The notes beneath the pieces are model-generated. The model had not been told where the DNA came from. It saw nothing but the letters and a program-made list of their open reading frames with translations, and searched no databases. Shown piece after piece: positions 1 to 64,000 of a stretch of DNA of 64,000 nucleotides; within the stretch, counting starts at the first letter, position 1; every line of letters starts with the position of its first letter. The position numbers and the translations under genes were made by a program. The DNA lies in contig NZ_CP108938.1 of NCBI RefSeq assembly GCF_036347135.1, positions 6,386,001 to 6,450,000 on the forward strand, read 5' to 3'. This DNA comes from Streptomyces sp. NBC_00775. GTDB lineage: Bacteria; Actinomycetota; Actinomycetes; Streptomycetales; Streptomycetaceae.

Positions 1-732
1 GGCTGCGGCGTCCAGCAGGGCGCCCGGGTTCCAGTCGAAGCGGCTGAGGACGAGTACGGCGACGACGGCGCCCGACCCGAGGAGCATCACGATCTTCAGG
101 ATCTGGATGAGGGCGGTGCCCTTCATGCCGCCGATCGCCGCGTAGCTGATCATCAGCGCGCCCAGGCCGATGACACACCCCGTCTTGAGGGAGTCGTTGG
201 AGAAGCCGAGGATGAATGCCAACAGGTCCCCGGTGCCCGCCAGTTGGACCAGCATCAGCGGCAGCAGCGCGACGAGGGTCACCGCACACGCCGTGATGCG
301 GACCGCGCGGCCCGGCATCCGTCGCGCGAGCGCGTCGCCCATGGTGAACCGGCCCGCGTTGCGCAGCGGTTCGGCCAGCAGGAACATCAGCAGCATGAGG
401 GAGAGGGCCGTGCTGAGCGCCAGTACGACACCGTCGTAGCCGGCCAGTGCGATCACTCCGCCCGTGCCGAGCACGGTCGCCGCGGAGATGTAGTCCCCGG
501 CGATGGCAAGACCGTTGCGCATCGGCGACAGCGATCCGTACCCCGTGTAGAACTCGTCCAGGTCGTCACGGTCGGGGCCGGTCATCACGCACAGCAGCAG
601 CGTGATCGTGGCCACCGCCGTGAACGCCACCAGGGACATGGCCTGCGCGGAACTGCTGAACCCGGTCAGCCCGTTCAAGCCGGTCACCCCGTTCGAGCCG
701 GCCAACTCGGTCAAGCCGTTCGACCCCGTCAT
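1..732 (-). CDS. Cation/acetate symporter, SSS family (partial)
   Basis: This is the N-terminal part of a sodium:solute symporter of the ActP/MctC type, which imports acetate and related monocarboxylates across the cytoplasmic membrane. The C-terminus lies beyond the left edge. After a Gly/Asn/Leu-rich leader the protein shows several hydrophobic helices, the segment DEFYTGYGSLSPMRNGLAIA, which fits the family's first conserved loop, and a later GGMKGTALIQILK stretch. The ATG at 730-732 overlaps the stop of the upstream DUF485 gene, so the two are translationally coupled. DUF485 partners are typical of ActP-type symporters. The transported substrate is inferred from family membership only. 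Confidence 0.85.
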   Translation of the reverse strand, partial: MTGSNGLTELAGSNGVTGLNGLTGFSSSAQAMSLVAFTAVATITLLLCVMTGPDRDDLDEFYTGYGSLSPMRNGLAIAGDYISAATVLGTGGVIALAGYDGVVLALSTALSLMLLMFLLAEPLRNAGRFTMGDALARRMPGRAVRITACAVTLVALLPLMLVQLAGTGDLLAFILGFSNDSLKTGCVIGLGALMISYAAIGGMKGTALIQILKIVMLLGSGAVVAVLVLSRFDWNPGALLDAAA

Positions 733-1307
733 CGTGCTGCCTCCCGCTTCGCGTCCAGTTCGGCCTGCTTGCGGATCCGGTCCGCGATCGGGTCGACGCG
801 CCGGCGCGCCGTGTACTCGTACAGCCCGATGGCCAGGCAGGTGACGGGCACTTGAAGCAGCCCGAGCAGCAGCCCGGTCGACAGCCCGCCGGACACCGTG
901 CTCGTCATCAGCGCCGGCGCGAACGCCGACAGGAGGAGGAACAGGGTGAAGTACCCGAGCGCGGTGAGCGTCGCCACGCGCCGCTGCCACCGGTACGCGC
1001 CGCGCAGGAGCCGGATGTCGCTGTGGTGCCCCAGCGCGTGGTGGCGCGGCAGCCGCTGTCTCACGGGTTCGGGTGGCGGGGGTTGCCAGGGATAGGTGAC
1101 GTAGGAGGGGGAGGAACTGGTCGGGGACTCCGGGAACTCTGGGAACGCCGGGAAATCCGAGAAATCCGAGGACTCCGCGAACTGTGGGTACTGGTACGAC
1201 GGTTGGTGCGGTGGTGGGGACGACGGGCGGTGCGGCGGTGGCGACGGGGGTCGGTACGGCGGTGGGCGTGGTGGCTGGTACTCGGGGGACGAGAACGCGT
1301 CTGGCAT
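729..1307 (-). CDS. DUF485 membrane protein, symporter partner
   Basis: A 192-residue protein with a long Pro/His/Ser-rich N-terminal tail (repeated PPPHRPSSPPP-like units) and a C-terminal DUF485 domain of two transmembrane helices ending in the charged RRRVDPIADRIRKQAELDAKR segment. DUF485 proteins usually precede and accompany ActP-type acetate symporters, and this one overlaps the symporter gene by four bases. The ATG at 1307 was chosen because AAGGAG lies about 8 bases upstream; an open extension to 1376 has no ribosome binding site. The low-complexity tail is longer than in most DUF485 proteins I know. Confidence 0.8.
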   Translation of the reverse strand: MPDAFSSPEYQPPRPPPYRPPSPPPHRPSSPPPHQPSYQYPQFAESSDFSDFPAFPEFPESPTSSSPSYVTYPWQPPPPEPVRQRLPRHHALGHHSDIRLLRGAYRWQRRVATLTALGYFTLFLLLSAFAPALMTSTVSGGLSTGLLLGLLQVPVTCLAIGLYEYTARRRVDPIADRIRKQAELDAKREAAR

Positions 1308-1552
1308 CCCGTTTCTCCTTGCGTGGCTCGGGCCCGGTGCGGACCGCAGGGAGCTGGGGGGGTGAGCAGCGCGCACGCTACTCGCAGGTAGCCAGGGTGC
1401 GCGGCGCTTTCGCCAAACTGAGTGGTCGGTATGCGCTTGCTTCTGCGACCTGGGGTGTTACCCGCGTTTACACGCATCCACCCGCGTGGCTGAAGGGGTG
1501 CGATCTGCTGGTGGGGCAGCCGGGTCGAGCCTGGTCCTTCTACGATGATCCG

Positions 1553-2443
1553 GTGGAACTCCGGCAGATGCGGTACTTCGTGGCGGTCGCCCAGGAGCTC
1601 CACTTCGGGCGCGCGGCGGCGCGACTGCACATCTCGACGCCCACGCTCAGCCAGCAGATCAAGGCGGTGGAGCGTGAGGTCGGCGCGCCGCTGCTGATCC
1701 GGCACAGCCGTGGTGTCGACCTCACACCCGCCGGCCGGGTCCTGCTGCGCGCGGCCCAGGACGTGTTGCGCTCCGCGGAGGAGGCGCTGCGCGCGACCCG
1801 GCGTACGGCGGGTGTCGCCGCGCAGGTGCTGCGGCTCGGGCTGCTCAACGGGGTGCCGCCGTGGTTGCCCGCCCGGATCGAGGACGTACTGGCGGCCCGG
1901 GTGCCCGGCTGCCGGACGGTCATGACGGGCGGCACCACGGCCGCGCAGGTACGGCTGCTCGACGCCGGTGAGGTCGACCTGGCGCTGCTGCGCTCCCCGG
2001 TGACCCTGCCCGCGGCCCTGCGGCAGACGCCGGTCGCCGAGGAGGAACTCGGGGTGCTGATGTCGGCCGGGCATCCGCTGACGGACCGCGACACCCTCGA
2101 CCTCGCCGATCTGGCGGGGCAGGAACTCATCCTGTTTCCCCGGGAGTCGGCACCGGGCCTGCACGACCGGGTGCTGGAGACCCTGCGGTCCGGCGGCGCC
2201 GGCATCGCACTCAGCGACAGCGCGATGGGTCATGCGCAGCTGCGGTCGGCACTTCCGCTGCTCCCCGCCGCGATCGGGCTGAGCTCGGCGCGCGGGGCCG
2301 CCCTGCCCGACCTCGCGTGGCGGCCGTTGCGGGGGCGGCCGCTCGTGGTCGGATACGCCGCCGCCTGGCACTCCGAGAGCCGGGACCCGGCGGTGCGCGC
2401 CGTCCTCGCGGCACTGTCCGGCGGCCGGGCGGAACCCTCCTGA
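1553..2443 (+). CDS. LysR family transcriptional regulator
   Basis: A 296-residue LysR-type regulator. The N-terminal winged helix-turn-helix is clear (ELRQMRYFVAVAQELHFGRA, then LHISTPTLSQQIKAVEREVG), and it is followed by a periplasmic-binding-protein-like effector domain. The GTG at 1553 puts the HTH at the usual distance from the N-terminus; the longer open frame starting at 1184 is not a LysR extension. The gene is followed after 81 bases by an SDR oxidoreductase on the same strand, its most likely target or operon partner. The effector is unknown. Confidence 0.9.
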   Translation: MELRQMRYFVAVAQELHFGRAAARLHISTPTLSQQIKAVEREVGAPLLIRHSRGVDLTPAGRVLLRAAQDVLRSAEEALRATRRTAGVAAQVLRLGLLNGVPPWLPARIEDVLAARVPGCRTVMTGGTTAAQVRLLDAGEVDLALLRSPVTLPAALRQTPVAEEELGVLMSAGHPLTDRDTLDLADLAGQELILFPRESAPGLHDRVLETLRSGGAGIALSDSAMGHAQLRSALPLLPAAIGLSSARGAALPDLAWRPLRGRPLVVGYAAAWHSESRDPAVRAVLAALSGGRAEPS

Positions 2444-2524
2444 ACAGCGGCGTTAGCCTGAGCCTCACGCCACTTCAGGAATACGACATGGACGCTCGGC
2501 CGACGCCGGTGATCTCCTGCGGGC

Positions 2525-3286
2525 ATGCCTGCATCCGTACCCGCACCTGACACCACACCCGAACGCATCGTCATCGTCGGCGGCAGTTCCGGAATGGGCC
2601 TGGCCCTGGCCGAGAGCGCGCTCGCCGGTGGCGCCGACGTCACGATCGTCGGCCGGTCCCCGGAGCGACTCGCTGAGGCCGAACGGCAGTTGGGCGGCGG
2701 CGACCGGCTGCGCGCGGTCGCCGCCGACATCACCAGCGAGCCCGACACCGAGCGGCTCTTCAAGACGGTCGGGGAGACGGTCGGCGCGATCGACCACGTC
2801 GTCCTCACCGCGGCCGACGCCACCGGCGCCTATCAGCCGATCACCTCCTTCGACCTGGAGGCCGGACGCCGGCTCGTCGACTCCAAGCTGTTCGGAGCCG
2901 TGCTGCTCGCCAAGTACGCCGCGCCGCACCTCACTTCGGGCGGATCGATCACCTTCACCTCGGGGATCGCCGCCTACCGTCCGGCCCCCGGCGGCTCGAT
3001 GGTCGCCGCGGTCAACGGTGCCCTCGCCTCGCTGACGTACGCCCTCGCCCTGGAGCTCGCGCCGATCCGCGTGAACGCCCTGTCGCCGGGCTGGGTCGAC
3101 ACCCCCATCTGGGACACCATCGCCGGTGACGGGAAGCAGGCGCGGCTCGACGCGATGGCACAGCGGCTGCCGGTCGGCCGGATCGGCGCGCCGCACGACA
3201 TCGCCGAGGCCCTGCTGGCGTTGATGCACAACAGGTTCATCACCGCGACGGTGCTGCACGCCGACGGCGGCCACCGCCTCGTCTGA
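2525..3286 (+). CDS. SDR oxidoreductase with altered catalytic motif
   Basis: A 253-residue short-chain dehydrogenase/reductase. The Rossmann motif VGGSSGMG spans residues 18-25, and DI at 69-70 is the usual adenine-ring contact. The catalytic Ser is at 146 in ITFTSGIAAY. The Tyr-x-x-x-Lys pair is missing: the equivalent segment reads SMVAAVNGAL, with Val160 and Asn164 where Tyr and Lys are expected. The C-terminal cap (NALSPGWVDTPIW, then TATVLHADGGHRLV) is normal. This divergent SDR subgroup exists in other bacteria, but its reaction is not known to me. The gene is probably co-transcribed with the LysR gene and converges with the MFS gene only 13 bases away. Confidence 0.85.
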   Translation: MPASVPAPDTTPERIVIVGGSSGMGLALAESALAGGADVTIVGRSPERLAEAERQLGGGDRLRAVAADITSEPDTERLFKTVGETVGAIDHVVLTAADATGAYQPITSFDLEAGRRLVDSKLFGAVLLAKYAAPHLTSGGSITFTSGIAAYRPAPGGSMVAAVNGALASLTYALALELAPIRVNALSPGWVDTPIWDTIAGDGKQARLDAMAQRLPVGRIGAPHDIAEALLALMHNRFITATVLHADGGHRLV

Positions 3287-3299
3287 AGGACCGGATCCC

Positions 3300-4817
3300 T
3301 CAGTCCCCAGGGTTGTTGAGCACCGGGAAGCGGCGCGGTGCGACGAACAGCAGGATCAGGAAGGAGAGCGCGGCCGCGCAGGCGGCGCCCAGATAGACGG
3401 CGTGGACGGCGTCGGCGACCGCGTGGCGCAGATGTTCGGTGGGGACGCCCGAGTCCAGGGCGCGGGTCACCGAGTCGAGATCCCCGGCGCCGCCGAGCCG
3501 CGCGGCCAGCACCCCGTTGGCGACCGCGCCGAACAGGGCGGCGCCCATGGTCTGTCCCGTCTGGCGGCAGAAGAGGACGGACGCGGTGGTCGTGCCGCGT
3601 TCGGCCCAGCCGACGGTCGACTGGACGCCGATGAGCAGGGGGAGCTGGAACAGGCCCAGCGCGCCGCCCAGCAGGAGCATCAGCAGGGCGGGCTGCCACG
3701 GCTCGCCCGGATAGGGCAGGAAGGGGAAGGCGAGCAGGAGCAGGGTGGCCGTGCCGATACCGAGCATCGCGGTGTTGCGGAAGCCGATGCGCCGGTACAC
3801 GTGCTGGCTGAGCGCGGCGGACACCGGCCAGCTCAACGTCCATACGGAGAGGACGAATCCGGCGGCGATGGGGGCCAGGCCGAGGACCGCTTGCGCGTAG
3901 GTGGGCAGGAAGACCGTGGGCGCGACCATGAGCAGGCCCAGCGCGCCGAGTGCCAGGTTGACCGCCGCGATCGTACGGCGGCGCCACACCCAGCCCGGGA
4001 TGATCGGCTCGGCGGCCCGCCGCTCGACCACCACGACGACCGCGACCAGGGCGAGTCCCGTACCGAACAGGGCGATCGAGGGGGCCGACAGCCAGTCCCA
4101 GGCGACGCCGCCCTGCACCAGCGCGGTGAGCAGGACGCCGCCGCAGGCGAAGACGGCGAGGGCGCCCGCCCAGTCGATCCGAGGGCGATGATTTGTCTCG
4201 CGTACGGGCTCGTGCAGATGGCGGGCGATCAGCCACAGCGCGAGCGCGCCGATCGGCAGATTGATGAGGAAGATCCACCGCCAGTCGGCGTACGCCGCGA
4301 GGACTCCGCCCAGCGCGGGACCCGCGACCGCCGAGGTCGCCCACACGGTGGACAGCTTGGCCTGGATCTTGGGGCGTTCCTTGAGCGGGTAGAGGTCGGC
4401 GGCGAGCGTCTGCACCGTGCCCTGGAGGGCGCCGCCGCCCAGGCCCTGCACGACGCGGAAGGCGATGAGCGCGGCCATGTTCCAGGCGGTGGCACAGAGC
4501 AGGGAGCCGGCGAGGAAGAGGGCGGCGCCCGCGACGAGGACCGGTTTGCGGCCGAAGGTGTCGGAGAGTTTGCCGTAGACGGGGAGCGTGACCGTCACGG
4601 CCAGCAGGTATCCCGAGAACAGCCAGGAGAAGACGGAGAAGCCGCCGAGGTCGCCGACGATCTGCGGTACGGCCGTCGAGACGATGGTGGAGTCGAGCGC
4701 GGCCAGCGCCATCGCGAGCATGAGGGCGGCGACGACGGCGCGGCGCCGGCGGGTGTCCGGTGACGCGCCGACCGTGCCCGTATCCGCGGCTCGTATGCCG
4801 GTCTCCCCCTGGTCCAC
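3300..4817 (-). CDS. MFS drug efflux transporter, EmrB/QacA type (DHA2)
   Basis: A 505-residue major facilitator of the 14-helix DHA2 group, predicted to export hydrophobic compounds by proton antiport. Characteristic motifs are LDSTIVSTAVPQI (residues 41-53) in helix 1, motif A GKLSDTFGRKP (82-92), and RVVQGLGGGALQG around 121-133. The start is GTG at 4817 with GGAAGGAA upstream. It converges with the SDR gene and has no adjacent dedicated regulator apart from the LysR gene on the other side of the SDR gene. The substrate cannot be deduced. Confidence 0.9.
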   Translation of the reverse strand: MDQGETGIRAADTGTVGASPDTRRRRAVVAALMLAMALAALDSTIVSTAVPQIVGDLGGFSVFSWLFSGYLLAVTVTLPVYGKLSDTFGRKPVLVAGAALFLAGSLLCATAWNMAALIAFRVVQGLGGGALQGTVQTLAADLYPLKERPKIQAKLSTVWATSAVAGPALGGVLAAYADWRWIFLINLPIGALALWLIARHLHEPVRETNHRPRIDWAGALAVFACGGVLLTALVQGGVAWDWLSAPSIALFGTGLALVAVVVVVERRAAEPIIPGWVWRRRTIAAVNLALGALGLLMVAPTVFLPTYAQAVLGLAPIAAGFVLSVWTLSWPVSAALSQHVYRRIGFRNTAMLGIGTATLLLLAFPFLPYPGEPWQPALLMLLLGGALGLFQLPLLIGVQSTVGWAERGTTTASVLFCRQTGQTMGAALFGAVANGVLAARLGGAGDLDSVTRALDSGVPTEHLRHAVADAVHAVYLGAACAAALSFLILLFVAPRRFPVLNNPGD

Positions 4818-5197
4818 GAGATTCCTTCCCCCTGCATCTATCTGCCGAAGGCCACTCTCCCACTTGAGTCTCCCCTCGCGGGAGGGTGGACGCTCGGTGG
4901 GCTCAAGGGTGGAGGCGACCCCGAGAGGGACTCCTCCGAAGGGTGGAGGACCCCTAGGGGGATCTCCGTATCAGGGGTCGGGGAGGGTTCCTCCCGCTGG
5001 AGGAGGAGACCGGGTACGTGCCGTCCTTAACCTGGCTTTACGCCGCTGGGGGGCGGCGCACCGAACCCGCGAGGGTGGGGTTTTCCCCAGCAAAAGACTG
5101 CGCTGAGCACCAGCGCGCTCGACCCCCTCCCGGGACCAGACTCATCGGCGTAACCAGTTCTCGCGCTTTACCGGCTAACCGAAACAGGAGACATACC
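4818..5197. other. Divergent promoter region, 380 bp
   Basis: No gene is visible between the divergent MFS and ABC transporter genes. The interval is rich in GGAGG/GGGTGG runs and short inverted repeats (for example TCCTCC and GGAGGA separated by 7 bases near 4935-4953). I could not place convincing -35/-10 boxes. It must carry the promoters of both flanking units. Confidence 0.5.
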
Positions 5198-5986
5198 GTG
5201 ACATCGGCTGTGACCATTCCCAGGCACGGGGGCACTGGAGGGCGTACGGCCGTTGCCGCACGGGCGCGGCAGGTCGTGAAGGCGTACGGGTCGGGGGAGA
5301 CCCGGGTCGTCGCCCTGGACCACATCGACGTGGACATCGCGCGGGGCCAGTTCACCGCGATCATGGGCCCCTCGGGGTCCGGCAAGTCCACGCTGATGCA
5401 CTGCCTCGCCGGGCTCGACACCGTGACGAGCGGACAGATCCACCTGGACGAGACCGAGATCACCGGACTCAAGGACAAGAAGCTCACGCAGCTGCGCCGG
5501 GACCGGATCGGCTTCATCTTCCAGGCATTCAACCTGCTGCCGACGCTGAACGCGCTGGAGAACATCACGCTGCCGATGGACATCGCGGGCCGCAAGCCGG
5601 ACAAGGGCTGGCTGGACCAGGTCGTGGAGACCGTCGGGCTCGCCGGCCGCCTCAAGCACCGCCCGAACCAGCTTTCCGGAGGCCAGCAGCAGCGCGTCGC
5701 GGTGGCCCGTGCGCTGGCCGCCCGGCCCGAGATCATCTTCGGTGACGAGCCGACCGGAAACCTGGACTCCCGCGCCGGTTCCGAGGTGCTGGGCTTCCTG
5801 CGCCGTTCCGTGGACGAGCTCGGACAGACCATCGTGATGGTCACGCACGACCCGGTGGCGGCCTCGTACGCGGACCGTGTGCTGTATCTCGCGGACGGCA
5901 GGATCGTCGACGAGATGTACCAGCCGACGGCCGATCAGGTCCTGGACCGGATGAAGGACTTCGACGCCCGGGGGCGTACGTCATGA
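5198..5986 (+). CDS. ABC transporter ATPase, FtsX/MacB-type exporter
   Basis: A 262-residue LolD/MacB-type ATP-binding protein. Walker A GPSGSGKS is at 57-64, the Q-loop Gln at 109, the signature LSGGQ at 159-163 and Walker B IIFGDE at 179-184. The GTG at 5198 has AGGAG 7 bases upstream; the open frame back to 5018 has no support. It overlaps the permease gene by four bases, so the two form one exporter. Its C-terminal end (PTADQVLDRMKDFDARGRTS) is nearly the same as that of the second ABC ATPase at 43467-44237, so the two are paralogues. The substrate is unknown; such systems often handle lipids, lipoproteins or peptides at the envelope. Confidence 0.92.
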   Translation: MTSAVTIPRHGGTGGRTAVAARARQVVKAYGSGETRVVALDHIDVDIARGQFTAIMGPSGSGKSTLMHCLAGLDTVTSGQIHLDETEITGLKDKKLTQLRRDRIGFIFQAFNLLPTLNALENITLPMDIAGRKPDKGWLDQVVETVGLAGRLKHRPNQLSGGQQQRVAVARALAARPEIIFGDEPTGNLDSRAGSEVLGFLRRSVDELGQTIVMVTHDPVAASYADRVLYLADGRIVDEMYQPTADQVLDRMKDFDARGRTS

Positions 5987-8547
5987 CCGTCCTGAAGACC
6001 TCGATGCGCAACTTCTTCGCACACAAGGGACGCATGGCCCTGTCGGCCGTGGCGGTCCTGCTGTCGGTGGGCTTCGTCTGCGGCACGCTGGTGTTCACGG
6101 ACACGATGAACACGACGTTCGACAAGCTGTTCGCGGTCACCTCCTCCGATGTGACGGTCCTGCCCAAGGCGGCCAAGAGCGACGACACCCCGCAGAACGG
6201 CAAGCCCGAGTCGCTGTCGGCCTCCGTACTGGAGCAGGCGAAGAAGGCGGACGGCGTCAAGTCCGCCGAGGGCGCGGTCAGTTCGATGAACGTGACCGTC
6301 GTCAACAGCGACAACAAGAACATGGGGTCCAGCAACGGCGCGCCGACCATCGCCGGCAACTGGACGAAGAACGACCTGCGGTCGATGGAGATCACCTCCG
6401 GGCACGCCCCCCGCGGCCCGACCGAGGTGATGGTCGACGCCGACACCGCCGACAAGCACCACCTGAAGATGGGCGACGAACTGCGCACCATCTCGGTCAC
6501 CGGTGACTTCACCGCGAAGATCGTCGGTATCGCCACCTTCAAGGTGACTAACCCGGGTGCGGCGGTCGTCTACTTCGACACCGCCACCGCGCAGCGCGAA
6601 CTGCTCGGCGCCACCGGCCGGTTCACCCAGGTCAACCTCGCCGCCGCGCCCGGTGTCTCCGACACGCAGCTCAAGCGGCACGTCTCCCAGGCGCTGACCG
6701 GGTCGTACAAGATCCAGACGCAGAAGGAGAACGCCGACGAGAACCGCAAGGGCGTCGGCGAGTTCATGAACGTCATCAAGTACGCCATGCTCGGCTTCGC
6801 CGGGATCGCGTTCCTGGTCGGCATCTTCCTGATCATCAACACCTTCTCGATGCTGGTCGCCCAGCGCACCCGCGAGATCGGCCTGATGCGCGCCATCGGC
6901 TCCTCCCGCAAGCAGATCAACCGCTCCGTGCTGGTCGAGGCACTGCTGCTCGGGTTCTTCGGCTCGGTCCTCGGTGTCGGCGCGGGCGTCGGCCTCGCGG
7001 TCGGCCTGATGAAGATCATGTCCTCGATGGGCATGGACCTGTCGACCCGCGACCTGACGGTGAAGGCGACCACTCCGGTCATCGGTCTGATCCTCGGTGT
7101 CGTCGTCACGGTCCTCGCCGCCTACCTTCCGGCCCGCCGCGCCGGCAAGGTCTCCCCGATGGCCGCGCTGCGCGACGCCGGCACCCCGGCGGACGGCAAG
7201 GCCGGTCTCGTACGCGGTCTGATCGGTCTGGTGCTGACCGGCGCCGGAGCCTTCGCGCTCTATATGGCGGCCACCGCCGACAAGGCGACCGACGGTTCGC
7301 TGGTGCTGGGCGCGGGTGTCGTCCTCACCCTGATCGGTTTCGTGATCATCGGCCCGCTGCTCGCGGGCGGCGTGGTCCGGGTCATCAGCGCCGTACTGCT
7401 GCGGGTGTTCGGCCCGGTCGGCCGGCTCGCCGAACGCAACGCCCTGCGCAACCCGCGCCGCACCGGCGCCACCGGCGCGGCCCTGATGATCGGGCTGGCC
7501 CTGGTCGCCTGCCTGTCCGTGGTCGGCTCGTCGATGGTGGCCTCGGCGACGGACGAGCTCGACAAGTCCGTCGGCGCGGACTTCATCGTCCAGGGCAACC
7601 AGAAGATCGTGCAGCAGGCCGAGAAGGCCATGGAGGCGACGCCGGGTCTGGCGCACGTCACCCGCTACAAGGAACTCAATGCCGAGCTGACCTCCCCGGA
7701 CGGCAAGGTCGACGACGACGGTCTCACCGCCGCCGATCCCTCCTACGCCCAGGACCTGCGCCGCAAGACGACCGCCGGTGAACTGTCCGCGGCCTACGGC
7801 AAGGACGCCATGTCGGTCGGCTCGAAGTACGCCGACAAGCACGGCGTGAAGCTCGGCGACACCCTGACCGTCGCCTTCAAGGGCGGCAGCACGGCGAAGC
7901 TCAAGGTCGCGGCCATCACCGACGACGACGTCGCCATCGACCAGGGCGCCCGGTACACCAGCATCGAGACGATGAACAAGTACCTGCCCGCGAGCAAGGT
8001 CCCGCCGAACACGATCATGTTCGCCAAGGCCAAGGACGGCCAGGAGAAGCAGGCGTACGCGGCCCTGAAGAAGTCCATGGAGAAGTACCCGCAGTACCAG
8101 GTCCGCGACCAGACGGACTACAAGCAGGAGTTGAAGGACCAGATCGGCCAGCTCCTGAACATGGTCTACGGCCTGCTGGCCCTCGCGATCGTCGTGGCGA
8201 TCCTGGGCGTCGTGAACACCCTGGCCCTGTCGGTCGTCGAGCGCACCCGCGAGATCGGCCTGATGCGCGCCATCGGACTCTCCCGCCGCCAGCTGCGCCG
8301 CATGATCCGCCTGGAGTCGGTCGTCATCGCCCTCTTCGGCGCCCTCCTCGGCCTCGGCCTGGGCATGAGCTGGGGCGCCACCGCCCAGAAGCTCCTCGCC
8401 CTGGAGGGCCTGAAGGTCCTGGAGATTCCCTGGCCGACCATCATCGGCGTCTTCATCGGCTCGGCGTTCGTGGGCCTGTTCGCCGCCCTGATCCCGGCGT
8501 TCCGGGCGGGCCGGATGAATGTGCTGAACGCGATCGCCACCGACTGA
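5983..8547 (+). CDS. FtsX-type ABC transporter permease
   Basis: An 854-residue permease with an N-terminal transmembrane helix followed by a large extracytoplasmic MacB_PCD-like domain, and two FtsX-like membrane domains. Each FtsX domain carries the conserved VxRTREIGLMRAIGxSR motif (near residues 300 and 755). The ATG overlaps the ATPase stop (ATGA). Length and architecture match the paralogue at 40654-43185. It is predicted to move or release envelope-associated molecules rather than import solutes. It is followed by a strong hairpin terminator. Confidence 0.92.
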   Translation: MTVLKTSMRNFFAHKGRMALSAVAVLLSVGFVCGTLVFTDTMNTTFDKLFAVTSSDVTVLPKAAKSDDTPQNGKPESLSASVLEQAKKADGVKSAEGAVSSMNVTVVNSDNKNMGSSNGAPTIAGNWTKNDLRSMEITSGHAPRGPTEVMVDADTADKHHLKMGDELRTISVTGDFTAKIVGIATFKVTNPGAAVVYFDTATAQRELLGATGRFTQVNLAAAPGVSDTQLKRHVSQALTGSYKIQTQKENADENRKGVGEFMNVIKYAMLGFAGIAFLVGIFLIINTFSMLVAQRTREIGLMRAIGSSRKQINRSVLVEALLLGFFGSVLGVGAGVGLAVGLMKIMSSMGMDLSTRDLTVKATTPVIGLILGVVVTVLAAYLPARRAGKVSPMAALRDAGTPADGKAGLVRGLIGLVLTGAGAFALYMAATADKATDGSLVLGAGVVLTLIGFVIIGPLLAGGVVRVISAVLLRVFGPVGRLAERNALRNPRRTGATGAALMIGLALVACLSVVGSSMVASATDELDKSVGADFIVQGNQKIVQQAEKAMEATPGLAHVTRYKELNAELTSPDGKVDDDGLTAADPSYAQDLRRKTTAGELSAAYGKDAMSVGSKYADKHGVKLGDTLTVAFKGGSTAKLKVAAITDDDVAIDQGARYTSIETMNKYLPASKVPPNTIMFAKAKDGQEKQAYAALKKSMEKYPQYQVRDQTDYKQELKDQIGQLLNMVYGLLALAIVVAILGVVNTLALSVVERTREIGLMRAIGLSRRQLRRMIRLESVVIALFGALLGLGLGMSWGATAQKLLALEGLKVLEIPWPTIIGVFIGSAFVGLFAALIPAFRAGRMNVLNAIATD

Positions 8548-8611
8548 TCGCCACTGACTGGCGGCCGAGAGGCCGCCGCACAGCCACCGCGAACGGGGGT
8601 TGCGGGGGACG

Positions 8612-8650
8612 GGCCCGGCCCGAGGAGAGTCGATCTCCTCGGGCCGGGCC
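8612..8650. terminator. Bidirectional terminator hairpin
   Basis: A perfect 17-bp inverted repeat (GGCCCGGCCCGAGGAGA and its complement) with a 5-base loop, between the convergent ABC permease and DUF2079 genes. There is no T-run, which is usual in Streptomyces. Confidence 0.75.
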
Positions 8651-8663
8651 TGCGGTGTGTCCG

Positions 8664-10130
8664 CTACCGGCGCTTGAGGAGTACGTAGCCGTAGCGGGCG
8701 CCGACGACGGCGTACTCGGCGTGCGGGTGCAGCTGACGGGCGTACGCCTGGACGTCGTGGATCCCGTGGGAGGTGTTGTCCAGCGCGATGAAGTCCGGGG
8801 CGATTCCGTGGGCGGTGCCCACCCAGAACACCCGGCAGCGCGAGGTGAGCCGGCTGCTCGGCCCGGTGTTCGCCTCGACACTCGCCCCGTCCGGGACGCG
8901 GGCCAGCATCCGCTCGACGGCACTCACGCGCGCGGGTTTGCGATAGGCCTCGGGGTCGGTCAGCAGGGACAGCGGGAGCGTGGTCGTCAGCGCGAGGGAG
9001 GCCGCGGCGACGGCGCCGGGCAGGTGCAGCGAGTACGAGCGCAGCCATGGGCGCGGGCTGTAGCGGGCGCGGGAGAGCGCGTCGGCGAGGGCGAGCGAGA
9101 GGACCGGCATCAGGACCGCGCTGTAGTGCCAGTCCGTGCCCCAGTAGTGCGCGTCGGAGGAGAGGAAACGCCAGCCCAGGGTCGGCAGCGCGACCAGGAG
9201 GAGCGGGGAGCGCAGGGCGAGCAGGCCGGTGGTGGGGATCAGCAGCCAGGCGAGGGTACGGAGTTTGGTGCCGATGCCGTCGAGGAGGTGGCTGCCGCTG
9301 AAGGGGTTGCTGCCGCTGAGGGGGTTGCCCGGCGCGCCGACCTTGTCCCAGTAGGCGTAGGTGTCCGCGGTGTTGAAGGCCGGTATCACCACGGTGAGGG
9401 TGACCACCGCGGCCAGTACGCCGAGGGCGGCGACCCCGAGCGCGCACAGGGCCGCCCGCCGGGACGAGCGCCGGGCCCGCACCGCGACGACCACGGCGAT
9501 CGCGGCGACCGTGAACCCCAGGTCCTCCTTGACGAACACCAGGGGCAGGGCCCAGAGCAGGGCCCCGCGCCAGCGCCGGGCCAGGAGCGCTTCGAGGGCG
9601 AAGGTGATCAGCGGGACGGCGAAGCACACCTCGTGGAAGTCGAAGTCGACGGCCCGCTGAAGCCCCCACGACAGCCCGTACGCCACCCCCAGCGCCAGCC
9701 CGCGGTGCCGCCCGAGCAGCCCGGCCGCCGCGCGGGTGACCGGCACGGCGGACAGGGCGAGCAGCGCGGCCTGTGCGACCAGGAGGGTGACGGGGGTCGG
9801 GAAGATCCGGTACGCGGGCGCGAGCAGGGCCGTGACCGGGCTGAAGTGGTCGCCGAGGATGTTCGTGCCCGGGCCCTTCAGATCAGCCACCGGGGCCTGG
9901 AGGTGGGCGTACGCGCGGACCGCCTGCTCGAAGATGCCGAGGTCCCAGGACTTGGTGGCCAGATGCCGGTACCGGCCGATGGACAGCGCCGCGTACGCGA
10001 GGAACAACAGCACGGCCAGGAGGTACGGGTCGCGGGGGCGCCGGTCACGGGCGGGGGCGGCCGTGACCGGCGGGGGTATGTGGGCTGCTGCCGGGGCGTG
10101 GTCCTGTGGGGTGACGAGGGGCGCGTGCAC
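8664..10130 (-). CDS. DUF2079 polytopic membrane protein
   Basis: A 488-residue integral membrane protein with about ten hydrophobic helices. It matches the DUF2079 family (segments SWDLGIFEQAVRAYAHL, GDHFSPVTALLAPAYRI and DFHEVCFAVPLITFALEAL), which resembles GT-C glycosyltransferases, so a role in transferring sugar from a lipid carrier is possible but unproven. I place the start at the GTG at 10130 with AAGGA about 10 bases upstream. The open frame continues to 10364, but that part is a translation of the dispersed repeat and is not protein-like. Confidence 0.8.
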   Translation of the reverse strand: MHAPLVTPQDHAPAAAHIPPPVTAAPARDRRPRDPYLLAVLLFLAYAALSIGRYRHLATKSWDLGIFEQAVRAYAHLQAPVADLKGPGTNILGDHFSPVTALLAPAYRIFPTPVTLLVAQAALLALSAVPVTRAAAGLLGRHRGLALGVAYGLSWGLQRAVDFDFHEVCFAVPLITFALEALLARRWRGALLWALPLVFVKEDLGFTVAAIAVVVAVRARRSSRRAALCALGVAALGVLAAVVTLTVVIPAFNTADTYAYWDKVGAPGNPLSGSNPFSGSHLLDGIGTKLRTLAWLLIPTTGLLALRSPLLLVALPTLGWRFLSSDAHYWGTDWHYSAVLMPVLSLALADALSRARYSPRPWLRSYSLHLPGAVAAASLALTTTLPLSLLTDPEAYRKPARVSAVERMLARVPDGASVEANTGPSSRLTSRCRVFWVGTAHGIAPDFIALDNTSHGIHDVQAYARQLHPHAEYAVVGARYGYVLLKRR

Positions 10131-10183
10131 GTGGGGCGGATCCTTGGGCGGCTGGGCGGCTTCTGCGGGCGCCGCGGGTTTCT

Positions 10184-10444
10184 CGCCCCCGCCGCCCCTA
10201 CCCGTCCCATCCTCCAGGGGCTCCGCCCCTTCGACCCCACCGGGTGGTTCGTCGGGTGCGGGTGGGTGGGGGCTGGTCGCGCAGTTCCCCGCGCCCCTCA
10301 AAAGCACCCGGGGCGGGCCGGCGGCATTTTTAGGGGCGCGGGGAACTGCGCGAGCAACCCCCACCGTCCCGCAGTCAACGAACCGGCCCCCGGGGTCTGG
10401 GGCGGAGCCCCTGGAGGATGGGACGGGTAGGGGCGGCGGGGGCG
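10184..10444. repeat. Dispersed palindromic element, copy A (full)
   Basis: A 261-bp composite palindrome. The outer arms 10184-10229 and 10399-10444 are perfect 46-bp inverted repeats. The inner arms 10266-10298 and 10332-10364 are 33 bp with about two mismatches, around the core GCGCAGTTCCCCGCGCCCCT. The copy lies between the divergent DUF2079 and mfd genes. Related copies are at 35.9, 39.0, 43.3, 48.0, 50.5 and 59.2 kb. There is no coding potential. Confidence 0.9.
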
Positions 10445-10487
10445 AAAAAGGCCACGGCGCCCGCGGCCACGGCCTGAACGGCAGGCG

Positions 10488-10496
10488 TTATCCACA
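10488..10496 (+). promoter_or_regulatory. DnaA-box-like site upstream of mfd
   Basis: TTATCCACA, identical to the strongest E. coli DnaA box and one base from the Streptomyces consensus as I recall it (TTGTCCACA). It lies about 104 bases before the mfd start and shares the flanking 14-mer GGCCTGTGGATAAC (reverse strand) with the site before mazG. Binding is an inference. Confidence 0.4.
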
Positions 10497-10599
10497 GGCC
10501 CGGCACGCCGCAGCCGGGCGACGTAGGCTGGGAACCCCCCCGGCCCGTCCCACGTGTCGGGCGGTTCGCGTTGCCCACTCCCCGGGATGGAAGCCCTTC

Positions 10600-13500
10600 A
10601 TGAGCCTGCACGGTCTGCTCGACGCCGTCGTCAAGGACGCCGCCCTCGCGGAAGCGGTGAAGGCCGCCACAGACGGCAACCGTATGCACATCGACCTGGT
10701 CGGCCCCCCCGCGGCCCGCCCCTTCGCGGTGGCGGCCCTGGCCCGGGAGTCCGGCCGCCCCGTACTGGCGGTGACGGCGACAGGCCGCGAGGCCGAGGAC
10801 CTGGCCGCGGCGCTCCGCTCCCTCCTCCCGGAGGAGGGAGTCGTCGATTACCCCTCCTGGGAGACGCTCCCGCACGAGCGGCTGAGCCCGCGCAGCGACA
10901 CCGTCGGCCGCCGCCTCGCCGTCCTGCGCCGCCTGGCACACCCCCGCCCCGACGACCCGGAGACCGGCCCGGTCTCGGTCGTCGTCGCCCCCGTCCGCTC
11001 CGTGCTCCAGCCGCAGGTCAAGGGCCTCGGCGACCTGGAGCCGGTGGCGTTGCGCACGGGTCAGACCGCCGACCTGGGCGAGATCGTCGAGGCGCTCGCG
11101 GCAGCCGCGTACTCCCGGGTCGAGCTCGTCGAGAAGCGCGGCGAGTTCGCGGTCCGCGGCGGCATCCTGGACGTCTTCCCGCCCACCGAGGAGCACCCGC
11201 TGCGCGTGGAGTTCTGGGGCGACGACGTCGAGGAGATCCGTTACTTCAAGGTCGCCGACCAGCGCTCCCTGGAAGTCGCCGAGCACGGCCTGTGGGCGCC
11301 GCCCTGCCGCGAACTGCTGCTCACCGACGACGTACGGCAGCGGGCGGCGCGCCTGGCCGAGGAGCACCCGGAGCTGGGCGAGCTGCTCGGCAAGATCGCC
11401 GAGGGCATCGCCGTAGAGGGAATGGAGTCACTGGCTCCGGTCCTGGTCGACGACATGGAGCTGCTGCTCGATGTGCTGCCCGAGGGCTCCATGGCCGTCG
11501 TGTGCGACCCGGAGCGGGTGCGGACGCGGGCCGCGGACCTGGTGACGACGTCACAGGAGTTCCTCCAGGCGTCCTGGGCGGCCACGGCCGGCGGCGGCGA
11601 GGCACCCATCGACGTGGGCGCGGCCTCCCTGTGGTCCATCGCGGACGTACGGGACCGGGCGCGCGAGCTGGACATGATGTGGTGGTCGGTGTCGCCCTTC
11701 GCCGCCGACGAAGAGCTCGACGCGGACACCCTCAAGCTGGGCATGCACGCCCCCGAGACCTACCGCGGCGACACCGCCCGCGCGCTCGCCGACACCAAGG
11801 GCTGGCTCGCCGACGGCTGGCGCACGGTGTACGTCACCGAGGCGCACGGCCCGGCCGCCCGTACCGTCGAGGTCCTCGGCGGCGAGGGCATCGCGGCCCG
11901 CCTCGAGACCGACCTCGCCGACATCAGCCCCTCCGTCGTGCACGTCTCCTGCGGCTCGATCGACTACGGCTTCGTCGACCCCGCGCTGAAGCTCGCCGTC
12001 CTGACGGAGACCGACCTCTCCGGCCAGAAGGCGGCCGGCAAGGACGGCGCGCGGATGCCCGCCCGCCGCCGCAAGACCATCGACCCGCTGACCCTCGAAG
12101 CGGGCGACTACATCGTGCACGAGCAGCACGGCGTCGGCCGCTACATCGAGATGGTGCAGCGCACGGTCCAGGGCGCCACCCGCGAGTACCTGGTCGTGGA
12201 GTACGCGCCGGCCAAGCGCGGCCAGCCCGGCGACCGCCTCTACATCCCCACCGACCAGCTGGAACAGATCACCAAGTACGTCGGCGGAGAGGCCCCGACC
12301 CTGCACCGCCTGGGCGGCGCCGACTGGACGAAGACCAAGGCGCGCGCCAAGAAGGCGGTCAAGGAGATCGCCGCGGACCTGATCAAGCTGTACAGCGCGC
12401 GCATGGCCGCCCCGGGGCATGCCTTCGGCTCCGACACGCCGTGGCAGCGCGAACTCGAGGACGCCTTCCCTTACGCGGAGACCCCCGACCAGCTGACGAC
12501 GATCGCCGAGGTCAAGGAGGACATGGAGAAGACGGTCCCGATGGACCGCCTGATCTGCGGCGACGTCGGCTACGGCAAGACGGAGATCGCGGTCCGCGCC
12601 GCCTTCAAGGCCGTACAGGACGGAAAGCAGGTCGCCGTCCTCGTCCCCACGACCCTGCTGGTGCAGCAGCACTTCGGGACGTTCGGCGAGCGCTACTCCC
12701 AGTTCCCCGTGAACGTACGGGCGCTGTCCCGCTTCCAGACGGACACGGAGGCGAAGGGGGTCCTGGAGGGCCTGCGCGAAGGCTCGGTGGACGTCGTCAT
12801 CGGCACCCACCGGCTGTTCTCGTCCGAGACGAAGTTCAAGGACCTGGGCCTGGTCATCGTCGACGAGGAGCAGCGCTTCGGAGTCGAGCACAAGGAGCAG
12901 CTGAAGAAGCTGCGCGCCAACGTCGACGTACTGACGATGTCCGCGACCCCGATCCCGCGCACCCTGGAGATGGCGGTGACGGGCATCCGGGAGATGTCCA
13001 CGATCACCACTCCCCCGGAGGAGCGGCACCCGGTACTCACCTTCGTCGGCCCGTACGAGGAGAAGCAGATCGGCGCGGCGATCCGCCGTGAACTGCTGCG
13101 CGAGGGCCAGGTCTTCTACATCCACAACCGCGTCGAGTCCATCGACCGCGCCGCCGCGCGTCTCAGGGAGATCGTCCCGGAGGCACGCATCGCGACGGCG
13201 CACGGCCAGATGGGGGAGTCGGCCCTGGAGCAGGTGGTCGTCGACTTCTGGGAGAAGAGGTTCGACGTGCTCGTCTCCACGACGATCGTCGAGTCGGGCA
13301 TCGACATCTCCAACGCCAACACGCTGATCGTGGAGCGCGGCGACAACTTCGGCCTGTCGCAGCTGCATCAGCTGCGCGGCCGGGTGGGCCGCGGCAGGGA
13401 GCGCGGTTACGCGTACTTCCTGTACCCCCCGGAGAAGCCCCTGACGGAGACGGCACACGAGCGGCTCGCGACCATCGCCCAGCACACGGAGATGGGCGCG

Positions 13501-14130
13501 GGCATGTACGTGGCGATGAAGGACCTGGAGATCCGCGGCGCCGGAAACCTGCTGGGCGGCGAGCAGTCCGGCCACATCGCGGGCGTCGGCTTCGACCTGT
13601 ACGTCCGCATGGTCGGCGAGGCGGTCGCCGACTACCGCGCCTCCCTGGAAGGCGGCGTCGAGGAGGAGCCGCCCCTGGAGGTCAAGATCGAGCTCCCGGT
13701 CGACGCGCACGTCCCGCACGACTACGCGCCCGGCGAGCGGCTCCGCCTCCAGGCGTACCGTTCCATCGCCTCGGCCAACACGGAGGAGGACGTCAAGGCC
13801 GTACGCGAGGAACTCGTCGACCGCTACGGCAAGTTGCCCGAGCCGGTGGAGAACCTGCTGCTGGTGGCGGGCCTGCGCATGCTCGCGCGGGCGTGCGGCG
13901 TCGGTGACATCGTGCTGCAGGGCACCAACATCCGCTTCGCACCGGTGGAGTTGAGGGAGTCGCAGGAACTGCGGCTGAAGCGGCTGTACCCGGGCACCGT
14001 CATCAAGCCCGCCGCCCACCAGATCCTTGTCCCCCGCCCCAAGACGGCGAAGGTCGGCGGAAAGCCGTTGGTGGGACGGGAGTTGCTGGGGTGGACCGGG
14101 GAGTTCCTGGCGTCCGTCCTGGGGTCGTGA
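10600..14130 (+). CDS. mfd: Transcription-repair coupling factor Mfd
   Basis: A 1176-residue Mfd that displaces RNA polymerase stalled at lesions and recruits the UvrA-based repair machinery. The order of domains is typical: a UvrB-like N-terminal region (residues 1-350), an RNA-polymerase-interaction domain near 500-560 (LEAGDYIVHEQHGVGRYIEM), a RecG-type translocase with Walker A GDVGYGKT near 654 and DEEQRFG near 755, a second helicase domain with QLRGRVGRG, and the C-terminal TRCF domain. The ATG at 10600 gives the length usual for Streptomyces; the open frame back to 9736 runs through the repeat element and is excluded. Confidence 0.97.
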   Translation: MSLHGLLDAVVKDAALAEAVKAATDGNRMHIDLVGPPAARPFAVAALARESGRPVLAVTATGREAEDLAAALRSLLPEEGVVDYPSWETLPHERLSPRSDTVGRRLAVLRRLAHPRPDDPETGPVSVVVAPVRSVLQPQVKGLGDLEPVALRTGQTADLGEIVEALAAAAYSRVELVEKRGEFAVRGGILDVFPPTEEHPLRVEFWGDDVEEIRYFKVADQRSLEVAEHGLWAPPCRELLLTDDVRQRAARLAEEHPELGELLGKIAEGIAVEGMESLAPVLVDDMELLLDVLPEGSMAVVCDPERVRTRAADLVTTSQEFLQASWAATAGGGEAPIDVGAASLWSIADVRDRARELDMMWWSVSPFAADEELDADTLKLGMHAPETYRGDTARALADTKGWLADGWRTVYVTEAHGPAARTVEVLGGEGIAARLETDLADISPSVVHVSCGSIDYGFVDPALKLAVLTETDLSGQKAAGKDGARMPARRRKTIDPLTLEAGDYIVHEQHGVGRYIEMVQRTVQGATREYLVVEYAPAKRGQPGDRLYIPTDQLEQITKYVGGEAPTLHRLGGADWTKTKARAKKAVKEIAADLIKLYSARMAAPGHAFGSDTPWQRELEDAFPYAETPDQLTTIAEVKEDMEKTVPMDRLICGDVGYGKTEIAVRAAFKAVQDGKQVAVLVPTTLLVQQHFGTFGERYSQFPVNVRALSRFQTDTEAKGVLEGLREGSVDVVIGTHRLFSSETKFKDLGLVIVDEEQRFGVEHKEQLKKLRANVDVLTMSATPIPRTLEMAVTGIREMSTITTPPEERHPVLTFVGPYEEKQIGAAIRRELLREGQVFYIHNRVESIDRAAARLREIVPEARIATAHGQMGESALEQVVVDFWEKRFDVLVSTTIVESGIDISNANTLIVERGDNFGLSQLHQLRGRVGRGRERGYAYFLYPPEKPLTETAHERLATIAQHTEMGAGMYVAMKDLEIRGAGNLLGGEQSGHIAGVGFDLYVRMVGEAVADYRASLEGGVEEEPPLEVKIELPVDAHVPHDYAPGERLRLQAYRSIASANTEEDVKAVREELVDRYGKLPEPVENLLLVAGLRMLARACGVGDIVLQGTNIRFAPVELRESQELRLKRLYPGTVIKPAAHQILVPRPKTAKVGGKPLVGRELLGWTGEFLASVLGS

Positions 14131-14153
14131 GGCACCCGCGGGCGTGGCGTAAC

Positions 14154-14179
14154 GCGCTTTACCTGCTCGGGTAAAGCGC
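14154..14179. terminator. Hairpin terminator after mfd
   Basis: A perfect 10-bp stem (GCGCTTTACC and its complement) with a 6-base loop, 24 bases after the mfd stop and ahead of the convergent TetR gene. Confidence 0.65.
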
Positions 14180-14312
14180 CGGGCCTGGTTGGCTGCCACC
14201 CTGGGGACACCAGTTCCGTCACCGGGAGTCCCAGGAGTGGTGGACCCGGCATCCGGCATCCGGGGCCGGTGGTGGGGCGCGGGGCGGCGGCATGGGCTGA
14301 ACCAGTGCTTGT

Positions 14313-14903
14313 TCAGGGTGACTTGGACTGGAAGAGCATCCCCGTCAGCGCGTGGAAGACCTCGTCGGGGTCCTCGTCGCCCACCTGGCCGTCCAGGTTG
14401 TGGCTGAGGAGCAGCGTGGCGAAGCCGTGGGCGAGGGACCAGGCGGCGACACCGGCGAGGCGGGTGTCGGGGCCGCGGCCCTCGGCGGGCAGTGCGGAGA
14501 CGGCGGTGCGCAGGCGTTCGCCCGCGAGGGTTCTGGCCGTCGTCAGCTCCAGGTCGTTCTCGCGGAGCAGCTCCGGGGAGAACATCACCTGGAAATGGGC
14601 GGGATGCTCGCGCGCGAACCGTACGTAGCGCACGCCCGCGTCCCGCAGATCGTCGGCCGCGGCGAGCGCGGCTGCCAGCAGTTCGTACCCCTCGGCGGCG
14701 ATCGCCGTGAGCAGGCCGGTGCGGTCCTTGAAGTGGTGGGCGGGGGCGGCGTGCGAGACGCCCGCGCGACGGGCCAGGTCGCGCAGGCTCAGCGCGGAGG
14801 GGCCTTCGGCGGCGATGACGTCGAGGGCGGCGCTCAGGATCGCTCGGCGCAGGTCACCGTGGTGGTACGGCCGCGCGGAGCCGCTGGTCTTCGCGGGGTT
14901 CAT
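14313..14903 (-). CDS. TetR family regulator
   Basis: A 196-residue TetR-type repressor. The HTH is SALSLRDLARRAGVSHAAPAHHF (split by the turn at RAGVS), near residues 36-58, followed by a mostly helical ligand-binding domain with FAREHPAHFQVMFSPELL, typical of the C-terminal subfamily containing WHG-like proteins. It is divergent from the SCO6745-type gene at 15020, and two near-identical boxes lie between them, so it probably represses itself and that neighbour. A TTGTCA/TAGGCT promoter places transcription start close to the ATG, so the mRNA may be leaderless. Confidence 0.9.
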   Translation of the reverse strand: MNPAKTSGSARPYHHGDLRRAILSAALDVIAAEGPSALSLRDLARRAGVSHAAPAHHFKDRTGLLTAIAAEGYELLAAALAAADDLRDAGVRYVRFAREHPAHFQVMFSPELLRENDLELTTARTLAGERLRTAVSALPAEGRGPDTRLAGVAAWSLAHGFATLLLSHNLDGQVGDEDPDEVFHALTGMLFQSKSP

Positions 14904-14921
14904 GGTCAGCAGCCTACGCCG

Positions 14922-14976
14922 AATCTAGGCATTGACAAGTTCGACGGGCTCGGGCAATCTAGTCAGTGTCAAGTTG
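14922..14976. promoter_or_regulatory. Tandem operator candidates for the TetR regulator
   Basis: Two copies of an approximately 20-bp sequence (AATCTAG-n-CA-n-TG-n-CAAGTT; 17 of 20 positions equal) start at 14922 and 14956, 34 bp apart. The first overlaps a TTGACA -35 box (14932-14937) facing the right-hand gene and the reverse-strand TTGTCA box facing the TetR gene. This is the expected position for repression of both genes. Confidence 0.55.
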
Positions 14977-15019
14977 TGGAGCGCCGGCACCCAGCCGGAA
15001 CGGGACGAGGGGTCGAGTC

Positions 15020-15934
15020 ATGTCGGAGAACGTCAGCGAGACCAGTCGAACGGAAGAAGAAGCAGGCGCGAGTGTCGACCTCGGCCGGGTGCGCCAGCTC
15101 TGGCACCTGCTGGAACCCCTGCACGCCGTGCTCTACTACGCGCCGGAGGCCTTCGAGGAGGCGGCCGCGCTCGGGTACGACACCGAGGAGCGCTGGCCGA
15201 GCTACTTCCCCTACCGCGCGGCGCCGTTGGGGGCCACCGGCAGCGAGCGCGTGACCTCCGCCTTCTACAGCTTCAGCCCGCGCATGGTCGCCGAACACAT
15301 GAAGTCCGCCTGGCAGACCGCGAGCCCCGAGCAAATGCTGCGGGCCCGGGAGCGAGCCGTCGACCGGGCGTACCGCGCGATACTCGGCGACCGCATAGCG
15401 AGCGCCGAACTCGCCGAGGCCGCCGCGCTGGCCCGCCGCGCCGCCGAGGCCGCGAACACCGCGGGCCGCCCACTCGCCGCCGCCAACGCGGAGTTGGCGT
15501 GGCCCGAGGCCCCCCACCTCCAGCTGTGGCACGCGGCGACGATCCTGCGCGAACACCGAGGCGACGGCCACCTCGCCGCACTCCTCATCGCCGGCCTGGA
15601 CCCCGTCGAGTCGCTCGTCTCCTTCGCGGCGATAGGCGCGGCCTCCGTGGAACGCTTCGAGAGCCGCGGCTGGACCCCCGAGGAGTGGACGGCCGCCCGC
15701 GAACGCCTCACCGCCCGCGGCCTGCTGAACGACGACGGCACCGCCACACCCACCGGCCACGAACTGCGCCGCCAGGTCGAACAGCACACGGACGAACTCG
15801 CCGCCACCCCTTGGCGCACCCTCGGCCCGGACGCCACCACCCGCCTTGCCGACCTGCTCGGCGAGTTCTGGGTTGCGGTGCTGAGCTCGGGACTGCTGCC
15901 TTCGGAGACGACGTTGGGGATCGGGAAGGTGTGA
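15020..15934 (+). CDS. SCO6745-type (SalK-like) helical protein
   Basis: A 304-residue, largely alpha-helical soluble protein of the actinobacterial SCO6745 family, recognised by VRQLWHLLEPLHAVLYYAPEA at the N-terminus, GYWPSYFPYRAAPLGATGSE-like sequence (here RWPSYFPYRAAPLGATGSE) and a winged-helix-like C-terminal part with GWTPEEWTAARERLTARGLL. The molecular function is unknown to me. It is divergent from a TetR gene, which suggests induction by a small ligand. The ATG at 15020 follows GACGAGGGG. A stem-loop follows the gene. Confidence 0.8.
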   Translation: MSENVSETSRTEEEAGASVDLGRVRQLWHLLEPLHAVLYYAPEAFEEAAALGYDTEERWPSYFPYRAAPLGATGSERVTSAFYSFSPRMVAEHMKSAWQTASPEQMLRARERAVDRAYRAILGDRIASAELAEAAALARRAAEAANTAGRPLAAANAELAWPEAPHLQLWHAATILREHRGDGHLAALLIAGLDPVESLVSFAAIGAASVERFESRGWTPEEWTAARERLTARGLLNDDGTATPTGHELRRQVEQHTDELAATPWRTLGPDATTRLADLLGEFWVAVLSSGLLPSETTLGIGKV

Positions 15935-15992
15935 GGGGGCGGGAGAGGGGGGGAGGGGGAGGGGCCCCGAGGGTGGAGGTATCGCTCAACAA

Positions 15993-16035
15993 GCGAAGCC
16001 GCCCGCCGGACACAGATGTCCGCGGACGGCCTTCG
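15993..16035. terminator. Terminator-like stem-loop
   Basis: A long imperfect hairpin (GCGAAGCCGCCCGCCGGACA against TGTCCGCGGACGGCCTTCGT, with one bulge and few mismatches) between the convergent SCO6745-type and antitoxin-like genes. Confidence 0.6.
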
Positions 16036-16090
16036 TCGTAAAGGGTTCAGGGTGGTTCAGTCGGCGCGAGCCTCCGTGCGCGTCTCCGGG

Positions 16091-16270
16091 CTATGAGTGA
16101 TCGGGCCGGTCGCGGTCGATGCCCATCGAGCCTTCGATCTTCTGCTGCGCGTCGTCGACCTGTCCCGTGTACTTGTTGCCCGTCTTCTCGTTGACCTCTT
16201 TTTCCGCGGCGTCAGACATGTCCTTCGCCTTGTGGTGCCCGTGGCTCTTGAATCTGTCGAAGATGCCCAT
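16091..16270 (-). CDS. Rv0909/MT0933-like small antitoxin-type protein
   Basis: A 59-residue hydrophilic, Lys/Asp-rich protein: MGIFDRFKSHGHHKAKDMSD, then a KTGNKYTGQVDDAQQKIEG segment. This pattern matches the MT0933_like (Rv0909) family, annotated as putative antitoxins in Mycobacterium. No Rv0910-like (SRPBCC) toxin partner is adjacent, so this may be a solitary paralogue with another role, for example in stress. The ATG at 16270 has AAGGAG 7 bases upstream, which decides against the longer frame to 16318. Confidence 0.75.
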   Translation of the reverse strand: MGIFDRFKSHGHHKAKDMSDAAEKEVNEKTGNKYTGQVDDAQQKIEGSMGIDRDRPDHS

Positions 16271-16431
16271 CCAGAGCTCCTTCCGGAGGTGACTCACCTC
16301 CGACGATACGCCCGGCATGCACCGATTGCCCGTTGGGGACGGGTATGACCGAGGGTTCCTGGCCGCTACCGTGGGACCAGGGGAAACGCGCCCGAACAGG
16401 GCGGACCCGGGGAGGCAAGGGGAGGGGCGCC

Positions 16432-17157
16432 GTGCTGCGTCTGAGGGGTGGGGCGGCCGTGGCCGCGCTGGTGCTGTTCGCCGTCGGTGCCGGTGTCAGT
16501 GGCTGCAAGAAGGAGACCACGGGTTCCGCGGGCCCGGAGGAGACGGCGGCCGGCGGTGCCGCGCTCGCCGCCGTGGACTCACTGACCGTCAAGGGGCGCG
16601 CACCCAAGACGGGGTACAGCCGGGAGCGGTTCGGCACGGCCTGGGCCGACACGGACTCGAACCGGTGCGACACCCGCGACGACATCCTCAAACGGGACCT
16701 GAAGGACGTGAAGTTCAGCGACGGGAAGTGCAAGGTGACCTCCGGGCTTCTCGCCCCGGACCCGTACGGCGGTCAGGACGTCACCTTCGCGCGCGGCCGC
16801 AGCCTGGTGGACATAGACCACCTCGTCGCGCTCTCCGACGCCTGGCAGAAGGGCGCCAAGTACTGGGACGCGAGCAAGCGGATAGCCCTGGCCAACGACC
16901 CGCTCAACCTCCGTGCCGTCGGCGCGAGCGCCAACCGCAGCAAGGGCGACGGCGACACGGCGACCTGGCTCCCGCCCAACAAGGCGTACCGCTGCACGTA
17001 TGTCGCCTCCCAGGTGGCCGTGAAGCAGAAGTACGGGCTGTGGGTCACCGCCGCCGAGAAGGCGGCCATGAAGAAGGTGCTCTCCGGCTGCCCCGGCCAG
17101 AAGCTCCCCTCGGGCGGCAACCCGACACAGGCCCCGGAGCGGTTCCACGCGAACTAG
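16432..17157 (+). CDS. Secreted HNH-family nuclease lipoprotein
   Basis: A 241-residue protein with a signal segment ending in the lipobox-like VSGC (Cys25) and a C-terminal DUF1524/HNH-type domain. Catalytic features are DIDHLVAL (Asp129-His130) and NDPLNLRAVGASANRSKGD (Asn169), typical of beta-beta-alpha-metal secreted nucleases of actinobacteria. It is probably a cell-surface nuclease that degrades nucleic acid outside the cell. The start is GTG at 16432 with GGAGG 6 bases upstream. Two Cys pairs in the mature part may form disulphides. Confidence 0.85.
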   Translation: MLRLRGGAAVAALVLFAVGAGVSGCKKETTGSAGPEETAAGGAALAAVDSLTVKGRAPKTGYSRERFGTAWADTDSNRCDTRDDILKRDLKDVKFSDGKCKVTSGLLAPDPYGGQDVTFARGRSLVDIDHLVALSDAWQKGAKYWDASKRIALANDPLNLRAVGASANRSKGDGDTATWLPPNKAYRCTYVASQVAVKQKYGLWVTAAEKAAMKKVLSGCPGQKLPSGGNPTQAPERFHAN

Positions 17158-17281
17158 CCGACGCCCGGCCGCTGTCGCCCGGAAGCCTGTCGCGAACCGG
17201 CGCCGGGACGCCGTGATGTCGTGGCGGCCGGCGCGGCAAAACCGTTTCACCCGGGCCGATTCCCCGCCTACCGTGTCTGGC

Positions 17282-18031
17282 ATGCGGCTGAAGGTGTCGA
17301 GTCTCGCCGAGCGTCCCGAGATGCTCGGGCAGGTGGTCGGTATGGCCAACAGCTGGCCGGAGTTCCTGCTCCACGACCCGGTGGGAGACACGCACTACGG
17401 CCGGATCGCCACCGAGCTTCCGGAGTACGTGCTGTTCGCCGAGGACGAGCACGGACATGTGGTCGGCCACGCGTACAGCGTGCCGTTCGCCCTCGCGGAC
17501 GCGGACGACGACCGGGGCGAACTGCCCGCCCGGGGCTGGGACGAGGTGCTGGCCTGGGCGTTCGCCGACCGGCGCCGCGGCACACCGCCCGACACGGTGA
17601 GCGCCATCTCGATCGTCGTCGCCCCGCACGCCCAGGGCGGCGGCCTGTCGGCCCGGATGCTCTCCGCGATGCGGGACAACGCCCGGGCGCACGGCTTCGA
17701 CGAGGTCGTCGCCCCCGTCCGCCCCAGCGGCAAGCACCTGGAACCGCGCACCCCGATGGAGGAGTACGCGTTCCGGGAGCGGGCCGACGGGCTGCCCCAC
17801 GACCCGTGGCTGCGCGTCCACGTCCGGGCGGGCGGCGTCATCGAGGCGGTGGCGCCGGCCTCCATGACGGTGGCGGCCTCGCTGGAGGAGTGGCGCGGCT
17901 GGACGGGGCTGCCCTTCGACACCGAGGGCCTCATCGAGGTGCCCGGAGCGCTGGTTCCGGTGCACTGCGAACCGGGGCGCGGATACGCCGTATACGTCGA
18001 GCCCAATGTGTGGGTGCGGCACACCCTGTGA
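17282..18031 (+). CDS. GNAT-like acetyltransferase
   Basis: A 249-residue protein with a GNAT fold: the acetyl-CoA loop is recognisable in SIVVAPHAQGGGLSARMLSAM (residues about 111-131), followed by ARAHGFDEVVAPVRPSGK. The C-terminal third does not resemble a standard GNAT. The substrate is unknown. The ATG at 17282 lacks a Shine-Dalgarno sequence. A TTCACC-17-TACCGT promoter ends 7 bases upstream, so the transcript is probably leaderless. Confidence 0.8.
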   Translation: MRLKVSSLAERPEMLGQVVGMANSWPEFLLHDPVGDTHYGRIATELPEYVLFAEDEHGHVVGHAYSVPFALADADDDRGELPARGWDEVLAWAFADRRRGTPPDTVSAISIVVAPHAQGGGLSARMLSAMRDNARAHGFDEVVAPVRPSGKHLEPRTPMEEYAFRERADGLPHDPWLRVHVRAGGVIEAVAPASMTVAASLEEWRGWTGLPFDTEGLIEVPGALVPVHCEPGRGYAVYVEPNVWVRHTL

Positions 18032-18142
18032 GCTCGACGTATGGCGCGTGCGATGTGTGGTGCGTGCGATGTGTGGTGCGTTACGACGTGTCGTGCGTGA
18101 GACGTACGGCCGGGGCGCCTGTGTCTTGCGACGTACCGGGCC

Positions 18143-18892
18143 TCAGCCGCCCAGCTTGTCCAGGTCGAGGATCTTGCCGGCGGGCTTCTCGGCCGGGACC
18201 GGCTTCTCGTACTCGCTGAAGGTGAGCGAGCCCGGGTCCTTGGCGGAGGTGCTGTCGACCCGCAGCAGGTAGGGCTTGCCCTCGGTGGCGACGTAGAGGG
18301 TGTAGCGGTCCTTGCCGTCCTTCTCGTGCAGGACGATCGCGGGGGTGCCGTCGATGGTGGTGGTCTTGCCGCGGGTGGCGTCGGAGTTCACGTTCTTCGC
18401 GTCGGCGAGCACGCTGTCGAGGTCGCAGAAGCCCGCGATGTCCTTGGCGTCGGAGCCGGTCGCGGACATCTTGGTCCACTTGCCGGCCAGCAGTTCCACG
18501 ACCCCGTCGGTCTCGGACTTCGACTCGCCCTTGCCCTGGGCGCGCAGGAACGCCTCGTCGTACTTCATGTAGACGGTGTCGCCGGTCTTGATGAGATCGG
18601 CCTTGCCCTGGCCGGCCATGCTCATCGTGCCGGCGCACTCGCCCTTCTTGTTGAGGGCCATGTCGATGCCGATCGTGCCGCCGTCCTCGTCGTCGGGGAC
18701 ATCGCCCTTCATACGGAGCGAGTTGGCGCCCGTGGTGGCCTTCACGGCGCGGTCGGCGATTTCGCCCCCGGTCAGCCCGGCGAACGGGCCCTTCGGCTTG
18801 CTGTCCGCCTTGTTCTCGCCGGACAGACAGCCGGTGAGGCCCGCGGTGGCCGCGGCGGCGAGGCAGAGGGCGGCAAGTGCGGTGCGACGCAT
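18143..18892 (-). CDS. Secreted lipoprotein, LppX/LprG-like
   Basis: A 249-residue lipoprotein with the signal peptide MRRTALAALCLAAAATAGLTG and lipobox LTGC (Cys22). The mature part (ADRAVKATTGANSLRMKGDV, then DTVYMKYDEAFLRA and RYTLYVATEGKPYLLRVDST) resembles the LolA/LppX-LprG beta-sandwich lipoproteins that bind lipids, but this is a pattern judgement. AAGGAA precedes the ATG. It is followed by no other gene on its strand before the convergent GNAT gene. The upstream secreted protein gene (18990-19679) is on the same strand 97 bases away and may be co-transcribed. Confidence 0.75.
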   Translation of the reverse strand: MRRTALAALCLAAAATAGLTGCLSGENKADSKPKGPFAGLTGGEIADRAVKATTGANSLRMKGDVPDDEDGGTIGIDMALNKKGECAGTMSMAGQGKADLIKTGDTVYMKYDEAFLRAQGKGESKSETDGVVELLAGKWTKMSATGSDAKDIAGFCDLDSVLADAKNVNSDATRGKTTTIDGTPAIVLHEKDGKDRYTLYVATEGKPYLLRVDSTSAKDPGSLTFSEYEKPVPAEKPAGKILDLDKLGG

Positions 18893-18989
18893 GAGAGTTC
18901 CTTGAAGTGATGTGAGGTGGTGAAGAGGTGTGGGGGAGTGGGGGGAAGTGGGGGGTGGGGACGGACCGCGGGTGGGGACGGCGGTGGCG

Positions 18990-19679
18990 TCAGCCGGTCT
19001 TCTTCCAGTCCCCGCAGCCCGTGGTCTTGAAGTAGCCGTCGCCGGCGCTGATGGTGACGACGGCCGTGCCGGTCACGTTGTTGTTGGCCACGATCGAGTC
19101 CATGGAGTGCGTGGCGTCCTTGTCGCGCTCCCAGTAGCAGGAGTCGTCGGTGTTGCCGGTGGACTTGTAAGTGCCGGGAGCGATGTCCGCGCCCACTCTG
19201 TACATACCGCCGTTGCCCTTGATCTGCGAGGCCGGTGAACCGGACGCCTTCGCGTCGACGGCCTCCCAGTCCTTGCAGCCGCTGGACTTGAAGAGCTTGT
19301 CGCTCGCCTTGATGGTCACGTAACTGGTGCCGCTGACGTTGTCGTTGGCGAGCAGGGAGTCCACCTCGCCCGAGGCGTCCTTGGCGCGCTCCCAGTAGCA
19401 CATGTCGTCGGTGTTGCCCGTGGTCCGGTAGGTGCCGGGCTTGATGTCCGTACCGACCTGGAAGTCGCCGTCCCCCTTGAACGCGACCTTCTTCTCGGCC
19501 TTGTCCGCCTTGCCGCCGGTCTTGGTGTCGGCCTTCTTGCCGGACTCGCGATCGGCGGAGGCGGAGGTGTCCTTGCCCTTGTCGCCGGAACCGCTGTCAC
19601 TGCCGGCGTTCGCCGAGACGACACCGATGACGACCACGCCCACGACGGCCCCCAGCGCGATCTTGCCCTTCATCCCCAT
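18990..19679 (-). CDS. Secreted protein with two tandem Cys-containing domains
   Basis: A 229-residue protein: a signal/anchor helix (KIALGAVVGVVVIGVVSANA), a charged Lys/Ser/Asp linker, then two copies of a domain of about 65 residues (from VGTDIKPGTYRTTGNTDD and VGADIAPGTYKSTGNTDD). Each copy holds CYWER and a second Cys in SSGCKDW or TTGCGDW, so each probably has one disulphide. The domain is common in secreted Streptomyces proteins, but I know no function for it. The start at 19679 follows GGGAGG; the open frame to 19742 is not needed. Confidence 0.75.
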   Translation of the reverse strand: MGMKGKIALGAVVGVVVIGVVSANAGSDSGSGDKGKDTSASADRESGKKADTKTGGKADKAEKKVAFKGDGDFQVGTDIKPGTYRTTGNTDDMCYWERAKDASGEVDSLLANDNVSGTSYVTIKASDKLFKSSGCKDWEAVDAKASGSPASQIKGNGGMYRVGADIAPGTYKSTGNTDDSCYWERDKDATHSMDSIVANNNVTGTAVVTISAGDGYFKTTGCGDWKKTG

Positions 19680-19838
19680 GACAGTCCCCTCCCCAACGGC
19701 GGCGACCGCCGCTTCCCGACGGCCGCTCGTTCGATGGGTCAATAACAGCAGAGCGTGTGAACCGAGTCAACACGATTCACGCGGAAGGTTGTGTACACGC
19801 ATGTGAAGGGGTAGATCTTGCATACGTCGGTATGCTCG

Positions 19839-19933
19839 GCGTCACAGACGTGGACGGGGCTACGGGCGTCACAGGCCGGAGACGACGCAACGGGCGTCAC
19901 AGGCCAGGACGGGGCCACGCGCGTCGCAGGCCG
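19839..19933. repeat. Four tandem boxes upstream of the methylase gene
   Basis: The nonamer GCGTCACAG (last copy GCGTCGCAG) occurs at 19839, 19866, 19894 and 19921, a spacing of 27-28 bases, within imperfect repeats of the type GACGGGG-n-TACGGGCGTCACAGGCC. The period is not a fixed multiple of three and no protein-like frame covers it. It ends about 20 bases before the start of the HTH-methylase gene. Confidence 0.75.
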
Positions 19934-19953
19934 GAACGAGGGGAGCCAGGCGG

Positions 19954-21984
19954 GTGCAGGACAACGCGACAGAGGTGACCGCTGCCGGGATCGCGCGGCT
20001 CGCCGGGGTCGGCCGCGCCGCCGTCAGCAACTGGCGCCGCCGCCACGCCGACTTCCCTAAACCGGTCGGCGGCACCGAGACCAGCCCCTCCTTCGCACTC
20101 GCCGAAGTCGAGGCATGGCTGCGCAACCAGGGCAAACTCGCCGAGGTCCCGCTGCGCGAACGCGTCTGGCAGCAACTCGCCGGACACCCCGAGGGCCCCG
20201 TCACCGCCCTTGTGCACGCCGGCTGTGCCCTGCTGCTCATCAACGACCGCCCCACCGACTGGCTGGAGCTGAGCGCGGGTTCCGACGAACGCCTCGCCGC
20301 GATGCTGCCCGCCGCGCTCGACCAGGTGATCACCCCGCGCTTCGGCCCGCCCCGCGAGCGCGCTGTGAACACCCCGACCGGCCCCGAGCTCCTCCCCTCC
20401 GCCCCGCTCCTGCGCGGCGCCGCCGAGCTCGCCGCCGAGCTGGGGGCGCGGCAGACGTACGAGTTCCTGCTGGGGCGGCACCTCGACAACAACCCGCGCC
20501 AGTACACGCTCACGCCCGCCGACCTCGCCACGCTGATGGCCGAGCTCGCAGGACCGGCGCGCACGGCGCTCGATCCGGCGTGCGGCACCGGCGCCCTCCT
20601 GCGCGCCGTGGCGCCCAGGCCGGACCAGGAGCTGTACGGCCAGGACAGCGCCCCCGAGCTGGCAGCCCTCTCCGCGCTGCGGCTCGCCCTGCAGGGGAAG
20701 GCCGCCGTCCGCACCGCCGCCGGGGACACCCTGCGTGCCGACGCGCACCGCACGCTCCAGGCCGACGCCGTGCTGTGCCACCCGCCGTTCAACGAGCGCA
20801 ACTGGGGGCACGACGAACTCGCCTACGACGCCCGCTGGGAGTACGGCTTCCCGGCCCGTACGGAGTCCGAACTGGCGTGGGTGCAGCATGCGTTGGCCCA
20901 CCTCAAGGACGGCGGCAGTGCCGTCGTGCTGATGCCTCCGGCCGCCGCCTCGCGCCGCTCGGGCCGCCGGATCCGCGCCGACCTGCTGCGCCGCGGCGCC
21001 CTGCGCGCGGTGATCGCCCTGCCGATCGGTGCGGCGCCCCCGTACAACATCCCGCTGCACATCTGGGTGCTGCGCCGTCCCGAGAAGGCGCCCGCGCAGC
21101 CCGAGTTGCTGCTCGTCGACACCGGCGCGCTGGCCACCGACAGCCGGGGCGGCCTCGACTGGCCGGCGGTGCGTACCGCGGTCCTCGACGCCTGGCGGCC
21201 CTTCGAGCGCACCGGCGGCGCGCGGGAGGAGCCGGGGTTCAGCCGTGCGGTGCCCGTCATCGAACTCCTCGACGACGACGTCGATCTGGCCCCCGCACGC
21301 CATCTGCCGCCGGCCGCCGCGGGGGGCGGTAGCGAGCAGCTCGCGAGCGTGCGCGAGCGCCTCGGCGAGACCCTGCGCCTGACCGCCGATCTCACGCCCC
21401 CCGAGGCGCAGCACGCGCAGCCCGCGCGCTGGCCCCTCATCACCGTCGGCGAACTGGCGCGCGGGGGCGCGCTTTTGCTGCGCACGGGAGGAATTGGCGC
21501 CCCCGCGCGCGTGCCGGTGCTCACCGACCACGACGTGCTCGCGGGAACCGCGCCTTCGGGAACCCTCCCCGAAGGGGAGGAGGAAGCCGTGCTGGTCGAG
21601 ACGGGCGATGTCGTCGTCCCGGTGCTCGGAGGCGGCTCCATCGCGCGCGTGGTCGACGAGAACACGGCGGGCGCCGCCCTGGGGCGCAACCTCACGCTCC
21701 TGCGCCCAGATTCCGCCGCGCTAGACCCGTGGTTCCTGGCCGGCTTCCTGCGCGGCACCGCCAACAACCGCCAGGCCAGCAGCTATGCGTCCACCGCCAC
21801 CCGACTGGACGTGCGCCGTCTCCAACTGCCCCGGCTGCCGCTCGACGAACAGGGCCGCTATGGCGCACGTTTCCGCGCGCTCGCCGAGTTCGAGGACGCG
21901 CTCCGGCGCGCGGGCCGGCTCGGCGAACAGCTCGTGCGTGGCATGTACGACGGGCTGACGGACGGGACGGTCGCGCCCCACTGA
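19954..21984 (+). CDS. N-6 DNA methylase-like protein with N-terminal HTH
   Basis: A 676-residue protein with three parts. Residues 8-33 form a MerR/AlpA-like HTH (AAGIARLAGVGRAAVSNWRR). Residues about 180-400 form an N6_Mtase domain with motif I DPACGTGAL (207-215) and the motif IV position reading HPPFN (276-280) instead of NPPF/Y. Residues 470-660 resemble a type I specificity (HsdS) target-recognition half, with GRNLTLLRPD and LPRLPLDEQ. No restriction subunit is adjacent. The changed first base-flipping residue (Asn to His) questions methylation activity. A similar gene occurs near mfd in other Streptomyces, to my recollection, so it is part of the core rather than a mobile island. Confidence 0.85.
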   Translation: MQDNATEVTAAGIARLAGVGRAAVSNWRRRHADFPKPVGGTETSPSFALAEVEAWLRNQGKLAEVPLRERVWQQLAGHPEGPVTALVHAGCALLLINDRPTDWLELSAGSDERLAAMLPAALDQVITPRFGPPRERAVNTPTGPELLPSAPLLRGAAELAAELGARQTYEFLLGRHLDNNPRQYTLTPADLATLMAELAGPARTALDPACGTGALLRAVAPRPDQELYGQDSAPELAALSALRLALQGKAAVRTAAGDTLRADAHRTLQADAVLCHPPFNERNWGHDELAYDARWEYGFPARTESELAWVQHALAHLKDGGSAVVLMPPAAASRRSGRRIRADLLRRGALRAVIALPIGAAPPYNIPLHIWVLRRPEKAPAQPELLLVDTGALATDSRGGLDWPAVRTAVLDAWRPFERTGGAREEPGFSRAVPVIELLDDDVDLAPARHLPPAAAGGGSEQLASVRERLGETLRLTADLTPPEAQHAQPARWPLITVGELARGGALLLRTGGIGAPARVPVLTDHDVLAGTAPSGTLPEGEEEAVLVETGDVVVPVLGGGSIARVVDENTAGAALGRNLTLLRPDSAALDPWFLAGFLRGTANNRQASSYASTATRLDVRRLQLPRLPLDEQGRYGARFRALAEFEDALRRAGRLGEQLVRGMYDGLTDGTVAPH

Positions 21985-22161
21985 GGCCCCGGGGACGGGC
22001 GAAGGAGCCGCGGCGGAACGGGCGAACACGCGGCGGTGGGACGGGCGAAGTGATCAGCACGACAACGGTTCGGTACAACCCGTGACCGGTTGTCCTTGTC
22101 GGCCTATACGCTCGGACTCCGAACTCGTACGTCCGTCCCCATCAGGCCTCCAGGAGCAGCC

Positions 22162-22797
22162 ATGCAAGGCCACGGCCAGGCGCATCCGGTGAAACCGCCA
22201 CCCCCGACCGGGTGGCTGGTCTTCCTGCGCGTGTTCTTCGTGGTGATCTCGGTGTTCACCCTCGGCCTGCTCGCCTGGACGATGATGCTGCGCCTGGCGA
22301 TCGTGACCCGCAAGTCGCTCGACTGGGGGCTGTTCGTGGCCGCGATCGCGGCCGAGGTGCTCAGCCTCGTCCTGCTCGCCGCGGAGCCCGGCGACGAGAT
22401 CCACACCGCGGGCGGCTGGACGGGACTCGCCCTGCTCCTGGGCTCGCTCGTGATCGCGATCTCGTACTACCTCGCGGCGGACATCCGCCACTTCCACCAG
22501 CTCCGCTTCGCGGGATATGTCCCGCAGCAGCTCCCGGCGCCCGCCTACGGCTACCCGCAGCAGCAGCCGTACACCGCCACGACGGTTCCGCAGACCCAGA
22601 TGCCGCAGGCCCAGATGCCGCAGACCCCGGTGCCGCCGATACCCCAGGCTCAGCCGCCCGTGCCGCCCGTGTCGTCCCCGCCGCTCCAGCGGCCCGCGCC
22701 CGCGCGGATCGACCAGGTGCGCGCCGAGCTCGACGAGCTCAGTGACTATCTCCGCAAGCACGACGGTCATCACGACGACGGCAGGGACGACAGGTGA
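22162..22797 (+). CDS. Membrane protein with Pro/Gln-rich tail
   Basis: A 211-residue protein with about four hydrophobic segments (WLVFLRVFFVVISVFTLGLL, LFVAAIAAEVLSLVLLAA, GLALLLGSLVIAISYYLA and a weaker one between), then a cytoplasmic tail rich in Pro, Gln and Tyr (PQTQMPQAQMPQTPVPPIPQ) and a charged end. AGGAG lies 5 bases before the ATG at 22162. The stop overlaps the GTG of the kinase gene (GTGA), so the two are coupled and this protein may localise or regulate the kinase. The function is unknown. Confidence 0.8.
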   Translation: MQGHGQAHPVKPPPPTGWLVFLRVFFVVISVFTLGLLAWTMMLRLAIVTRKSLDWGLFVAAIAAEVLSLVLLAAEPGDEIHTAGGWTGLALLLGSLVIAISYYLAADIRHFHQLRFAGYVPQQLPAPAYGYPQQQPYTATTVPQTQMPQAQMPQTPVPPIPQAQPPVPPVSSPPLQRPAPARIDQVRAELDELSDYLRKHDGHHDDGRDDR

Positions 22798-24317
22798 GCG
22801 TGGCGACGGGGCGTGTGGTCGCGAATCGCTATGAACTGTCCACGCTCATCGGGCAGGGCGGCATGGGCCAGGTCTGGACGGCCTACGACCAGCGCCTCGA
22901 CCGGCGTGTCGCCGTCAAGCTCCTTCGCCCCGACAAGGTCGCGGGCCAGGAGGCCGACGAGCTGCGCCGCCGCTTCGTGCGCGAGTGCCGGGTCACCGCA
23001 CAGGTCGACCACCCCGGCCTGGTCACGGTCCACGACGCGGGCAGCGAGGGCGAGGAGCTGTTCCTCGTCATGCAGTACGTCGACGGGGCCGACCTCTCCG
23101 ACCACCTCGCCGAACACGACCCGTACCCCTGGCAGTGGGCGGTCGCGGTCGCCGCGCAACTGTGCGCCGTGCTGAGCGCCGTGCACGCCGTGCCGATCGT
23201 CCACCGCGACCTCAAGCCGCGGAACGTGATGGTCAAGCAGGACGGCACGGTCACCGTCCTCGACCTCGGCGTCGCCTCCGTCATGGACACGGACACGACC
23301 CGGCTCACCCACACCGGTTCGCCCATCGGCTCACCCGCCTACATGGCCCCCGAGCAGGCCATGGGCGGCGCGGTCGGCCCGTACACCGACCTGTACGCAC
23401 TCGGCGTGCTGCTGCACGAACTCCTCAGCGGAGACGTGCCGTTCTCCGGCTCGACGGCGCTCGGCGTGCTGCACCGCCACCTCTACGAGCCGCCGCTCCC
23501 GGTGCGCCGTCTGCGCCCCGAGGTACCGCCCGCGCTGGAGAGTCTCGTCCTGCGCCTGCTGTCCAAGGACCCGCAGCACCGGCCTGCGTCCGCGCAGGAG
23601 ACGTACGAGCAACTGCTCCCGCTGCTTCCGGCGCGCGGCATGCCCACGGGCGCCCCACTGGATCCCACGCGCCCCTTCCTGCGCCCGCACGCCCCGTGGC
23701 CGGACCGGGCGCGCACACCGGCGCCCCAACCGCAGCCCGCGCCCGCCGTGGAGAAACCCGATGTCGCGGGCGCCGTCGACGAGGTCAAGCGGCTGCTCGG
23801 CGAGGGCCGCATCACGCAGGCCGTCGACATCCTCGGCTCGATCCTCCCGGCGGCCGCCGCCGAGCACGGGGAGCACTCGCCCGTTGTGCGCACCCTGCGC
23901 AAGCAGTACGCCGCCACGCTCATGGACGACGGACAGTACCGGCGCGCGCTGCCCGAGCTGCGCCGTCTCGCCGACGAACGCGCCGCCGAGGCAGGCCAGG
24001 CCGACCCGCAGTCCCTGCGCTTCCGTTACGAGGCCGCCCAGTGCCTGGAGCAACTCGGCGAACCCGCCGCGGCGCTCGCGGAGTACCGCGCGCTGCTGCC
24101 GTACTACGAGAACCAGTACGTCGCCGGAGACCCCGAGATCTCCCTGGAAGTCCGCCGCCGTATCGGTCACTTGCTGCTCGCCCTCGGCGACCGCGGAGCC
24201 GCCCACGACACGCTGGCCCGGCTGCTGCACGACGTGGAACGGCTGCGCGGACCCGGGCACCCGATGGCGGCGGAGATCCGGCGGACGCTGCAATGGCTGG
24301 GGCAGGTGCGGGGCTGA
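22794..24317 (+). CDS. Soluble Ser/Thr protein kinase with TPR-like tail
   Basis: A 507-residue Hanks-type kinase. The Gly loop GQGGMGQV is at 20-27, VAVK Lys42, the catalytic HRDLKPRN at 137-144, the metal motif is DLG (157-159) rather than DFG, and APE is at 185-187. A Pro-rich linker (290-320) follows, then helical TPR-like repeats (AVDILGSILPAAAAEHGEHS, then RRALPELRRLADERA and AALAEYRALLPYYENQ). There is no transmembrane segment or PASTA domain, unlike PknB. The TPR part probably binds partners or substrates. It overlaps the membrane-protein gene upstream. The DLG variant is common in actinobacterial kinases and need not mean inactivity. Confidence 0.92.
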   Translation: MSVATGRVVANRYELSTLIGQGGMGQVWTAYDQRLDRRVAVKLLRPDKVAGQEADELRRRFVRECRVTAQVDHPGLVTVHDAGSEGEELFLVMQYVDGADLSDHLAEHDPYPWQWAVAVAAQLCAVLSAVHAVPIVHRDLKPRNVMVKQDGTVTVLDLGVASVMDTDTTRLTHTGSPIGSPAYMAPEQAMGGAVGPYTDLYALGVLLHELLSGDVPFSGSTALGVLHRHLYEPPLPVRRLRPEVPPALESLVLRLLSKDPQHRPASAQETYEQLLPLLPARGMPTGAPLDPTRPFLRPHAPWPDRARTPAPQPQPAPAVEKPDVAGAVDEVKRLLGEGRITQAVDILGSILPAAAAEHGEHSPVVRTLRKQYAATLMDDGQYRRALPELRRLADERAAEAGQADPQSLRFRYEAAQCLEQLGEPAAALAEYRALLPYYENQYVAGDPEISLEVRRRIGHLLLALGDRGAAHDTLARLLHDVERLRGPGHPMAAEIRRTLQWLGQVRG

Positions 24318-24378
24318 CCCAAGGCCCAAGGCCCAAGGCCCAAGGTTCGGGGTCCGGGGTCCGGGGTCCGAACCTTGA
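24318..24378. terminator. Heptamer repeat forming a terminator-like hairpin
   Basis: Directly after the kinase stop there are four copies of CCCAAGG (24318-24345) followed by three related GGGG-containing heptamers (24346-24366), all in a 7-bp register. CAAGGTTCGG (24341-24350) pairs perfectly with 24368-24377 across a 17-base loop and probably ends the transcript. Confidence 0.65.
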
Positions 24379-24586
24379 GGCATCGCAAGCTTTGCGCCAC
24401 CTTGGCGGATTCTTGTAGTGATCAAGGTGCGGGGTTTCCCGAACAGTGGGGGCGCGCCGGATAGGTTGCGATCCGTTTTCGTGCGCCACGCGCGCGTGCA
24501 CGCCGCCCATCGCATACGCATCGAATGCGCGCGGCACGCGCGCGTGCCCCGCGCACCCGTCACTTGAACCATGGGGTGGGGATTTC

Positions 24587-25414
24587 ATGTCCAGCCATCG
24601 GCATTCCAAGAAGCGCAGATACGTGACATGGGCCGCGGCCGGCGCCGCCGTGGTCGCCGGAGCCGGGATCGCCGCGCAGACCTCGATGGCCGCCACCACG
24701 TGGCCCGCGCAGCGGACGTTCACCGGGCGCGCCTTCGACACCTGCGCCGCGCCCTCGCTGTCCGCGATGAAGGCCTGGAACACCGGCTTCTACGGCGCCG
24801 CCGCCGTCTACGTCGGCGGCAAGAACCGCGGCTGCAGCCAGCCCAACCTGACCGCCTCCTGGGTGAAGTCGGTGAGCGCGGCCGGCTGGAAACTCATCCC
24901 GCTGTACGTCGGCGCCCAGCCGTCCTGCCAGACCGGGTCCAGCCCCGAGAAGCTCACCGCCTCCACCGCCGCCTCGCTCGGCGCCACCGACGGCGCGGAC
25001 GCGGTCGCCAAGGCCTCCGCGCTCGGCATGAAGGCCGGCAGCCCGGTCTACCTGGACATGGAGGCGTACGACACCACCGACACGGCCTGCAACAACGCCG
25101 TGCTGACGTATGTGCGGGCCTTCGACAAGGCCCTGCACGCCAAGACGTACCGCACCGGGTTCTACGGCTTCACCAGCTCCAGCGCCAAGGCCATCGCGAC
25201 CGCGACCGACAAGACGGACCTGCCGGGCAACCTCTGGTACGCGCTGTGGGACAAGACGAACACCACGACCACGGACTGGCCGTGGGGCTCCACCCAGTTC
25301 ACCCCGCACAGCCGCGCCCACCAGTACATGGTGAACAGCAAGGAGACCCGCGGCGGTTACACGATCACCGTGGACCGGGACGCGTGGGACGCGCCGGTGG
25401 CGATCACGGGCTGA
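24587..25414 (+). CDS. Secreted DUF1906 glycoside-hydrolase-like protein
   Basis: A 275-residue exported protein with a Tat-like signal (KKRRYVTWAAAGAAVVAGAG, cleavage likely after TSMA) and a DUF1906 (Rv2525c-like) TIM-barrel domain. This begins at RAFDTCAAPSLSAMKAW, followed by VYVGGKNRGCSQPNLTASWV and the acidic VYLDMEAYDTTDTACNNAVL, whose Asp/Glu pair occupies the position of glycosidase catalytic acids. Rv2525c is a Tat-exported cell-wall-associated protein. A role in cell-wall sugar metabolism is inferred. The start is the ATG at 24587 after GGGGTGGGG. Confidence 0.85.
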   Translation: MSSHRHSKKRRYVTWAAAGAAVVAGAGIAAQTSMAATTWPAQRTFTGRAFDTCAAPSLSAMKAWNTGFYGAAAVYVGGKNRGCSQPNLTASWVKSVSAAGWKLIPLYVGAQPSCQTGSSPEKLTASTAASLGATDGADAVAKASALGMKAGSPVYLDMEAYDTTDTACNNAVLTYVRAFDKALHAKTYRTGFYGFTSSSAKAIATATDKTDLPGNLWYALWDKTNTTTTDWPWGSTQFTPHSRAHQYMVNSKETRGGYTITVDRDAWDAPVAITG

Positions 25415-25572
25415 CGCCCCTGTGATGCCGTTGATGCCGATGTGATGGTGCGACGGTGCCTGAAGGCTGGGCGAATCGTTGGTCGAAAGGGTGGCCGAGA
25501 GCTGGGCCACTGCCTACCATCGATCACCGCAAGACTTTGTGCACCGTCGCACAATCTCCTCGGGAGGCTTCC

Positions 25573-26232
25573 TTGCACCGCCGCCGTCGCACCGCGCTCG
25601 TCCTCTCCGCCGCGATCGTCGCCGCGGCCCCCCTTCTCACCGCATGCGGCGGCGAGGCGCATCCAGGCGCCGCGGCCGTCGTCGGCGGTCAGCGGATCAC
25701 GGTCGCGCAGCTGGAGAGCCGGGTGAACGAGGTGCGTGCGGCGCAGCGGGCCGCCACCAAGGACGACGCCCAGTACGAGCAGGCCATCGCCAAGACCGGC
25801 AGCCTCACCCGCGACACCCTGCACGGCATGGTCCTCGACCGCGTCCTGGACCGGGCCGCGAAGAACGCGGGCGTGACCGTGACCCGCAAGGACACCCAGC
25901 AGATGCGGACGGCCCTCGAACAGCAGGCGGGCGGCGCGAAGGCGCTGGAAACGGCCTGGCTGCAGAACTACGGAGTGGCGCCGACGCGTCTCGACGGCAG
26001 CCTCCGCACCGAGATCGAGGCCCAGAAGCTGGCCGCCACGCTCGGCGCCGACATGAACACCACCGAGGGCAAGACCACGTTCTGGACCGCGATGTCCGCC
26101 GCCTCCAAGGAACTCCACGTCGACCTGAACCCGCGCTACGGCGCCTGGGACGTGCAGAAGAGCAGCCGCGTCGACGCCAAGACACCGTGGCTGCGGGAAG
26201 TCACCGCGGCGGCGACACAGCAGACGACATAA
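25573..26232 (+). CDS. SurA-like lipoprotein chaperone
   Basis: A 219-residue lipoprotein starting with TTG at 25573 (GGAGG 5 bases upstream). The signal peptide is RRRRTALVLSAAIVAAAPLL with lipobox LTAC, and the mature protein has a SurA N-terminal-like domain (VVGGQRITVAQLESRVNEVR, then LHGMVLDRVLDRAAKNAGV). No PPIase parvulin domain follows, so it would act as a chaperone only. An out-of-cell role in folding secreted proteins is inferred. The open frame to 25456 has no ribosome binding site. Confidence 0.8.
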   Translation: MHRRRRTALVLSAAIVAAAPLLTACGGEAHPGAAAVVGGQRITVAQLESRVNEVRAAQRAATKDDAQYEQAIAKTGSLTRDTLHGMVLDRVLDRAAKNAGVTVTRKDTQQMRTALEQQAGGAKALETAWLQNYGVAPTRLDGSLRTEIEAQKLAATLGADMNTTEGKTTFWTAMSAASKELHVDLNPRYGAWDVQKSSRVDAKTPWLREVTAAATQQTT

Positions 26233-26257
26233 CGGGGACCGGGGGCGGCGCGGGGGC

Positions 26258-26266
26258 TGTGGATAA
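26258..26266 (-). promoter_or_regulatory. DnaA-box-like site
   Basis: TGTGGATAA (TTATCCACA on the reverse strand) lies 25 bases after the SurA-like gene and about 180 bases before mazG. It is one of three identical 9-mers in the window. Confidence 0.35.
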
Positions 26267-26396
26267 ACGGTTCGGCCGGGCGGCTCGCGGATAGAGTGGT
26301 ACGGCTGTCCAGCCTGCCGCTTCGGCTGTCCGGGCCCCGGCTCGAGGAGCTTTGAGGCCGCGCCCACCCGCTGATCCACGGGTCGGCCACGCGGCC

Positions 26397-26405
26397 TGTG
26401 GATAA
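26397..26405 (-). promoter_or_regulatory. DnaA-box-like site upstream of mazG
   Basis: TGTGGATAA within GGCCTGTGGATAAC, the same 14-mer found before mfd. It lies 38 bases before the mazG start, where a bound protein could affect initiation. Confidence 0.4.
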
Positions 26406-26443
26406 CTTGGGGGGCTGTCGGCGGCGTGGGTTACGTTCGAGGG

Positions 26444-27496
26444 GTGAACGCAACCAGCAGCTTCGACGGCGACCCGACCACGACCGGCCCCGACGGCGAC
26501 CCGACCGCCACCGACCCCGGCCGTATCGTCCTGCTCACCACCAGCCACCGCGTCGCACCCGGGCTGCTGTCCTGGCCCGCCTGGCAGGCGCTCCGCGACG
26601 CCGACCAGGTCCTGTGCGCGGACGGCGCACACCCGCAGCTGCCGTACCTGCGCGAGGCCGGCATCACCGTCGACGAGGCGTCCCCGTCCGCCCAGGAGCT
26701 GGTCGACGCCTGCGCCGGCGGCCGCACCCTGGTCGTCGTCGCCACCGGCGAGGGTGAGCCGCGGCTCACCGACGGCCTGGCCCGCCTGGCCGGCTCCGGC
26801 CGCATACAGATGCCGGACCTGGAGCTGCTCCCCGCCTCGTACGACCTGCCGGGCGCCCGCCTCCTCGACCTCGTCCAGGTCATGGACCGCATCCGCGTCG
26901 AATGCCCCTGGTCGTCCCAGCAGACCCACAAGGGCCTGGCCAAGTACGGCATCGAGGAGGCGTACGAACTCGTCGAGGCGATCGAGGAGGGTGACCGGGA
27001 CGAGCTGCGCGAGGAACTCGGCGACGTCCTGCTCCAGGTCGTCTTCCACGCCCGCATCGCCGAGGAGGACGAGGAAGCCCCCTTCTCCATCGACGACGTG
27101 GCCGGCGCCATCGTCGCCAAGCTCATCCACCGCCACCCGCACGTCTTCGGCGAAGAGACGGCCACCACCCCCGAGGAGGTCAAGGAGCACTGGCTGCGCA
27201 CGAAGGCGGAGGAGAAGCAGCGGACGTCCGTCACCGAGGGCATCCCGCTCGGCCAGCCGGGCCTCGCCCTGGCGGCCAAGCTGGCATCGCGAGTGCGTAC
27301 GGCGGGACTTGAGGTGCCACTTCCGACGGGAGAGGGCGTCGGATACGAACTGCTCGCCATAGCCGCGCGCGCCGAAGCCGAGGGCGTGGACCCGGAGGCG
27401 GCACTGCGGGCGGCGGGACGGGCGTACCGGGACGCGATTCGTGCGGAGGAAGGCATCGCGGAGGAGGGCGCTGCGGAGTTGGACGCGGAGGATTGA
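26444..27496 (+). CDS. mazG: Nucleoside triphosphate pyrophosphohydrolase MazG
   Basis: A 350-residue MazG. Residues 25-140 resemble a degenerate tetrapyrrole-methylase-type domain (RIVLLTTSHRVAPGLLSWPA, then DADQVLCADGAHPQLPYLR), as in YabN-type fusions. The pyrophosphohydrolase domain starts near 145 (LVQVMDRIRVECPWSSQQTH) with the metal-binding acidic motif EEAYELVEA (171-179) followed by EELGD (190-194). It hydrolyses non-canonical NTPs to NMPs, which protects DNA. The start is GTG at 26444 after CGAGGG. A DnaA-box-like site lies upstream, and a short-repeat region follows the gene. Confidence 0.92.
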   Translation: MNATSSFDGDPTTTGPDGDPTATDPGRIVLLTTSHRVAPGLLSWPAWQALRDADQVLCADGAHPQLPYLREAGITVDEASPSAQELVDACAGGRTLVVVATGEGEPRLTDGLARLAGSGRIQMPDLELLPASYDLPGARLLDLVQVMDRIRVECPWSSQQTHKGLAKYGIEEAYELVEAIEEGDRDELREELGDVLLQVVFHARIAEEDEEAPFSIDDVAGAIVAKLIHRHPHVFGEETATTPEEVKEHWLRTKAEEKQRTSVTEGIPLGQPGLALAAKLASRVRTAGLEVPLPTGEGVGYELLAIAARAEAEGVDPEAALRAAGRAYRDAIRAEEGIAEEGAAELDAED

Positions 27497-27853
27497 GGGA
27501 TTGAGGGATTGAGGGGCTGAGGACGGGGTGCCGGGGTTGCCTGGCGGAGGGGTGGAGGCGGAGGGCTGAGGGCGGGGCGCCTGATGGCCCGGCGGAGGAG
27601 GAGACCTGACGGTCACGGGCCGGATGCAGGGGCGGCCTGACGGGCGTGGGCCCGAGTGCGGAGGGGGCCCTGACAGGCATGGAAGTGCAGTCCGGCGGAT
27701 GGGGGCGGCCTGACGGGCGTCGGCCGGAGGGCGGAGGAGGCCCTGACAGGCATGGAAGTGCAGTGCGGCGGATGGGGCGGGGGAGGCTTGACAGACGTCG
27801 TGGGCCGGAAATCCGAGCGGCAGTCATCCGACGGTCAGGGATCGGGGCCGGAG
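27497..27853. repeat. Minisatellite between mazG and flavohemoglobin
   Basis: No gene. Immediately after mazG there are three copies of ATTGAGGG (near 27495-27520). Further on, a unit of about 73 bp starting GGGGCGGCCTGACGGGCGT occurs at 27629 and 27702, each containing CCCTGACAGGCATGGAAGTG, and a degraded third copy begins near 27775. The convergent flavohemoglobin gene ends at 27854. Confidence 0.7.
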
Positions 27854-29065
27854 TTACGCCTGCGGGGCTCGGCTCGACGGGTTGTGCCAGGTCGGCTCGG
27901 GACGGTCGAGGAGCCATTCCGCCGTGCCCACCGGCCGGGGCCGCTCCTGAGCGGTCGGTGGCAGGGCGTCGTGGAAGATGCGCTCGGTCGGTGTGCCGAG
28001 CGTGGGGAGGGCCTCGCCGATCTCTTCGACGAGACTGGGAGGACCGGCCAGATAGACGTCGTGCTGGGTCCAGCCGGCGCGGTTGCCCAGCGCGGTCAGG
28101 AGGCGTTCGGTCGCCTGGGCCCTGGGGCGGCCGGGCGCGGGGGTGATGAAGGTGACGCCGAGCCGGGGAAGCCGGGCCTGGAGTCGCTCGACGGCGTCTC
28201 GGTCGTACAGGTAGGAGGTGTCGCGGGCGACGAGGAACAGGCGGGCCTCGTGGGTGTCGTCGAGCTGTTCCAGCAGCGCCTTCACGGGTGCCCAACCCGT
28301 GCCGGCCGCGATGAGGGTGAGGGGCCGTTCCGTGGGGGTGCGCAGGATCAGCCCGCCGCCGGGCGCGCCCAGCCGCAGGACGTCGCCCTCCCGGGTCTGC
28401 CGGACGAGGGCGGTGGAGAGCACGCCGTTCTCGACCCGGCTGATGTGCAGGTCGACGGTGTGGTCGGCGCGGGGGGCGTTGGCCAGCGAGTACGGGCGCC
28501 AAATGCCTGGGAGATGGGGGACGTTGACGGTGACGTACTGGCCGGGGGAGTAGTGGAGTCGGCTGTGTGGGCGCAGGGTCAGTACGACGAGGTCGTCGCC
28601 GTGCCGGGTCCGGGCGGTGACCTCGGCGTCCCACCAGGGCGGTTCGCCCTCGTGCTGCGACTCCCAGGCGCCCTGCAGCATCACGTTCGTGATCGCCCCG
28701 TATGCCTCGACCCAGGTCTTCTCGACCTCCGCGTTCCACGCCGACCCCGCGACGACGGCGAACGCGGCGATCAGACTCGCCCCCACGGCGGCGTAGTGCT
28801 CCGGCTCCGCCAGATATTTGCGGTGGTCCCGCCCGAGTTCCCGTAAATACCCCGGCAACCGTGGGTCCTCCAGCCGCTCCATCACATACGTGAGTGCCGC
28901 GAACAGTCTGTCCCGCTGCCGCTCCATGTCCTCCGGGAAGTCCAGCGGAAACAGCCCGCGGACATCCGGGTTGTGCCGGAACAGGTGCGAGTAGAAGTAC
29001 TTGACCGCGAACTCGGCCCGTCTCTCGACGACCGCGAAGCTGGATCTGAGTATTTCGGGGTCCAC
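27854..29065 (-). CDS. Flavohemoglobin-like globin/FAD/NAD reductase with a TTA codon
   Basis: A 403-residue protein with a globin domain (residues 1-135), an FAD-binding domain (RPYSLANAP near 190) and an NAD-binding domain (AAGTGWAPVKALLEQ near 255). The distal Tyr is probably Tyr25 in KYFYSHLF and the proximal His is His81 in LGRDHRKYL. This is the plan of flavohemoglobins, which oxidise nitric oxide to nitrate, although the reductase part is divergent. Leu74 is encoded by TTA (28844-28846 on the reverse strand), so translation should depend on the bldA tRNA located at 44.6 kb. The 365 bp upstream contain no other gene. Confidence 0.88.
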   Translation of the reverse strand: MDPEILRSSFAVVERRAEFAVKYFYSHLFRHNPDVRGLFPLDFPEDMERQRDRLFAALTYVMERLEDPRLPGYLRELGRDHRKYLAEPEHYAAVGASLIAAFAVVAGSAWNAEVEKTWVEAYGAITNVMLQGAWESQHEGEPPWWDAEVTARTRHGDDLVVLTLRPHSRLHYSPGQYVTVNVPHLPGIWRPYSLANAPRADHTVDLHISRVENGVLSTALVRQTREGDVLRLGAPGGGLILRTPTERPLTLIAAGTGWAPVKALLEQLDDTHEARLFLVARDTSYLYDRDAVERLQARLPRLGVTFITPAPGRPRAQATERLLTALGNRAGWTQHDVYLAGPPSLVEEIGEALPTLGTPTERIFHDALPPTAQERPRPVGTAEWLLDRPEPTWHNPSSRAPQA

Positions 29066-29312
29066 TGCGTGAATGTATGGAGTTTTCGAGCCGCGAGGTC
29101 AAACAGCAGACGATTTATGGACAGCCTGGGGTGAAGTGTGCGGGGCTCGGCGAGGGCCCCTGCCGAGCACCGTCGCCTCAGGGCGTTCGGTCGGCAAGGG
29201 GGCGTGATGGAAGGGGAGTTGGCGGGGTCGGCGGCCACGGGAGCGAGGGTCATCACCGAGGTGGTGAAGGGGGAGGGCCGGGAGAAGGGCGGGGAGCGTT
29301 CGCGTCGCTCAT

Positions 29313-29392
29313 GATGCGGAGGCTGTCCCGTGCGGAGGCTGCCCGATGCGCAGGCTGTCCGATGCGCGGGCTGGCCGATGGGGAGCTGGGGT
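29313..29392. repeat. 16-bp tandem repeat, five copies, before the P450 gene
   Basis: Units start at 29313, 29329, 29345, 29361 and 29377, with consensus GATGCGGAGGCTGTCC. The fifth is degenerate. They lie between the divergent flavohemoglobin and P450 genes (gap 29066-29430), 39 bases before the P450 start. The unit length is not a multiple of three, so this is not a coding repeat. Confidence 0.85.
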
Positions 29393-29430
29393 GACTCGGG
29401 GCTTCGAGTACCTCCGGATACCGTCAAGGA

Positions 29431-30702
29431 GTGACCGAGCATCAGCCCTCCGCCGCCCCCGCCCCCGAACTCTTCACCTGGGAGTTCGCCACCGACCCCT
29501 ACCCGGCGTACGCCTGGCTCCGCGAGCACGCCCCCGTGCACAAGACGCGCCTCCCCAGCGGGGTGGAGGCCTGGCTCGTCACCCGGTACGCGGACGCCAA
29601 GCAGGCGCTCGCCGACCAGCGGCTGTCCAAGAACCCCGCCCACCACGACGAACCCGCCCACGCGAAGGGGAAGACGGGTATCCCGGGCGAGCGCAAAGCC
29701 GAGCTGATGACGCATCTGCTGAATATCGATCCGCCGGATCACACGAGGCTCCGACGGCTCGTCTCCAAGGCCTTCACTCCCCGGCGCGTGGCCGAGTTCG
29801 CACCGCGCGTGCAGGAACTCACCGACCACCTCATCGACCAGTTCGCCGACAAGGGCTCCGCCGACCTCATCCACGACTTCGCGTTCCCGCTCCCCATCTA
29901 CGCCATCTGCGATCTGCTCGGCGTCCCGCGCGAGGACCAGGACGACTTCCGGGACTGGGCGGGGATGATGATCCGGCACGGGGGAGGGCCCCGAGGAGGC
30001 GTCGCGCGGTCCGTCAAGAAGATGCGCGGCTATCTCGCCGAGCTGATCCACCGGAAGCGGGAAGCGCTGTCCGAGCACCCCACCCCCGGCGAAGACCTCA
30101 TCTCCGGGCTCATCCGCGCCTCGGACCACGGCGAGCACCTCACCGAGAACGAGGCGGCCGCCATGGCGTTCATCCTTCTCTTCGCCGGCTTCGAGACCAC
30201 GGTCAACCTGATCGGGAACGGCACGTACGCCCTCCTCACCCACCCCGAGCAGCGCGCACGCCTCCAGGCCTCGCTCGCCGCCAAGGACACCGGACTCCTC
30301 GAAACCGGCGTCGAGGAACTCCTCCGCTACGACGGCCCCGTCGAACTGGCGACCTGGCGGTTCGCGACCGAGGTCGTGCGGATCGGCGGGCAGGACATCG
30401 CGCCCGGCGACCCCGTCCTCGTCGTACTGGCGGCTGCGGACCGTGACCCCGAGCGGTTCGAGCAGCCGGACACGCTCGACCTCTCGCGGCGTGACAATCA
30501 GCACCTCGGGTACGGCCACGGCATCCACTACTGTCTCGGCGCGCCGCTCGCCCGTCTGGAGGGGCAGACCGCGCTCGCCACGCTGCTCACCCGTCTCCCC
30601 GATCTCCAACTCGCGGGAGATTCTGCCGATTTGCGCTGGCGCGGCGGGCTCATTATGCGTGGATTGCGCACGCTTCCCGTGGAGTTCACACCAGGTCGGT
30701 AG
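29431..30702 (+). CDS. Cytochrome P450
   Basis: A 423-residue soluble bacterial P450. The I-helix oxygen-binding motif is LFAGFETT, the K-helix ExxR is EELLR, and the heme-binding loop GYGHGIHYCLGAPLARLEG contains the Cys ligand near residue 368, with Tyr replacing the usual Phe at the start of the loop. The sequence resembles the CYP107 family, and the location next to the muralytic genes and eno resembles that of CYP107U1 in S. coelicolor as I remember it. The substrate is unknown, and no ferredoxin gene is adjacent. The GTG at 29431 directly follows AAGGA, too close for a normal SD, so the start may be leaderless. Confidence 0.93.
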   Translation: MTEHQPSAAPAPELFTWEFATDPYPAYAWLREHAPVHKTRLPSGVEAWLVTRYADAKQALADQRLSKNPAHHDEPAHAKGKTGIPGERKAELMTHLLNIDPPDHTRLRRLVSKAFTPRRVAEFAPRVQELTDHLIDQFADKGSADLIHDFAFPLPIYAICDLLGVPREDQDDFRDWAGMMIRHGGGPRGGVARSVKKMRGYLAELIHRKREALSEHPTPGEDLISGLIRASDHGEHLTENEAAAMAFILLFAGFETTVNLIGNGTYALLTHPEQRARLQASLAAKDTGLLETGVEELLRYDGPVELATWRFATEVVRIGGQDIAPGDPVLVVLAAADRDPERFEQPDTLDLSRRDNQHLGYGHGIHYCLGAPLARLEGQTALATLLTRLPDLQLAGDSADLRWRGGLIMRGLRTLPVEFTPGR

Positions 30703-30909
30703 GCATGCCGGACGACGGCTGTCGGGTGTGCCGGGCAACGGGCGTCCACCTGCGAAAAGGTGACGGTCCCTCAACTCCGTGATCTTCACGTGATCTGTGC
30801 TGCATCGACTTGTGACAAGCGTTCGAGTGCGGATACGTTCGATCACCAACGCGGCCCGCCTATCGCAGTGGCCGCTGTTGTCACTTGCTGTCACGCGAAA
30901 GGCTTCCGC

Positions 30910-31935
30910 ATGCTCTCCGGGAACGGCCGTCATCGTCGCCCGCGTCAGGCCCCGGCTCTCATCGTTGCCGCGGGGGTGACCGGATCGGCGATCGCGATCC
31001 CGTTGCTCGGCGCCACCAGTGCGAGCGCGGCCGACGGCACCACCTGGGACCGGGTCGCGGAGTGCGAGAGCGCGGGATCGTGGAGCGCGAACGACGGGAA
31101 CGGGTACTACGGCGGCCTGCAGTTGACCCAGGAGAACTGGGAGTCGTACGGCGGCACCCGGTATGCCCCGAGCGCCGACCAGGCCAGCCGCTCGCAGCAG
31201 ATAGCCATCGCCGAGAAGATCCTCGACGACCAGGGCCTTGCCGCCTGGCCCACCTGCGGACCGCTTTCCGGGCTCAGCAAGAACTCGGGCTCCGTCGAGG
31301 TCGACACGGGCGTGGCGGACGACTCGTCGAGTTCCTCCGGCTCCTCGGACTCCTCCGACTCTTCCAGCTCCTCGGACTCGTCCGGTTTGGCGGACTCATC
31401 TCCCTCATCCGGTTCGTCTGACTCCTCCGATTCATCTGATTCATCTGATTCATCCTCGTCTTCCAGTGCCTCCTCGGACAAGGCCGAGAACACGACGAAG
31501 TCCGACACCTCCTCCAGCGACAGTGATTCACAGGATTCCGACAGCTCGGATACGGATACGGCGAAGAGTGACGACCCGGACAAGTCCGGGCAGAACGACG
31601 AGTCTTCGAGTGCGTCCGACAGTGCGACGAGTGGCGCGGGGCGTCACCGTGGCGACACCGCCGATGAGGGTGCGGCGGAGGGCGTGACCGACGGCCGTAC
31701 GGACAGCGCTTCCGGGCGGCATGCCTCGCGTGGCTCCAGCGCCTCGCGCGACGCCGCCGACGGCTCGTACGTCGTCCGCACCGGAGACAGTCTCTGGACG
31801 ATCGCCGACGCCCTTGACCTCGAAGGCGGATGGGCCGAGCTGTACGCCGAGAACAAGAAGACGGTCGGCACCGATCCCGACCTCATCGTGCCCGGTCAGA
31901 GCCTTGCAGTTGGTGCCGAATCGGGCGAAAAGTAG
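30910..31935 (+). CDS. Transglycosylase-like/LysM secreted muralytic protein with Ser/Asp-rich linker
   Basis: A 341-residue secreted protein: a signal peptide (ALIVAAGVTGSAIAIPLLGA, cut after SASA), an Rpf-type transglycosylase-like domain (WDRVAECESAGSWSANDGNG, then YYGGLQLTQENWESYGG), a linker of about 100 residues made almost only of Ser and Asp, and a C-terminal LysM domain (SYVVRTGDSLWTIADALDLE). The catalytic Glu is in AECES. It should cleave peptidoglycan during growth or germination. The linker uses more A/T-ending Ser/Asp codons than the rest of the window. It is a sister of the next gene. AAAGG precedes the ATG at 30910. No riboswitch precedes this copy. Confidence 0.9.
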   Translation: MLSGNGRHRRPRQAPALIVAAGVTGSAIAIPLLGATSASAADGTTWDRVAECESAGSWSANDGNGYYGGLQLTQENWESYGGTRYAPSADQASRSQQIAIAEKILDDQGLAAWPTCGPLSGLSKNSGSVEVDTGVADDSSSSSGSSDSSDSSSSSDSSGLADSSPSSGSSDSSDSSDSSDSSSSSSASSDKAENTTKSDTSSSDSDSQDSDSSDTDTAKSDDPDKSGQNDESSSASDSATSGAGRHRGDTADEGAAEGVTDGRTDSASGRHASRGSSASRDAADGSYVVRTGDSLWTIADALDLEGGWAELYAENKKTVGTDPDLIVPGQSLAVGAESGEK

Positions 31936-31983
31936 CGGGAGTTCGCGTCACGGTTCGCTGTGGAATGTCCGGTTTGGCGAGAG

Positions 31984-31999
31984 TGAGACATGAGTCTCA
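31984..31999 (+). terminator. Small stem-loop after the first muralytic gene
   Basis: TGAGAC-ATGA-GTCTCA, a perfect 6-bp stem with a 4-base loop, 48 bases after the stop. It is a weak terminator candidate. Confidence 0.4.
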
Positions 32000-32015
32000 G
32001 AAGCCCTGATCGTCT

Positions 32016-32044
32016 TTGAAATTCCGGGTATCGACTGCTTACGG
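32016..32044 (+). promoter_or_regulatory. Promoter of the riboswitch-controlled rpfA transcript
   Basis: TTGAAA (32016-32021), a 17-base spacer and TTACGG (32039-32044), a reasonable housekeeping-sigma match. Transcription would start near 32051, giving a leader of about 250 nt that contains the whole c-di-AMP riboswitch. Confidence 0.5.
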
Positions 32045-32066
32045 TCGTGACCGCTCGCCACAGCGG

Positions 32067-32240
32067 GCCCCGACGGTTGCAACGCCGAATCCTGCCAACG
32101 GCCGTACGGGAACAGTCGTCGCGTCAAGCGCCGTAGGCAGGAGCGGGGGACCCAAGGTAAGCGCCGCGCCCGGTAGTTCACCGGGAGCGGCTTGGGGTGA
32201 AGCCGTACGTCCGACGTCGTGAAGACGGGGGCCGTACGAC
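32067..32240 (+). ncRNA. c-di-AMP riboswitch (ydaO type)
   Basis: Conserved blocks of the ydaO/yuaA class appear in order: CGCCGAATCCTGCC (32083-32096), GGCAGGAGCGGGGGACCCA (32137-32155), GGTAAGCGCC, and GCTTGGGGTGAAGCC (32189-32203). This class binds c-di-AMP and is known to control cell-wall hydrolase genes such as rpfA in Streptomyces. The expression platform may act on translation: CTCACC (32269-32274) can pair with GGTGAG (32286-32291), which overlaps the ribosome binding site. A second CTCACC at 32247-32252 could be an alternative partner. The boundaries are approximate. Confidence 0.85.
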
Positions 32241-32290
32241 CGGGCACTCACCCGCCCGAACCCGACAGCTCACCTCGCAGGCGTCGGTGA

Positions 32291-32998
<708 letters not shown>

Positions 32999-33118
32999 CA
33001 ACGGGTCGCGGCTGCCGCCTGCCGCCTGCCGACGGCTCTCGGCGGAGAGCTGACAACGGGCTCGCAGCTGAACCACAGCCCTCTCCTATATGCGGTCTCC
33101 ATAGTGGAGGCCTCGTGA

Positions 33119-34660
<1,542 letters not shown>

Positions 34661-34686
34661 GGCGCGGCCTCGTAGGAAGCGTCGTA

Positions 34687-34731
34687 CGTACGTCCCCGTA
34701 CTCGGTCCCGTACCGTGTGCGGGGACGTACG
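34687..34731 (+). terminator. Stem-loop between eno and divIC
   Basis: CGTACGTCCCC (34687-34697) pairs perfectly with GGGGACGTACG (34721-34731); the loop contains a further CGGT/ACCG pairing. It probably attenuates or ends eno transcription. divIC starts 34 bases later. Confidence 0.6.
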
Positions 34732-34765
34732 CACGTGACGGGCTTGTGCTGGGGAGGCGGGACTC

Positions 34766-35242
34766 ATGGCCGTGAAGGACCGGGACCGGTTCTCCACCGC
34801 GACCAGGCTGAAGCTGCTCGGCGAGCAGACGGCGGCCCGGGTCTACCGATCCCAGACCAAGCGGCAGGCCCGCCGCTCCCGGCTGACCGGCCGGGCAGCG
34901 CTCCTCGCACTTGTCCTCTGCTCCCTCGTCGTCGCCCTCGCGTACCCGATAAGGCAGTACGTGTCCCAGCGCGCCGAGATCGCGGATCTGGAGCGGCAGC
35001 GGGCACAGGCCCGCGAGCGGGTCGAGCAGCTGCGCGACCTCAAGGCGCGCTGGCAGGACGACGCGTACGCCGAGCAGCAGATCCGGCAGCGGCTGCACTA
35101 TGTGATGCCGGGCGAGACCGGCTACGTCGTGATCGACCCGGACGCGGCGAAGCAGGCCCGCGCCGACCAGGGGGCGGCCGACCGTCCCTGGTACTCCAAC
35201 GTCTGGGACGGCGTGGACAAGTCCGACGCCGCCGACCAGTGA
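34766..35242 (+). CDS. divIC: FtsB/DivIC family septum formation protein
   Basis: A 158-residue bitopic membrane protein with a basic cytoplasmic N-terminus, one transmembrane helix (AALLALVLCSLVVALAYPI, about 44-62), an extracytoplasmic coiled coil (QRAEIADLERQRAQARERVE) and the DivIC motif LHYVMPGETGYVVID. It belongs to the FtsB-FtsL-FtsQ complex that activates septal cell-wall synthesis, in Streptomyces mainly at sporulation septa. GGGGAGG lies before the ATG. The stop codon region merges into a 35-bp tandem repeat. Confidence 0.93.
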   Translation: MAVKDRDRFSTATRLKLLGEQTAARVYRSQTKRQARRSRLTGRAALLALVLCSLVVALAYPIRQYVSQRAEIADLERQRAQARERVEQLRDLKARWQDDAYAEQQIRQRLHYVMPGETGYVVIDPDAAKQARADQGAADRPWYSNVWDGVDKSDAADQ

Positions 35243-35247
35243 CGGCC

Positions 35248-35352
35248 CATGAGCTGACCCGGCACCATGAACCGACCAGCACCATGAGCTGACCCGGCAC
35301 CATGAACTGACCAGCGACATGAGCCGACCCAGCACCATGAACTGACCAGAAA
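35248..35352. repeat. 35-bp tandem repeat, three copies, after divIC
   Basis: Units begin at 35248, 35283 and 35318 with CATGAGCTGACCCGGCACC and continue CATGAACTGACCAG. Each unit is itself two related halves of about 17-18 bp. The last codons of divIC (GCC GAC CAG TGA) resemble the repeat, so it may have grown from that end. It fills the gap to the DUF501 gene. Confidence 0.85.
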
Positions 35353-35357
35353 GACAT

Positions 35358-35894
35358 GTGACTCACGGCATGGAAACGCCACCGCCGACCACCCCGCGCA
35401 CCGAGCCGACCGACGCGGACGTCGAGGCCTTCAAGCAGCAGCTCGGGCGGCCGCCGCGCGGGCTGCGCGCGATCGTGCACCGGTGCCCGTGCGGGCAGCC
35501 GGACGTCGTCGAGACGGCGCCGCGTCTTCCCGACGGGACGCCGTTCCCGACGACGTACTACCTGACGTGTCCGCGGGCCGCGTCCGCGATCGGGACGCTC
35601 GAAGCCAACGGGGTCATGAAGGAGATGACGGAGCGGCTGGCGACGGATCCTGAGCTGGCCGCCGCGTATCGGGCTGCCCACGAGGACTACATCGCGCGGC
35701 GCGACTCCATCGAGGTTCTGGAGGGCTTTCCCAGTGCGGGAGGTATGCCGGACCGGGTGAAGTGCCTTCACGTGCTCGTGGCGCATTCCCTGGCCGCGGG
35801 GCCGGGGGTGAACCCCCTTGGCGACGAGGCGATCGCCTTGCTGCCGGAGTGGTGGCGCAAGGGTGCGTGTGTGGTTGTGCCGGACGGGGACTGA
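35358..35894 (+). CDS. DUF501 family protein
   Basis: A 178-residue protein of the DUF501 family, which is nearly always found between divIC and ppx in actinobacteria. Conserved features are DVEAFKQQLGRPPRGLRAIV, HRCPCGQPDVVETAPRLPDG and the Cys-containing PDRVKCLHVLVAHSLAAG near the C-terminus. The CxC and later Cys/His residues could bind a metal. The function is unknown. The start is GTG at 35358 or ATG at 35370; no strong SD decides between them. Confidence 0.85.
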   Translation: MTHGMETPPPTTPRTEPTDADVEAFKQQLGRPPRGLRAIVHRCPCGQPDVVETAPRLPDGTPFPTTYYLTCPRAASAIGTLEANGVMKEMTERLATDPELAAAYRAAHEDYIARRDSIEVLEGFPSAGGMPDRVKCLHVLVAHSLAAGPGVNPLGDEAIALLPEWWRKGACVVVPDGD

Positions 35895-35926
35895 GGGCCT
35901 CTCGGCTGTGTGTCGGGTGCGGGCCG

Positions 35927-36048
35927 GTGGGGGCTGGTCGCGCAGTTCCCCGCGCCCCTTAAAAGCACCCGGGGCAGGCCGACGGTTTTTAGGGGCGCGG
36001 GGCTGTGCCTATATGCGGCTCCGCCGCGTGGGCGCGACCAGCCCCCAC
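35927..36048. repeat. Dispersed palindromic element, copy B (inner part)
   Basis: Only the inner palindrome is present: GTGGGGGCTGGTCGCGCAGT at the left and its complement, with a diverged centre (CTATATGCGGCTCCGCCGCG), at the right. The outer 46-bp arms are absent. It lies between the DUF501 and ppx genes. Confidence 0.85.
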
Positions 36049-36108
36049 CCACCCGCAGCCAAAGAACCACCCCCAAGCACCCCCACCCACGACAGGAGAC
36101 CAGAGCTC

Positions 36109-37050
36109 ATGACCAGGGTCGCTGCCATCGACTGCGGCACCAACTCCATCAGGCTGCTCGTCGCCGACGCGGACCCGGAGACGGGGGAACTCGTCGAGCT
36201 GGACCGCAGGATGACGATCGTGCGGCTCGGGCAGGGCGTCGACCGGACGGGCCGGCTGGCTCCCGAGGCGCTGGCGCGGACCTTCGCGGCGTGCAGGGAG
36301 TACGCGGCGATCATCAAGGAGCACGGCGCGGAGCGGCTGCGCTTCGTGGCGACCTCGGCGTCCCGCGACGCGGAGAACCGGGACGAGTTCGTGCGCGGGG
36401 TGCTGGACATCCTCGGGGTCGAGCCCGAGGTCATCTCCGGTGACCAGGAGGCCGAGTTCTCCTTCACGGGCGCGACGAAGGAGCTGACGGGGCGTGACGA
36501 CCTCGCCAAGCCGTACCTCGTGGTGGACATCGGCGGCGGGTCGACCGAGTTCGTCGTCGGCGACGACCATGTGCGGGCGGCGCGCTCCGTGGACGTCGGC
36601 TGCGTGCGGATGACCGAGCGGCACCTCGTGCACGACGGCGCCGTGACCGACCCGCCCACCAAGGAGCAGATCGCGGCGATGCGCGCCGACATCGAGGCGG
36701 CCCTCGACCTCGCCGAGGAGACGGTCCCGCTGCGCGAGGCGCACACGCTCGTCGGGCTGGCCGGTTCGGTCACCACCGTGTCGGCGATCGCGCAGAACCT
36801 GCCCGAGTACGACTCCGAGGCCATCCACCACTCCCGCGTCTCCTACGACCGTGTCCGCGAGATCACCGAGTGGCTGCTGGCGTCGACGCACGCCGAGCGC
36901 GCGGCCGTCCCCTCCATGCATCCGGGGCGCGTCGACGTGATCGCCGCGGGCGCCCTCGTACTGCTCTCGATCATGGAGCGGATCGGGGCGCGTGAGGTCG
37001 ATGTCAGCGAGCACGACATTCTCGACGGGATCGCGTGGTCCGTGGCGTAA
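36109..37050 (+). CDS. ppx: Ppx/GppA-type exopolyphosphatase
   Basis: A 313-residue member of the ASKHA superfamily: phosphate-binding VAAIDCGTNSIRLLVAD at the N-terminus, FVATSASRDAENRDEF, and the second phosphate loop VVDIGGGSTEFVVG near 140-153. Short actinobacterial Ppx1/Ppx2 proteins hydrolyse polyphosphate and/or pppGpp. It lacks the C-terminal HD-like domain of long E. coli-type Ppx, as expected for this length. AGGAG lies 10 bases before the ATG. It belongs to the eno block but is separated by a dispersed repeat. Confidence 0.93.
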   Translation: MTRVAAIDCGTNSIRLLVADADPETGELVELDRRMTIVRLGQGVDRTGRLAPEALARTFAACREYAAIIKEHGAERLRFVATSASRDAENRDEFVRGVLDILGVEPEVISGDQEAEFSFTGATKELTGRDDLAKPYLVVDIGGGSTEFVVGDDHVRAARSVDVGCVRMTERHLVHDGAVTDPPTKEQIAAMRADIEAALDLAEETVPLREAHTLVGLAGSVTTVSAIAQNLPEYDSEAIHHSRVSYDRVREITEWLLASTHAERAAVPSMHPGRVDVIAAGALVLLSIMERIGAREVDVSEHDILDGIAWSVA

Positions 37051-37159
37051 GCCATGGTGCGGCCGTGGCGTAGGCCATGTTCCGGCCGTGGCTTGGGTCT
37101 CCTTGACTACTTGTCGGTAGCCCTCGGCTGAGCAGGTCGGATAACGTATGAGCGCGCCT

Positions 37160-37181
37160 GAGGGGCACCGAAAAGCCCCTC
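37160..37181 (+). terminator. Terminator hairpin after ppx
   Basis: GAGGGGC and GCCCCTC form a perfect 7-bp stem around the loop ACCGAAAA, 110 bases after the ppx stop. Confidence 0.55.
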
Positions 37182-37203
37182 GGTGATGCGCCGTCGGGAA
37201 AGT

Positions 37204-37221
37204 TCGTGAAGTTCTTCACAA
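37204..37221. promoter_or_regulatory. Rex operator-like palindrome upstream of ndh
   Basis: TCGTGAAGTTCTTCACAA matches the Rex operator pattern TTGTGAA-N4-TTCACAA with one mismatch. Rex is the NADH/NAD+-sensing repressor of actinobacteria and controls respiratory genes, so a site before a type II NADH dehydrogenase is sensible. It lies about 320 bases before the ndh start. Confidence 0.6.
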
Positions 37222-37540
37222 GGAAAAAAGCCCTGCTGGGCGAGGATTGAGTCTTAGGGGTTGCCGTGGAGGGCTCAGGCGGCCCGGGAGCGTGCTCACA
37301 GGAGCATTCCGAGGGTGTCGCCGAAGGGCGAGGCGGGGGTCTGGTCCAGTCGGTCCGAGAGGGGTCCGAAAGGCCGGAGCGGCAGCTCACGCGGTGTTGA
37401 CAACGGTCCGCGGAGCACGGTGGTTCCCCTTTGTCACCATGACCTGGGTCACGTGGGCGGCGCAGTGTAGCAGAGCCCCTGTAGGAGCTTGTGAAGGGGC
37501 GCACGAGCGACCCCCCATGACCGGGTGGATACTCGATGGC

Positions 37541-38941
37541 ATGAGCACCACGGAGCGTCCCAGGATCCTCGTAGTAGGCGGTGGGTACGTAGGCCTGTAC
37601 GCAGCTCGGCGCATTCTCAAGAAGATGCGCTACGGAGAGGCGACCGTCACGGTCGTCGACCCCCGGTCGTACATGACCTACCAGCCCTTCCTCCCCGAAG
37701 CCGCCGCCGGCAGCATCTCCCCGCGGCATGTCGTCGTCCCGCTGCGACGCGTGCTGCCCAAGGCGGAGGTTCTCACCGGCCGGGTCACCACCATCGACCA
37801 GGACCGCAAGGTCGCCACGATCGCCCCCCTCGTGGGTGAGGCGTACGAGCTGCCTTTCGACTACCTCGTCATCGCGATGGGCGCGGTCTCCCGCACCTTC
37901 CCGATCCCCGGCCTCGCCGAACAGGGCATCGGCATGAAGGGCATCGAGGAGGCCATCGGCCTGCGCAACCACGTCCTTGAGCAGCTCGACAAGGCCGACT
38001 CCACGACCGACGAGGACGTCCGCCGCAAGGCGCTCACCTTCGTCTTCGTGGGTGGCGGTTTCGCCGGCGCCGAGACCATCGGCGAGGTCGAGGACATGGC
38101 CCGCGACGCGTCGAAGTACTACACCAACGTGTCCCGCGAGGACATGCGCTTCATCCTCGTCGACGCCGCGGACAAGATCCTTCCCGAGGTCGGCCCGAAG
38201 CTCGGTCAGTACGGCAAGGAGCACCTGGAGAGCCGCGGTGTGGAGATCTACCTCTCCACGTCCATGGACTCCTGCGTCGACGGCCACGTCGTTCTGAAGA
38301 ACGGCCTCGAGGTCGACTCCAACACGATCGTGTGGACGGCCGGCGTCAAGCCGAACCCCGTCCTCTCCCGGTTCGGTCTGCCGCTCGGTCCGCGTGGTCA
38401 CGTGGACACCCAGACCACCCTCCAGGTGCAGGGCACGGACTACATCTGGGCCGCCGGCGACAACGCGCAGGTTCCCGACATGGCCGCCCGCAAGGCCGGC
38501 GTCGAGAACGCCTGGTGCCCGCCGAACGCGCAGCACGCGCTGCGTCAGGCGAAGGTCCTCGGCGACAACGTGGTCTCCGGTATGCGGGGCTTCCCGCAGA
38601 AGTCGTACGCGCACTCCAACAAGGGTGCTGTCGCGGGGCTCGGCCTGCACAAGGGCGTCGCGATGATCGTCATGGGCAAGATGAAGATCAAGCTCAAGGG
38701 TCGTCTGGCGTGGTACATGCACCGCGGCTATCACGGTCTGGCCATGCCGACCTGGAACCGGAAGATCCGTGTCTTCGCGGACTGGACGCTTGCGATGTTC
38801 CTGAAGCGTGAGGTCGTCTCGCTCGGGGCCATCGAGTCTCCTCGCGAGGAGTTCTACGAGGCTGCCAAGCCGGCGCCGGCCGCTGCCGCCGCCGCTCCGG
38901 CTGCCGCCGCGAAGACCGAGGAGAAGGCCAAGGCCTCCTGA
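37541..38941 (+). CDS. ndh: Type II NADH dehydrogenase (NDH-2)
   Basis: A 466-residue flavoprotein that passes electrons from NADH to menaquinone without pumping protons. It has an FAD-binding fold at the N-terminus (RILVVGGGYVGLYAARRIL), an NADH-binding fold around 165-180 (LTFVFVGGGFAGAETIGEVE), and a C-terminal membrane-anchoring region (RLAWYMHRGYHGLAMPTWNR). A short Ala/Pro/Lys-rich tail ends the protein. The ATG at 37541 has no SD; a GATACT box lies 9 bases upstream, so a leaderless transcript is possible in addition to one starting near the Rex site. A perfect 17-bp terminator follows. Confidence 0.93.
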   Translation: MSTTERPRILVVGGGYVGLYAARRILKKMRYGEATVTVVDPRSYMTYQPFLPEAAAGSISPRHVVVPLRRVLPKAEVLTGRVTTIDQDRKVATIAPLVGEAYELPFDYLVIAMGAVSRTFPIPGLAEQGIGMKGIEEAIGLRNHVLEQLDKADSTTDEDVRRKALTFVFVGGGFAGAETIGEVEDMARDASKYYTNVSREDMRFILVDAADKILPEVGPKLGQYGKEHLESRGVEIYLSTSMDSCVDGHVVLKNGLEVDSNTIVWTAGVKPNPVLSRFGLPLGPRGHVDTQTTLQVQGTDYIWAAGDNAQVPDMAARKAGVENAWCPPNAQHALRQAKVLGDNVVSGMRGFPQKSYAHSNKGAVAGLGLHKGVAMIVMGKMKIKLKGRLAWYMHRGYHGLAMPTWNRKIRVFADWTLAMFLKREVVSLGAIESPREEFYEAAKPAPAAAAAAPAAAAKTEEKAKAS

Positions 38942-38960
38942 CCTCCGGTCACCGTTTTGC

Positions 38961-39010
38961 CCGAAGGGGCCGCTCGCCATCCGTGGTGCGAGCGGCCCCT
39001 TCGGGGTTTT
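38961..39010 (+). terminator. Terminator after ndh
   Basis: CCGAAGGGGCCGCTCGC and its perfect complement (38988-39004) with a 10-base loop, followed by GGTTTT. Confidence 0.75.
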
Positions 39011-39033
39011 CGCCCCCAGACCCCCGCGCCTTC

Positions 39034-39151
39034 AGGGGCGCGGGGAACTGCGCGAGCAACCCCCACCGTCCCGCGGGCGACACACAACCCAGGGGGGTCT
39101 GGGGGCGCAGCCCCCAGGAACGGGATGGGACGGGTAGGGGCGGCGGGGGCG
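39034..39151. repeat. Dispersed palindromic element, copy C (right half)
   Basis: It contains one inner arm (from AGGGGCGCGGGGAACTGCGC) and one outer arm ending GGGACGGGTAGGGGCGGCGG at the right. The left half is missing, replaced by the ndh terminator. It lies between ndh and cfa. Confidence 0.85.
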
Positions 39152-39273
39152 AAAAACGTGGTGGGTGCATCTATTTTGCGAAGGTGTAACGCGGAAGGGG
39201 GACTGCGCGCGGGACGTGTTGGTGTTTACGTGGTGTTGGAGCGTTCGGGAGTGTTGTCTCGGAGGTGTACGCC

Positions 39274-40563
39274 ATGCAGGACGCCGCGTCGCGGCTGAAG
39301 AGCCTTGTGGAACAGTTGCTGGGGGCCCCGCTCCCGGTCCGCATCCGCGCCTGGGACGGTTCGGTCGCAGGTCCCCCCGACGCCCCCGCCCTCGTCGTGC
39401 GCAACCGAAAGGCCGTGCGCCGACTGTTGTGGAAACCCGGCGAGTTGGGGCTCGCCCGGGCCTGGGTGGCCGGTGATCTGGGCGTGGAGGGTGACCTGTA
39501 CGCCGCCCTGGACCTGGTGGCCGGGCTGCTGTGGGAGCGGGGCGAGGACGCGAGGGGCGTCTCCGAGGCCCTGCGCGACCCCGAGGTGCGCGCCGCCGTC
39601 CGCGGGCTGCTGAAGATGGCCGGATCCCCGCTGCCGCCCGCCCCGCCCCGCGAGGAGGTCCGCAGACGCCGCCACCTGCACACCAAGCGCAGCGACAAAC
39701 GAGCCATCAGCCACCACTACGACGTGGGGAACGACTTCTACGAGATCGTCCTCGGGCCGTCCATGATCTACTCGTGCGCCTACTGGGACGAGGGCGGCAC
39801 CCTTGAGGACGCCCAGCGTGACAAGCTCGAACTCATCTCCGGAAAACTCGACCTGAAGCCCGGTCAGCGGCTCCTCGACGTCGGCTGCGGCTGGGGCTCG
39901 ATGGCCATTCACGCCGCCCGCGAGCATGGCGCGAGCGTCGTCGGGGTGACCTTGTCGCAGGAGCAGGCCGCGTACGCCCGTAAACGGGTCGCCGACGAGG
40001 GGCTGACGGACAAGGTCGAGATCCGGGTGCAGGACTATCGGGACGTCGCCGACGGGCCGTACGACGCCATTTCCTCCATCGGCATGGCCGAACACGTCGG
40101 CGCCGAGCGCTACTTGGAATACGCCGAGGTGCTGTACCAACTCCTCAAGCCCGGTGGGCGGTTGCTCAACCACCAGATCGCGCGACGGCCGCAGCGGGAC
40201 GAATCGGCGTACTCCGTCGACGAGTTCATCGACGCGTACGTCTTTCCCGACGGCGAGCTCGCGCCCATCGGGACCACCGTGACGCAACTGGAGCGCGCCG
40301 GGTTCGAGGTGCGCGACGTCGAGTCCATCCGCGAGCACTACGCGCTCACCCTGCGCCGCTGGGTCACCAACCTGGAGGCGCAGTGGCCGCGCGCCGTCAA
40401 GCTCTCCAGCCCCGGCCGGGCCCGCGTCTGGCGCCTGTACATGGCGGCCAGCGCGCTCGCCTTCGAGCGCAACCGCATCGGCGTCAACCAGGTGCTGGCG
40501 GTCAGGACACCGGAGGTGCCCGGCGGGTCCGGGATGCCACTTCGGGCCCGTACCTGGAACTGA
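39274..40563 (+). CDS. cfa: Cyclopropane-fatty-acyl-phospholipid synthase family methyltransferase
   Basis: A 429-residue SAM-dependent enzyme of the CFAS/mycolic-acid-cyclopropane-synthase family, which adds a methylene or methyl group to unsaturated acyl chains of membrane phospholipids. After an N-terminal lipid-binding region come AISHHYDVGNDFYEIVLGPS and MIYSCAYW, then the SAM motif LLDVGCGWGSMAIHAA near 205-220, and SIGMAEHVG. GGAGG lies 8 bases before the ATG at 39274. It converges with the ABC permease gene across a 24-bp perfect terminator. Confidence 0.93.
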   Translation: MQDAASRLKSLVEQLLGAPLPVRIRAWDGSVAGPPDAPALVVRNRKAVRRLLWKPGELGLARAWVAGDLGVEGDLYAALDLVAGLLWERGEDARGVSEALRDPEVRAAVRGLLKMAGSPLPPAPPREEVRRRRHLHTKRSDKRAISHHYDVGNDFYEIVLGPSMIYSCAYWDEGGTLEDAQRDKLELISGKLDLKPGQRLLDVGCGWGSMAIHAAREHGASVVGVTLSQEQAAYARKRVADEGLTDKVEIRVQDYRDVADGPYDAISSIGMAEHVGAERYLEYAEVLYQLLKPGGRLLNHQIARRPQRDESAYSVDEFIDAYVFPDGELAPIGTTVTQLERAGFEVRDVESIREHYALTLRRWVTNLEAQWPRAVKLSSPGRARVWRLYMAASALAFERNRIGVNQVLAVRTPEVPGGSGMPLRARTWN

Positions 40564-40572
40564 CTGACGTAT

Positions 40573-40624
40573 GTGCGTGAGGAGGGGCCCCGTTCCAGCC
40601 GGAACGGGGCCCCTCCTCACGCAC
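40573..40624. terminator. Bidirectional terminator, 24-bp perfect stem
   Basis: 40573-40596 (GTGCGTGAGGAGGGGCCCCG and four more bases) is perfectly complementary to 40601-40624 with a 4-base loop, between convergent genes. Confidence 0.8.
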
Positions 40625-40653
40625 CACCAAGGCGCCAAGGCGCGTTACTCCGA

Positions 40654-43185
40654 TTACTCCGACTTGATCGCCGTCAGCATGTTCAGGCGAGCCGCCCGCC
40701 GGGCCGGCCACAGTGCCGCCAGGACGCCGACCGTCGCCGCGAGGAGCAGGAAGAGGCCCATCCGGCCCCAGGGCAGGACCAGTTCGTACGTCGACATCTT
40801 GGTGCCCAGCAGCTCACCGGCCGCCCAGCCGAAGAACACGCCCAGGCCGATGCCGAGTACGCCGCCGAAGAGCGAGATGACCAGGGACTCCAGGCGGACC
40901 ATGCGCTTGATGCCCTTGCGGTCGAGGCCGATCGCCCGCAGCATCCCGATCTCCTGCGAGCGCTCGAAGACCGACATCGCGAGGGTGTTGATGACACCGA
41001 GGACGGCGACGATGACCGCCATCGCGAGCAGGCCGTAGAGCATGTTCAGCATCAGCGTGAACATCTGCGCGATGCCGTCGGAGATGTCCTTCTTGTCCTG
41101 GACCTGGATGGCCGGGTTGTCGCCGAGGGCCTTCTCCAGCTTGTCCTTGGCCGCGTCCGACGGGCCGCCCGCCGTCTTCACCATGACCTGGAGGTCGGAG
41201 GCGGTGCCGGTCTGGTGGGGGGAGAGTGTCGCGTTGTCCACGATGATGCCGTGGATCATCTGGTTGCCCTCATAGACACCGGCGACGGACAGCTTCTCCT
41301 TCTTCCCGTCCTCGTACGAGACCGTGAAGTGCGAACCGGCCGTCCAGTGGTGGGACTTGGCGGTGTCCTTGTCCACGACGACCCGCGTGCCGCCGACCTT
41401 GAAGGCGCCGTCCGCGATCGTGAGGTCGGTGAGCTTCGTGATGGAGCCGCCGTTCACGCCCGTCAGGTACTCGGTCCGCTGGTCGATGCGCGAGGGCGCG
41501 TCGCGCAGCGAGCTGCTGTCGGTGACCCCGTCGACGCCGGCGAGCTTCTTCGCGACGTCCGGCGAGAGCGCGTTGCCGTTCGCCATCGAGATGACGTAGT
41601 CCGCCTTGATCGCGGAGCTGGCCATCTTGTCGATCGACTTCTGCAGGCTGCCCGCCATCACCGTCATGCCGGTGATCAGGGTGAGGCCGATCATCAGGGC
41701 GGAGGCGGTGGCGGCCGTGCGGCGCGGGTTGCGGACCGAGTTCTGGCGGGCCAGCTTGCCGGAGACTCCGAAGACGCGGAGGACGGGCGCGGCGGCCGCG
41801 ATCAGCGGGCGGGACAGCAGCGGGGTGAGGACGAAGACGCCGATGATGAGCAGGACCGCGCCGAGACCCATCGGGGCCTGGCCGTCCGAGCCGTCCATCG
41901 TCGTCGCGTACAGCACCACGGCGACGCCCGCCGCCGAGAAGAGCGCGCCGAGCGTGTTCCGTACGACCAGGGACTTCGTCGTCGCCTTCGCGTGCACGCT
42001 GCTCATCGCGGCGACCGGCGGGATCTTCGCGGCGCGGCGGCCCGGCAGCCAGGCGGCCAGCATCGTGATGAGGATGCCGACGAGCAGGGCGGTGCCGATC
42101 GTGCCCGGCGAGATCACCAGCGGGCCGTCCGGCACGGTGGCGCCGAGCGTGCCCATCAGGGAGCGCATGCCGGCGCCGATGCCGATGCCCGCGGCCAGGC
42201 CCGCGACGGCGGCGACCGCGCCGACCACGAACGCCTCGACCAGCACCGACCGCGTGACCTGCCGGCGGGAGGCGCCGACGGCGCGCATCAGGGCCAGTTC
42301 CTTGGTGCGCTGGGCGACCAGCATGGTGAAGGTGTTGGCGATGATGAACGTGCCGACGAACAGCGCGATGCCGGCGAAGACCAGCAGGCCCGTCTTCATG
42401 CCGCTCATCGCCGAGGAGATCATGGTGGCCTGGTCGTCGGCGAGCTGCTTGCCGGTGGTGGTGGAGGCGGTGTCCTTCGGTACGACATCGTCCAAGGCGT
42501 TGCGCAGGGCGGTCTGGCTGGTGCCGGCCGCCGCCTTCACGTCGATCTCGTCGTACGAGCCGACCGAGTCGAAGAGCTGCTGCGCGGTCTTCGTGTCGAA
42601 GAGGGCGAGGCTGCCGCCCGCGGCGACGTTGCCGTCGTCGGTGGTGAAGATGCCGGTGACGGTGGGCGTGAGGACCGGGCCGTCGACCGACAGCCGTACG
42701 GTGTCGCCGACCTTGTAGCCCGCGCGCTTCGCGGTCTCCGAGTCGATCGCGACCTCGTCCGTGCCCTGGGGGGCGTGACCGCTCGTCAGCGGATACCGGG
42801 GGTCCTTGTCGCCCCAGTAGTTGCCGCCCTGCGACTGGAAGCCGCCGCCGATGAGCTTGCCGTCCTTGTCGGCGATGGCGGTGAAGCCGTTCACCACGCC
42901 GATCGCGGAGGCCGCGCCCGGGACCGTGGCGGCCTTGTCGAGCAGCGGCTGCGTGAGCTTCGGTTCCTTGCCGACGGTGTCGCCCTTGTCCGCCTGGCTC
43001 TCCGGCTGGATGGCGACGTCGACCTGGTCGAAGCCCTTGGCGGAGCTCTTCTGGTAGGCGTCGGAGATGGTGTTGGTGAAGACCAGGGTGCCTGACACGA
43101 ACGCCACGCCGAGCATCACGGCGAGGACGGTCATCAGGAGCCTGGCCTTGTGCGCGAGGACGTTGCGCAAGGCGGTACGGAACAT
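40654..43185 (-). CDS. FtsX-type ABC transporter permease (second copy)
   Basis: An 843-residue permease with the same plan as the one at 5983-8547: an N-terminal helix (LLMTVLAVMLGVAFVSGTLV), an extracytoplasmic MacB_PCD-like region, and FtsX domains with LVAQRTKELALMRAVGASRR near 290 and VFERSQEIGMLRAIGLDRKG near 765. It is expected to pair with the ATPase at 43467-44237, but the two are separated by 281 bases that hold a dispersed palindromic element, instead of overlapping. The ribosome binding site is weak. Confidence 0.92.
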   Translation of the reverse strand: MFRTALRNVLAHKARLLMTVLAVMLGVAFVSGTLVFTNTISDAYQKSSAKGFDQVDVAIQPESQADKGDTVGKEPKLTQPLLDKAATVPGAASAIGVVNGFTAIADKDGKLIGGGFQSQGGNYWGDKDPRYPLTSGHAPQGTDEVAIDSETAKRAGYKVGDTVRLSVDGPVLTPTVTGIFTTDDGNVAAGGSLALFDTKTAQQLFDSVGSYDEIDVKAAAGTSQTALRNALDDVVPKDTASTTTGKQLADDQATMISSAMSGMKTGLLVFAGIALFVGTFIIANTFTMLVAQRTKELALMRAVGASRRQVTRSVLVEAFVVGAVAAVAGLAAGIGIGAGMRSLMGTLGATVPDGPLVISPGTIGTALLVGILITMLAAWLPGRRAAKIPPVAAMSSVHAKATTKSLVVRNTLGALFSAAGVAVVLYATTMDGSDGQAPMGLGAVLLIIGVFVLTPLLSRPLIAAAAPVLRVFGVSGKLARQNSVRNPRRTAATASALMIGLTLITGMTVMAGSLQKSIDKMASSAIKADYVISMANGNALSPDVAKKLAGVDGVTDSSSLRDAPSRIDQRTEYLTGVNGGSITKLTDLTIADGAFKVGGTRVVVDKDTAKSHHWTAGSHFTVSYEDGKKEKLSVAGVYEGNQMIHGIIVDNATLSPHQTGTASDLQVMVKTAGGPSDAAKDKLEKALGDNPAIQVQDKKDISDGIAQMFTLMLNMLYGLLAMAVIVAVLGVINTLAMSVFERSQEIGMLRAIGLDRKGIKRMVRLESLVISLFGGVLGIGLGVFFGWAAGELLGTKMSTYELVLPWGRMGLFLLLAATVGVLAALWPARRAARLNMLTAIKSE

Positions 43186-43250
43186 TGTTTCTCAGTCCAG
43201 GAGAGGGAGGCTGTCGGCGAGTGGAGGGTGTGGCTGTGCGCGGGTTCTTT

Positions 43251-43453
43251 CGCCCCCGCCGCCCCTACCCGTCCCATCCTTCTGGGGCTCCGCCCCAGAC
43301 CCCGTAGGCCGGTTCGTCGGCTGCGGGCCGGTGGGGGTTGTTCGCGCAGTTCCCCGCGCCCCTAAAAGGGGCGCGGGGAACTGCGCAATCTTTTAGGGGG
43401 TCTGGGGGCGTAGCCCCCAGGAACGGATGGGACGGGTAGGGGCGGCGGGGGCG
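43251..43453. repeat. Dispersed palindromic element, copy D (inside an ABC operon)
   Basis: A 203-bp copy with both outer arms (starting CGCCCCCGCCGCCCCTACCC) and tightly spaced inner arms around GCGCAGTTCCCCGCGCCCCT. It separates the ABC ATPase gene from its permease gene. Confidence 0.9.
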
Positions 43454-43466
43454 AGTTACCCGTGGC

Positions 43467-44237
43467 TCAGCTGGTGCGGCCCTTGGCGTCGAACTGCTTC
43501 ATGCGGTCGAGGACGGAGTCGGCGGTCGGGCCGTAGACCTCGTCGACGATGCGGCCGTCGGCGAGGAAGATCACCCGGTCGGCGTACGCGGCGGCCACCG
43601 GGTCATGGGTCACCATGACCACGGTCTGCCCCAACTCCCGTACGGAGTTGCGCAGGAAGCCGAGCACCTCCGCGCCCGAGCGGGAGTCGAGGTTTCCGGT
43701 GGGCTCGTCGCCGAAGATGATGTCGGGGCGGGAGGCGAGGGCGCGGGCGACGGCGACGCGCTGCTGCTGGCCGCCGGAGAGCTGGGAGGGCCGGTGGCCG
43801 AGGCGGTCGGCGAGGCCGATCATCGTGATGACCTTGTCCAGCCACTCCTTGTCGGGCTTGCGGCCCGCGATGTCCATCGGGAGCGTGATGTTCTCCAGGG
43901 CCGTCAGCGTCGGCAGCAGGTTGAACGCCTGGAAGATGAAGCCGATCTTGTCCCGGCGCAACTTGGTGAGCTGCTTGTCCTTGAGGGAGCCCAGCTCGGT
44001 CTCGCCGATGCGGACGGAGCCGGAGGAGAAGGTGTCCAGGCCCGCCACACAGTGCATCAGCGTGGACTTGCCGGACCCCGACGGGCCCATGATCGCGGTG
44101 AACTCGGCCTGGCGGAAGTCGACGGTGACCCGGTCGAGGGCGACCACCTGGGTCTCGCCCTGTCCATAGACCTTCGACAGTTCCGAGGCGCGGGCTGCCA
44201 CGGCGGTGGTTCGGTCGGCGAGGGGAGTGGTGGTCAC
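43467..44237 (-). CDS. ABC transporter ATPase, FtsX-type exporter (second copy)
   Basis: A 256-residue ATPase with Walker A GPSGSGKS (51-58), signature LSGGQ and Walker B IIFGDE, highly similar to the product of 5198-5986 including the end PTADSVLDRMKQFDAKGRTS. I chose the GTG at 44237 because AGGAG lies 9 bases upstream; the open frame to the ATG at 44297 adds a Ser/Pro-rich stretch without a ribosome binding site. It acts with the downstream permease, from which it is separated by a dispersed repeat. It is divergent from bldA. Confidence 0.9.
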   Translation of the reverse strand: MTTTPLADRTTAVAARASELSKVYGQGETQVVALDRVTVDFRQAEFTAIMGPSGSGKSTLMHCVAGLDTFSSGSVRIGETELGSLKDKQLTKLRRDKIGFIFQAFNLLPTLTALENITLPMDIAGRKPDKEWLDKVITMIGLADRLGHRPSQLSGGQQQRVAVARALASRPDIIFGDEPTGNLDSRSGAEVLGFLRNSVRELGQTVVMVTHDPVAAAYADRVIFLADGRIVDEVYGPTADSVLDRMKQFDAKGRTS

Positions 44238-44639
44238 GGGAGGGTGCTCCTGTCGGGACGACGACGATTTCGGCGATGCTTTCGGGTCGTGTTCCATCGT
44301 CGTCGCCGTTCGGGGCGATGTAGTCAGCCGCTGTTCTGGTTCCGAAGGCAGCCTGCGGTCGGACCGGGAGCGGTCGCGTCATACCTGGGGATGACAGGGC
44401 TTCCCTGAGCGATCTCCGGGTGTTCGGTGTGTTCGGGCCCTGTTCGGACGGTGAAATTCCGTCATTCCGTATACGCCGCCCTGGGGCGTCCGAAAGGCTG
44501 TTGGCAAGTGCGGATGGCCCGTACCGAGGGCTGATGCACCCTCAGACGTCAATAAAATAAGACAACATCGGGCCGCCCGTCCGCTGTTCGGGGGACGCGC
44601 CCCGATAGGCTCGGAACCTCGATGCGGAGCCCATGGCCT
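44238..44639. other. Divergent promoter region of the ABC ATPase and bldA
   Basis: No gene in about 400 bp. It includes the AT-rich AATAAAATAA at about 44550-44560, unusual for this genome, and the candidate bldA promoter GCTGTT-17-TAGGCT ending near 44612. Confidence 0.45.
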
Positions 44640-44722
44640 GCCCGGATGGTGGAATGCAGACACGGCGAGCTTAAACCTCGCTGCCCCTCGCGGGCGTACC
44701 GGTTCAAGTCCGGTTCCGGGCA
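44640..44722 (+). tRNA. bldA: tRNA-Leu(UAA), bldA
   Basis: A complete leucine tRNA. The acceptor stem is GCCCGGA/TCCGGGC with discriminator A, the anticodon arm GCGAG-CTTAAAC-CTCGC has anticodon TAA, there is a long variable arm as in all tRNA-Leu, and the T-arm is CCGGTTCAAGTCCGG. The CCA end is not fully encoded (ACCT follows). UUA is the rarest codon in Streptomyces, and this tRNA, bldA, gates translation of TTA-containing developmental and secondary-metabolism genes. A flavohemoglobin gene in this window contains a TTA codon. A TAGGCT -10-like box lies about 28 bases upstream. Confidence 0.97.
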
Positions 44723-44840
44723 CCTCCGACCCCTCACTTCGGCCGCGGCCTTCCCCGGGGATCTCCCCAGGCCTCTCAAGGACCTCGTCACCGACCGTTG
44801 ACAGCAAGCGCGTGCGGTCGGAGACTCCCTTCAGGAAATG

Positions 44841-44856
44841 GTGAAGGAAATTTCAC
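44841..44856. promoter_or_regulatory. Palindrome before pobA
   Basis: GTGAA-N6-TTCAC, 33 bases before the pobA start, is a candidate operator for an aromatic-responsive regulator. No regulator gene is adjacent. Confidence 0.35.
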
Positions 44857-44889
44857 TACACGAACAGAGGAACGCGAAGGGGCGTGCCG

Positions 44890-46065
44890 ATGCGTACCAC
44901 CGTCGGGATCATCGGGGCCGGGCCGGCCGGGCTGCTGCTGGCGCGGCTGCTGCACAACGCGGGCATCGAGTCCGTCGTGCTGGAGAGCCGGGACCGGGCG
45001 TATGTGGAGCAGCGGCAGCGGGCCGGGATCCTGGAGCAGGGGACCGTGGATGTGCTGCGGGCCGCCGGGGCCGGTGAGCGGATGGACCGGGAGGGGCTGC
45101 GGCACGACGGGATCGAGCTGCGGTTCGCGGGCAGGCGGCACCGCGTCGACTTCCCGGCCCTCACCGGTGGGCGCTCCGTGATGGTGTACGCGCAGACCGA
45201 GGTGTGCAAGGACCTCATCGCCCTCCAGCTCAAGGAGGGCGGGCCGCTGCTCTTCGGGGCCGAGGCGCTCGCCGTGGAGGACGCCGAGAGCGAGCGGCCA
45301 CGGGTGCGGTTCACGTACGACGGACACGAGGATGTGCTGGAGTGCGACTACGTCGTGGGGTGCGACGGGTTCTGGGGCGTCGCGCGGGGGGCCGTGCCCG
45401 CCGAGCTCTCCCGCGTCTTCGAGCGGACGTACCCCTTCGGCTGGCTCGGCATCCTCGCCGATGTCCCGCCCTCGCACGACGAGCTGGTCTACGCCCGTCA
45501 CGACCGCGGCTTCGCCCTGCTCAGCATGCGCTCGCCCAGCGTCTCCCGTCTCTACCTCCAGGTGCCCCAGGGCACGGACGCCCAGGCGTGGAGCGACGAG
45601 GAGATCTGGGACGAGCTGGACCGGCGCTTCGAGACGACGGACGGCTGGCGGCTCGAGCGCGGGCCCATCACCTCCAAGTCCGTCACCCCGATGCGCAGTT
45701 ACGTCCACGAGCCCATGCGGCACGGGCGGGTCTTCCTCGCCGGTGACGCCGCGCACATAGTGCCGCCGACCGGAGCGAAGGGGCTCAACCTCGCCGTCGG
45801 CGACGTCGTCACCTTCGCGCGGGCACTCGCGTACGAGAAGGAGACCGGCTCCGGCGAGCTGCTCGACGCCTACTCCGAGACCTGTCTGCGCCGGGTCTGG
45901 CAGGCCGAGAGGTTCTCGTACGACATGACGACCCTGCTGCACCGCGATCCCGGCGCGACCGGCTTCGAGGACCGCGTCCAGCTGGCCCGTCTGGAGCGGA
46001 TCGCGAGCTCACGGGCGGCCGAGACCGACCTCGCGGAGGGGTACACGGGGTTTCCCCTGGAATAA
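44890..46065 (+). CDS. pobA: 4-hydroxybenzoate 3-monooxygenase
   Basis: A 391-residue FAD-dependent aromatic hydroxylase that converts 4-hydroxybenzoate to protocatechuate, feeding the beta-ketoadipate pathway. It has the FAD GxGxxG motif VGIIGAGPAGLLLARLL at the N-terminus, DG motif YVVGCDGFWGVAR, the substrate-binding block DRGFALLSMRSPSVSRLYLQ (Ser/Arg/Tyr positions as in Pseudomonas PobA), and GDAAHIVPPTGAKGLN. The C-terminal GYTGFPLE holds the second active-site Tyr. AAGGGG precedes the ATG at 44890. No protocatechuate genes are adjacent. Confidence 0.95.
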   Translation: MRTTVGIIGAGPAGLLLARLLHNAGIESVVLESRDRAYVEQRQRAGILEQGTVDVLRAAGAGERMDREGLRHDGIELRFAGRRHRVDFPALTGGRSVMVYAQTEVCKDLIALQLKEGGPLLFGAEALAVEDAESERPRVRFTYDGHEDVLECDYVVGCDGFWGVARGAVPAELSRVFERTYPFGWLGILADVPPSHDELVYARHDRGFALLSMRSPSVSRLYLQVPQGTDAQAWSDEEIWDELDRRFETTDGWRLERGPITSKSVTPMRSYVHEPMRHGRVFLAGDAAHIVPPTGAKGLNLAVGDVVTFARALAYEKETGSGELLDAYSETCLRRVWQAERFSYDMTTLLHRDPGATGFEDRVQLARLERIASSRAAETDLAEGYTGFPLE

Positions 46066-46245
46066 CTCGTGAGAAAAGGAGGCTGAGGCCGGTGTCACGG
46101 CTTCGTACCAGTGCGGGCAGGGCATGGGACACACGCGTACCGTGGCACCGCAAGGGAAAGATCCTCCCCAAGCAGTAGGGTCAATCCTTTGCCTACCTAT
46201 TACTCTTGAGGCCAAGGCCGCGCCAGGTGGCCATGGAGGAGTGAA

Positions 46246-47145
46246 ATGAGGAGCAGTAACCCGGTCTTCTCGCGACGGGGGTTCAGCCGCGACAACGGCT
46301 ACGCGGGCTTCAACGCGGCGCCGCAGGCCGGGGGACCCGCTGTCGGCACCCAGGGCAATCCGTACGCCCAGGGCAACCCGTACGCCCAGCAGGGCGGCAA
46401 CCCCTACGCGCAGAACCCGTACGCACAGCAGGCCCCGCAGTACGGCGCTCCGCCGCAGGCCCCGGTCACCACCGGCCGTATGACGATGGACGACGTCGTC
46501 ATGCGCTCGGCCATGACGCTCGGCACCGTCGCCGTCGGCGCCATCCTGGCCTGGGCGCTGCTGCCGGTGTCCAGCACCAGCTACGGGCTCGCCATCGGCT
46601 CCGCCCTGGTCGCCTTCGTGCTGGCCATGGTGCAGAACTTCAAGCGCACGGCCTCGCCCGCGCTGATCCTCGGCTACGCCGCCTTCGAGGGCGTCTTCCT
46701 CGGGGTCATCAGCGAGATGTACAACAGCCGCTGGTCGGGCGCGCCCTTCCAGGCGGTCCTGGGCACCATGGCGGTCGCCGGCGCGACCCTGCTCGTCTAC
46801 AAGGCGGGCTGGATCCGTGTGACCGCGCGGTACGCGCGCATCGGTATGACCATCGCCATCGCCTTCATCGTCGTCATGGCGGTCAACCTGCTGCTGGTCG
46901 TCTTCGGCGTCGCCGAGGACGGCGGACTGCGCAGCATGGGCCCGCTCGGCGCGATCGTCGGCATCCTGGCGATCCTGATCGGCGCGTTCTTCCTCACCCT
47001 CGACTTCAAGCAGATCGAGGACGGCATCACGTACGGCGCGCCGAAGGACGAGGCCTGGATCGCGGCGTTCGCCCTGACCATGACCCTCGTGTGGATCTAC
47101 ATCGAGATGCTGCGCCTGGTCGCCATCTTCAGCGGCGACGACTAG
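46246..47145 (+). CDS. Bax inhibitor-1/YccA-like membrane protein
   Basis: A 299-residue protein with a hydrophilic N-terminus holding several NPYAQ units (residues about 37-62), then seven transmembrane helices of the Bax1-I type, including LGYAAFEGVFLGVISEMYN and the C-terminal IYIEMLRLVAIFSGDD. Members are thought to be pH-sensitive ion (Ca2+) leak channels. The cytoplasmic repeat tail is an actinobacterial feature. GGAGGA lies before the ATG. A strong hairpin follows. Confidence 0.9.
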   Translation: MRSSNPVFSRRGFSRDNGYAGFNAAPQAGGPAVGTQGNPYAQGNPYAQQGGNPYAQNPYAQQAPQYGAPPQAPVTTGRMTMDDVVMRSAMTLGTVAVGAILAWALLPVSSTSYGLAIGSALVAFVLAMVQNFKRTASPALILGYAAFEGVFLGVISEMYNSRWSGAPFQAVLGTMAVAGATLLVYKAGWIRVTARYARIGMTIAIAFIVVMAVNLLLVVFGVAEDGGLRSMGPLGAIVGILAILIGAFFLTLDFKQIEDGITYGAPKDEAWIAAFALTMTLVWIYIEMLRLVAIFSGDD

Positions 47146-47178
47146 ACGGGCCGGCCCCTGAGGGCTGGTGACTGCACT

Positions 47179-47213
47179 GAAGGGCCCACGAACCACCGGT
47201 TCGCGGGCCCTTT
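47179..47213. terminator. Terminator hairpin
   Basis: AAGGGCCCACGAACC pairs with GGTTCGCGGGCCCTT (one mismatch) around a 3-base loop, followed by TT. It lies between convergent genes. Confidence 0.75.
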
Positions 47214-47249
47214 GCCGTGGGATGCCTGTGTCGTCACGGTGGTGCGCGC

Positions 47250-47480
47250 TCAGAGCAATTTGCGCGCGGCCCTCCTCAGGTCGTACTCGTGAATGATCGC
47301 CTTGGCGTGGCCGTACGCGAGATTGTGCTCGGCGCGAAGCCAGCTGACCTTCTCCTCGAAGCGGAAGAGGGCGGGGCCTTCGTCGACGGTGCGAAGCCAG
47401 TCGGAGATTTCACGACCGGTGCAGTGGGGGATTCGGGCGAGCATGTTGCGGTGGGTCTCCTCGGAGAGGACGTGGGACAT
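47250..47480 (-). CDS. Small DUF4287-type protein
   Basis: A 76-residue protein: MSHVLSEETHRNMLARIPHC, then TGREISDWLRTVDEGPALFR and LRAEHNLAYGHAKAIIHEYD. This matches the short DUF4287 family (helical, soluble, function unknown). GGAGG lies 5 bases before the ATG at 47480, which decides against the longer open frame to 47711. It is divergent from the next small gene. Confidence 0.75.
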   Translation of the reverse strand: MSHVLSEETHRNMLARIPHCTGREISDWLRTVDEGPALFRFEEKVSWLRAEHNLAYGHAKAIIHEYDLRRAARKLL

Positions 47481-47584
47481 CGGCGCCTCCGGACGCAAAG
47501 GGGATGTAAGCCGGTCCTTCACGCCACCGTGCCTGAGGGTTGGGTTGTTGGCAACAGTCCTGGTGCGGCGCGTACGCTCGCCGC

Positions 47585-47896
47585 GTGCTTGATACGACGC
47601 CTTTGACTCGTGCAGTGGATCACTTCGCCGACCGGTTGAGGGCCGCGCCGCAGAGCCGGCTCCAGCGCGGGGCTGCCGCCGAGGCGCTGGGGCTGGCCAG
47701 GGAGTTGGCACTGCGTGCCCAGCGGTTGGAGGACCCTGCCGGAGAGGCTCGGGAGATGCCTGACGCGGGGATGTTCGCCGCCGCGGACCAAATCACCGTT
47801 GCCGCGCACGATTTGGCGGTCGTACTGAAAGACGAGGGGGAACTGGCGGAGGCGGTGGGGCTTGTCGCGGAGGCGCAGAAACGCGCCGGGGTCTGA
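47585..47896 (+). CDS. Small helical hypothetical protein
   Basis: A 103-residue protein rich in Ala, Leu, Arg and Glu (LTRAVDHFADRLRAAPQSRL, then LQRGAAAEALGLARELALRA), probably an all-helical bundle. I do not recognise a family with a known function. The GTG at 47585 lacks an SD; a TACGCT box ends 6 bases upstream, so it is probably leaderless. It follows divergently from the DUF4287 gene, sharing the promoter region. Confidence 0.65.
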   Translation: MLDTTPLTRAVDHFADRLRAAPQSRLQRGAAAEALGLARELALRAQRLEDPAGEAREMPDAGMFAAADQITVAAHDLAVVLKDEGELAEAVGLVAEAQKRAGV

Positions 47897-47971
47897 TCTG
47901 TGGATCCTTCAGATCGACTCCGACGCGGGGTGCTCCGCCGGTGATGCCGGGGAACTGCGGTAGTTGGTTGA

Positions 47972-48022
47972 CTGCGGGCCGGCTGTGGCTGGTCGCGCAG
48001 TTCCCCGCGCCCCTTACGGGGC
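47972..48022. repeat. Dispersed palindromic element, copy E (fragment)
   Basis: Only one inner arm remains (GGCTGGTCGCGCAGTTCCCC GCGCCCCTTA), between the small helical-protein gene and the convergent membrane-anchored protein gene. Confidence 0.75.
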
Positions 48023-48040
48023 GCTCCTGCTGGGCCCTCG

Positions 48041-48835
48041 TTACAGGGACGCGATGACTCGGTCCGCCAGGATGTAGATGTTCTGGTCGCCGTAGGCGAA
48101 CGTCAGGGCGTAGGCGCCGGAGACTCCGGAGCCGCCGAGGAGGACCGGAGTTTCGCCGGCGCGGAGGGCGGCGGCGAGTTGTTCGGCGGTTTCGCGGTGG
48201 CCCGGGGTCATGCAGAGGGTGGTGCCGTCGGCGAAGACGTAGACGTCGAGGGTGCCGAGGGGACCGGGGCGGACGTCCGCCAGTTCCGTGCGGGACTCGG
48301 CGAGTTCCTCCAGGCAGGCCACCGTGCGCTCATGGTCGTTCACGACAGGTGACTGGACCGGTACGAAGTCCGGGTGGGAGGGGTGGCGGCGGCGGGCCGC
48401 GGCAAGTTCGGGGGAGTCCCCGGCGAACTCCTCGGCGTCCAGGCCGGCCTCGGTCACCGGCTCCAGGTGCTCCAGGCCCACGAAGTCCGAGTGGCGCGGC
48501 AGGAACAGTTCGCTGTCGGGCAGGCCGAGCAGCGAGGGCGCGTCCGAGGCGTCACGCGCCTCCTGGGCGGCCCAGAACGCCCGTGCCTCGGCAAGCTCCC
48601 GCTCCCGCTCCTCCGCGAGCGCCTCGGCCACCGCGGCGCGTATCTCGTCCGCGTCGGCGGCCGAGCGAGCCGCGGGCACCAGACCGCGTGCGGCGGTCGT
48701 GGCGCGGCTCTCGGCGAGCTCGGTGTGCAGGGCCGCGACCTGCCGACGCAGACCCCGCAGGGTGCGCAGAACGGCGACGCCCACGGCCGCGGTCGCGGCG
48801 GTGGTGAGCAGCAAAGCAATCGGCATGGCGCTCAC
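48041..48835 (-). CDS. Membrane-anchored coiled-coil hypothetical protein
   Basis: A 264-residue protein with one N-terminal transmembrane helix (MPIALLLTTAATAAVGVAVL), a coiled-coil stretch (LRGLRRQVAALHTELAESRA and EERERELAEARAFWAAQEAR), and a C-terminal globular domain (LDVYVFADGTTLCMTPGHRE, then PVLLGGSGVSGAYALTFAYG). Apparent homologues occur throughout Streptomyces, but no function is known to me. The start is GTG at 48835 with GGGAG 8 bases upstream, or ATG at 48826. Confidence 0.7.
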   Translation of the reverse strand: MSAMPIALLLTTAATAAVGVAVLRTLRGLRRQVAALHTELAESRATTAARGLVPAARSAADADEIRAAVAEALAEERERELAEARAFWAAQEARDASDAPSLLGLPDSELFLPRHSDFVGLEHLEPVTEAGLDAEEFAGDSPELAAARRRHPSHPDFVPVQSPVVNDHERTVACLEELAESRTELADVRPGPLGTLDVYVFADGTTLCMTPGHRETAEQLAAALRAGETPVLLGGSGVSGAYALTFAYGDQNIYILADRVIASL

Positions 48836-49031
48836 TGACGTACTCCCGGTTCAAAGTCGACCCCCGACTTCCTACATCAGCTTGAAGGGAGAACCATCCA
48901 GCTGTCAGTGCGTAACGTCACGAAAAGGACAGGACTTTGGGCCCGGGGTTTAGTTGCGCAATGGCTCTGACCTGCGGAAATGCCTCTCCGGAGGGAGATA
49001 GGTCACATCTTGGGGGGGATTGGATCACAAA

Positions 49032-49070
49032 TCGGCCCAGAGTCCCGGTGGTTGCGGGGCTCTGGGCCGA
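49032..49070. terminator. Terminator after the thiolase gene
   Basis: TCGGCCCAGAG and CTCTGGGCCGA form an 11-bp perfect stem with a structured 17-base loop, just past the thiolase stop (on the reverse strand). Confidence 0.7.
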
Positions 49071-49109
49071 TTCGGTGACGCTGGGTTCAACTCCCGTTAC
49101 GGGAACGGG

Positions 49110-50330
49110 TTAGCTGAGGCGCTCGATGACCATCGCCATGCCCTGGCCGCCGCCGACGCACATCGTCTCCAGGCCGAACTGCTTGTCGTGGAACTGGAGG
49201 CTGTTGATGAGCGTGCCGGTGATGCGGGCGCCGGTCATGCCGAAGGGGTGGCCGACGGCGATGGCGCCACCGTTCACGTTCAGCTTGTCCAGCGGGATGT
49301 TCAGGTCGCGGTAGCTCGGGATCACCTGGGCGGCGAACGCCTCGTTGATCTCGAAGAGGTCGATGTCGTCGACGGTGAGGCCGGCGCGCCTGAGGGCCTG
49401 CTTGCTGGCCTCCACCGGGCCGAGGCCCATGATCTCGGGGGACAGGCCGGTGACGCCGGTGGACACGATCCGGGCGAGCGGGGTGAGGCCGAGCTCGCGG
49501 GCCTTGGTGTCGGACATGATCACGAGGGCGGCGGCGCCGTCGTTCAGCGGGCAGCAGTTGGCGGCCGTGACCATGCCGTCGGGGCGGAAGACGGGCTTGA
49601 GGCCCTGCACGCCCTCCAGGCTGACGCCGGCGCGCGGGCCGTCGTCCTTGGAGACGACCGTGCCGTCCGGGGTCGTGATCGGGGTGATCTCGCGCTCCCA
49701 GAAGCCGTTCTTGATGGCTTCCTCGGCGAGGTTCTGCGAGCGGACGCCGAACTCGTCCATGTCCTGGCGGGTGACGCCCTTCAGGCGGGCCAGGTTCTCG
49801 GCGGTCTGGCCCATCGCGATGTACGCGTCCGGGATCAGGCCGTCCTCGCGCGGGTCGTGCCAGGTGGTGCCCTCCTGCTGCGCGACGGCGACGGTGCGGG
49901 CCTCCGCGTCGGCGAAGAGGGGGTTGTGGGTGTCCGGCATCCCGTCGGAGGTGCCCTTGACGCTGCGCGACACCATCTCGACACCCGCCGAGATGAAGAC
50001 GTCGCCCTCGCCCGCCTTGATGGCGTGCAGGGCCATGCGGCTCGTCTGGAGGGAGGAGGAACAGTAGCGGGTGACGGTGCAGCCCGGGAGGTGGTCCATT
50101 CCCATCTGTACGGCGACGATGCGGGCGAGGTTGTGGCCCTGCTCGCCACCGGGGAGGCCGCAGCCGAGCATCAGGTCGTCGATGTCCCTCGGGTCCAGCT
50201 CGGGGACCTTGGCGAGGGCGGTCTGGATGATCGTGGCGGTCAGGTCGTCGGGGCGCACGTCCTTCAGGGAGCCCTTGAAGGCGCGGCCGATCGGGGAGCG
50301 GGCGGCTGAGACGATCACGGCTTCGGGCAT
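49110..50330 (-). CDS. Acetyl-CoA C-acyltransferase (thiolase)
   Basis: A 406-residue type II thiolase that joins or cleaves acyl-CoA/acetyl-CoA in fatty-acid beta-oxidation. The nucleophile is Cys90 in VTRYCSSSLQ, NEAFAAQ and GGAIAVGHPFGMTGAR carry the Asn and His, and the C-terminal acid/base Cys is in ETMCVGGGQGMAMVIE. No 3-hydroxyacyl-CoA dehydrogenase lies next to it. The ATG at 50330 has GGAG 5 bases upstream. Confidence 0.93.
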   Translation of the reverse strand: MPEAVIVSAARSPIGRAFKGSLKDVRPDDLTATIIQTALAKVPELDPRDIDDLMLGCGLPGGEQGHNLARIVAVQMGMDHLPGCTVTRYCSSSLQTSRMALHAIKAGEGDVFISAGVEMVSRSVKGTSDGMPDTHNPLFADAEARTVAVAQQEGTTWHDPREDGLIPDAYIAMGQTAENLARLKGVTRQDMDEFGVRSQNLAEEAIKNGFWEREITPITTPDGTVVSKDDGPRAGVSLEGVQGLKPVFRPDGMVTAANCCPLNDGAAALVIMSDTKARELGLTPLARIVSTGVTGLSPEIMGLGPVEASKQALRRAGLTVDDIDLFEINEAFAAQVIPSYRDLNIPLDKLNVNGGAIAVGHPFGMTGARITGTLINSLQFHDKQFGLETMCVGGGQGMAMVIERLS

Positions 50331-50453
50331 CACGGCTCCATTGGCGTACGGGGGGTTGGGCAGGGCTGGTTGGGAAGTTACCCGTACGTATGGTCGAGGT
50401 CACGGGTGTCGGGGTGTGACTAGGACCGCACTTTTCTAAGCGCTTGCTTTTTT

Positions 50454-50655
50454 CGCCCCCGCCGCCCCTACCCGTCCCATCCCCAGGGGGCTGCGCCCCC
50501 AGACCCCCCTGGGTGGGTTTTTTGGCTGCGGGCCGGTGGGGGCTGGTCGCGCAGTTCCCCGCGCCCCTTAAAAGCACCCGGCGCGGGGAACTGCGCGACC
50601 AGCCCCCACCGGCCCGCACCCGACACACAACCCCCGGGGTCGAAGGGGCGGAGCC
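50454..50655. repeat. Dispersed palindromic element, copy F (right arm truncated)
   Basis: The left outer arm begins CGCCCCCGCCGCCCCTACCC and the inner arms are intact. The right outer arm stops after GGGGCGGAGCCCCTG, where the SGNH hydrolase gene ends. It fills the 329-bp gap between the thiolase and SGNH hydrolase genes. Confidence 0.85.
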
Positions 50656-50659
50656 CCTG

Positions 50660-51679
50660 TCATGGGGACGGGGCCGGGGCCGGGTCTGTGGCGGGGAGGC
50701 GGCGCCGGCGGCGGCGCTTCAGGAGGGCCCAGGGGCCGCGGGGGCCCGTGGGCATGGCCGCCGTGACCTCCGTGCCGGGCTCCGAGGCGGCCTCCGCTGC
50801 CGCACGGGCGACCGGCAGGAACCCCTCGCGGCGCGAAACGTCCGGGCGCTCCTCCTCGGCCGGCCAGAGACCCAGCGTCGCGCACACCGTGGGGAGGATC
50901 GCCATCGCCGCCGTCGCGTACCCCTCCGCCGAGGGGTGGTAGTTGTCGGGGCCGAACAGTTCGCGTGGGTTCGCCTCGAACTCCGGGCCCAGCAGGTCAC
51001 CCAGCGACACCGTCCGTCCGCCCTGCTCGACCGTACCGATGGTCTGGGCCGCCGCCAGCTGACGCGACGCCCGCCGGGCGAGCCACCGCAGCGGCTGCTG
51101 CACCTGCTCGACCGTGCCCAGGTCGGGACAGGTGCCGACCACGACCTCGGCACCGGCGGTGCGCAGCCGGCGTACGGCCGACGACAGATGGCGCACCGAG
51201 CGCGTCGGCGGCATCCGGTGTGTCACGTCGTTCGCGCCGATCATGATCACGCAGACGTCGGGCACCCGCGTGGTGTCCGCGAGAGCGAGCGCCACCTGGC
51301 GGTCCAGGTCGTCCGACTGGGCCCCCGGCAGCGCCACATTGCACATCTCGACCGGCCGCTCGGCCACCGCCGCGAGCCCGGAGGCCAGCAGCGCCCCCGG
51401 CGTCTGGCGGGCCCGGTGCACGCCCTGGCCCGCCGCCGTGGAGTCACCGAGCATCGTCAGACGGAGGGGCGGTTCGCCGGTACCGGTGTACGCGTACCCG
51501 TACAGGCCGTCCGCGCGCGGCGCGTGCGCGTGCCCGTTGCCCACGTGACGTTTCGCCAGCTGCACCTCGGCCAGCACCAGTCCGACGGTGGCCGCCCCGA
51601 CCAGGCCGATCCCGCCACCGCCGTACGCAGCGCCCGCCGCGATGCGCCGAGCCACCCTCGCCCTCGACAAGCTCGTCAT
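50660..51679 (-). CDS. Membrane-anchored SGNH/GDSL hydrolase
   Basis: A 339-residue protein with an N-terminal transmembrane segment (IGLVGAATVGLVLAEVQL) and an SGNH-hydrolase domain: block I LTMLGDSTAAGQGV, block III MIGANDVTH and block V DNYHPSAEGY (catalytic Asp/His). It should hydrolyse an ester outside the cell or at the membrane face. The C-terminus is very basic (LLKRRRRRRLP). The ATG at 51679 follows GGAGG at a spacing of about 11. It is divergent from cbs. Confidence 0.88.
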   Translation of the reverse strand: MTSLSRARVARRIAAGAAYGGGGIGLVGAATVGLVLAEVQLAKRHVGNGHAHAPRADGLYGYAYTGTGEPPLRLTMLGDSTAAGQGVHRARQTPGALLASGLAAVAERPVEMCNVALPGAQSDDLDRQVALALADTTRVPDVCVIMIGANDVTHRMPPTRSVRHLSSAVRRLRTAGAEVVVGTCPDLGTVEQVQQPLRWLARRASRQLAAAQTIGTVEQGGRTVSLGDLLGPEFEANPRELFGPDNYHPSAEGYATAAMAILPTVCATLGLWPAEEERPDVSRREGFLPVARAAAEAASEPGTEVTAAMPTGPRGPWALLKRRRRRRLPATDPAPAPSP

Positions 51680-51821
51680 CCGTCGCCGCCACCTCCTCGT
51701 AGCCGTACAACCACTGCTTGCCCCGTGGAGTACGTCGGCCAATCTCAACGGCGCGTGAACGGTCCCCCAGGGCCGTAGGCTGACGGGACCATCCCTTTAG
51801 AACGCAGCTCCGGAGACAACG

Positions 51822-53216
51822 GTGCAATTCCACGACTCGATGATCAGTCTCGTCGGCAACACCCCGCTGGTGAGGCTCAACAACGTGACCGCGGGCATCC
51901 AGGCGACCGTCCTGGCGAAGGTTGAGTACTTCAACCCCGGCGGGTCCGTGAAGGACCGCATCGCCCTGCGCATGATCGAGGCCGCGGAGGAGAGCGGCGC
52001 CCTCAAGCCGGGGGGCACGATTGTCGAGCCGACCAGTGGAAACACCGGTGTGGGGCTTGCCATCGTGGCCCAGCAGAAGGGCTACAAGTGCATCTTCGTC
52101 TGCCCGGACAAGGTCTCCACCGACAAGATCAACGTGCTGCGCGCCTACGGTGCCGAGGTCGTCGTCTGCCCGACCGCCGTCGATCCCGAGCACCCGGACT
52201 CGTACTACAACGTCTCCGACCGGCTGGTGCGGGAGACCCCGGGCGCCTGGAAGCCCGACCAGTACTCCAACCCGAACAACCCCCTCTCGCACTATCACTC
52301 CACCGGCCCCGAGCTGTGGGAGCAGACGGAGGGAAGGATCACCCACTTCGTCGCGGGCGTGGGCACCGGCGGGACCATCTCGGGTACGGGGCGGTATCTG
52401 AAGGACGCCAGTGACGGCAAGGTCCAGGTCGTCGGCGCCGACCCGGAGGGGTCCGTGTACTCCGGCGGCTCCGGGCGGCCGTATCTCGTCGAGGGCGTCG
52501 GCGAGGACTTCTGGCCGACGGCGTACGACCGGACCGTCGCGGACGAGATCGTCGCCGTGTCCGACAAGGACTCGTTCCAGATGACGCGGCGCCTCGCCAA
52601 GGAGGAGGGGCTGCTCGTCGGTGGCTCCTGCGGTATGGCCGTGGTCGCCGCGCTGCGTGTCGCCGAGCGGCTCGGGCCGGACGATGTCGTGGTCGTCCTG
52701 CTCCCCGACAGCGGGCGCGGCTACCTCAGTAAGATCTTCAACGACGAGTGGATGGCCGACTACGGCTTCCTGGAGGACACCGGCCCGAGCGCGCGCGTCG
52801 CCGACGTCCTCAACGACAAGGCGGGCGGCTCCATCCCCTCCCTCGTCCACATGCACCCGGAGGAGACGGTCGGCGAGGCCATCGAGGTGCTGCGCGAGTA
52901 CGGCGTCTCGCAGATGCCGATCGTGAAGCCGGGCGCCGGACACCCGGACGTGATGGCCGCCGAGGTCATCGGATCCGTCGTCGAACGCGAGCTGCTCGAC
53001 GCGCTCTTCACCAAGCGGGCCTCCCTGGAGGACCCGCTGGAGAAGCACATGTCGTCGCCGCTGCCGCAGGTCGGCTCCGGCGAGCCGGTCGGCGACCTGA
53101 TGTCCGTGCTCGGCACCGCCGACGCCGCGATCGTCCTCGTCGAGGGCAAGCCCACCGGTGTCGTCAGCCGCCAGGACCTGCTGTCCTTCCTGGCCAAGGG
53201 CGGCGCCAAGCAGTAG
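51822..53216 (+). CDS. cbs: Cystathionine beta-synthase with CBS domains
   Basis: A 464-residue PLP enzyme that condenses serine and homocysteine to cystathionine. PLP-Lys44 is in NPGGSVKDRIALR, the phosphate-binding TSGNTGVGLA follows near 69-78, and GSCGMAVV is near 269-276. Residues 335-460 are two CBS domains (HPEETVGEAIEVLREYGVSQ and later VLVEGKPTGVVSRQDLL), which suggests regulation by an adenosyl ligand. It lacks the heme-binding N-terminus of animal CBS. The start is GTG at 51822 after GGAG. Confidence 0.94.
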   Translation: MQFHDSMISLVGNTPLVRLNNVTAGIQATVLAKVEYFNPGGSVKDRIALRMIEAAEESGALKPGGTIVEPTSGNTGVGLAIVAQQKGYKCIFVCPDKVSTDKINVLRAYGAEVVVCPTAVDPEHPDSYYNVSDRLVRETPGAWKPDQYSNPNNPLSHYHSTGPELWEQTEGRITHFVAGVGTGGTISGTGRYLKDASDGKVQVVGADPEGSVYSGGSGRPYLVEGVGEDFWPTAYDRTVADEIVAVSDKDSFQMTRRLAKEEGLLVGGSCGMAVVAALRVAERLGPDDVVVVLLPDSGRGYLSKIFNDEWMADYGFLEDTGPSARVADVLNDKAGGSIPSLVHMHPEETVGEAIEVLREYGVSQMPIVKPGAGHPDVMAAEVIGSVVERELLDALFTKRASLEDPLEKHMSSPLPQVGSGEPVGDLMSVLGTADAAIVLVEGKPTGVVSRQDLLSFLAKGGAKQ

Positions 53217-53362
53217 GGATACGCCGGGCCACAGGAAGAAATCTCCTGAAGTACCGCCACGGAAAGGGATCTTCCGGCTGTTTCGGCGGGGAACTTCGCG
53301 GAAGTGGTACGAGCGCGTCACGTCCGCGCAGCACCCGCTTAACACGGGTCCGGCACATTAGT

Positions 53363-53404
53363 GGGTGTCGGCAGGGCGGGAGCGGCTCCCCGCCCCGGCG
53401 ACAC
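53363..53404 (+). terminator. Hairpin after cbs
   Basis: An imperfect long stem (GGTGTCG and GGGCGGG pairing with CCCGCCC and CGACACC) with a 7-base loop, about 150 bases after cbs. Confidence 0.5.
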
Positions 53405-53555
53405 CAAAACGGCGCCAAGGACCTCCGGAGCGGCTCCCGGACCTCCATGGACGCCACGGACGCGCAAGCCCGGCCCTGACCCGGCCCGCGTCCCTCGCGG
53501 GGACCGCCGTCGTCCCGCCCTCCCGGCAACGGGGGGTGCGGCGGTCCCCGCGCAA

Positions 53556-53603
53556 CACGTGGAAGGGCCCGGCACCCACACAGGTGCCGGGCCCTTCCAC
53601 GTG
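53556..53603. terminator. Bidirectional terminator, 20-bp perfect stem
   Basis: CACGTGGAAGGGCCCGGCAC and its complement at 53584-53603 with an 8-base loop, just past the convergent membrane-protein gene. Confidence 0.8.
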
Positions 53604-53623
53604 CGGTCCTTGTTTTTCGGTCC

Positions 53624-54064
53624 CTACTTTTCCCAGTCCGAGTGCGAGTCCGAGTCAGGCCTGGCCCTGCGGCGGCCGAAGAGGTCGGGGTTCTGGCGCG
53701 CGGCCTGCACCGCGTTGACCCCCACGATGCCGACCCAGGCGACCAGCAGGCCGGGCAGGTTTCCGAGCGCGCCGCCGATCGCGGACAACGGGACCGCGAG
53801 GACGAGCGAGACGATTCCGAAGCCGAAGCGCTCGCTCCAGGAGTCGCCCGCGTCGGACTTGCGCGTGCCGCGGGCCACCACCATCTGGTGCTCGGCGAGC
53901 TGGCGCCGCACCCGGCGGTCCACCGCGCCGTCCAGGCGCTGCTCGACCTTCTCCAGGAACGAGTCGACCAGCGCGGACTCGTACTCGTCGCCCAGTTCCC
54001 TGCGCGCGTGCAGGGTGGCGTCGAGTTCCTTCTTCAGTTCGGCGTCGCCGCTGACTTCGGTCAT
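53624..54064 (-). CDS. Small membrane protein with coiled-coil N-terminus
   Basis: A 146-residue protein: an acidic helical N-terminus (ELKKELDATLHARRELGDEY, then SFLEKVEQRLDGAVDRRVRR), then two hydrophobic segments (FGIVSLVLAVPLSAIGGALG and LLVAWVGIVGVNAVQAA), and a charged tail. Integral membrane protein homologues are common in Streptomyces, without known function. It starts 11 bases after the SulP gene ends, so it is likely the last gene of a carbonic anhydrase-SulP operon. Confidence 0.75.
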   Translation of the reverse strand: MTEVSGDAELKKELDATLHARRELGDEYESALVDSFLEKVEQRLDGAVDRRVRRQLAEHQMVVARGTRKSDAGDSWSERFGFGIVSLVLAVPLSAIGGALGNLPGLLVAWVGIVGVNAVQAARQNPDLFGRRRARPDSDSHSDWEK

Positions 54065-54074
54065 GACGCTCACC

Positions 54075-55688
54075 TTAGGGAGCCGAGGCCCCCGAGGCAC
54101 TGGGGATAGCCCCCCTGTGGGAACTGGGCTGCACCCCCGACGGCAGCACCCCGAGTGACTCCAGGACCTTGCGGTGCCCCCGTTCGACCCCGGTGATGCG
54201 GACCTCGATGCCCCGGCCCCGCAGATCCCCCACCGCGTCCTTCAGCGCCAGCGCGCCCGTCGCGTCGACCGCCGTCAGCCCCGACATCCGCAGGTCGACC
54301 GCCGACACCCCGTGCACATCCGCCAGGCTGCGCCGGAAACGGTGGGCCGCGGCGAACAGGAGGGGCCCGTCGAAGCGGTACGTGACCTCCGCGCACCCCG
54401 GCCCCTCGTCGCCGGCCGCCGGAGTGAGCCGGGTGCCGCGCACGGACGCGCGCAGGGCGAGCAGCACGGACACTCCGAGGCCGAGCAGCACCGCGCGCAC
54501 CAGGTCGAGGGCGAGCGTCGCGCACGCGGTGAGCGCCAGCACGAGGGCGTCCCCGCGCGTGGCGCGCGCCATCGCCCGTACCGCGCCCGTCTCCACCATC
54601 CGTACGGCGGTGGCGAGCAGCACGCCCGCCAGCGCGGCCAGCGGGATCCGCGCCACCAGCGGGGCCGCCGCCGCGACGATCCCGGCGAGGATCACCGCGT
54701 GCGTGAGCGCCGCGAGGCGGGAGGCCGCGCCGGTACGGACGTTCACCGCCGTGCGCGCGATCGCGCCCGTCGCCGGTACGCCGCCGAACAGCGGGGCCGC
54801 GAGGTTGGCGATGCCCTGGCCGAAGAGTTCCTTGCCGGGGTCGTGGCGCTCACCCGGGCGCATGCCGTCCGCCACCGAGGCGGAGAGCAGGGACTCCAGG
54901 GCGGCGAGGGCCGCGACCGCGGCGGCGGGTGCGAGGAGGGAGGGCACGCGGGAGACGTCGAAGAAGGCGAGGGAGGGGGCGGGGAGGGAGGCGGGCAGGC
55001 TGCCGATCCGGGTCACCCGCAGGCCGAGCCCCTCCGCGACGAGCGTCGCGGCGGCCACGGCGACGAGGGAGAACGGCACCCCGGGCTTCCAGCGGGCGCC
55101 GGCCAGCATCACCGCCGCCGATCCCAGCGACAGCGCGAGCGCCGCCCACTGCGGGCCCCGCCCGAACTCCTCGGCCGCCCGCGCCGCCACCTCCGCGACC
55201 TGGTCACCGCCCGGCACGGGCACCCCCAGCGCCGACGGCACCTGCTGCAAGGCGATGACGCAGGCGATGCCGACGGTGAACCCGGCGATGACAGGGGCGG
55301 GCACGTACGCCATCGCGGCCCCCGCCCGGGCGAAGGCGAGCGCCAGCAGGATCACGCCCGCGATCAGCCCGACGGTCAGCACGCCGTCGGCGCCGTACTC
55401 GTGAACGATCGGCACCAGCACGACGGTCATCGCCCCGGTGGGCCCGCTGACCTGTCTCGCCGACCCGCCGAACAGCGCGGCGAGCGTCCCCGCGACGATC
55501 GCGGTGGCCAGCCCGGAGGCGGCCCCGAGCCCGGACGTGACCCCGAATCCGAGGGCGAGGGGGAGGGCGACCACGGCGACCGTGAGCCCACAGAGGAGGT
55601 CGCGCCGCGGGGCGCGGGTCATGGAACGGAAGTCGGCGGAGGAGGGCAGGACGGAGAGAGCCCGGGTGAGGGCGGGGGAGTGCTTCAT
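54075..55688 (-). CDS. SulP family anion transporter with STAS domain
   Basis: A 537-residue SLC26/SulP transporter: about 11-12 hydrophobic helices with SARQVSGPTGAMTVVLVPIV (the family's conserved helix 3 region) and GVPATGAIARTAVNVRTGA, then a C-terminal STAS domain (VSAVDLRMSGLTAVDATGAL). SulP proteins transport sulfate or bicarbonate. The neighbouring carbonic anhydrase gene points to bicarbonate, by analogy with BicA. The ATG at 55688 is chosen by the N-terminal fit; no good SD is visible. Confidence 0.88.
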   Translation of the reverse strand: MKHSPALTRALSVLPSSADFRSMTRAPRRDLLCGLTVAVVALPLALGFGVTSGLGAASGLATAIVAGTLAALFGGSARQVSGPTGAMTVVLVPIVHEYGADGVLTVGLIAGVILLALAFARAGAAMAYVPAPVIAGFTVGIACVIALQQVPSALGVPVPGGDQVAEVAARAAEEFGRGPQWAALALSLGSAAVMLAGARWKPGVPFSLVAVAAATLVAEGLGLRVTRIGSLPASLPAPSLAFFDVSRVPSLLAPAAAVAALAALESLLSASVADGMRPGERHDPGKELFGQGIANLAAPLFGGVPATGAIARTAVNVRTGAASRLAALTHAVILAGIVAAAAPLVARIPLAALAGVLLATAVRMVETGAVRAMARATRGDALVLALTACATLALDLVRAVLLGLGVSVLLALRASVRGTRLTPAAGDEGPGCAEVTYRFDGPLLFAAAHRFRRSLADVHGVSAVDLRMSGLTAVDATGALALKDAVGDLRGRGIEVRITGVERGHRKVLESLGVLPSGVQPSSHRGAIPSASGASAP

Positions 55689-55764
55689 GGGGGGTGCGTG
55701 ACTTCTTCGCGTACGGAGATGGGGGTACGGAGACGGGGGAGAGATGCGTGGCGACAAGAGGGGC

Positions 55765-56463
55765 TCAGGGCAGCAGACCCACCCGCCCGGTATCGAGGTC
55801 GAACCGCGCGGCGGCGACCTGCGCCGTGGCGAACGCCGGATCCGTCCGGATCACATCGCGGACCCACGCCGTGTGGGCCCGCACGGTGTGATCGGCCCAG
55901 TCCCCGGGCAGCCCCCGGGTCCGCCGCGCGGCAGGGGCGATCTCGTCCACCAGCAGCCGGAGATGCCCCGGCACGGGCGTCCCGTCGCGCAGATGCGCGA
56001 GCGTCGCCGCGACCGCCCCGCACCGCTCGTGCCCGAGAACCAGCACCAACGGAATGTGCAGCTCCGCCACCCCGTACTGGATGGACCCGAGCACCGCCTC
56101 GTCCAGCACCTGGCCGGCGGTCCTTATGCAGAGCAGGTCCCCGAGCCCCTGGTCGAAGACCAGCTCGGGCGGCACCCGCGAGTCGATGCACCCGACGACG
56201 ACCGCGAACGGGTGCTGCTCGGCGGCGAGGACATGCCGCCGGGAGCGCCCCTCGTGCGGATGACGGGAGTGCCCGGCGGCGTACCGCCGGTTGCCCGCGA
56301 GGAGTTCGGCGAGGGCCCCGCGGGCGGTCGTCGGGTGCGGGTGCGGATGTGGGTCCGGATCCCGGTACGGATGCGGATGTGGTGCGGCGGCGGCCGAAGC
56401 GGTCGGGGTCGCGGTGAGCGCGGCGGTGGTCGCCGCCAGAAAGGCCCTGCGGTTCGAGGGCAT
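55765..56463 (-). CDS. Exported beta-carbonic anhydrase with His/Pro-rich linker
   Basis: A 232-residue beta-class carbonic anhydrase with a Tat-type signal (SNRRAFLAATTAALTATPTA). The zinc site is Cys92-Asp94-Arg96 in GCIDSRVPPE and His145/Cys148 in VLVLGHERCGA. Between signal and enzyme lies a stretch of repeated His-Pro and Asp-Pro (residues 28-44), which may bind metal. It hydrates CO2 outside the membrane. It is upstream of the SulP transporter gene on the same strand (gap 76 bases). GAGGGAG precedes the ATG. Confidence 0.92.
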   Translation of the reverse strand: MPSNRRAFLAATTAALTATPTASAAAAPHPHPYRDPDPHPHPHPTTARGALAELLAGNRRYAAGHSRHPHEGRSRRHVLAAEQHPFAVVVGCIDSRVPPELVFDQGLGDLLCIRTAGQVLDEAVLGSIQYGVAELHIPLVLVLGHERCGAVAATLAHLRDGTPVPGHLRLLVDEIAPAARRTRGLPGDWADHTVRAHTAWVRDVIRTDPAFATAQVAAARFDLDTGRVGLLP

Positions 56464-56526
56464 GACGCTCCCTCAGGAGTTGTGCTTGTAGCGCTCATTC
56501 ACCGTACGCACGCGCACATCACCCTG

Positions 56527-56546
56527 AGTGTCCGTTTAGCGACACT
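56527..56546. promoter_or_regulatory. Palindrome upstream of the carbonic anhydrase gene
   Basis: AGTGTC-N8-GACACT, 64 bases before the carbonic anhydrase start on the reverse strand, is an operator-like site for an unidentified regulator. Confidence 0.35.
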
Positions 56547-56620
56547 TGGTTATCTCATCGCCGGATCATCGCCCCCGCGATACCGGTTCTTGATCGGGAG
56601 CCGGGGCCCGCGCCCCCTGG

Positions 56621-57121
56621 TCAGGCGGCCGGGATGTCCAGCGGCCGCAGTTCGTCGGCGTACGAGACGGACATCCGGCGCATCAGGCCGTCCTCGGTGA
56701 TGTCGTACTGGCCGAGGCGCCACAGCGGCGGCGAGTACGCGTGGATGGAGACCGCGTCGTCGGTCGCGCCGGTGAGGCGGTGGATGTGCTCGGGGCCGAA
56801 GCAGAACGACTCGCCCGCGCCGACGGTGACGGACAGATGGCTGCCGCCGATGCGCGGGTTGGACTCGTTCAGCGCGCCCTGGACGACGGCGACCGCGCCG
56901 GAGGAGATGTCGTGGTCGTGCCAGCCGGTGTCGTTCTGCCGGGTCCAGCACAGCAGCCAGACGTCGACGTACTCGTCGCGGTACAGCGACGCGTAGTGCC
57001 GCTCCTCGTCGGAGAAGGCGACCTGTGCGCGCCAGAGTTCGGGGCGGGCGGCGAGGTCGTCGGCGAGCGCCTGGAGCTCGCGCTTGTCGAGGGTGCGGTC
57101 CGGCAGGGCCTCGTACGTCAT
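56621..57121 (-). CDS. Cysteine dioxygenase
   Basis: A 166-residue type I cysteine dioxygenase-like cupin. The iron ligands are His68 and His70 in TGWHDHD and probably His114 in GPEHIHRLTG; YASLYRDEYVDVWLLCW precedes them. It oxidises cysteine (or a related thiol) to the sulfinate. It overlaps the amidohydrolase gene by four bases (ATGA), so the two form an operon and may act in one pathway. The substrate could also be a different thiol such as mercaptopropionate. Confidence 0.88.
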   Translation of the reverse strand: MTYEALPDRTLDKRELQALADDLAARPELWRAQVAFSDEERHYASLYRDEYVDVWLLCWTRQNDTGWHDHDISSGAVAVVQGALNESNPRIGGSHLSVTVGAGESFCFGPEHIHRLTGATDDAVSIHAYSPPLWRLGQYDITEDGLMRRMSVSYADELRPLDIPAA

Positions 57122-58017
57122 GGGGTGGCTCCCTTCAGCAGGCGGGCGGGGTTGGCGGTGCGCAGGGCGTGGACGGCGGCGTCCGCGCCGAGGTCGGGGA
57201 TGACGGGGGGTGCGTAGGGGCGGTCGCTGCCGCTGACGACCACGTCGATGCCGACGGCGCGGACGAGTGCGTCGACGGCGCGCGTTCCGTAGGACGAGGT
57301 CTCGTAGAAGGCGTCGAAGTCGACCTCGCCGCGCCCGCCGCCACGGGCCGCGAGCCGTTCGCCGTGCAGCGGGGCCAGGCCCGCGAGGGCCGCGAAACAG
57401 ACGCGCAGGCGCGGGTGCCGGGCACGGCCGAAGGCGCGGAAGGCGAACCAGGACGCGTGCATCTGGTGGAGGTAGGGCACCAGGGCGGGCCACCACGGCG
57501 GGGCGTCGGGGGTGGGCGGGGCGGCGCCCGGGTGGATGAAGAGCGGCTTGTCGTGGCCGGTGTCGGTGAGGACGTCGAGGAGCGGGGCGCAGCGCTCCCA
57601 GCCGGCCGCGTCGAGCAGTGCGGTGGCGGGGAGCTGGAGGCCCGCGCAGCCTCGGCTCAGTTCGCGTGCGACCGCCTCGGGGTCCGGTGCCGACAGACAG
57701 GGCGAGGCCCAGACGCCGAAGGGTGCGGGGAGGGCGAGGGCGCCGTCGTGGAAGGCGGTGAGCAGCGGGGCGGCTTCGGCGGGCGGCAGGTATTCGATGC
57801 CGAGCGGGCTGGAGAGCGAGACGAGGGCCAGGTCGAGGCCGTCGGAGGCCGCGAGGCGGGTGCGGGCCGCGATGTCGTGGTCGGCCGGGTCGACCTCGTA
57901 CGGCGGCTCGCCCGTCAGGTGCAGGGTCCAGCCGTCGAGGTACGGCGGCGTGGTGCGGGCGCGCAGCAGCTCGACGAAGGCGGGCGGCCAGATGTGCTGG
58001 TGGACGTCGGTGGGCAC
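57118..58017 (-). CDS. Amidohydrolase-superfamily protein
   Basis: A 299-residue TIM-barrel hydrolase of the amidohydrolase 2 type, starting with the metal motif DVHQHIWP. Further elements are PLFIHPGAAPPTPDAPPWWP (third His) and VVSGSDRPYAPPVIPDLGAD (metal-binding Asp). It probably hydrolyses or decarboxylates a small aromatic or heterocyclic compound. It is translationally coupled to cysteine dioxygenase. The start is GTG at 58017. Its promoter region carries three GCGGTTAAC boxes shared with the divergent LacI regulator gene. Confidence 0.82.
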   Translation of the reverse strand: MPTDVHQHIWPPAFVELLRARTTPPYLDGWTLHLTGEPPYEVDPADHDIAARTRLAASDGLDLALVSLSSPLGIEYLPPAEAAPLLTAFHDGALALPAPFGVWASPCLSAPDPEAVARELSRGCAGLQLPATALLDAAGWERCAPLLDVLTDTGHDKPLFIHPGAAPPTPDAPPWWPALVPYLHQMHASWFAFRAFGRARHPRLRVCFAALAGLAPLHGERLAARGGGRGEVDFDAFYETSSYGTRAVDALVRAVGIDVVVSGSDRPYAPPVIPDLGADAAVHALRTANPARLLKGATP

Positions 58018-58065
58018 GCGGCGGTCCTCGGGGGCGGGAGGCGGGGTTGGTGAGGTGAGGTGATG

Positions 58066-58105
58066 GTTAACCGCTTCACTTATGCGGTTAACTTAAGCGG
58101 TTAAC
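58066..58105. promoter_or_regulatory. LacI-type operator with three boxes
   Basis: GTTAACCGC at 58066-58074, then GCGGTTAAC at 58084-58092 (together a perfect palindrome with a 9-base spacer), and a second GCGGTTAAC at 58097-58105. It is placed between the divergent amidohydrolase/cysteine dioxygenase genes and the LacI regulator gene, so it is the likely binding site of that regulator. Confidence 0.65.
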
Positions 58106-58194
58106 AAGCCGATCTGTCAACCGTGTGGCCAGGGGCGGGGGGTGGGTGGCGCCGCGTGCCCACAATGCGGACGGGTCCCGGTAGGCTTCCCGGC

Positions 58195-59199
58195 ATGGCC
58201 AGGCCCAACAAGCGCACCACCCTCCGGGAGGTGGCCGAGGCCACGGGCCTCTCCACCGCCGCCGTCTCCTATGCCCTGCGCGGCAAGCACGTCTCGAAGG
58301 AGACCGAGGAGCGGGTACGCAAGGCCGCCGCCGAACTCGGCTACGAGGCCGACCCCATCGCCCGCGCCCTCGCCAGCGGCCGCACCAGCATGGTCGGCGT
58401 CCTCGCGGGCGACCTCCAGGACCTCTGGCAGCAGCAGCTGATGGCCGCCATCGGCCGGGAACTGCTGGCCGGCGACCGCTACGCGCTGATCCTGGACGCG
58501 GGCGGCGACCCCGACCGCGAACTGGTCCTCGCCAAGCAACTGCGCGACCAGCGGGTCGACGCGCTGCTGGTGTCCCCCGTCAACCCCTCGGCGGAGGGCT
58601 GGGCCGCCATCGCCGACGCGCTCCCGGTGGTGGCCGTCGGCGACTCCCTGAGCGCGGCCCGCACGGCCGGACAGGTCATCTTCGACAACAGGGCCGGCAT
58701 CGACGCCGTACTGGAGTACCTCCACGGCCTCGGCCACCGCCGCGTGACCGTACTGACCCCGACCCGCCCCAGCACACCCGACCGCCCCGCCGACGTATAC
58801 GTCCGCGAGGCCGCCGACCGCCTCGGGCTGCGCGCCGAACTCGTCCCCTGCCCCCAGGAGTTGGGCGAGGCGACGGTCGTGGCGCGACGGGTGCTGGACG
58901 GGGCGCGGCCCGCGACCGCCGTCTTCTGCTTCTCCGACTCGCTGGCGTACGGGGTGTACGCCGCCGCCGCCGAGGCCTCGCTGGAAGTGGGCCGCGATGT
59001 CTCCGTGGTCGGCTTCGACGACCACCCGGTGTCGAGGGTGCTTACGCCGCCGTTGACCACGGTCGACTGGGGGCTGGCCGAGATCGCGGCGGAGGCGGCT
59101 CGGTTGACCGTTGCGGCGATCGAGGGGAAGCGGGTGCGGAAGAAGCGGATTCTCTGTGCGCCTCGGATGAGTGAGCGGGGCTCGGCTGTGCGGGTGTAG
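58195..59199 (+). CDS. LacI family regulator
   Basis: A 334-residue LacI-type repressor with an N-terminal HTH (TLREVAEATGLSTAAVSYAL), a hinge helix (ALASGRTSMVGVLAGD region) and a ribose-binding-like ligand domain (FCFSDSLAYGVYAAAAEASL, VVGFDDHPVSRVLTPPLTTV). The ATG at 58195 directly follows the promoter box TAGGCT by 7 bases, so it is probably leaderless. It likely controls the divergent cysteine dioxygenase operon through the triple operator. The effector is unknown. Confidence 0.92.
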   Translation: MARPNKRTTLREVAEATGLSTAAVSYALRGKHVSKETEERVRKAAAELGYEADPIARALASGRTSMVGVLAGDLQDLWQQQLMAAIGRELLAGDRYALILDAGGDPDRELVLAKQLRDQRVDALLVSPVNPSAEGWAAIADALPVVAVGDSLSAARTAGQVIFDNRAGIDAVLEYLHGLGHRRVTVLTPTRPSTPDRPADVYVREAADRLGLRAELVPCPQELGEATVVARRVLDGARPATAVFCFSDSLAYGVYAAAAEASLEVGRDVSVVGFDDHPVSRVLTPPLTTVDWGLAEIAAEAARLTVAAIEGKRVRKKRILCAPRMSERGSAVRV

Positions 59200-59214
59200 C
59201 CCTGAGGGGTTCCT

Positions 59215-59472
59215 CGCCCCCGCCGCCCCTACCCGTCCCATCCTCCAGGGGCTCCGCCCCTTCGACCCCACCGGGTTGTTCGCCGGCCGTGGGCCGGTGG
59301 GGGTTGCTCGCGCAGTTCCCCGCGCCCCTGAAACAACCCGGGGCGCAGCGCCATGCCTTTAGGGGCGCGGGGAACTGCGCGACCAGCCCCACCCACCCGC
59401 ACCCGAAATACAACCGAACGGGGTCTGGGGCGGAGCCCCTGGAGGATGGGACGGGTAGGGGCGGCGGGGGCG
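59215..59472. repeat. Dispersed palindromic element, copy G (full)
   Basis: A 258-bp full copy: outer arms identical to those of copy A (CGCCCCCGCCGCCCCTACCC at both ends in inverted orientation) and inner arms around GCGCAGTTCCCCGCGCCCCT. It lies between the convergent LacI and OpuC binding-protein genes. Confidence 0.9.
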
Positions 59473-59497
59473 AGAACCGCCCCTGGCTCATGCCCCC

Positions 59498-60430
59498 TCA
59501 CGCCAGCTTCTTCCCCTTCAGCCAGGCCGCAGCCACCTCGTCCGGGTCCTTCTTGTCCTTGTCCACCAGGCGGTTGAGCTTGGTGAGTTCCTCGGAGGTG
59601 AGGACGTTGCCGAGGGTGGCCAGGGCCTTGCGGACCTTGGCGTCGGCCTTGCGGGAGGCGATGAGGGGGACGATGTGCTGGGACGGGATCAGGTTCAGGG
59701 GGTCGGTGAGGACCACCCAGCCGTTCTCGATGACGTCGACGTCCGTGGTGAAGACGTTGGCGACGTCGATGTCACCCTTCTTCAGGGCGCCCTTGACCAG
59801 CGGGCCGGAGGAGTCGAGGGACTTGAACTCCTTGAACTCCACGCCGTAGCGGTCCTTGAGGCCGACGACGCCGACGACGCGCTTCTTCATCTCGGCGGCG
59901 GCGCCCAGGATGAGCTTGCCGTTGGCCTTGCGCAGGTCGGCGAGGGAGGTGAGGCCGTACTTGTCGGCGGTCTCCTTGGTGACGGCGAAGCTGTCGCGGT
60001 CCTCGGCGGCCGCGTAGGGGAGGACTTCGAGGCCGCTGGGCAGCACGGTGGTCAGCGTGTTCTGCATGGCGCCCGCCTCCGTGTCCGTGGCCTTCTCGTC
60101 CAGGTAGAGGAGGAGGCTGCCCTGGTACTCGGGGAGCAGGTCGATGTCGCCGCCCTTGAGCGCCGGGACGACGATCTCGCGCGAGCCGAGGTTGGGGCGG
60201 ACCTTGGTCTTGATGCCCGCGGCGTCCAGGACGCCCGCGTACAGGTAGCCGAGTATCTGGTTCTCGGTGAAGTTGGCGGTGCCGATGGTCACGCCGCCGG
60301 CACTGGATCCGGAGCCGCCGCTGTCCGCGCTGCCGGAGCCGTCGAGCGAGGTGATACCGCTGCCGCAGGCGGCGAGGGCGGGGACGGAGGCGGCGGCGAA
60401 GAGGCCGCCGAGCAGGGTCCTACGGTTCAT
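59498..60430 (-). CDS. Osmoprotectant ABC transporter substrate-binding lipoprotein
   Basis: A 310-residue lipoprotein of the OpuAC/ProX type (glycine betaine, choline, carnitine). Its signal is MNRRTLLGGLFAAASVPALA with lipobox LAAC, and it has a Gly/Ser-rich tether and the family blocks VTIGTANFTENQILGYLYAG and DIDLLPEYQGSLLLYL. Aromatic cage residues should bind the quaternary ammonium. GAGGAG lies upstream of the ATG at 60430. It is the last gene of the four-gene operon 59498-62797. Confidence 0.92.
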   Translation of the reverse strand: MNRRTLLGGLFAAASVPALAACGSGITSLDGSGSADSGGSGSSAGGVTIGTANFTENQILGYLYAGVLDAAGIKTKVRPNLGSREIVVPALKGGDIDLLPEYQGSLLLYLDEKATDTEAGAMQNTLTTVLPSGLEVLPYAAAEDRDSFAVTKETADKYGLTSLADLRKANGKLILGAAAEMKKRVVGVVGLKDRYGVEFKEFKSLDSSGPLVKGALKKGDIDVANVFTTDVDVIENGWVVLTDPLNLIPSQHIVPLIASRKADAKVRKALATLGNVLTSEELTKLNRLVDKDKKDPDEVAAAWLKGKKLA

Positions 60431-60444
60431 GGTTCTTCGGCTCC

Positions 60445-61116
60445 TCAGTGGGCTGCGGTACGGCGGTGGCGGAAGAGGTAGCGCTGGAGTCCGGCCAGCG
60501 CCAGGTCGAGTACGACGGCGACGATCGCGACCAGGGCCGCGCCGCCGAGAACCTGGACGAGGTCGCGCTGGGCCAGGCCGTCGAAGACGTACCGGCCGAG
60601 GCCCCCGAAACTGACGTACGCGGCGATCGTGGCGGTGGACACCACCTGGATCAGGGAGAGGCGCAGGCCCGTCATGATCAGGGGGAGGGCCAGGGGGATC
60701 TCCACCTGGAACAGGACCTGGTGGCCGCGCATGCCCTGCCCCCGTGCCGCGTCCTTCACCTCCGGGTCCACCACGCTCATGCCCGCGTAGGTGTTGGTGA
60801 CGATGGCCGGTACGGCGAGGACGACAAGGGCCACGTACACCGACCACAGGGACAGGCCGCTGACCAGGAAGACCAGGACCACCAGGCCGACCGTGGGGAG
60901 CGCGCGGCCGAAGGACGCGAGGTTGATGGCCAGGAACGCGCCCTTGCCGGTGTGGCCGATGAGCAGGCCCAGCGGGAGCGCGATGGCGGCCGCTATGAGC
61001 GTGGCGAAGAGGGAGTATTCGAGGTGCTCGGCCAGGCGGTGCGCTATGCCGTCCGTGCCCGACCACTGGTCGCCGCTGATCAGCCAGCTGCCGAGGTTCT
61101 TGAAGAGTTCGTACAT
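60445..61116 (-). CDS. Osmoprotectant ABC transporter permease (second)
   Basis: A 223-residue permease of the OpuCB/OpuCD type with about six helices and the binding-protein-dependent EAA-like loop DAARGQGMRGHQVLFQVEIP. Its ATG overlaps the stop of the preceding permease gene (ATGA). Together with that permease, the ATPase and the binding protein it forms an osmoprotectant importer. Confidence 0.9.
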   Translation of the reverse strand: MYELFKNLGSWLISGDQWSGTDGIAHRLAEHLEYSLFATLIAAAIALPLGLLIGHTGKGAFLAINLASFGRALPTVGLVVLVFLVSGLSLWSVYVALVVLAVPAIVTNTYAGMSVVDPEVKDAARGQGMRGHQVLFQVEIPLALPLIMTGLRLSLIQVVSTATIAAYVSFGGLGRYVFDGLAQRDLVQVLGGAALVAIVAVVLDLALAGLQRYLFRHRRTAAH

Positions 61117-61757
61117 CAGGCTCGCCGCCTCGTCCACGGGGTGAGTACGTACTGGATCGCGACCAGCAGCGCGTCCGCGACCAGGGCAAGGAGCAGGGTC
61201 AGGACGACACCGGCGACGACCGGGGTCGGGAAGTCGCGCTGGAAGCCGTCGGTGAAGAGCTGGCCGAGGCCGCCGTCGCCGATGTAGGTCGCCACGGAGA
61301 CCAGGGAGATTGACATGACCGTGGCGATCCGGACCCCCGCCATGATCACCGGGAGGGCGAGGGGGAGTTCGACGGTCAGGAGGGTGCGCAGGGGGCGGGT
61401 GCCCATCGCCTTCGCCGCCTCCTTGGTCTTCGCGGGGACCGAGTCGAGGCCCTCGACCGTGTTCCGCAGGAGGACGACCAGGGAGTAGACCGTCAGGCCG
61501 ATGACCGTCGTGGTGCGGGTGAGACCGCTCACCGGCAGCAGGAGTACGAAGATCGCGATCGACGGGATCGTGAACAGGACGTTCGAGAGGCCGAGGAGGA
61601 AGCCGCGCAGCGGGCGGACCCGGTGGGCGACGACGGCCAGGGGGAGCGAGATCAGCAGGCCGAAGAAGACTGCCGAGAGGGCGGCCTGGAGGTGGGAGAG
61701 GGTGAGCGTGGTGAGGTCGTCCGTGTGGTCGCCTATCCACGACCAGTCGATGGTCAT
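61116..61757 (-). CDS. Osmoprotectant ABC transporter permease (first)
   Basis: A 213-residue permease (about six helices) with the EAA-type loop KEAAKAMGTRPLRTLLTVEL. It overlaps the ATPase gene by four bases upstream and the second permease gene downstream, so all are translated from one mRNA. Confidence 0.9.
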   Translation of the reverse strand: MTIDWSWIGDHTDDLTTLTLSHLQAALSAVFFGLLISLPLAVVAHRVRPLRGFLLGLSNVLFTIPSIAIFVLLLPVSGLTRTTTVIGLTVYSLVVLLRNTVEGLDSVPAKTKEAAKAMGTRPLRTLLTVELPLALPVIMAGVRIATVMSISLVSVATYIGDGGLGQLFTDGFQRDFPTPVVAGVVLTLLLALVADALLVAIQYVLTPWTRRRA

Positions 61758-62797
61758 GCGGGCACGCTCGCTTCCGTGTGGGCACGGCCCGCCTGCTCGT
61801 GGATGTCGTCCCGGGACGAGACACCGGTGAGGACTCCGGCCGCGTCGACCCGGGCGATCAGGCCGGTGGGGGAGGCGATCGACTCGTTGAGGGCCGCCAG
61901 CAGGGAGTCGGTGTCCTTCAGCGGCCGTACGGGGAGTTCGGCGCCCGTCGAGGACGTCGACGCCCAGTGCAGCGGCTTGCGGGCCTCGTCGAGGACGAGG
62001 GTCCAGGCGCCGCCCTTGGGGGCCGGGCCCTGGGGGAGGTCCGCGAGGGACTTCAGCGAGAGCAGCTTGAGGCCGCGCTCGGCGCCGAGGAAGTCCGCCA
62101 CGAAGTCGTCCGCCGGGTGGGCCAGCAGCTCCGCGGGCGTCGCGCACTGCACCAGATGGCCGCCGGTGCGGAAGATCGCGATCTGGTCGCCGAGCCGTAC
62201 CGCCTCGTCGATGTCGTGCGTGACGAAGACGATGGTCTTGCTCAACTCCTTCTGGAGGCGAAGGAGTTCGTCCTGGAGCTGGGTGCGCACGACCGGGTCG
62301 ACCGCGCCGAAGGGCTCGTCCATGAGGAGGACGGGCGGGTCGGCGGCGAGCGCGCGGGCGACGCCGACGCGCTGCTGCTGGCCGCCGGAGAGCTGGTGCG
62401 GGTACCGCTTCCCGGCGTCGGCGGCCAGGCCGACGGTCTCCAGGAGCTCGGCCGCCCTCGCCCGCGCCTTCTTGCGGCCCCAGCCGAGGAGGAGCGGCAC
62501 GGTGGCGATGTTGTCGAGCACCGTGCGGTGCGGGAAGAGCCCCGACTGCTGGATGACGTAGCCGATGGAACGGCGCAGCTCGGCCGCGTCCTGTTCCAGG
62601 ACGTCCTTGCCGCCGACCCGGATGGTGCCGGAGGTCGGATCGACCATCCGGTTGATCATCCTGAGGGTGGTCGTCTTACCGCAACCGGAAGATCCGACGA
62701 GGACGGTCACGCCGCCTTCCGGCATTTCCAGGGAGAGGTCGTGGACGGCTGTCGTGCCGTTCGGGAAGCGCTTGTGGACCGTATCGAACTGGATCAT
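61754..62797 (-). CDS. Osmoprotectant ABC transporter ATPase with CBS-like tail
   Basis: A 347-residue OpuCA-type ATPase. Walker A is GSSGCGKTT near 35-43, signature LSGGQQQRV and Walker B LLMDEPFGAVDP. The C-terminal 100 residues (LKDTDSLLAALNESIASPTG, then RVDAAGVLTGVSSRDDI) resemble a CBS domain, which senses ionic strength in OpuA-type systems. The ATG at 62797 follows AAGGGA; the open frame to 62830 has no SD. First gene of the operon, divergent from the ammonia-lyase-like gene. Confidence 0.9.
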   Translation of the reverse strand: MIQFDTVHKRFPNGTTAVHDLSLEMPEGGVTVLVGSSGCGKTTTLRMINRMVDPTSGTIRVGGKDVLEQDAAELRRSIGYVIQQSGLFPHRTVLDNIATVPLLLGWGRKKARARAAELLETVGLAADAGKRYPHQLSGGQQQRVGVARALAADPPVLLMDEPFGAVDPVVRTQLQDELLRLQKELSKTIVFVTHDIDEAVRLGDQIAIFRTGGHLVQCATPAELLAHPADDFVADFLGAERGLKLLSLKSLADLPQGPAPKGGAWTLVLDEARKPLHWASTSSTGAELPVRPLKDTDSLLAALNESIASPTGLIARVDAAGVLTGVSSRDDIHEQAGRAHTEASVPA

Positions 62798-62939
62798 GAG
62801 GTGTCCCTTGCCCGGTCTGCATATCGTCATGCAGAGTTCTCTGTACCTGAATAGGTTGTCAACGGTTCGGTGTTAATCGCCGGTTACTTATGACCGCCAG
62901 GCAAGATCGAATGTCCGGATTGAGGGGAGTTTGGACGCT

Positions 62940-64000
62940 ATGTCGTCTCGAATTATGGACACGGCGCATGCGGTGACACCCCCGGCGTCGGTCGGTCTCG
63001 TGGTCCTGGACGGACGCAGCACCGGGGTCGAGGACGTCGTACGGCTCGCCGACGGGGCCGCGCGGCCGGTGCCCGGCACCGATGCGATGAAGCGCGTCGA
63101 GGAGTCCTGGGACGCGGCCCGGCAGATCGCCGCGACCGGCCGCGTCTATGGCCGCTCCACCGGCGTCGGCGCCAACCGGAACGAGGACGTGCCCACCGAG
63201 GCCGCCGCGGGGCACGGTCTGCGGCTGCTGCGCAGCCACGCCGGCGCCATCGGCGAGGAGCTTCCCGCCCGCCAGGTCCGGGCGATGCTCGCCGTCCGCG
63301 CCAACCAGCTCCTCGCCGGCGGCGCGGGCCTGCGCCCCACCGTCGTGACGGCGCTGTGCGAGGCGCTGGAGGCGGGGGTGTATCCCGTCGTGAACGAGTT
63401 CGGGTCCGTGGGCACCGGCGACATCGCGGCGCTGGCGCAGGTCGGCCTCGCGCTGGCGGGTGAGCACCCCTGGCGGGGGCCGGAGGGCGGGCACTCCCTC
63501 GCGGACCTCGCCCTGGAAGGCGGGCGTTCCCCGCAGGACCTCGCCCCCGAACCCCAGGCCCTCGACAACAACGACGCCCTCGCGCTCATCAGCAGCAACG
63601 CGCTCACCCTCGGGCAGGCGGCGCTTGCGTTGCACGAGCTGCGCGGGCTCATCGGGGCCACCCAGGTCGTCGCCGCGCTGTCGCTGCTGGCCGTCGACGG
63701 GTCGCACGAGGCGTACGCGGCGCCCGTGCACGCCGCCCGCCCGCACCAGGGCTCGGTGGAAGTGGCCCGCCGGATGCGGGAGTTGATCGGCGCCGCGGAC
63801 CGGCCGACGCCGCCGCTCGGGCGGATCCAGGACCCGTACGGTTTCCGGTGCGTCCCACAGATCCACGGCCCGGCGCACGACGCCGCGGACGCGCTCGAAG
63901 GGGTCCTCGCCGTCGAGATCAACGCCGCCGCCGAGAACCCCCTCATCTCCCCCGAGGACATGGCCGCGTACCACCACGGCGGCTTCTACCAGGCCCAACT
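62940..64000 (+). CDS. Histidine/aromatic ammonia-lyase-like protein without MIO triad (partial)
   Basis: The first 353 residues of a HutH/PAL-family protein that runs off the right edge. Family blocks are clear: VYGRSTGVGANRNED (catalytic-loop Tyr70), EFGSVGTGDIAALAQVG (155-161 is GSVGTGD), ALISSNALTLGQAALALHEL, and IQDPYGFRCVPQIHGPAHDA (Gln, Tyr, Arg positions). The Ala-Ser-Gly triad that forms the MIO cofactor in canonical enzymes (GSVGASGD) is one residue shorter here (GSVGTGD), and the NGTQ motif is also changed. Lyase activity is therefore doubtful. I chose the ATG at 62940, 10 bases after GAGGGGAG; a second in-frame ATG is at 62955. Confidence 0.85.
   Translation, partial: MSSRIMDTAHAVTPPASVGLVVLDGRSTGVEDVVRLADGAARPVPGTDAMKRVEESWDAARQIAATGRVYGRSTGVGANRNEDVPTEAAAGHGLRLLRSHAGAIGEELPARQVRAMLAVRANQLLAGGAGLRPTVVTALCEALEAGVYPVVNEFGSVGTGDIAALAQVGLALAGEHPWRGPEGGHSLADLALEGGRSPQDLAPEPQALDNNDALALISSNALTLGQAALALHELRGLIGATQVVAALSLLAVDGSHEAYAAPVHAARPHQGSVEVARRMRELIGAADRPTPPLGRIQDPYGFRCVPQIHGPAHDAADALEGVLAVEINAAAENPLISPEDMAAYHHGGFYQAQ

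What the first reader, a model, noticed from the sequence alone, without database searches (positions are those of the whole stretch)
10184..59472. Dispersed, highly palindromic intergenic element in seven copies
Copies at 10184-10444, 35927-36048, 39034-39151, 43251-43453, 47972-48022, 50454-50655 and 59215-59472. Full copies have perfect outer inverted repeats of about 46 bp and inner inverted repeats of about 33 bp, so nearly the whole element could form one hairpin in DNA or RNA. All copies are between genes; partial copies lack whole arms, as if modular or decaying. Seven copies in 64 kb suggests hundreds per chromosome. I recall the core GCGCAGTTCCCCGCGCCCCT from other Streptomyces intergenic regions but know no named family or function. 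It could be a MITE-like element, a structured bidirectional terminator, or a chromosome-organising site.
Basis: seen in the sequence. Interest (0 to 1): 0.75.

Follow-up and report, generated by a model that had tools for sequence, protein, structure and literature searches.

The report
Mosaic palindromic repeat family of Streptomyces
Hundreds of small hairpin-forming DNA pieces, built from interchangeable modules, sit mostly just after the ends of genes in this Streptomyces chromosome; they belong to a Streptomyces repeat family for which we found no name, and their contents differ at the same sites from species to species.

Summary
The core 20-mer occurs exactly 10 times in the window (0.07 expected even at 3 mismatches), 487 times in the genome (reversed control 0), in 236 of 392 sampled Streptomyces, own included, at 0-886 copies; its 19-mer is in 0 of 238 genomes of other genera. 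It is a modular repeat family, not one palindrome: outer cap O, hairpin M, arms P/Q, core C, alternative inner hairpin S. Modules vary independently between genomes (728 cores with no O; 81 cores with 198 O). Units keep one polarity (0 of 93 neighbouring pairs reversed), yet the two arms of a copy do not co-vary (p 0.66). In the chromosome core 53 of 55 clusters lie at gene 3' ends. T-tract arms and solo units show no orientation preference, which argues against selection as terminators. Against a relative about 90% identical, 21 of 23 usable shared sites hold different modules. Best reading: a REP/BIME-like, largely selfish mosaic repeat whose modules are exchanged at inherited 3'-end sites; effects on 3' UTRs are by-products. 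No necessary mobiliser was found.

The parts
10184..10444 (.). Complete copy: O cap left, M-type hairpin, P arm, core + (10279-10298), long loop, core - (10332-10351), P arm, M-type hairpin, O cap right; between a DUF2079 gene (-) and mfd (+), a divergent gap
35915..36060 (.). Copy without O caps: P arm, core + (35940-35959), right half with a variant core in which AACT is replaced by 29 nt (36003-36031); between DUF501 and Ppx/GppA genes (tandem, ++)
39011..39151 (-). Right half with an M remnant on its left: core - (39034-39053), P arm, M hairpin, O cap; directly behind an intact native terminator-like hairpin of the upstream oxidoreductase gene (tandem, ++)
43251..43453 (.). Complete copy with perfect 20-bp core hairpin (43344-43363 / 43367-43386), P arm on the left, Q arm (AATCTTTT) on the right; between an ABC-ATPase gene and an FtsX-type permease gene (tandem, --)
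47972..48025 (+). Solo unit: core + (47995-48014) with the 7-bp hairpin GCGCCCC-TTAC-GGGGCGC; 3' of the 264-aa ORF 48041-48835 (-). A core-bearing unit lies within 130 nt behind the same gene in 7 of 66 related loci
50454..50655 (.). Copy with O cap on the left only: M, P arm, core + (50549-50568), core - (50577-50596, 3 mismatches), P arm, M-type hairpin; between thiolase and GDSL-lipase genes (tandem, --)
59215..59472 (.). Complete copy: O, M-type, P arm, core + (59310-59329), core - (59361-59380), P arm, M-type, O; between convergent LacI-type and OpuAC-type genes

Best explanation
It is a Streptomyces family of mosaic extragenic palindromes, REP/BIME-like in behaviour. The basic piece is a directional half-unit (centre, then core AGGGGCGCGGGGAACTGCGC, arm P or Q, hairpin M, cap O). 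Half-units occur alone, in tandem, or face to face with the CGCCCCT end at the centre; none of 93 neighbouring pairs is back to back (shown). Copies settle, or survive, mostly shortly downstream of stop codons (shown: 32 of 53 stop-facing O ends lie 0-28 nt behind the stop). An occupied site tends to be inherited, but its modules are replaced over time by the versions common in that lineage, most simply by recombination or gene-conversion-like template switching between copies (content differences shown; mechanism inferred). The elements are mostly selfish or neutral passengers tolerated at 3' ends and add very stable structure to 3' UTRs as a by-product (inferred). How new sites are first occupied is unknown.
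For: Copy number 0-886 across one genus with independently varying modules. No match in 238 genomes of other genera, in phage records or, exactly, in viral contigs; only partial hits in 9 Streptomyces plasmids. 53 of 55 core-region clusters at 3' ends: 22 convergent, 31 tandem, 2 divergent, against 53, 256 and 143 for element-free gaps of 100 nt or more (Fisher p about 1e-6 for the convergent excess and for the divergent lack). Occupancy per 3' end is similar in convergent (22 of 154 junctions, two ends each) and tandem gaps (31 of 534, one end), as expected for tolerance at any 3' end. Fixed polarity 0 of 93. Arms uncoupled. Orthologous sites often share position and outer cap but differ inside. 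Species-specific base in O: own G 41 of 41, relative T 20 of 23; at 10 orthologous caps own G 10 of 10, relative T 8 of 10. Units gained or lost between species 93-95% identical.
Against: No event between near-identical strains was seen; the closest comparisons are different species. Of the 10 orthologous caps only a1-27 and a1-28 have practically the same flank next to the cap in both species, a1-11 and a1-13 similar ones; the others differ, so repeated independent insertion near the same gene end could give the same picture. Gene conversion is inferred only. Mirrored core substitutions, expected from selection on pairing, do occur in other species (3 of 8 in named loci, 1 of 3 in G040; 0 of 7 in own). 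A hairpin can act on transcription from both sides, so lack of orientation bias does not exclude a termination role.
Confidence: 0.6

Rival explanations
1. Functional bidirectional terminators or mRNA 3'-end stabilisers: the hairpins are kept because they end or protect transcripts of the flanking genes.
For: 3'-end location and closeness to stop codons; extreme stability; the Q form AAAAGATTGCGCAG...CTGCGCAATCTTTT has A-tract/stem/T-tract architecture, and 43344-43386 is the strongest terminator-like call in 35000-51000 (20 pairs); Streptomyces clavuligerus Term-seq reports many highly structured 3' ends lacking U-tracts and bidirectional 3' ends (passages of PMC8269248).
Against: T-tract arms: 11 sense and 12 antisense in tandem gaps. 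Solo units: 24 in the direction of the nearest gene end, 23 against it. Terminator-like calls in 35000-51000 are 8 against 5.1 (sd 2.2) in shuffles; four lie in copies, three of these weak. Native terminator-like hairpins persist beside elements in three loci seen by eye, not counted systematically (site B; a1-33 and a1-38). Projected gaps are 0 nt or overlapping in 32 of 78 (site C) and 2 nt in 12 of 74 (site A) related loci. No arm coupling.
Confidence: 0.25
2. Classical MITE family: O/M are terminal inverted repeats recognised by an IS transposase in trans.
For: Outer inverted repeats of 47-60 nt in the window's complete copies, size 140-375 nt in 27 complete copies, burst-like copy numbers, presence/absence at orthologous sites. 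Y1 transposases are commoner in high-copy than in zero-copy genomes, 14 of 26 and 2 of 25, p 0.0006, though high-copy genomes are also larger (9.5 and 8.2 Mb). Weak excess of shared 3-5 nt words at the two ends (p 0.07-0.10).
Against: No clear target duplication (flank test with the 5 nt next to each end left out, p 0.24; with them included, no word length reaches p 0.05). Genomes with hundreds of cores have no exact O cap (728/0, 656/0, 438/0, 379/0). Y1 absent from 12 of 26 high-copy genomes, including single-contig G109 and G207; IS110 absent from 3 of 22 and reverse transcriptase from 12 of 22. None of 10 Y1 loci fetched is flanked on both sides by modules. No facing O pair 700-4000 nt apart in 1.744 Mb of own and 0.64 Mb of G040 sequence.
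Confidence: 0.12
3. Chromosome-organising or protein-binding site (nucleoid protein, gyrase or similar, as proposed for E. coli BIMEs; recalled).
For: Uneven distribution: in sampled tiles 56 clusters in 1.124 Mb between 2.9 and 8.9 Mb, 2 in 540 kb outside (limits set after seeing the data); fixed polarity; conserved core.
Against: The tiles overstate the depletion: one search lists 52 exact cores before 2.9 Mb (18 per Mb against 44 per Mb overall), none before 0.59 Mb. Exact core absent from 156 of 392 Streptomyces; contents not conserved at sites. Fewer copies in the arms could reflect their younger gene content (inference).
Confidence: 0.03

Closest known systems
REP / BIME (bacterial interspersed mosaic elements) of enterobacteria and pseudomonads
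   Same: High copy, palindromic, extragenic, mosaic clusters; location at gene 3' ends and rarity in divergent gaps (the E. coli side of this comparison is recalled)
   Different: Different sequence; several layered modules; one relative polarity only (0 of 93 reversed), whereas in BIMEs REPs alternate in orientation (abstract start of PMC2817692 in the listings). A GTAG/CGTC foot was not tested systematically
REPINs with RAYT transposases (PMC3116915; start of abstract seen in listings)
   Same: Inverted pair of units with fixed polarity, singlets, within-genome populations (features of REPINs partly recalled)
   Different: Y1 transposase absent from 12 of 26 high-copy genomes; additional exchangeable modules; arms not coupled
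MITEs
   Same: Long terminal inverted repeats, complete copies of 140-375 nt
   Different: No clear target duplication, no parent transposase found, caps dispensable
Streptomyces intrinsic or U-lacking hairpin terminators (passages of PMC8269248)
   Same: GC-rich hairpins at 3' ends
   Different: Dispersed repeat with shared sequence, orientation-indifferent, absent from many species

Membership tests
REP/BIME | High-copy extragenic palindromic units | tested here: met
   487 exact cores; 53 of 55 clusters at 3' ends; inverted repeats in 6 of 7 window copies
REP/BIME | Mosaic clusters with units in alternating orientations | tested here: not met
   Mosaic yes, but 0 of 93 neighbouring pairs are in the reversed (-+) arrangement
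REPIN/RAYT | RAYT-type Y1 transposase in genomes with many copies | tested here: not met
   Y1 (PF01797) absent from 12 of 26 high-copy genomes, some of them drafts; still commoner than in zero-copy genomes, 14/26 and 2/25
REPIN/RAYT | Inverted pair of units with fixed polarity | tested here: met
   Two-unit clusters of mixed orientation: 37 '+-', 0 '-+'
MITE | Terminal inverted repeats | tested here: met
   Outer repeats of 51 nt (98%), 47 nt (83%) and 60 nt (92%) in the three complete window copies
MITE | Target-site duplication | tested here: inconclusive
   27 copies: direct-repeat score 11.15 and 10.82 permuted, p 0.24, inner 5 nt left out; with ends included, 3-5 nt words p 0.07-0.10, one copy at 6 nt, none at 8 or 9
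MITE | Related autonomous transposon | tested here: inconclusive
   No facing O pair 700-4000 nt apart in 1.744 Mb own and 0.64 Mb G040; whole genome not available as a file
Intrinsic terminator | Hairpin followed by U-tract in the sense direction | tested here: inconclusive
   Q arms only; 11 sense, 12 antisense in tandem gaps, 13 in convergent gaps
Intrinsic terminator | RNA 3' ends at the hairpin | not testable with these tools
   needs Term-seq or RNA-seq
Any Rfam family | Match above gathering score | tested here: not met
   None at the copies (whole window); at 43200-43500 the best sub-threshold hit has 31.5 bits against a cut-off of 79

The most novel reading that the evidence does not exclude
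A population of DNA hairpin modules that spreads and renews itself without a dedicated transposase: sites at gene 3' ends are inherited, while their contents (whole inner hairpins, arms, even orientation) are overwritten by the locally dominant modules through hairpin-templated strand switching or gene conversion, so that each Streptomyces lineage runs its own set in the same sites.
Probability: 0.3. Interest if true: 0.75.

Novelty: new variant of a known kind. Interest (0 to 1): 0.55.

Why it matters
Streptomyces are the main antibiotic producers, yet this repeat family, with hundreds of copies in some species, has no name that I could find. If the reading is right, REP-like repeats reach about 200-900 cores in genomes with no detectable Y1/RAYT transposase, very stable hairpins stand behind many genes (relevant for 3' UTRs, gene-cluster engineering and genome assembly), and the family offers a natural system for measuring concerted evolution of dispersed palindromes in bacteria.

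Tried and rejected
Strand bias: the listing seemed to show only + hits beyond 3.2 Mb; fetching that region showed both strands, so it was a listing cap. Compensatory change in the hairpin: no coupling in own (37 pairs, p 0.66), G040 (5 pairs, p 0.81) or the 80 named plus 4 further loci (15 pairs, p 0.38); core substitutions mirrored in 0 of 7, 1 of 3 and 3 of 8. Insertion into loops of host hairpins: flank inverted similarity p 0.07, not accepted, although copy 1 lies in such a host inverted repeat (I3). Y1, reverse transcriptase and IS110 as necessary movers: not universal. Rfam: nothing above threshold. Literature: strings from the core, O, M and S modules not found; topic searches showed no Streptomyces repeat family in the 10-20 papers listed of each. 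I saw listings with abstract starts, and passages of PMC8269248, PMC3733652, PMC1590033, PMC11109978, PMC11678152 and PMC1525189; no paper was read whole. G-quadruplex potential of the O cap was noticed but not tested. One search scored only 147 of 384 genomes; the closest relative (G040) was chosen among those. One search gave 26 sites, 4 identical and 22 different; two of the identical ones (a1-14, a2-9) are chance matches and two rows (a1-4, a1-5) overlap, which leaves 23 sites, 2 identical (both solo units) and 21 different; motifs were called loosely, so some differences may be threshold effects. The cluster at 10149219 overlaps a called gene and is probably chance. Tile counts overstated the depletion in the chromosome arms; one search corrects it.
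Full report
Observation. The core GCGCAGTTCCCCGCGCCCCT gives 12 hits at up to 3 mismatches in the window, 10 of them exact, against 0.07 expected; one of the 12 (56131) is a chance match inside a gene. Direct-repeat families D1-D4, D6 and D7 recover the copies and their arms. Copy 1 (10184-10444) has a 51-nt outer inverted repeat at 98% and a 71-nt inner one at 82%; copy 59215 has 60 nt at 92% and 33 nt at 91%; the 47972 copy has none. Copy 1 as RNA folds at -260.3 kcal/mol, z -20, 0 of 200 shuffles as stable.

Extent. The window lies at 6.386-6.450 Mb of an 11.10-Mb single-contig genome with 487 exact cores, 236 forward and 251 reverse, reversed control 0. In 392 sampled Streptomyces genomes, own included, 236 have at least one exact core; numbers run from 0 to 886. 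In a phylum-wide sample of 246 the 19-mer core is in 6, all among the 8 Streptomyces drawn (own included), and in 0 of 238 genomes of other genera. There is no match in phage records, no exact match in viral contigs, and partial matches in 9 Streptomyces plasmids. In 1.664 Mb of own sequence I found 58 clusters, reversed control 0 for every motif; 56 lie in 1.124 Mb between 2.9 and 8.9 Mb and 2 in 540 kb outside. The tiles overstate this contrast: one search lists 52 exact cores before 2.9 Mb (18 per Mb, against 44 per Mb overall), none before 0.59 Mb.

Anatomy. Copies are built from modules. O is a cap, CGCCCCC[G/T]CCGCCCCT[A/G]CCCGTCCC, preceded outside by a T-rich stretch (72 ends). M is a small self-complementary hairpin such as CTGGGGGCTGCGCCCCCAG with relatives. 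P is a G-rich arm reading GCGGG..GGTGGGGGCTGGTCG towards the core; Q is an arm with AAAAGATTG. C is the core; loops vary and may carry their own hairpin. Solo units consist of the core, a short hairpin and a tail. In other species the O/M frame holds a different inner hairpin S, CGTCCTCAAACGCCGGACGGGC. Module numbers are independent between genomes: G059 has 728 cores and 0 O, G297 656 and 0, G300 438 and 0, while G267 has 81 cores and 198 O, and the own genome 487 and 254 (exact patterns).

Two rules. First, polarity: of 93 neighbouring core pairs within 250 nt in own, G040 and 84 further loci, 49 are '+-', 33 '--', 11 '++' and none '-+'. Second, independence of the arms: in 37 own '+-' pairs the two 60-nt arms outside the core are 0.553 identical within a copy and 0.565 between copies, permutation p 0.66; G040 (5 pairs) and the other loci (15 pairs) give p 0.81 and 0.38. 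The complete element is therefore a meeting of two independent half-units, not a hairpin whose two strands evolve together. Core substitutions are mirrored in 0 of 7 cases in own, 1 of 3 in G040 and 3 of 8 in the other loci, so correction or selection on pairing may act in some lineages.

Place relative to genes. Gene positions come from my own GC-frame script; 17 ORFs of the window beside copies were compared with Pfam, 15 with a family. In the 2.9-9.0 Mb region, element-bearing gaps are 31 tandem, 22 convergent and 2 divergent; element-free gaps of 100 nt or more are 256, 53 and 143, p about 1e-6 for the convergent excess and for the divergent lack. Counted per gene 3' end, convergent (22 of 154 junctions, two ends) and tandem gaps (31 of 534, one end) are similarly occupied. 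In own and G040 together O ends face a 3' end 53 times and a 5' end 22 times; the median distance is 19 nt to the stop codon (32 of 53 lie at 0-28 nt) and 113 nt to the start codon. The picture is tolerance or targeting at 3' ends with avoidance of promoters; the window's copy 1, in a divergent gap, is an exception.

Terminator test. If copies were kept to end the upstream transcript, arms with a T-tract should face the sense direction: they do so 11 times and fail 12 times in tandem gaps. Solo units lie in the direction of the nearest 3' end 24 times and against it 23 times (these include a few chance matches). In 35000-51000 the terminator scan gives 8 calls (shuffles 5.1, sd 2.2); four lie in copies, and the only strong one (43344-43386, + strand, 20 pairs) is antisense to both neighbouring genes. 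In three loci seen by eye a native terminator-like hairpin persists beside the element (site B; a1-33 and a1-38). In the window, elements separate DUF501 from Ppx/GppA and an ABC ATPase from an FtsX-type permease, whose projected gaps are 2 nt in 12 of 74 and 0 nt or overlapping in 32 of 78 related loci. A bidirectional effect on transcription is not excluded.

Turnover. At four orthologous gaps in the 80 named Streptomyces loci, cores are present in 6 of 74, 3 of 69, 6 of 78 and 7 of 53, and in 0 of 80 in a short convergent gap. Against G040 (90% identical over the compared stretch), 46 of 51 own clusters had an orthologous region; 23 carried a core or O there and 23 did not. Counting S as well, modules are present on both sides at 26 sites, 4 with the same module string and 22 with different ones; without two chance matches and one doubled region, 23 sites remain, 2 the same (both solo units) and 21 different, including swaps of the core pair for S and inverted inner units beside the same cap. 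The O cap has G at its variable base in 41 of 41 own copies and T in 20 of 23 G040 copies; at 10 orthologous caps own is G 10 times and G040 T 8 times. Next to the cap the flank is practically the same in both species at a1-27 and a1-28 and similar at a1-11 and a1-13, but different at the others. So some sites are clearly inherited with changed contents; for others a second insertion nearby is possible. In pairs 93-95% identical, L149 has a 78-nt solo unit between two converging stop codons that are 4 nt apart in L168, and L124 has a 93-nt unit that L122 lacks.

Mobiliser. Y1 transposases are absent from 12 of 26 high-copy genomes, among them G364 (886 cores) and the single-contig G109 and G207; they are nevertheless commoner there than in zero-copy genomes (14 of 26 and 2 of 25, p 0.0006), and the high-copy genomes are larger. 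Reverse transcriptase is present in 10 of 22 and IS110 in 19 of 22 high-copy genomes. No Y1 locus of the 10 fetched is flanked on both sides by modules. Flanks of 27 complete copies show no direct repeat when the 5 nt next to each end are left out (p 0.24) and a weak inverted trend (p 0.07); with the ends included, shared words of 3-5 nt give p 0.07-0.10 and longer ones nothing. No facing O pair 700-4000 nt apart was found in 1.744 Mb of own and 0.64 Mb of G040 sequence.

Interpretation. The evidence fits a REP/BIME-like mosaic repeat population. Shown: modularity, polarity, independence of arms, 3'-end location, variable copy number, changed contents at orthologous sites. Inferred: gene-conversion-like exchange, and a mainly selfish or neutral nature with structural effects on 3' UTRs. 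Unknown: how new sites are occupied. I do not file it under REPIN/RAYT (a tested feature fails), BIME proper (no alternating orientation) or MITE (target duplication and parent element unproven), though it behaves like them in part. I found no paper naming it; the library holds open-access papers only.

Noticed in passing
window 32119-32298 (+): c-di-AMP (ydaO/yuaA) riboswitch, 61 bits, just upstream of a 231-aa ORF at 32303.
   Followed up: no
window 35247-35351: Three tandem copies of a 35-bp unit, directly before the DUF501 gene called at 35370 (family D12).
   Followed up: no
window 27629-27774: Two adjacent 73-bp copies at 93% (family D10).
   Followed up: no
window 19002-19457: Two 195-nt copies at 73%, 261 nt apart start to start, inside one called gene.
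   Followed up: no
L177, L181, L159, L145 behind the 264-aa gene; window 36003-36031: A core variant in which AACT is replaced by about 30 nt with GCGGCTCCGCCGC; L194 and L177 have the two versions at the same site with a similar downstream flank.
   Followed up: partly
G107:C1:1462504-1462902; G309:C80:13300-13669: Tandem arrays of the core at about 78-nt and 70-nt spacing in other Streptomyces.
   Followed up: no
O cap, e.g. window 10184-10208: The cap's G-rich strand GGGACGGGTAGGGGCGGCGGGGGCG fits a G-quadruplex pattern; C-run positions are nearly invariant over 72 ends, but so are some spacer bases.
   Followed up: partly
L139 and L175, gap between thiolase and GDSL genes: A further palindromic sequence, CCTATGCCCACCCACCACCCG..., occurs beside the same frame modules.
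   Followed up: no
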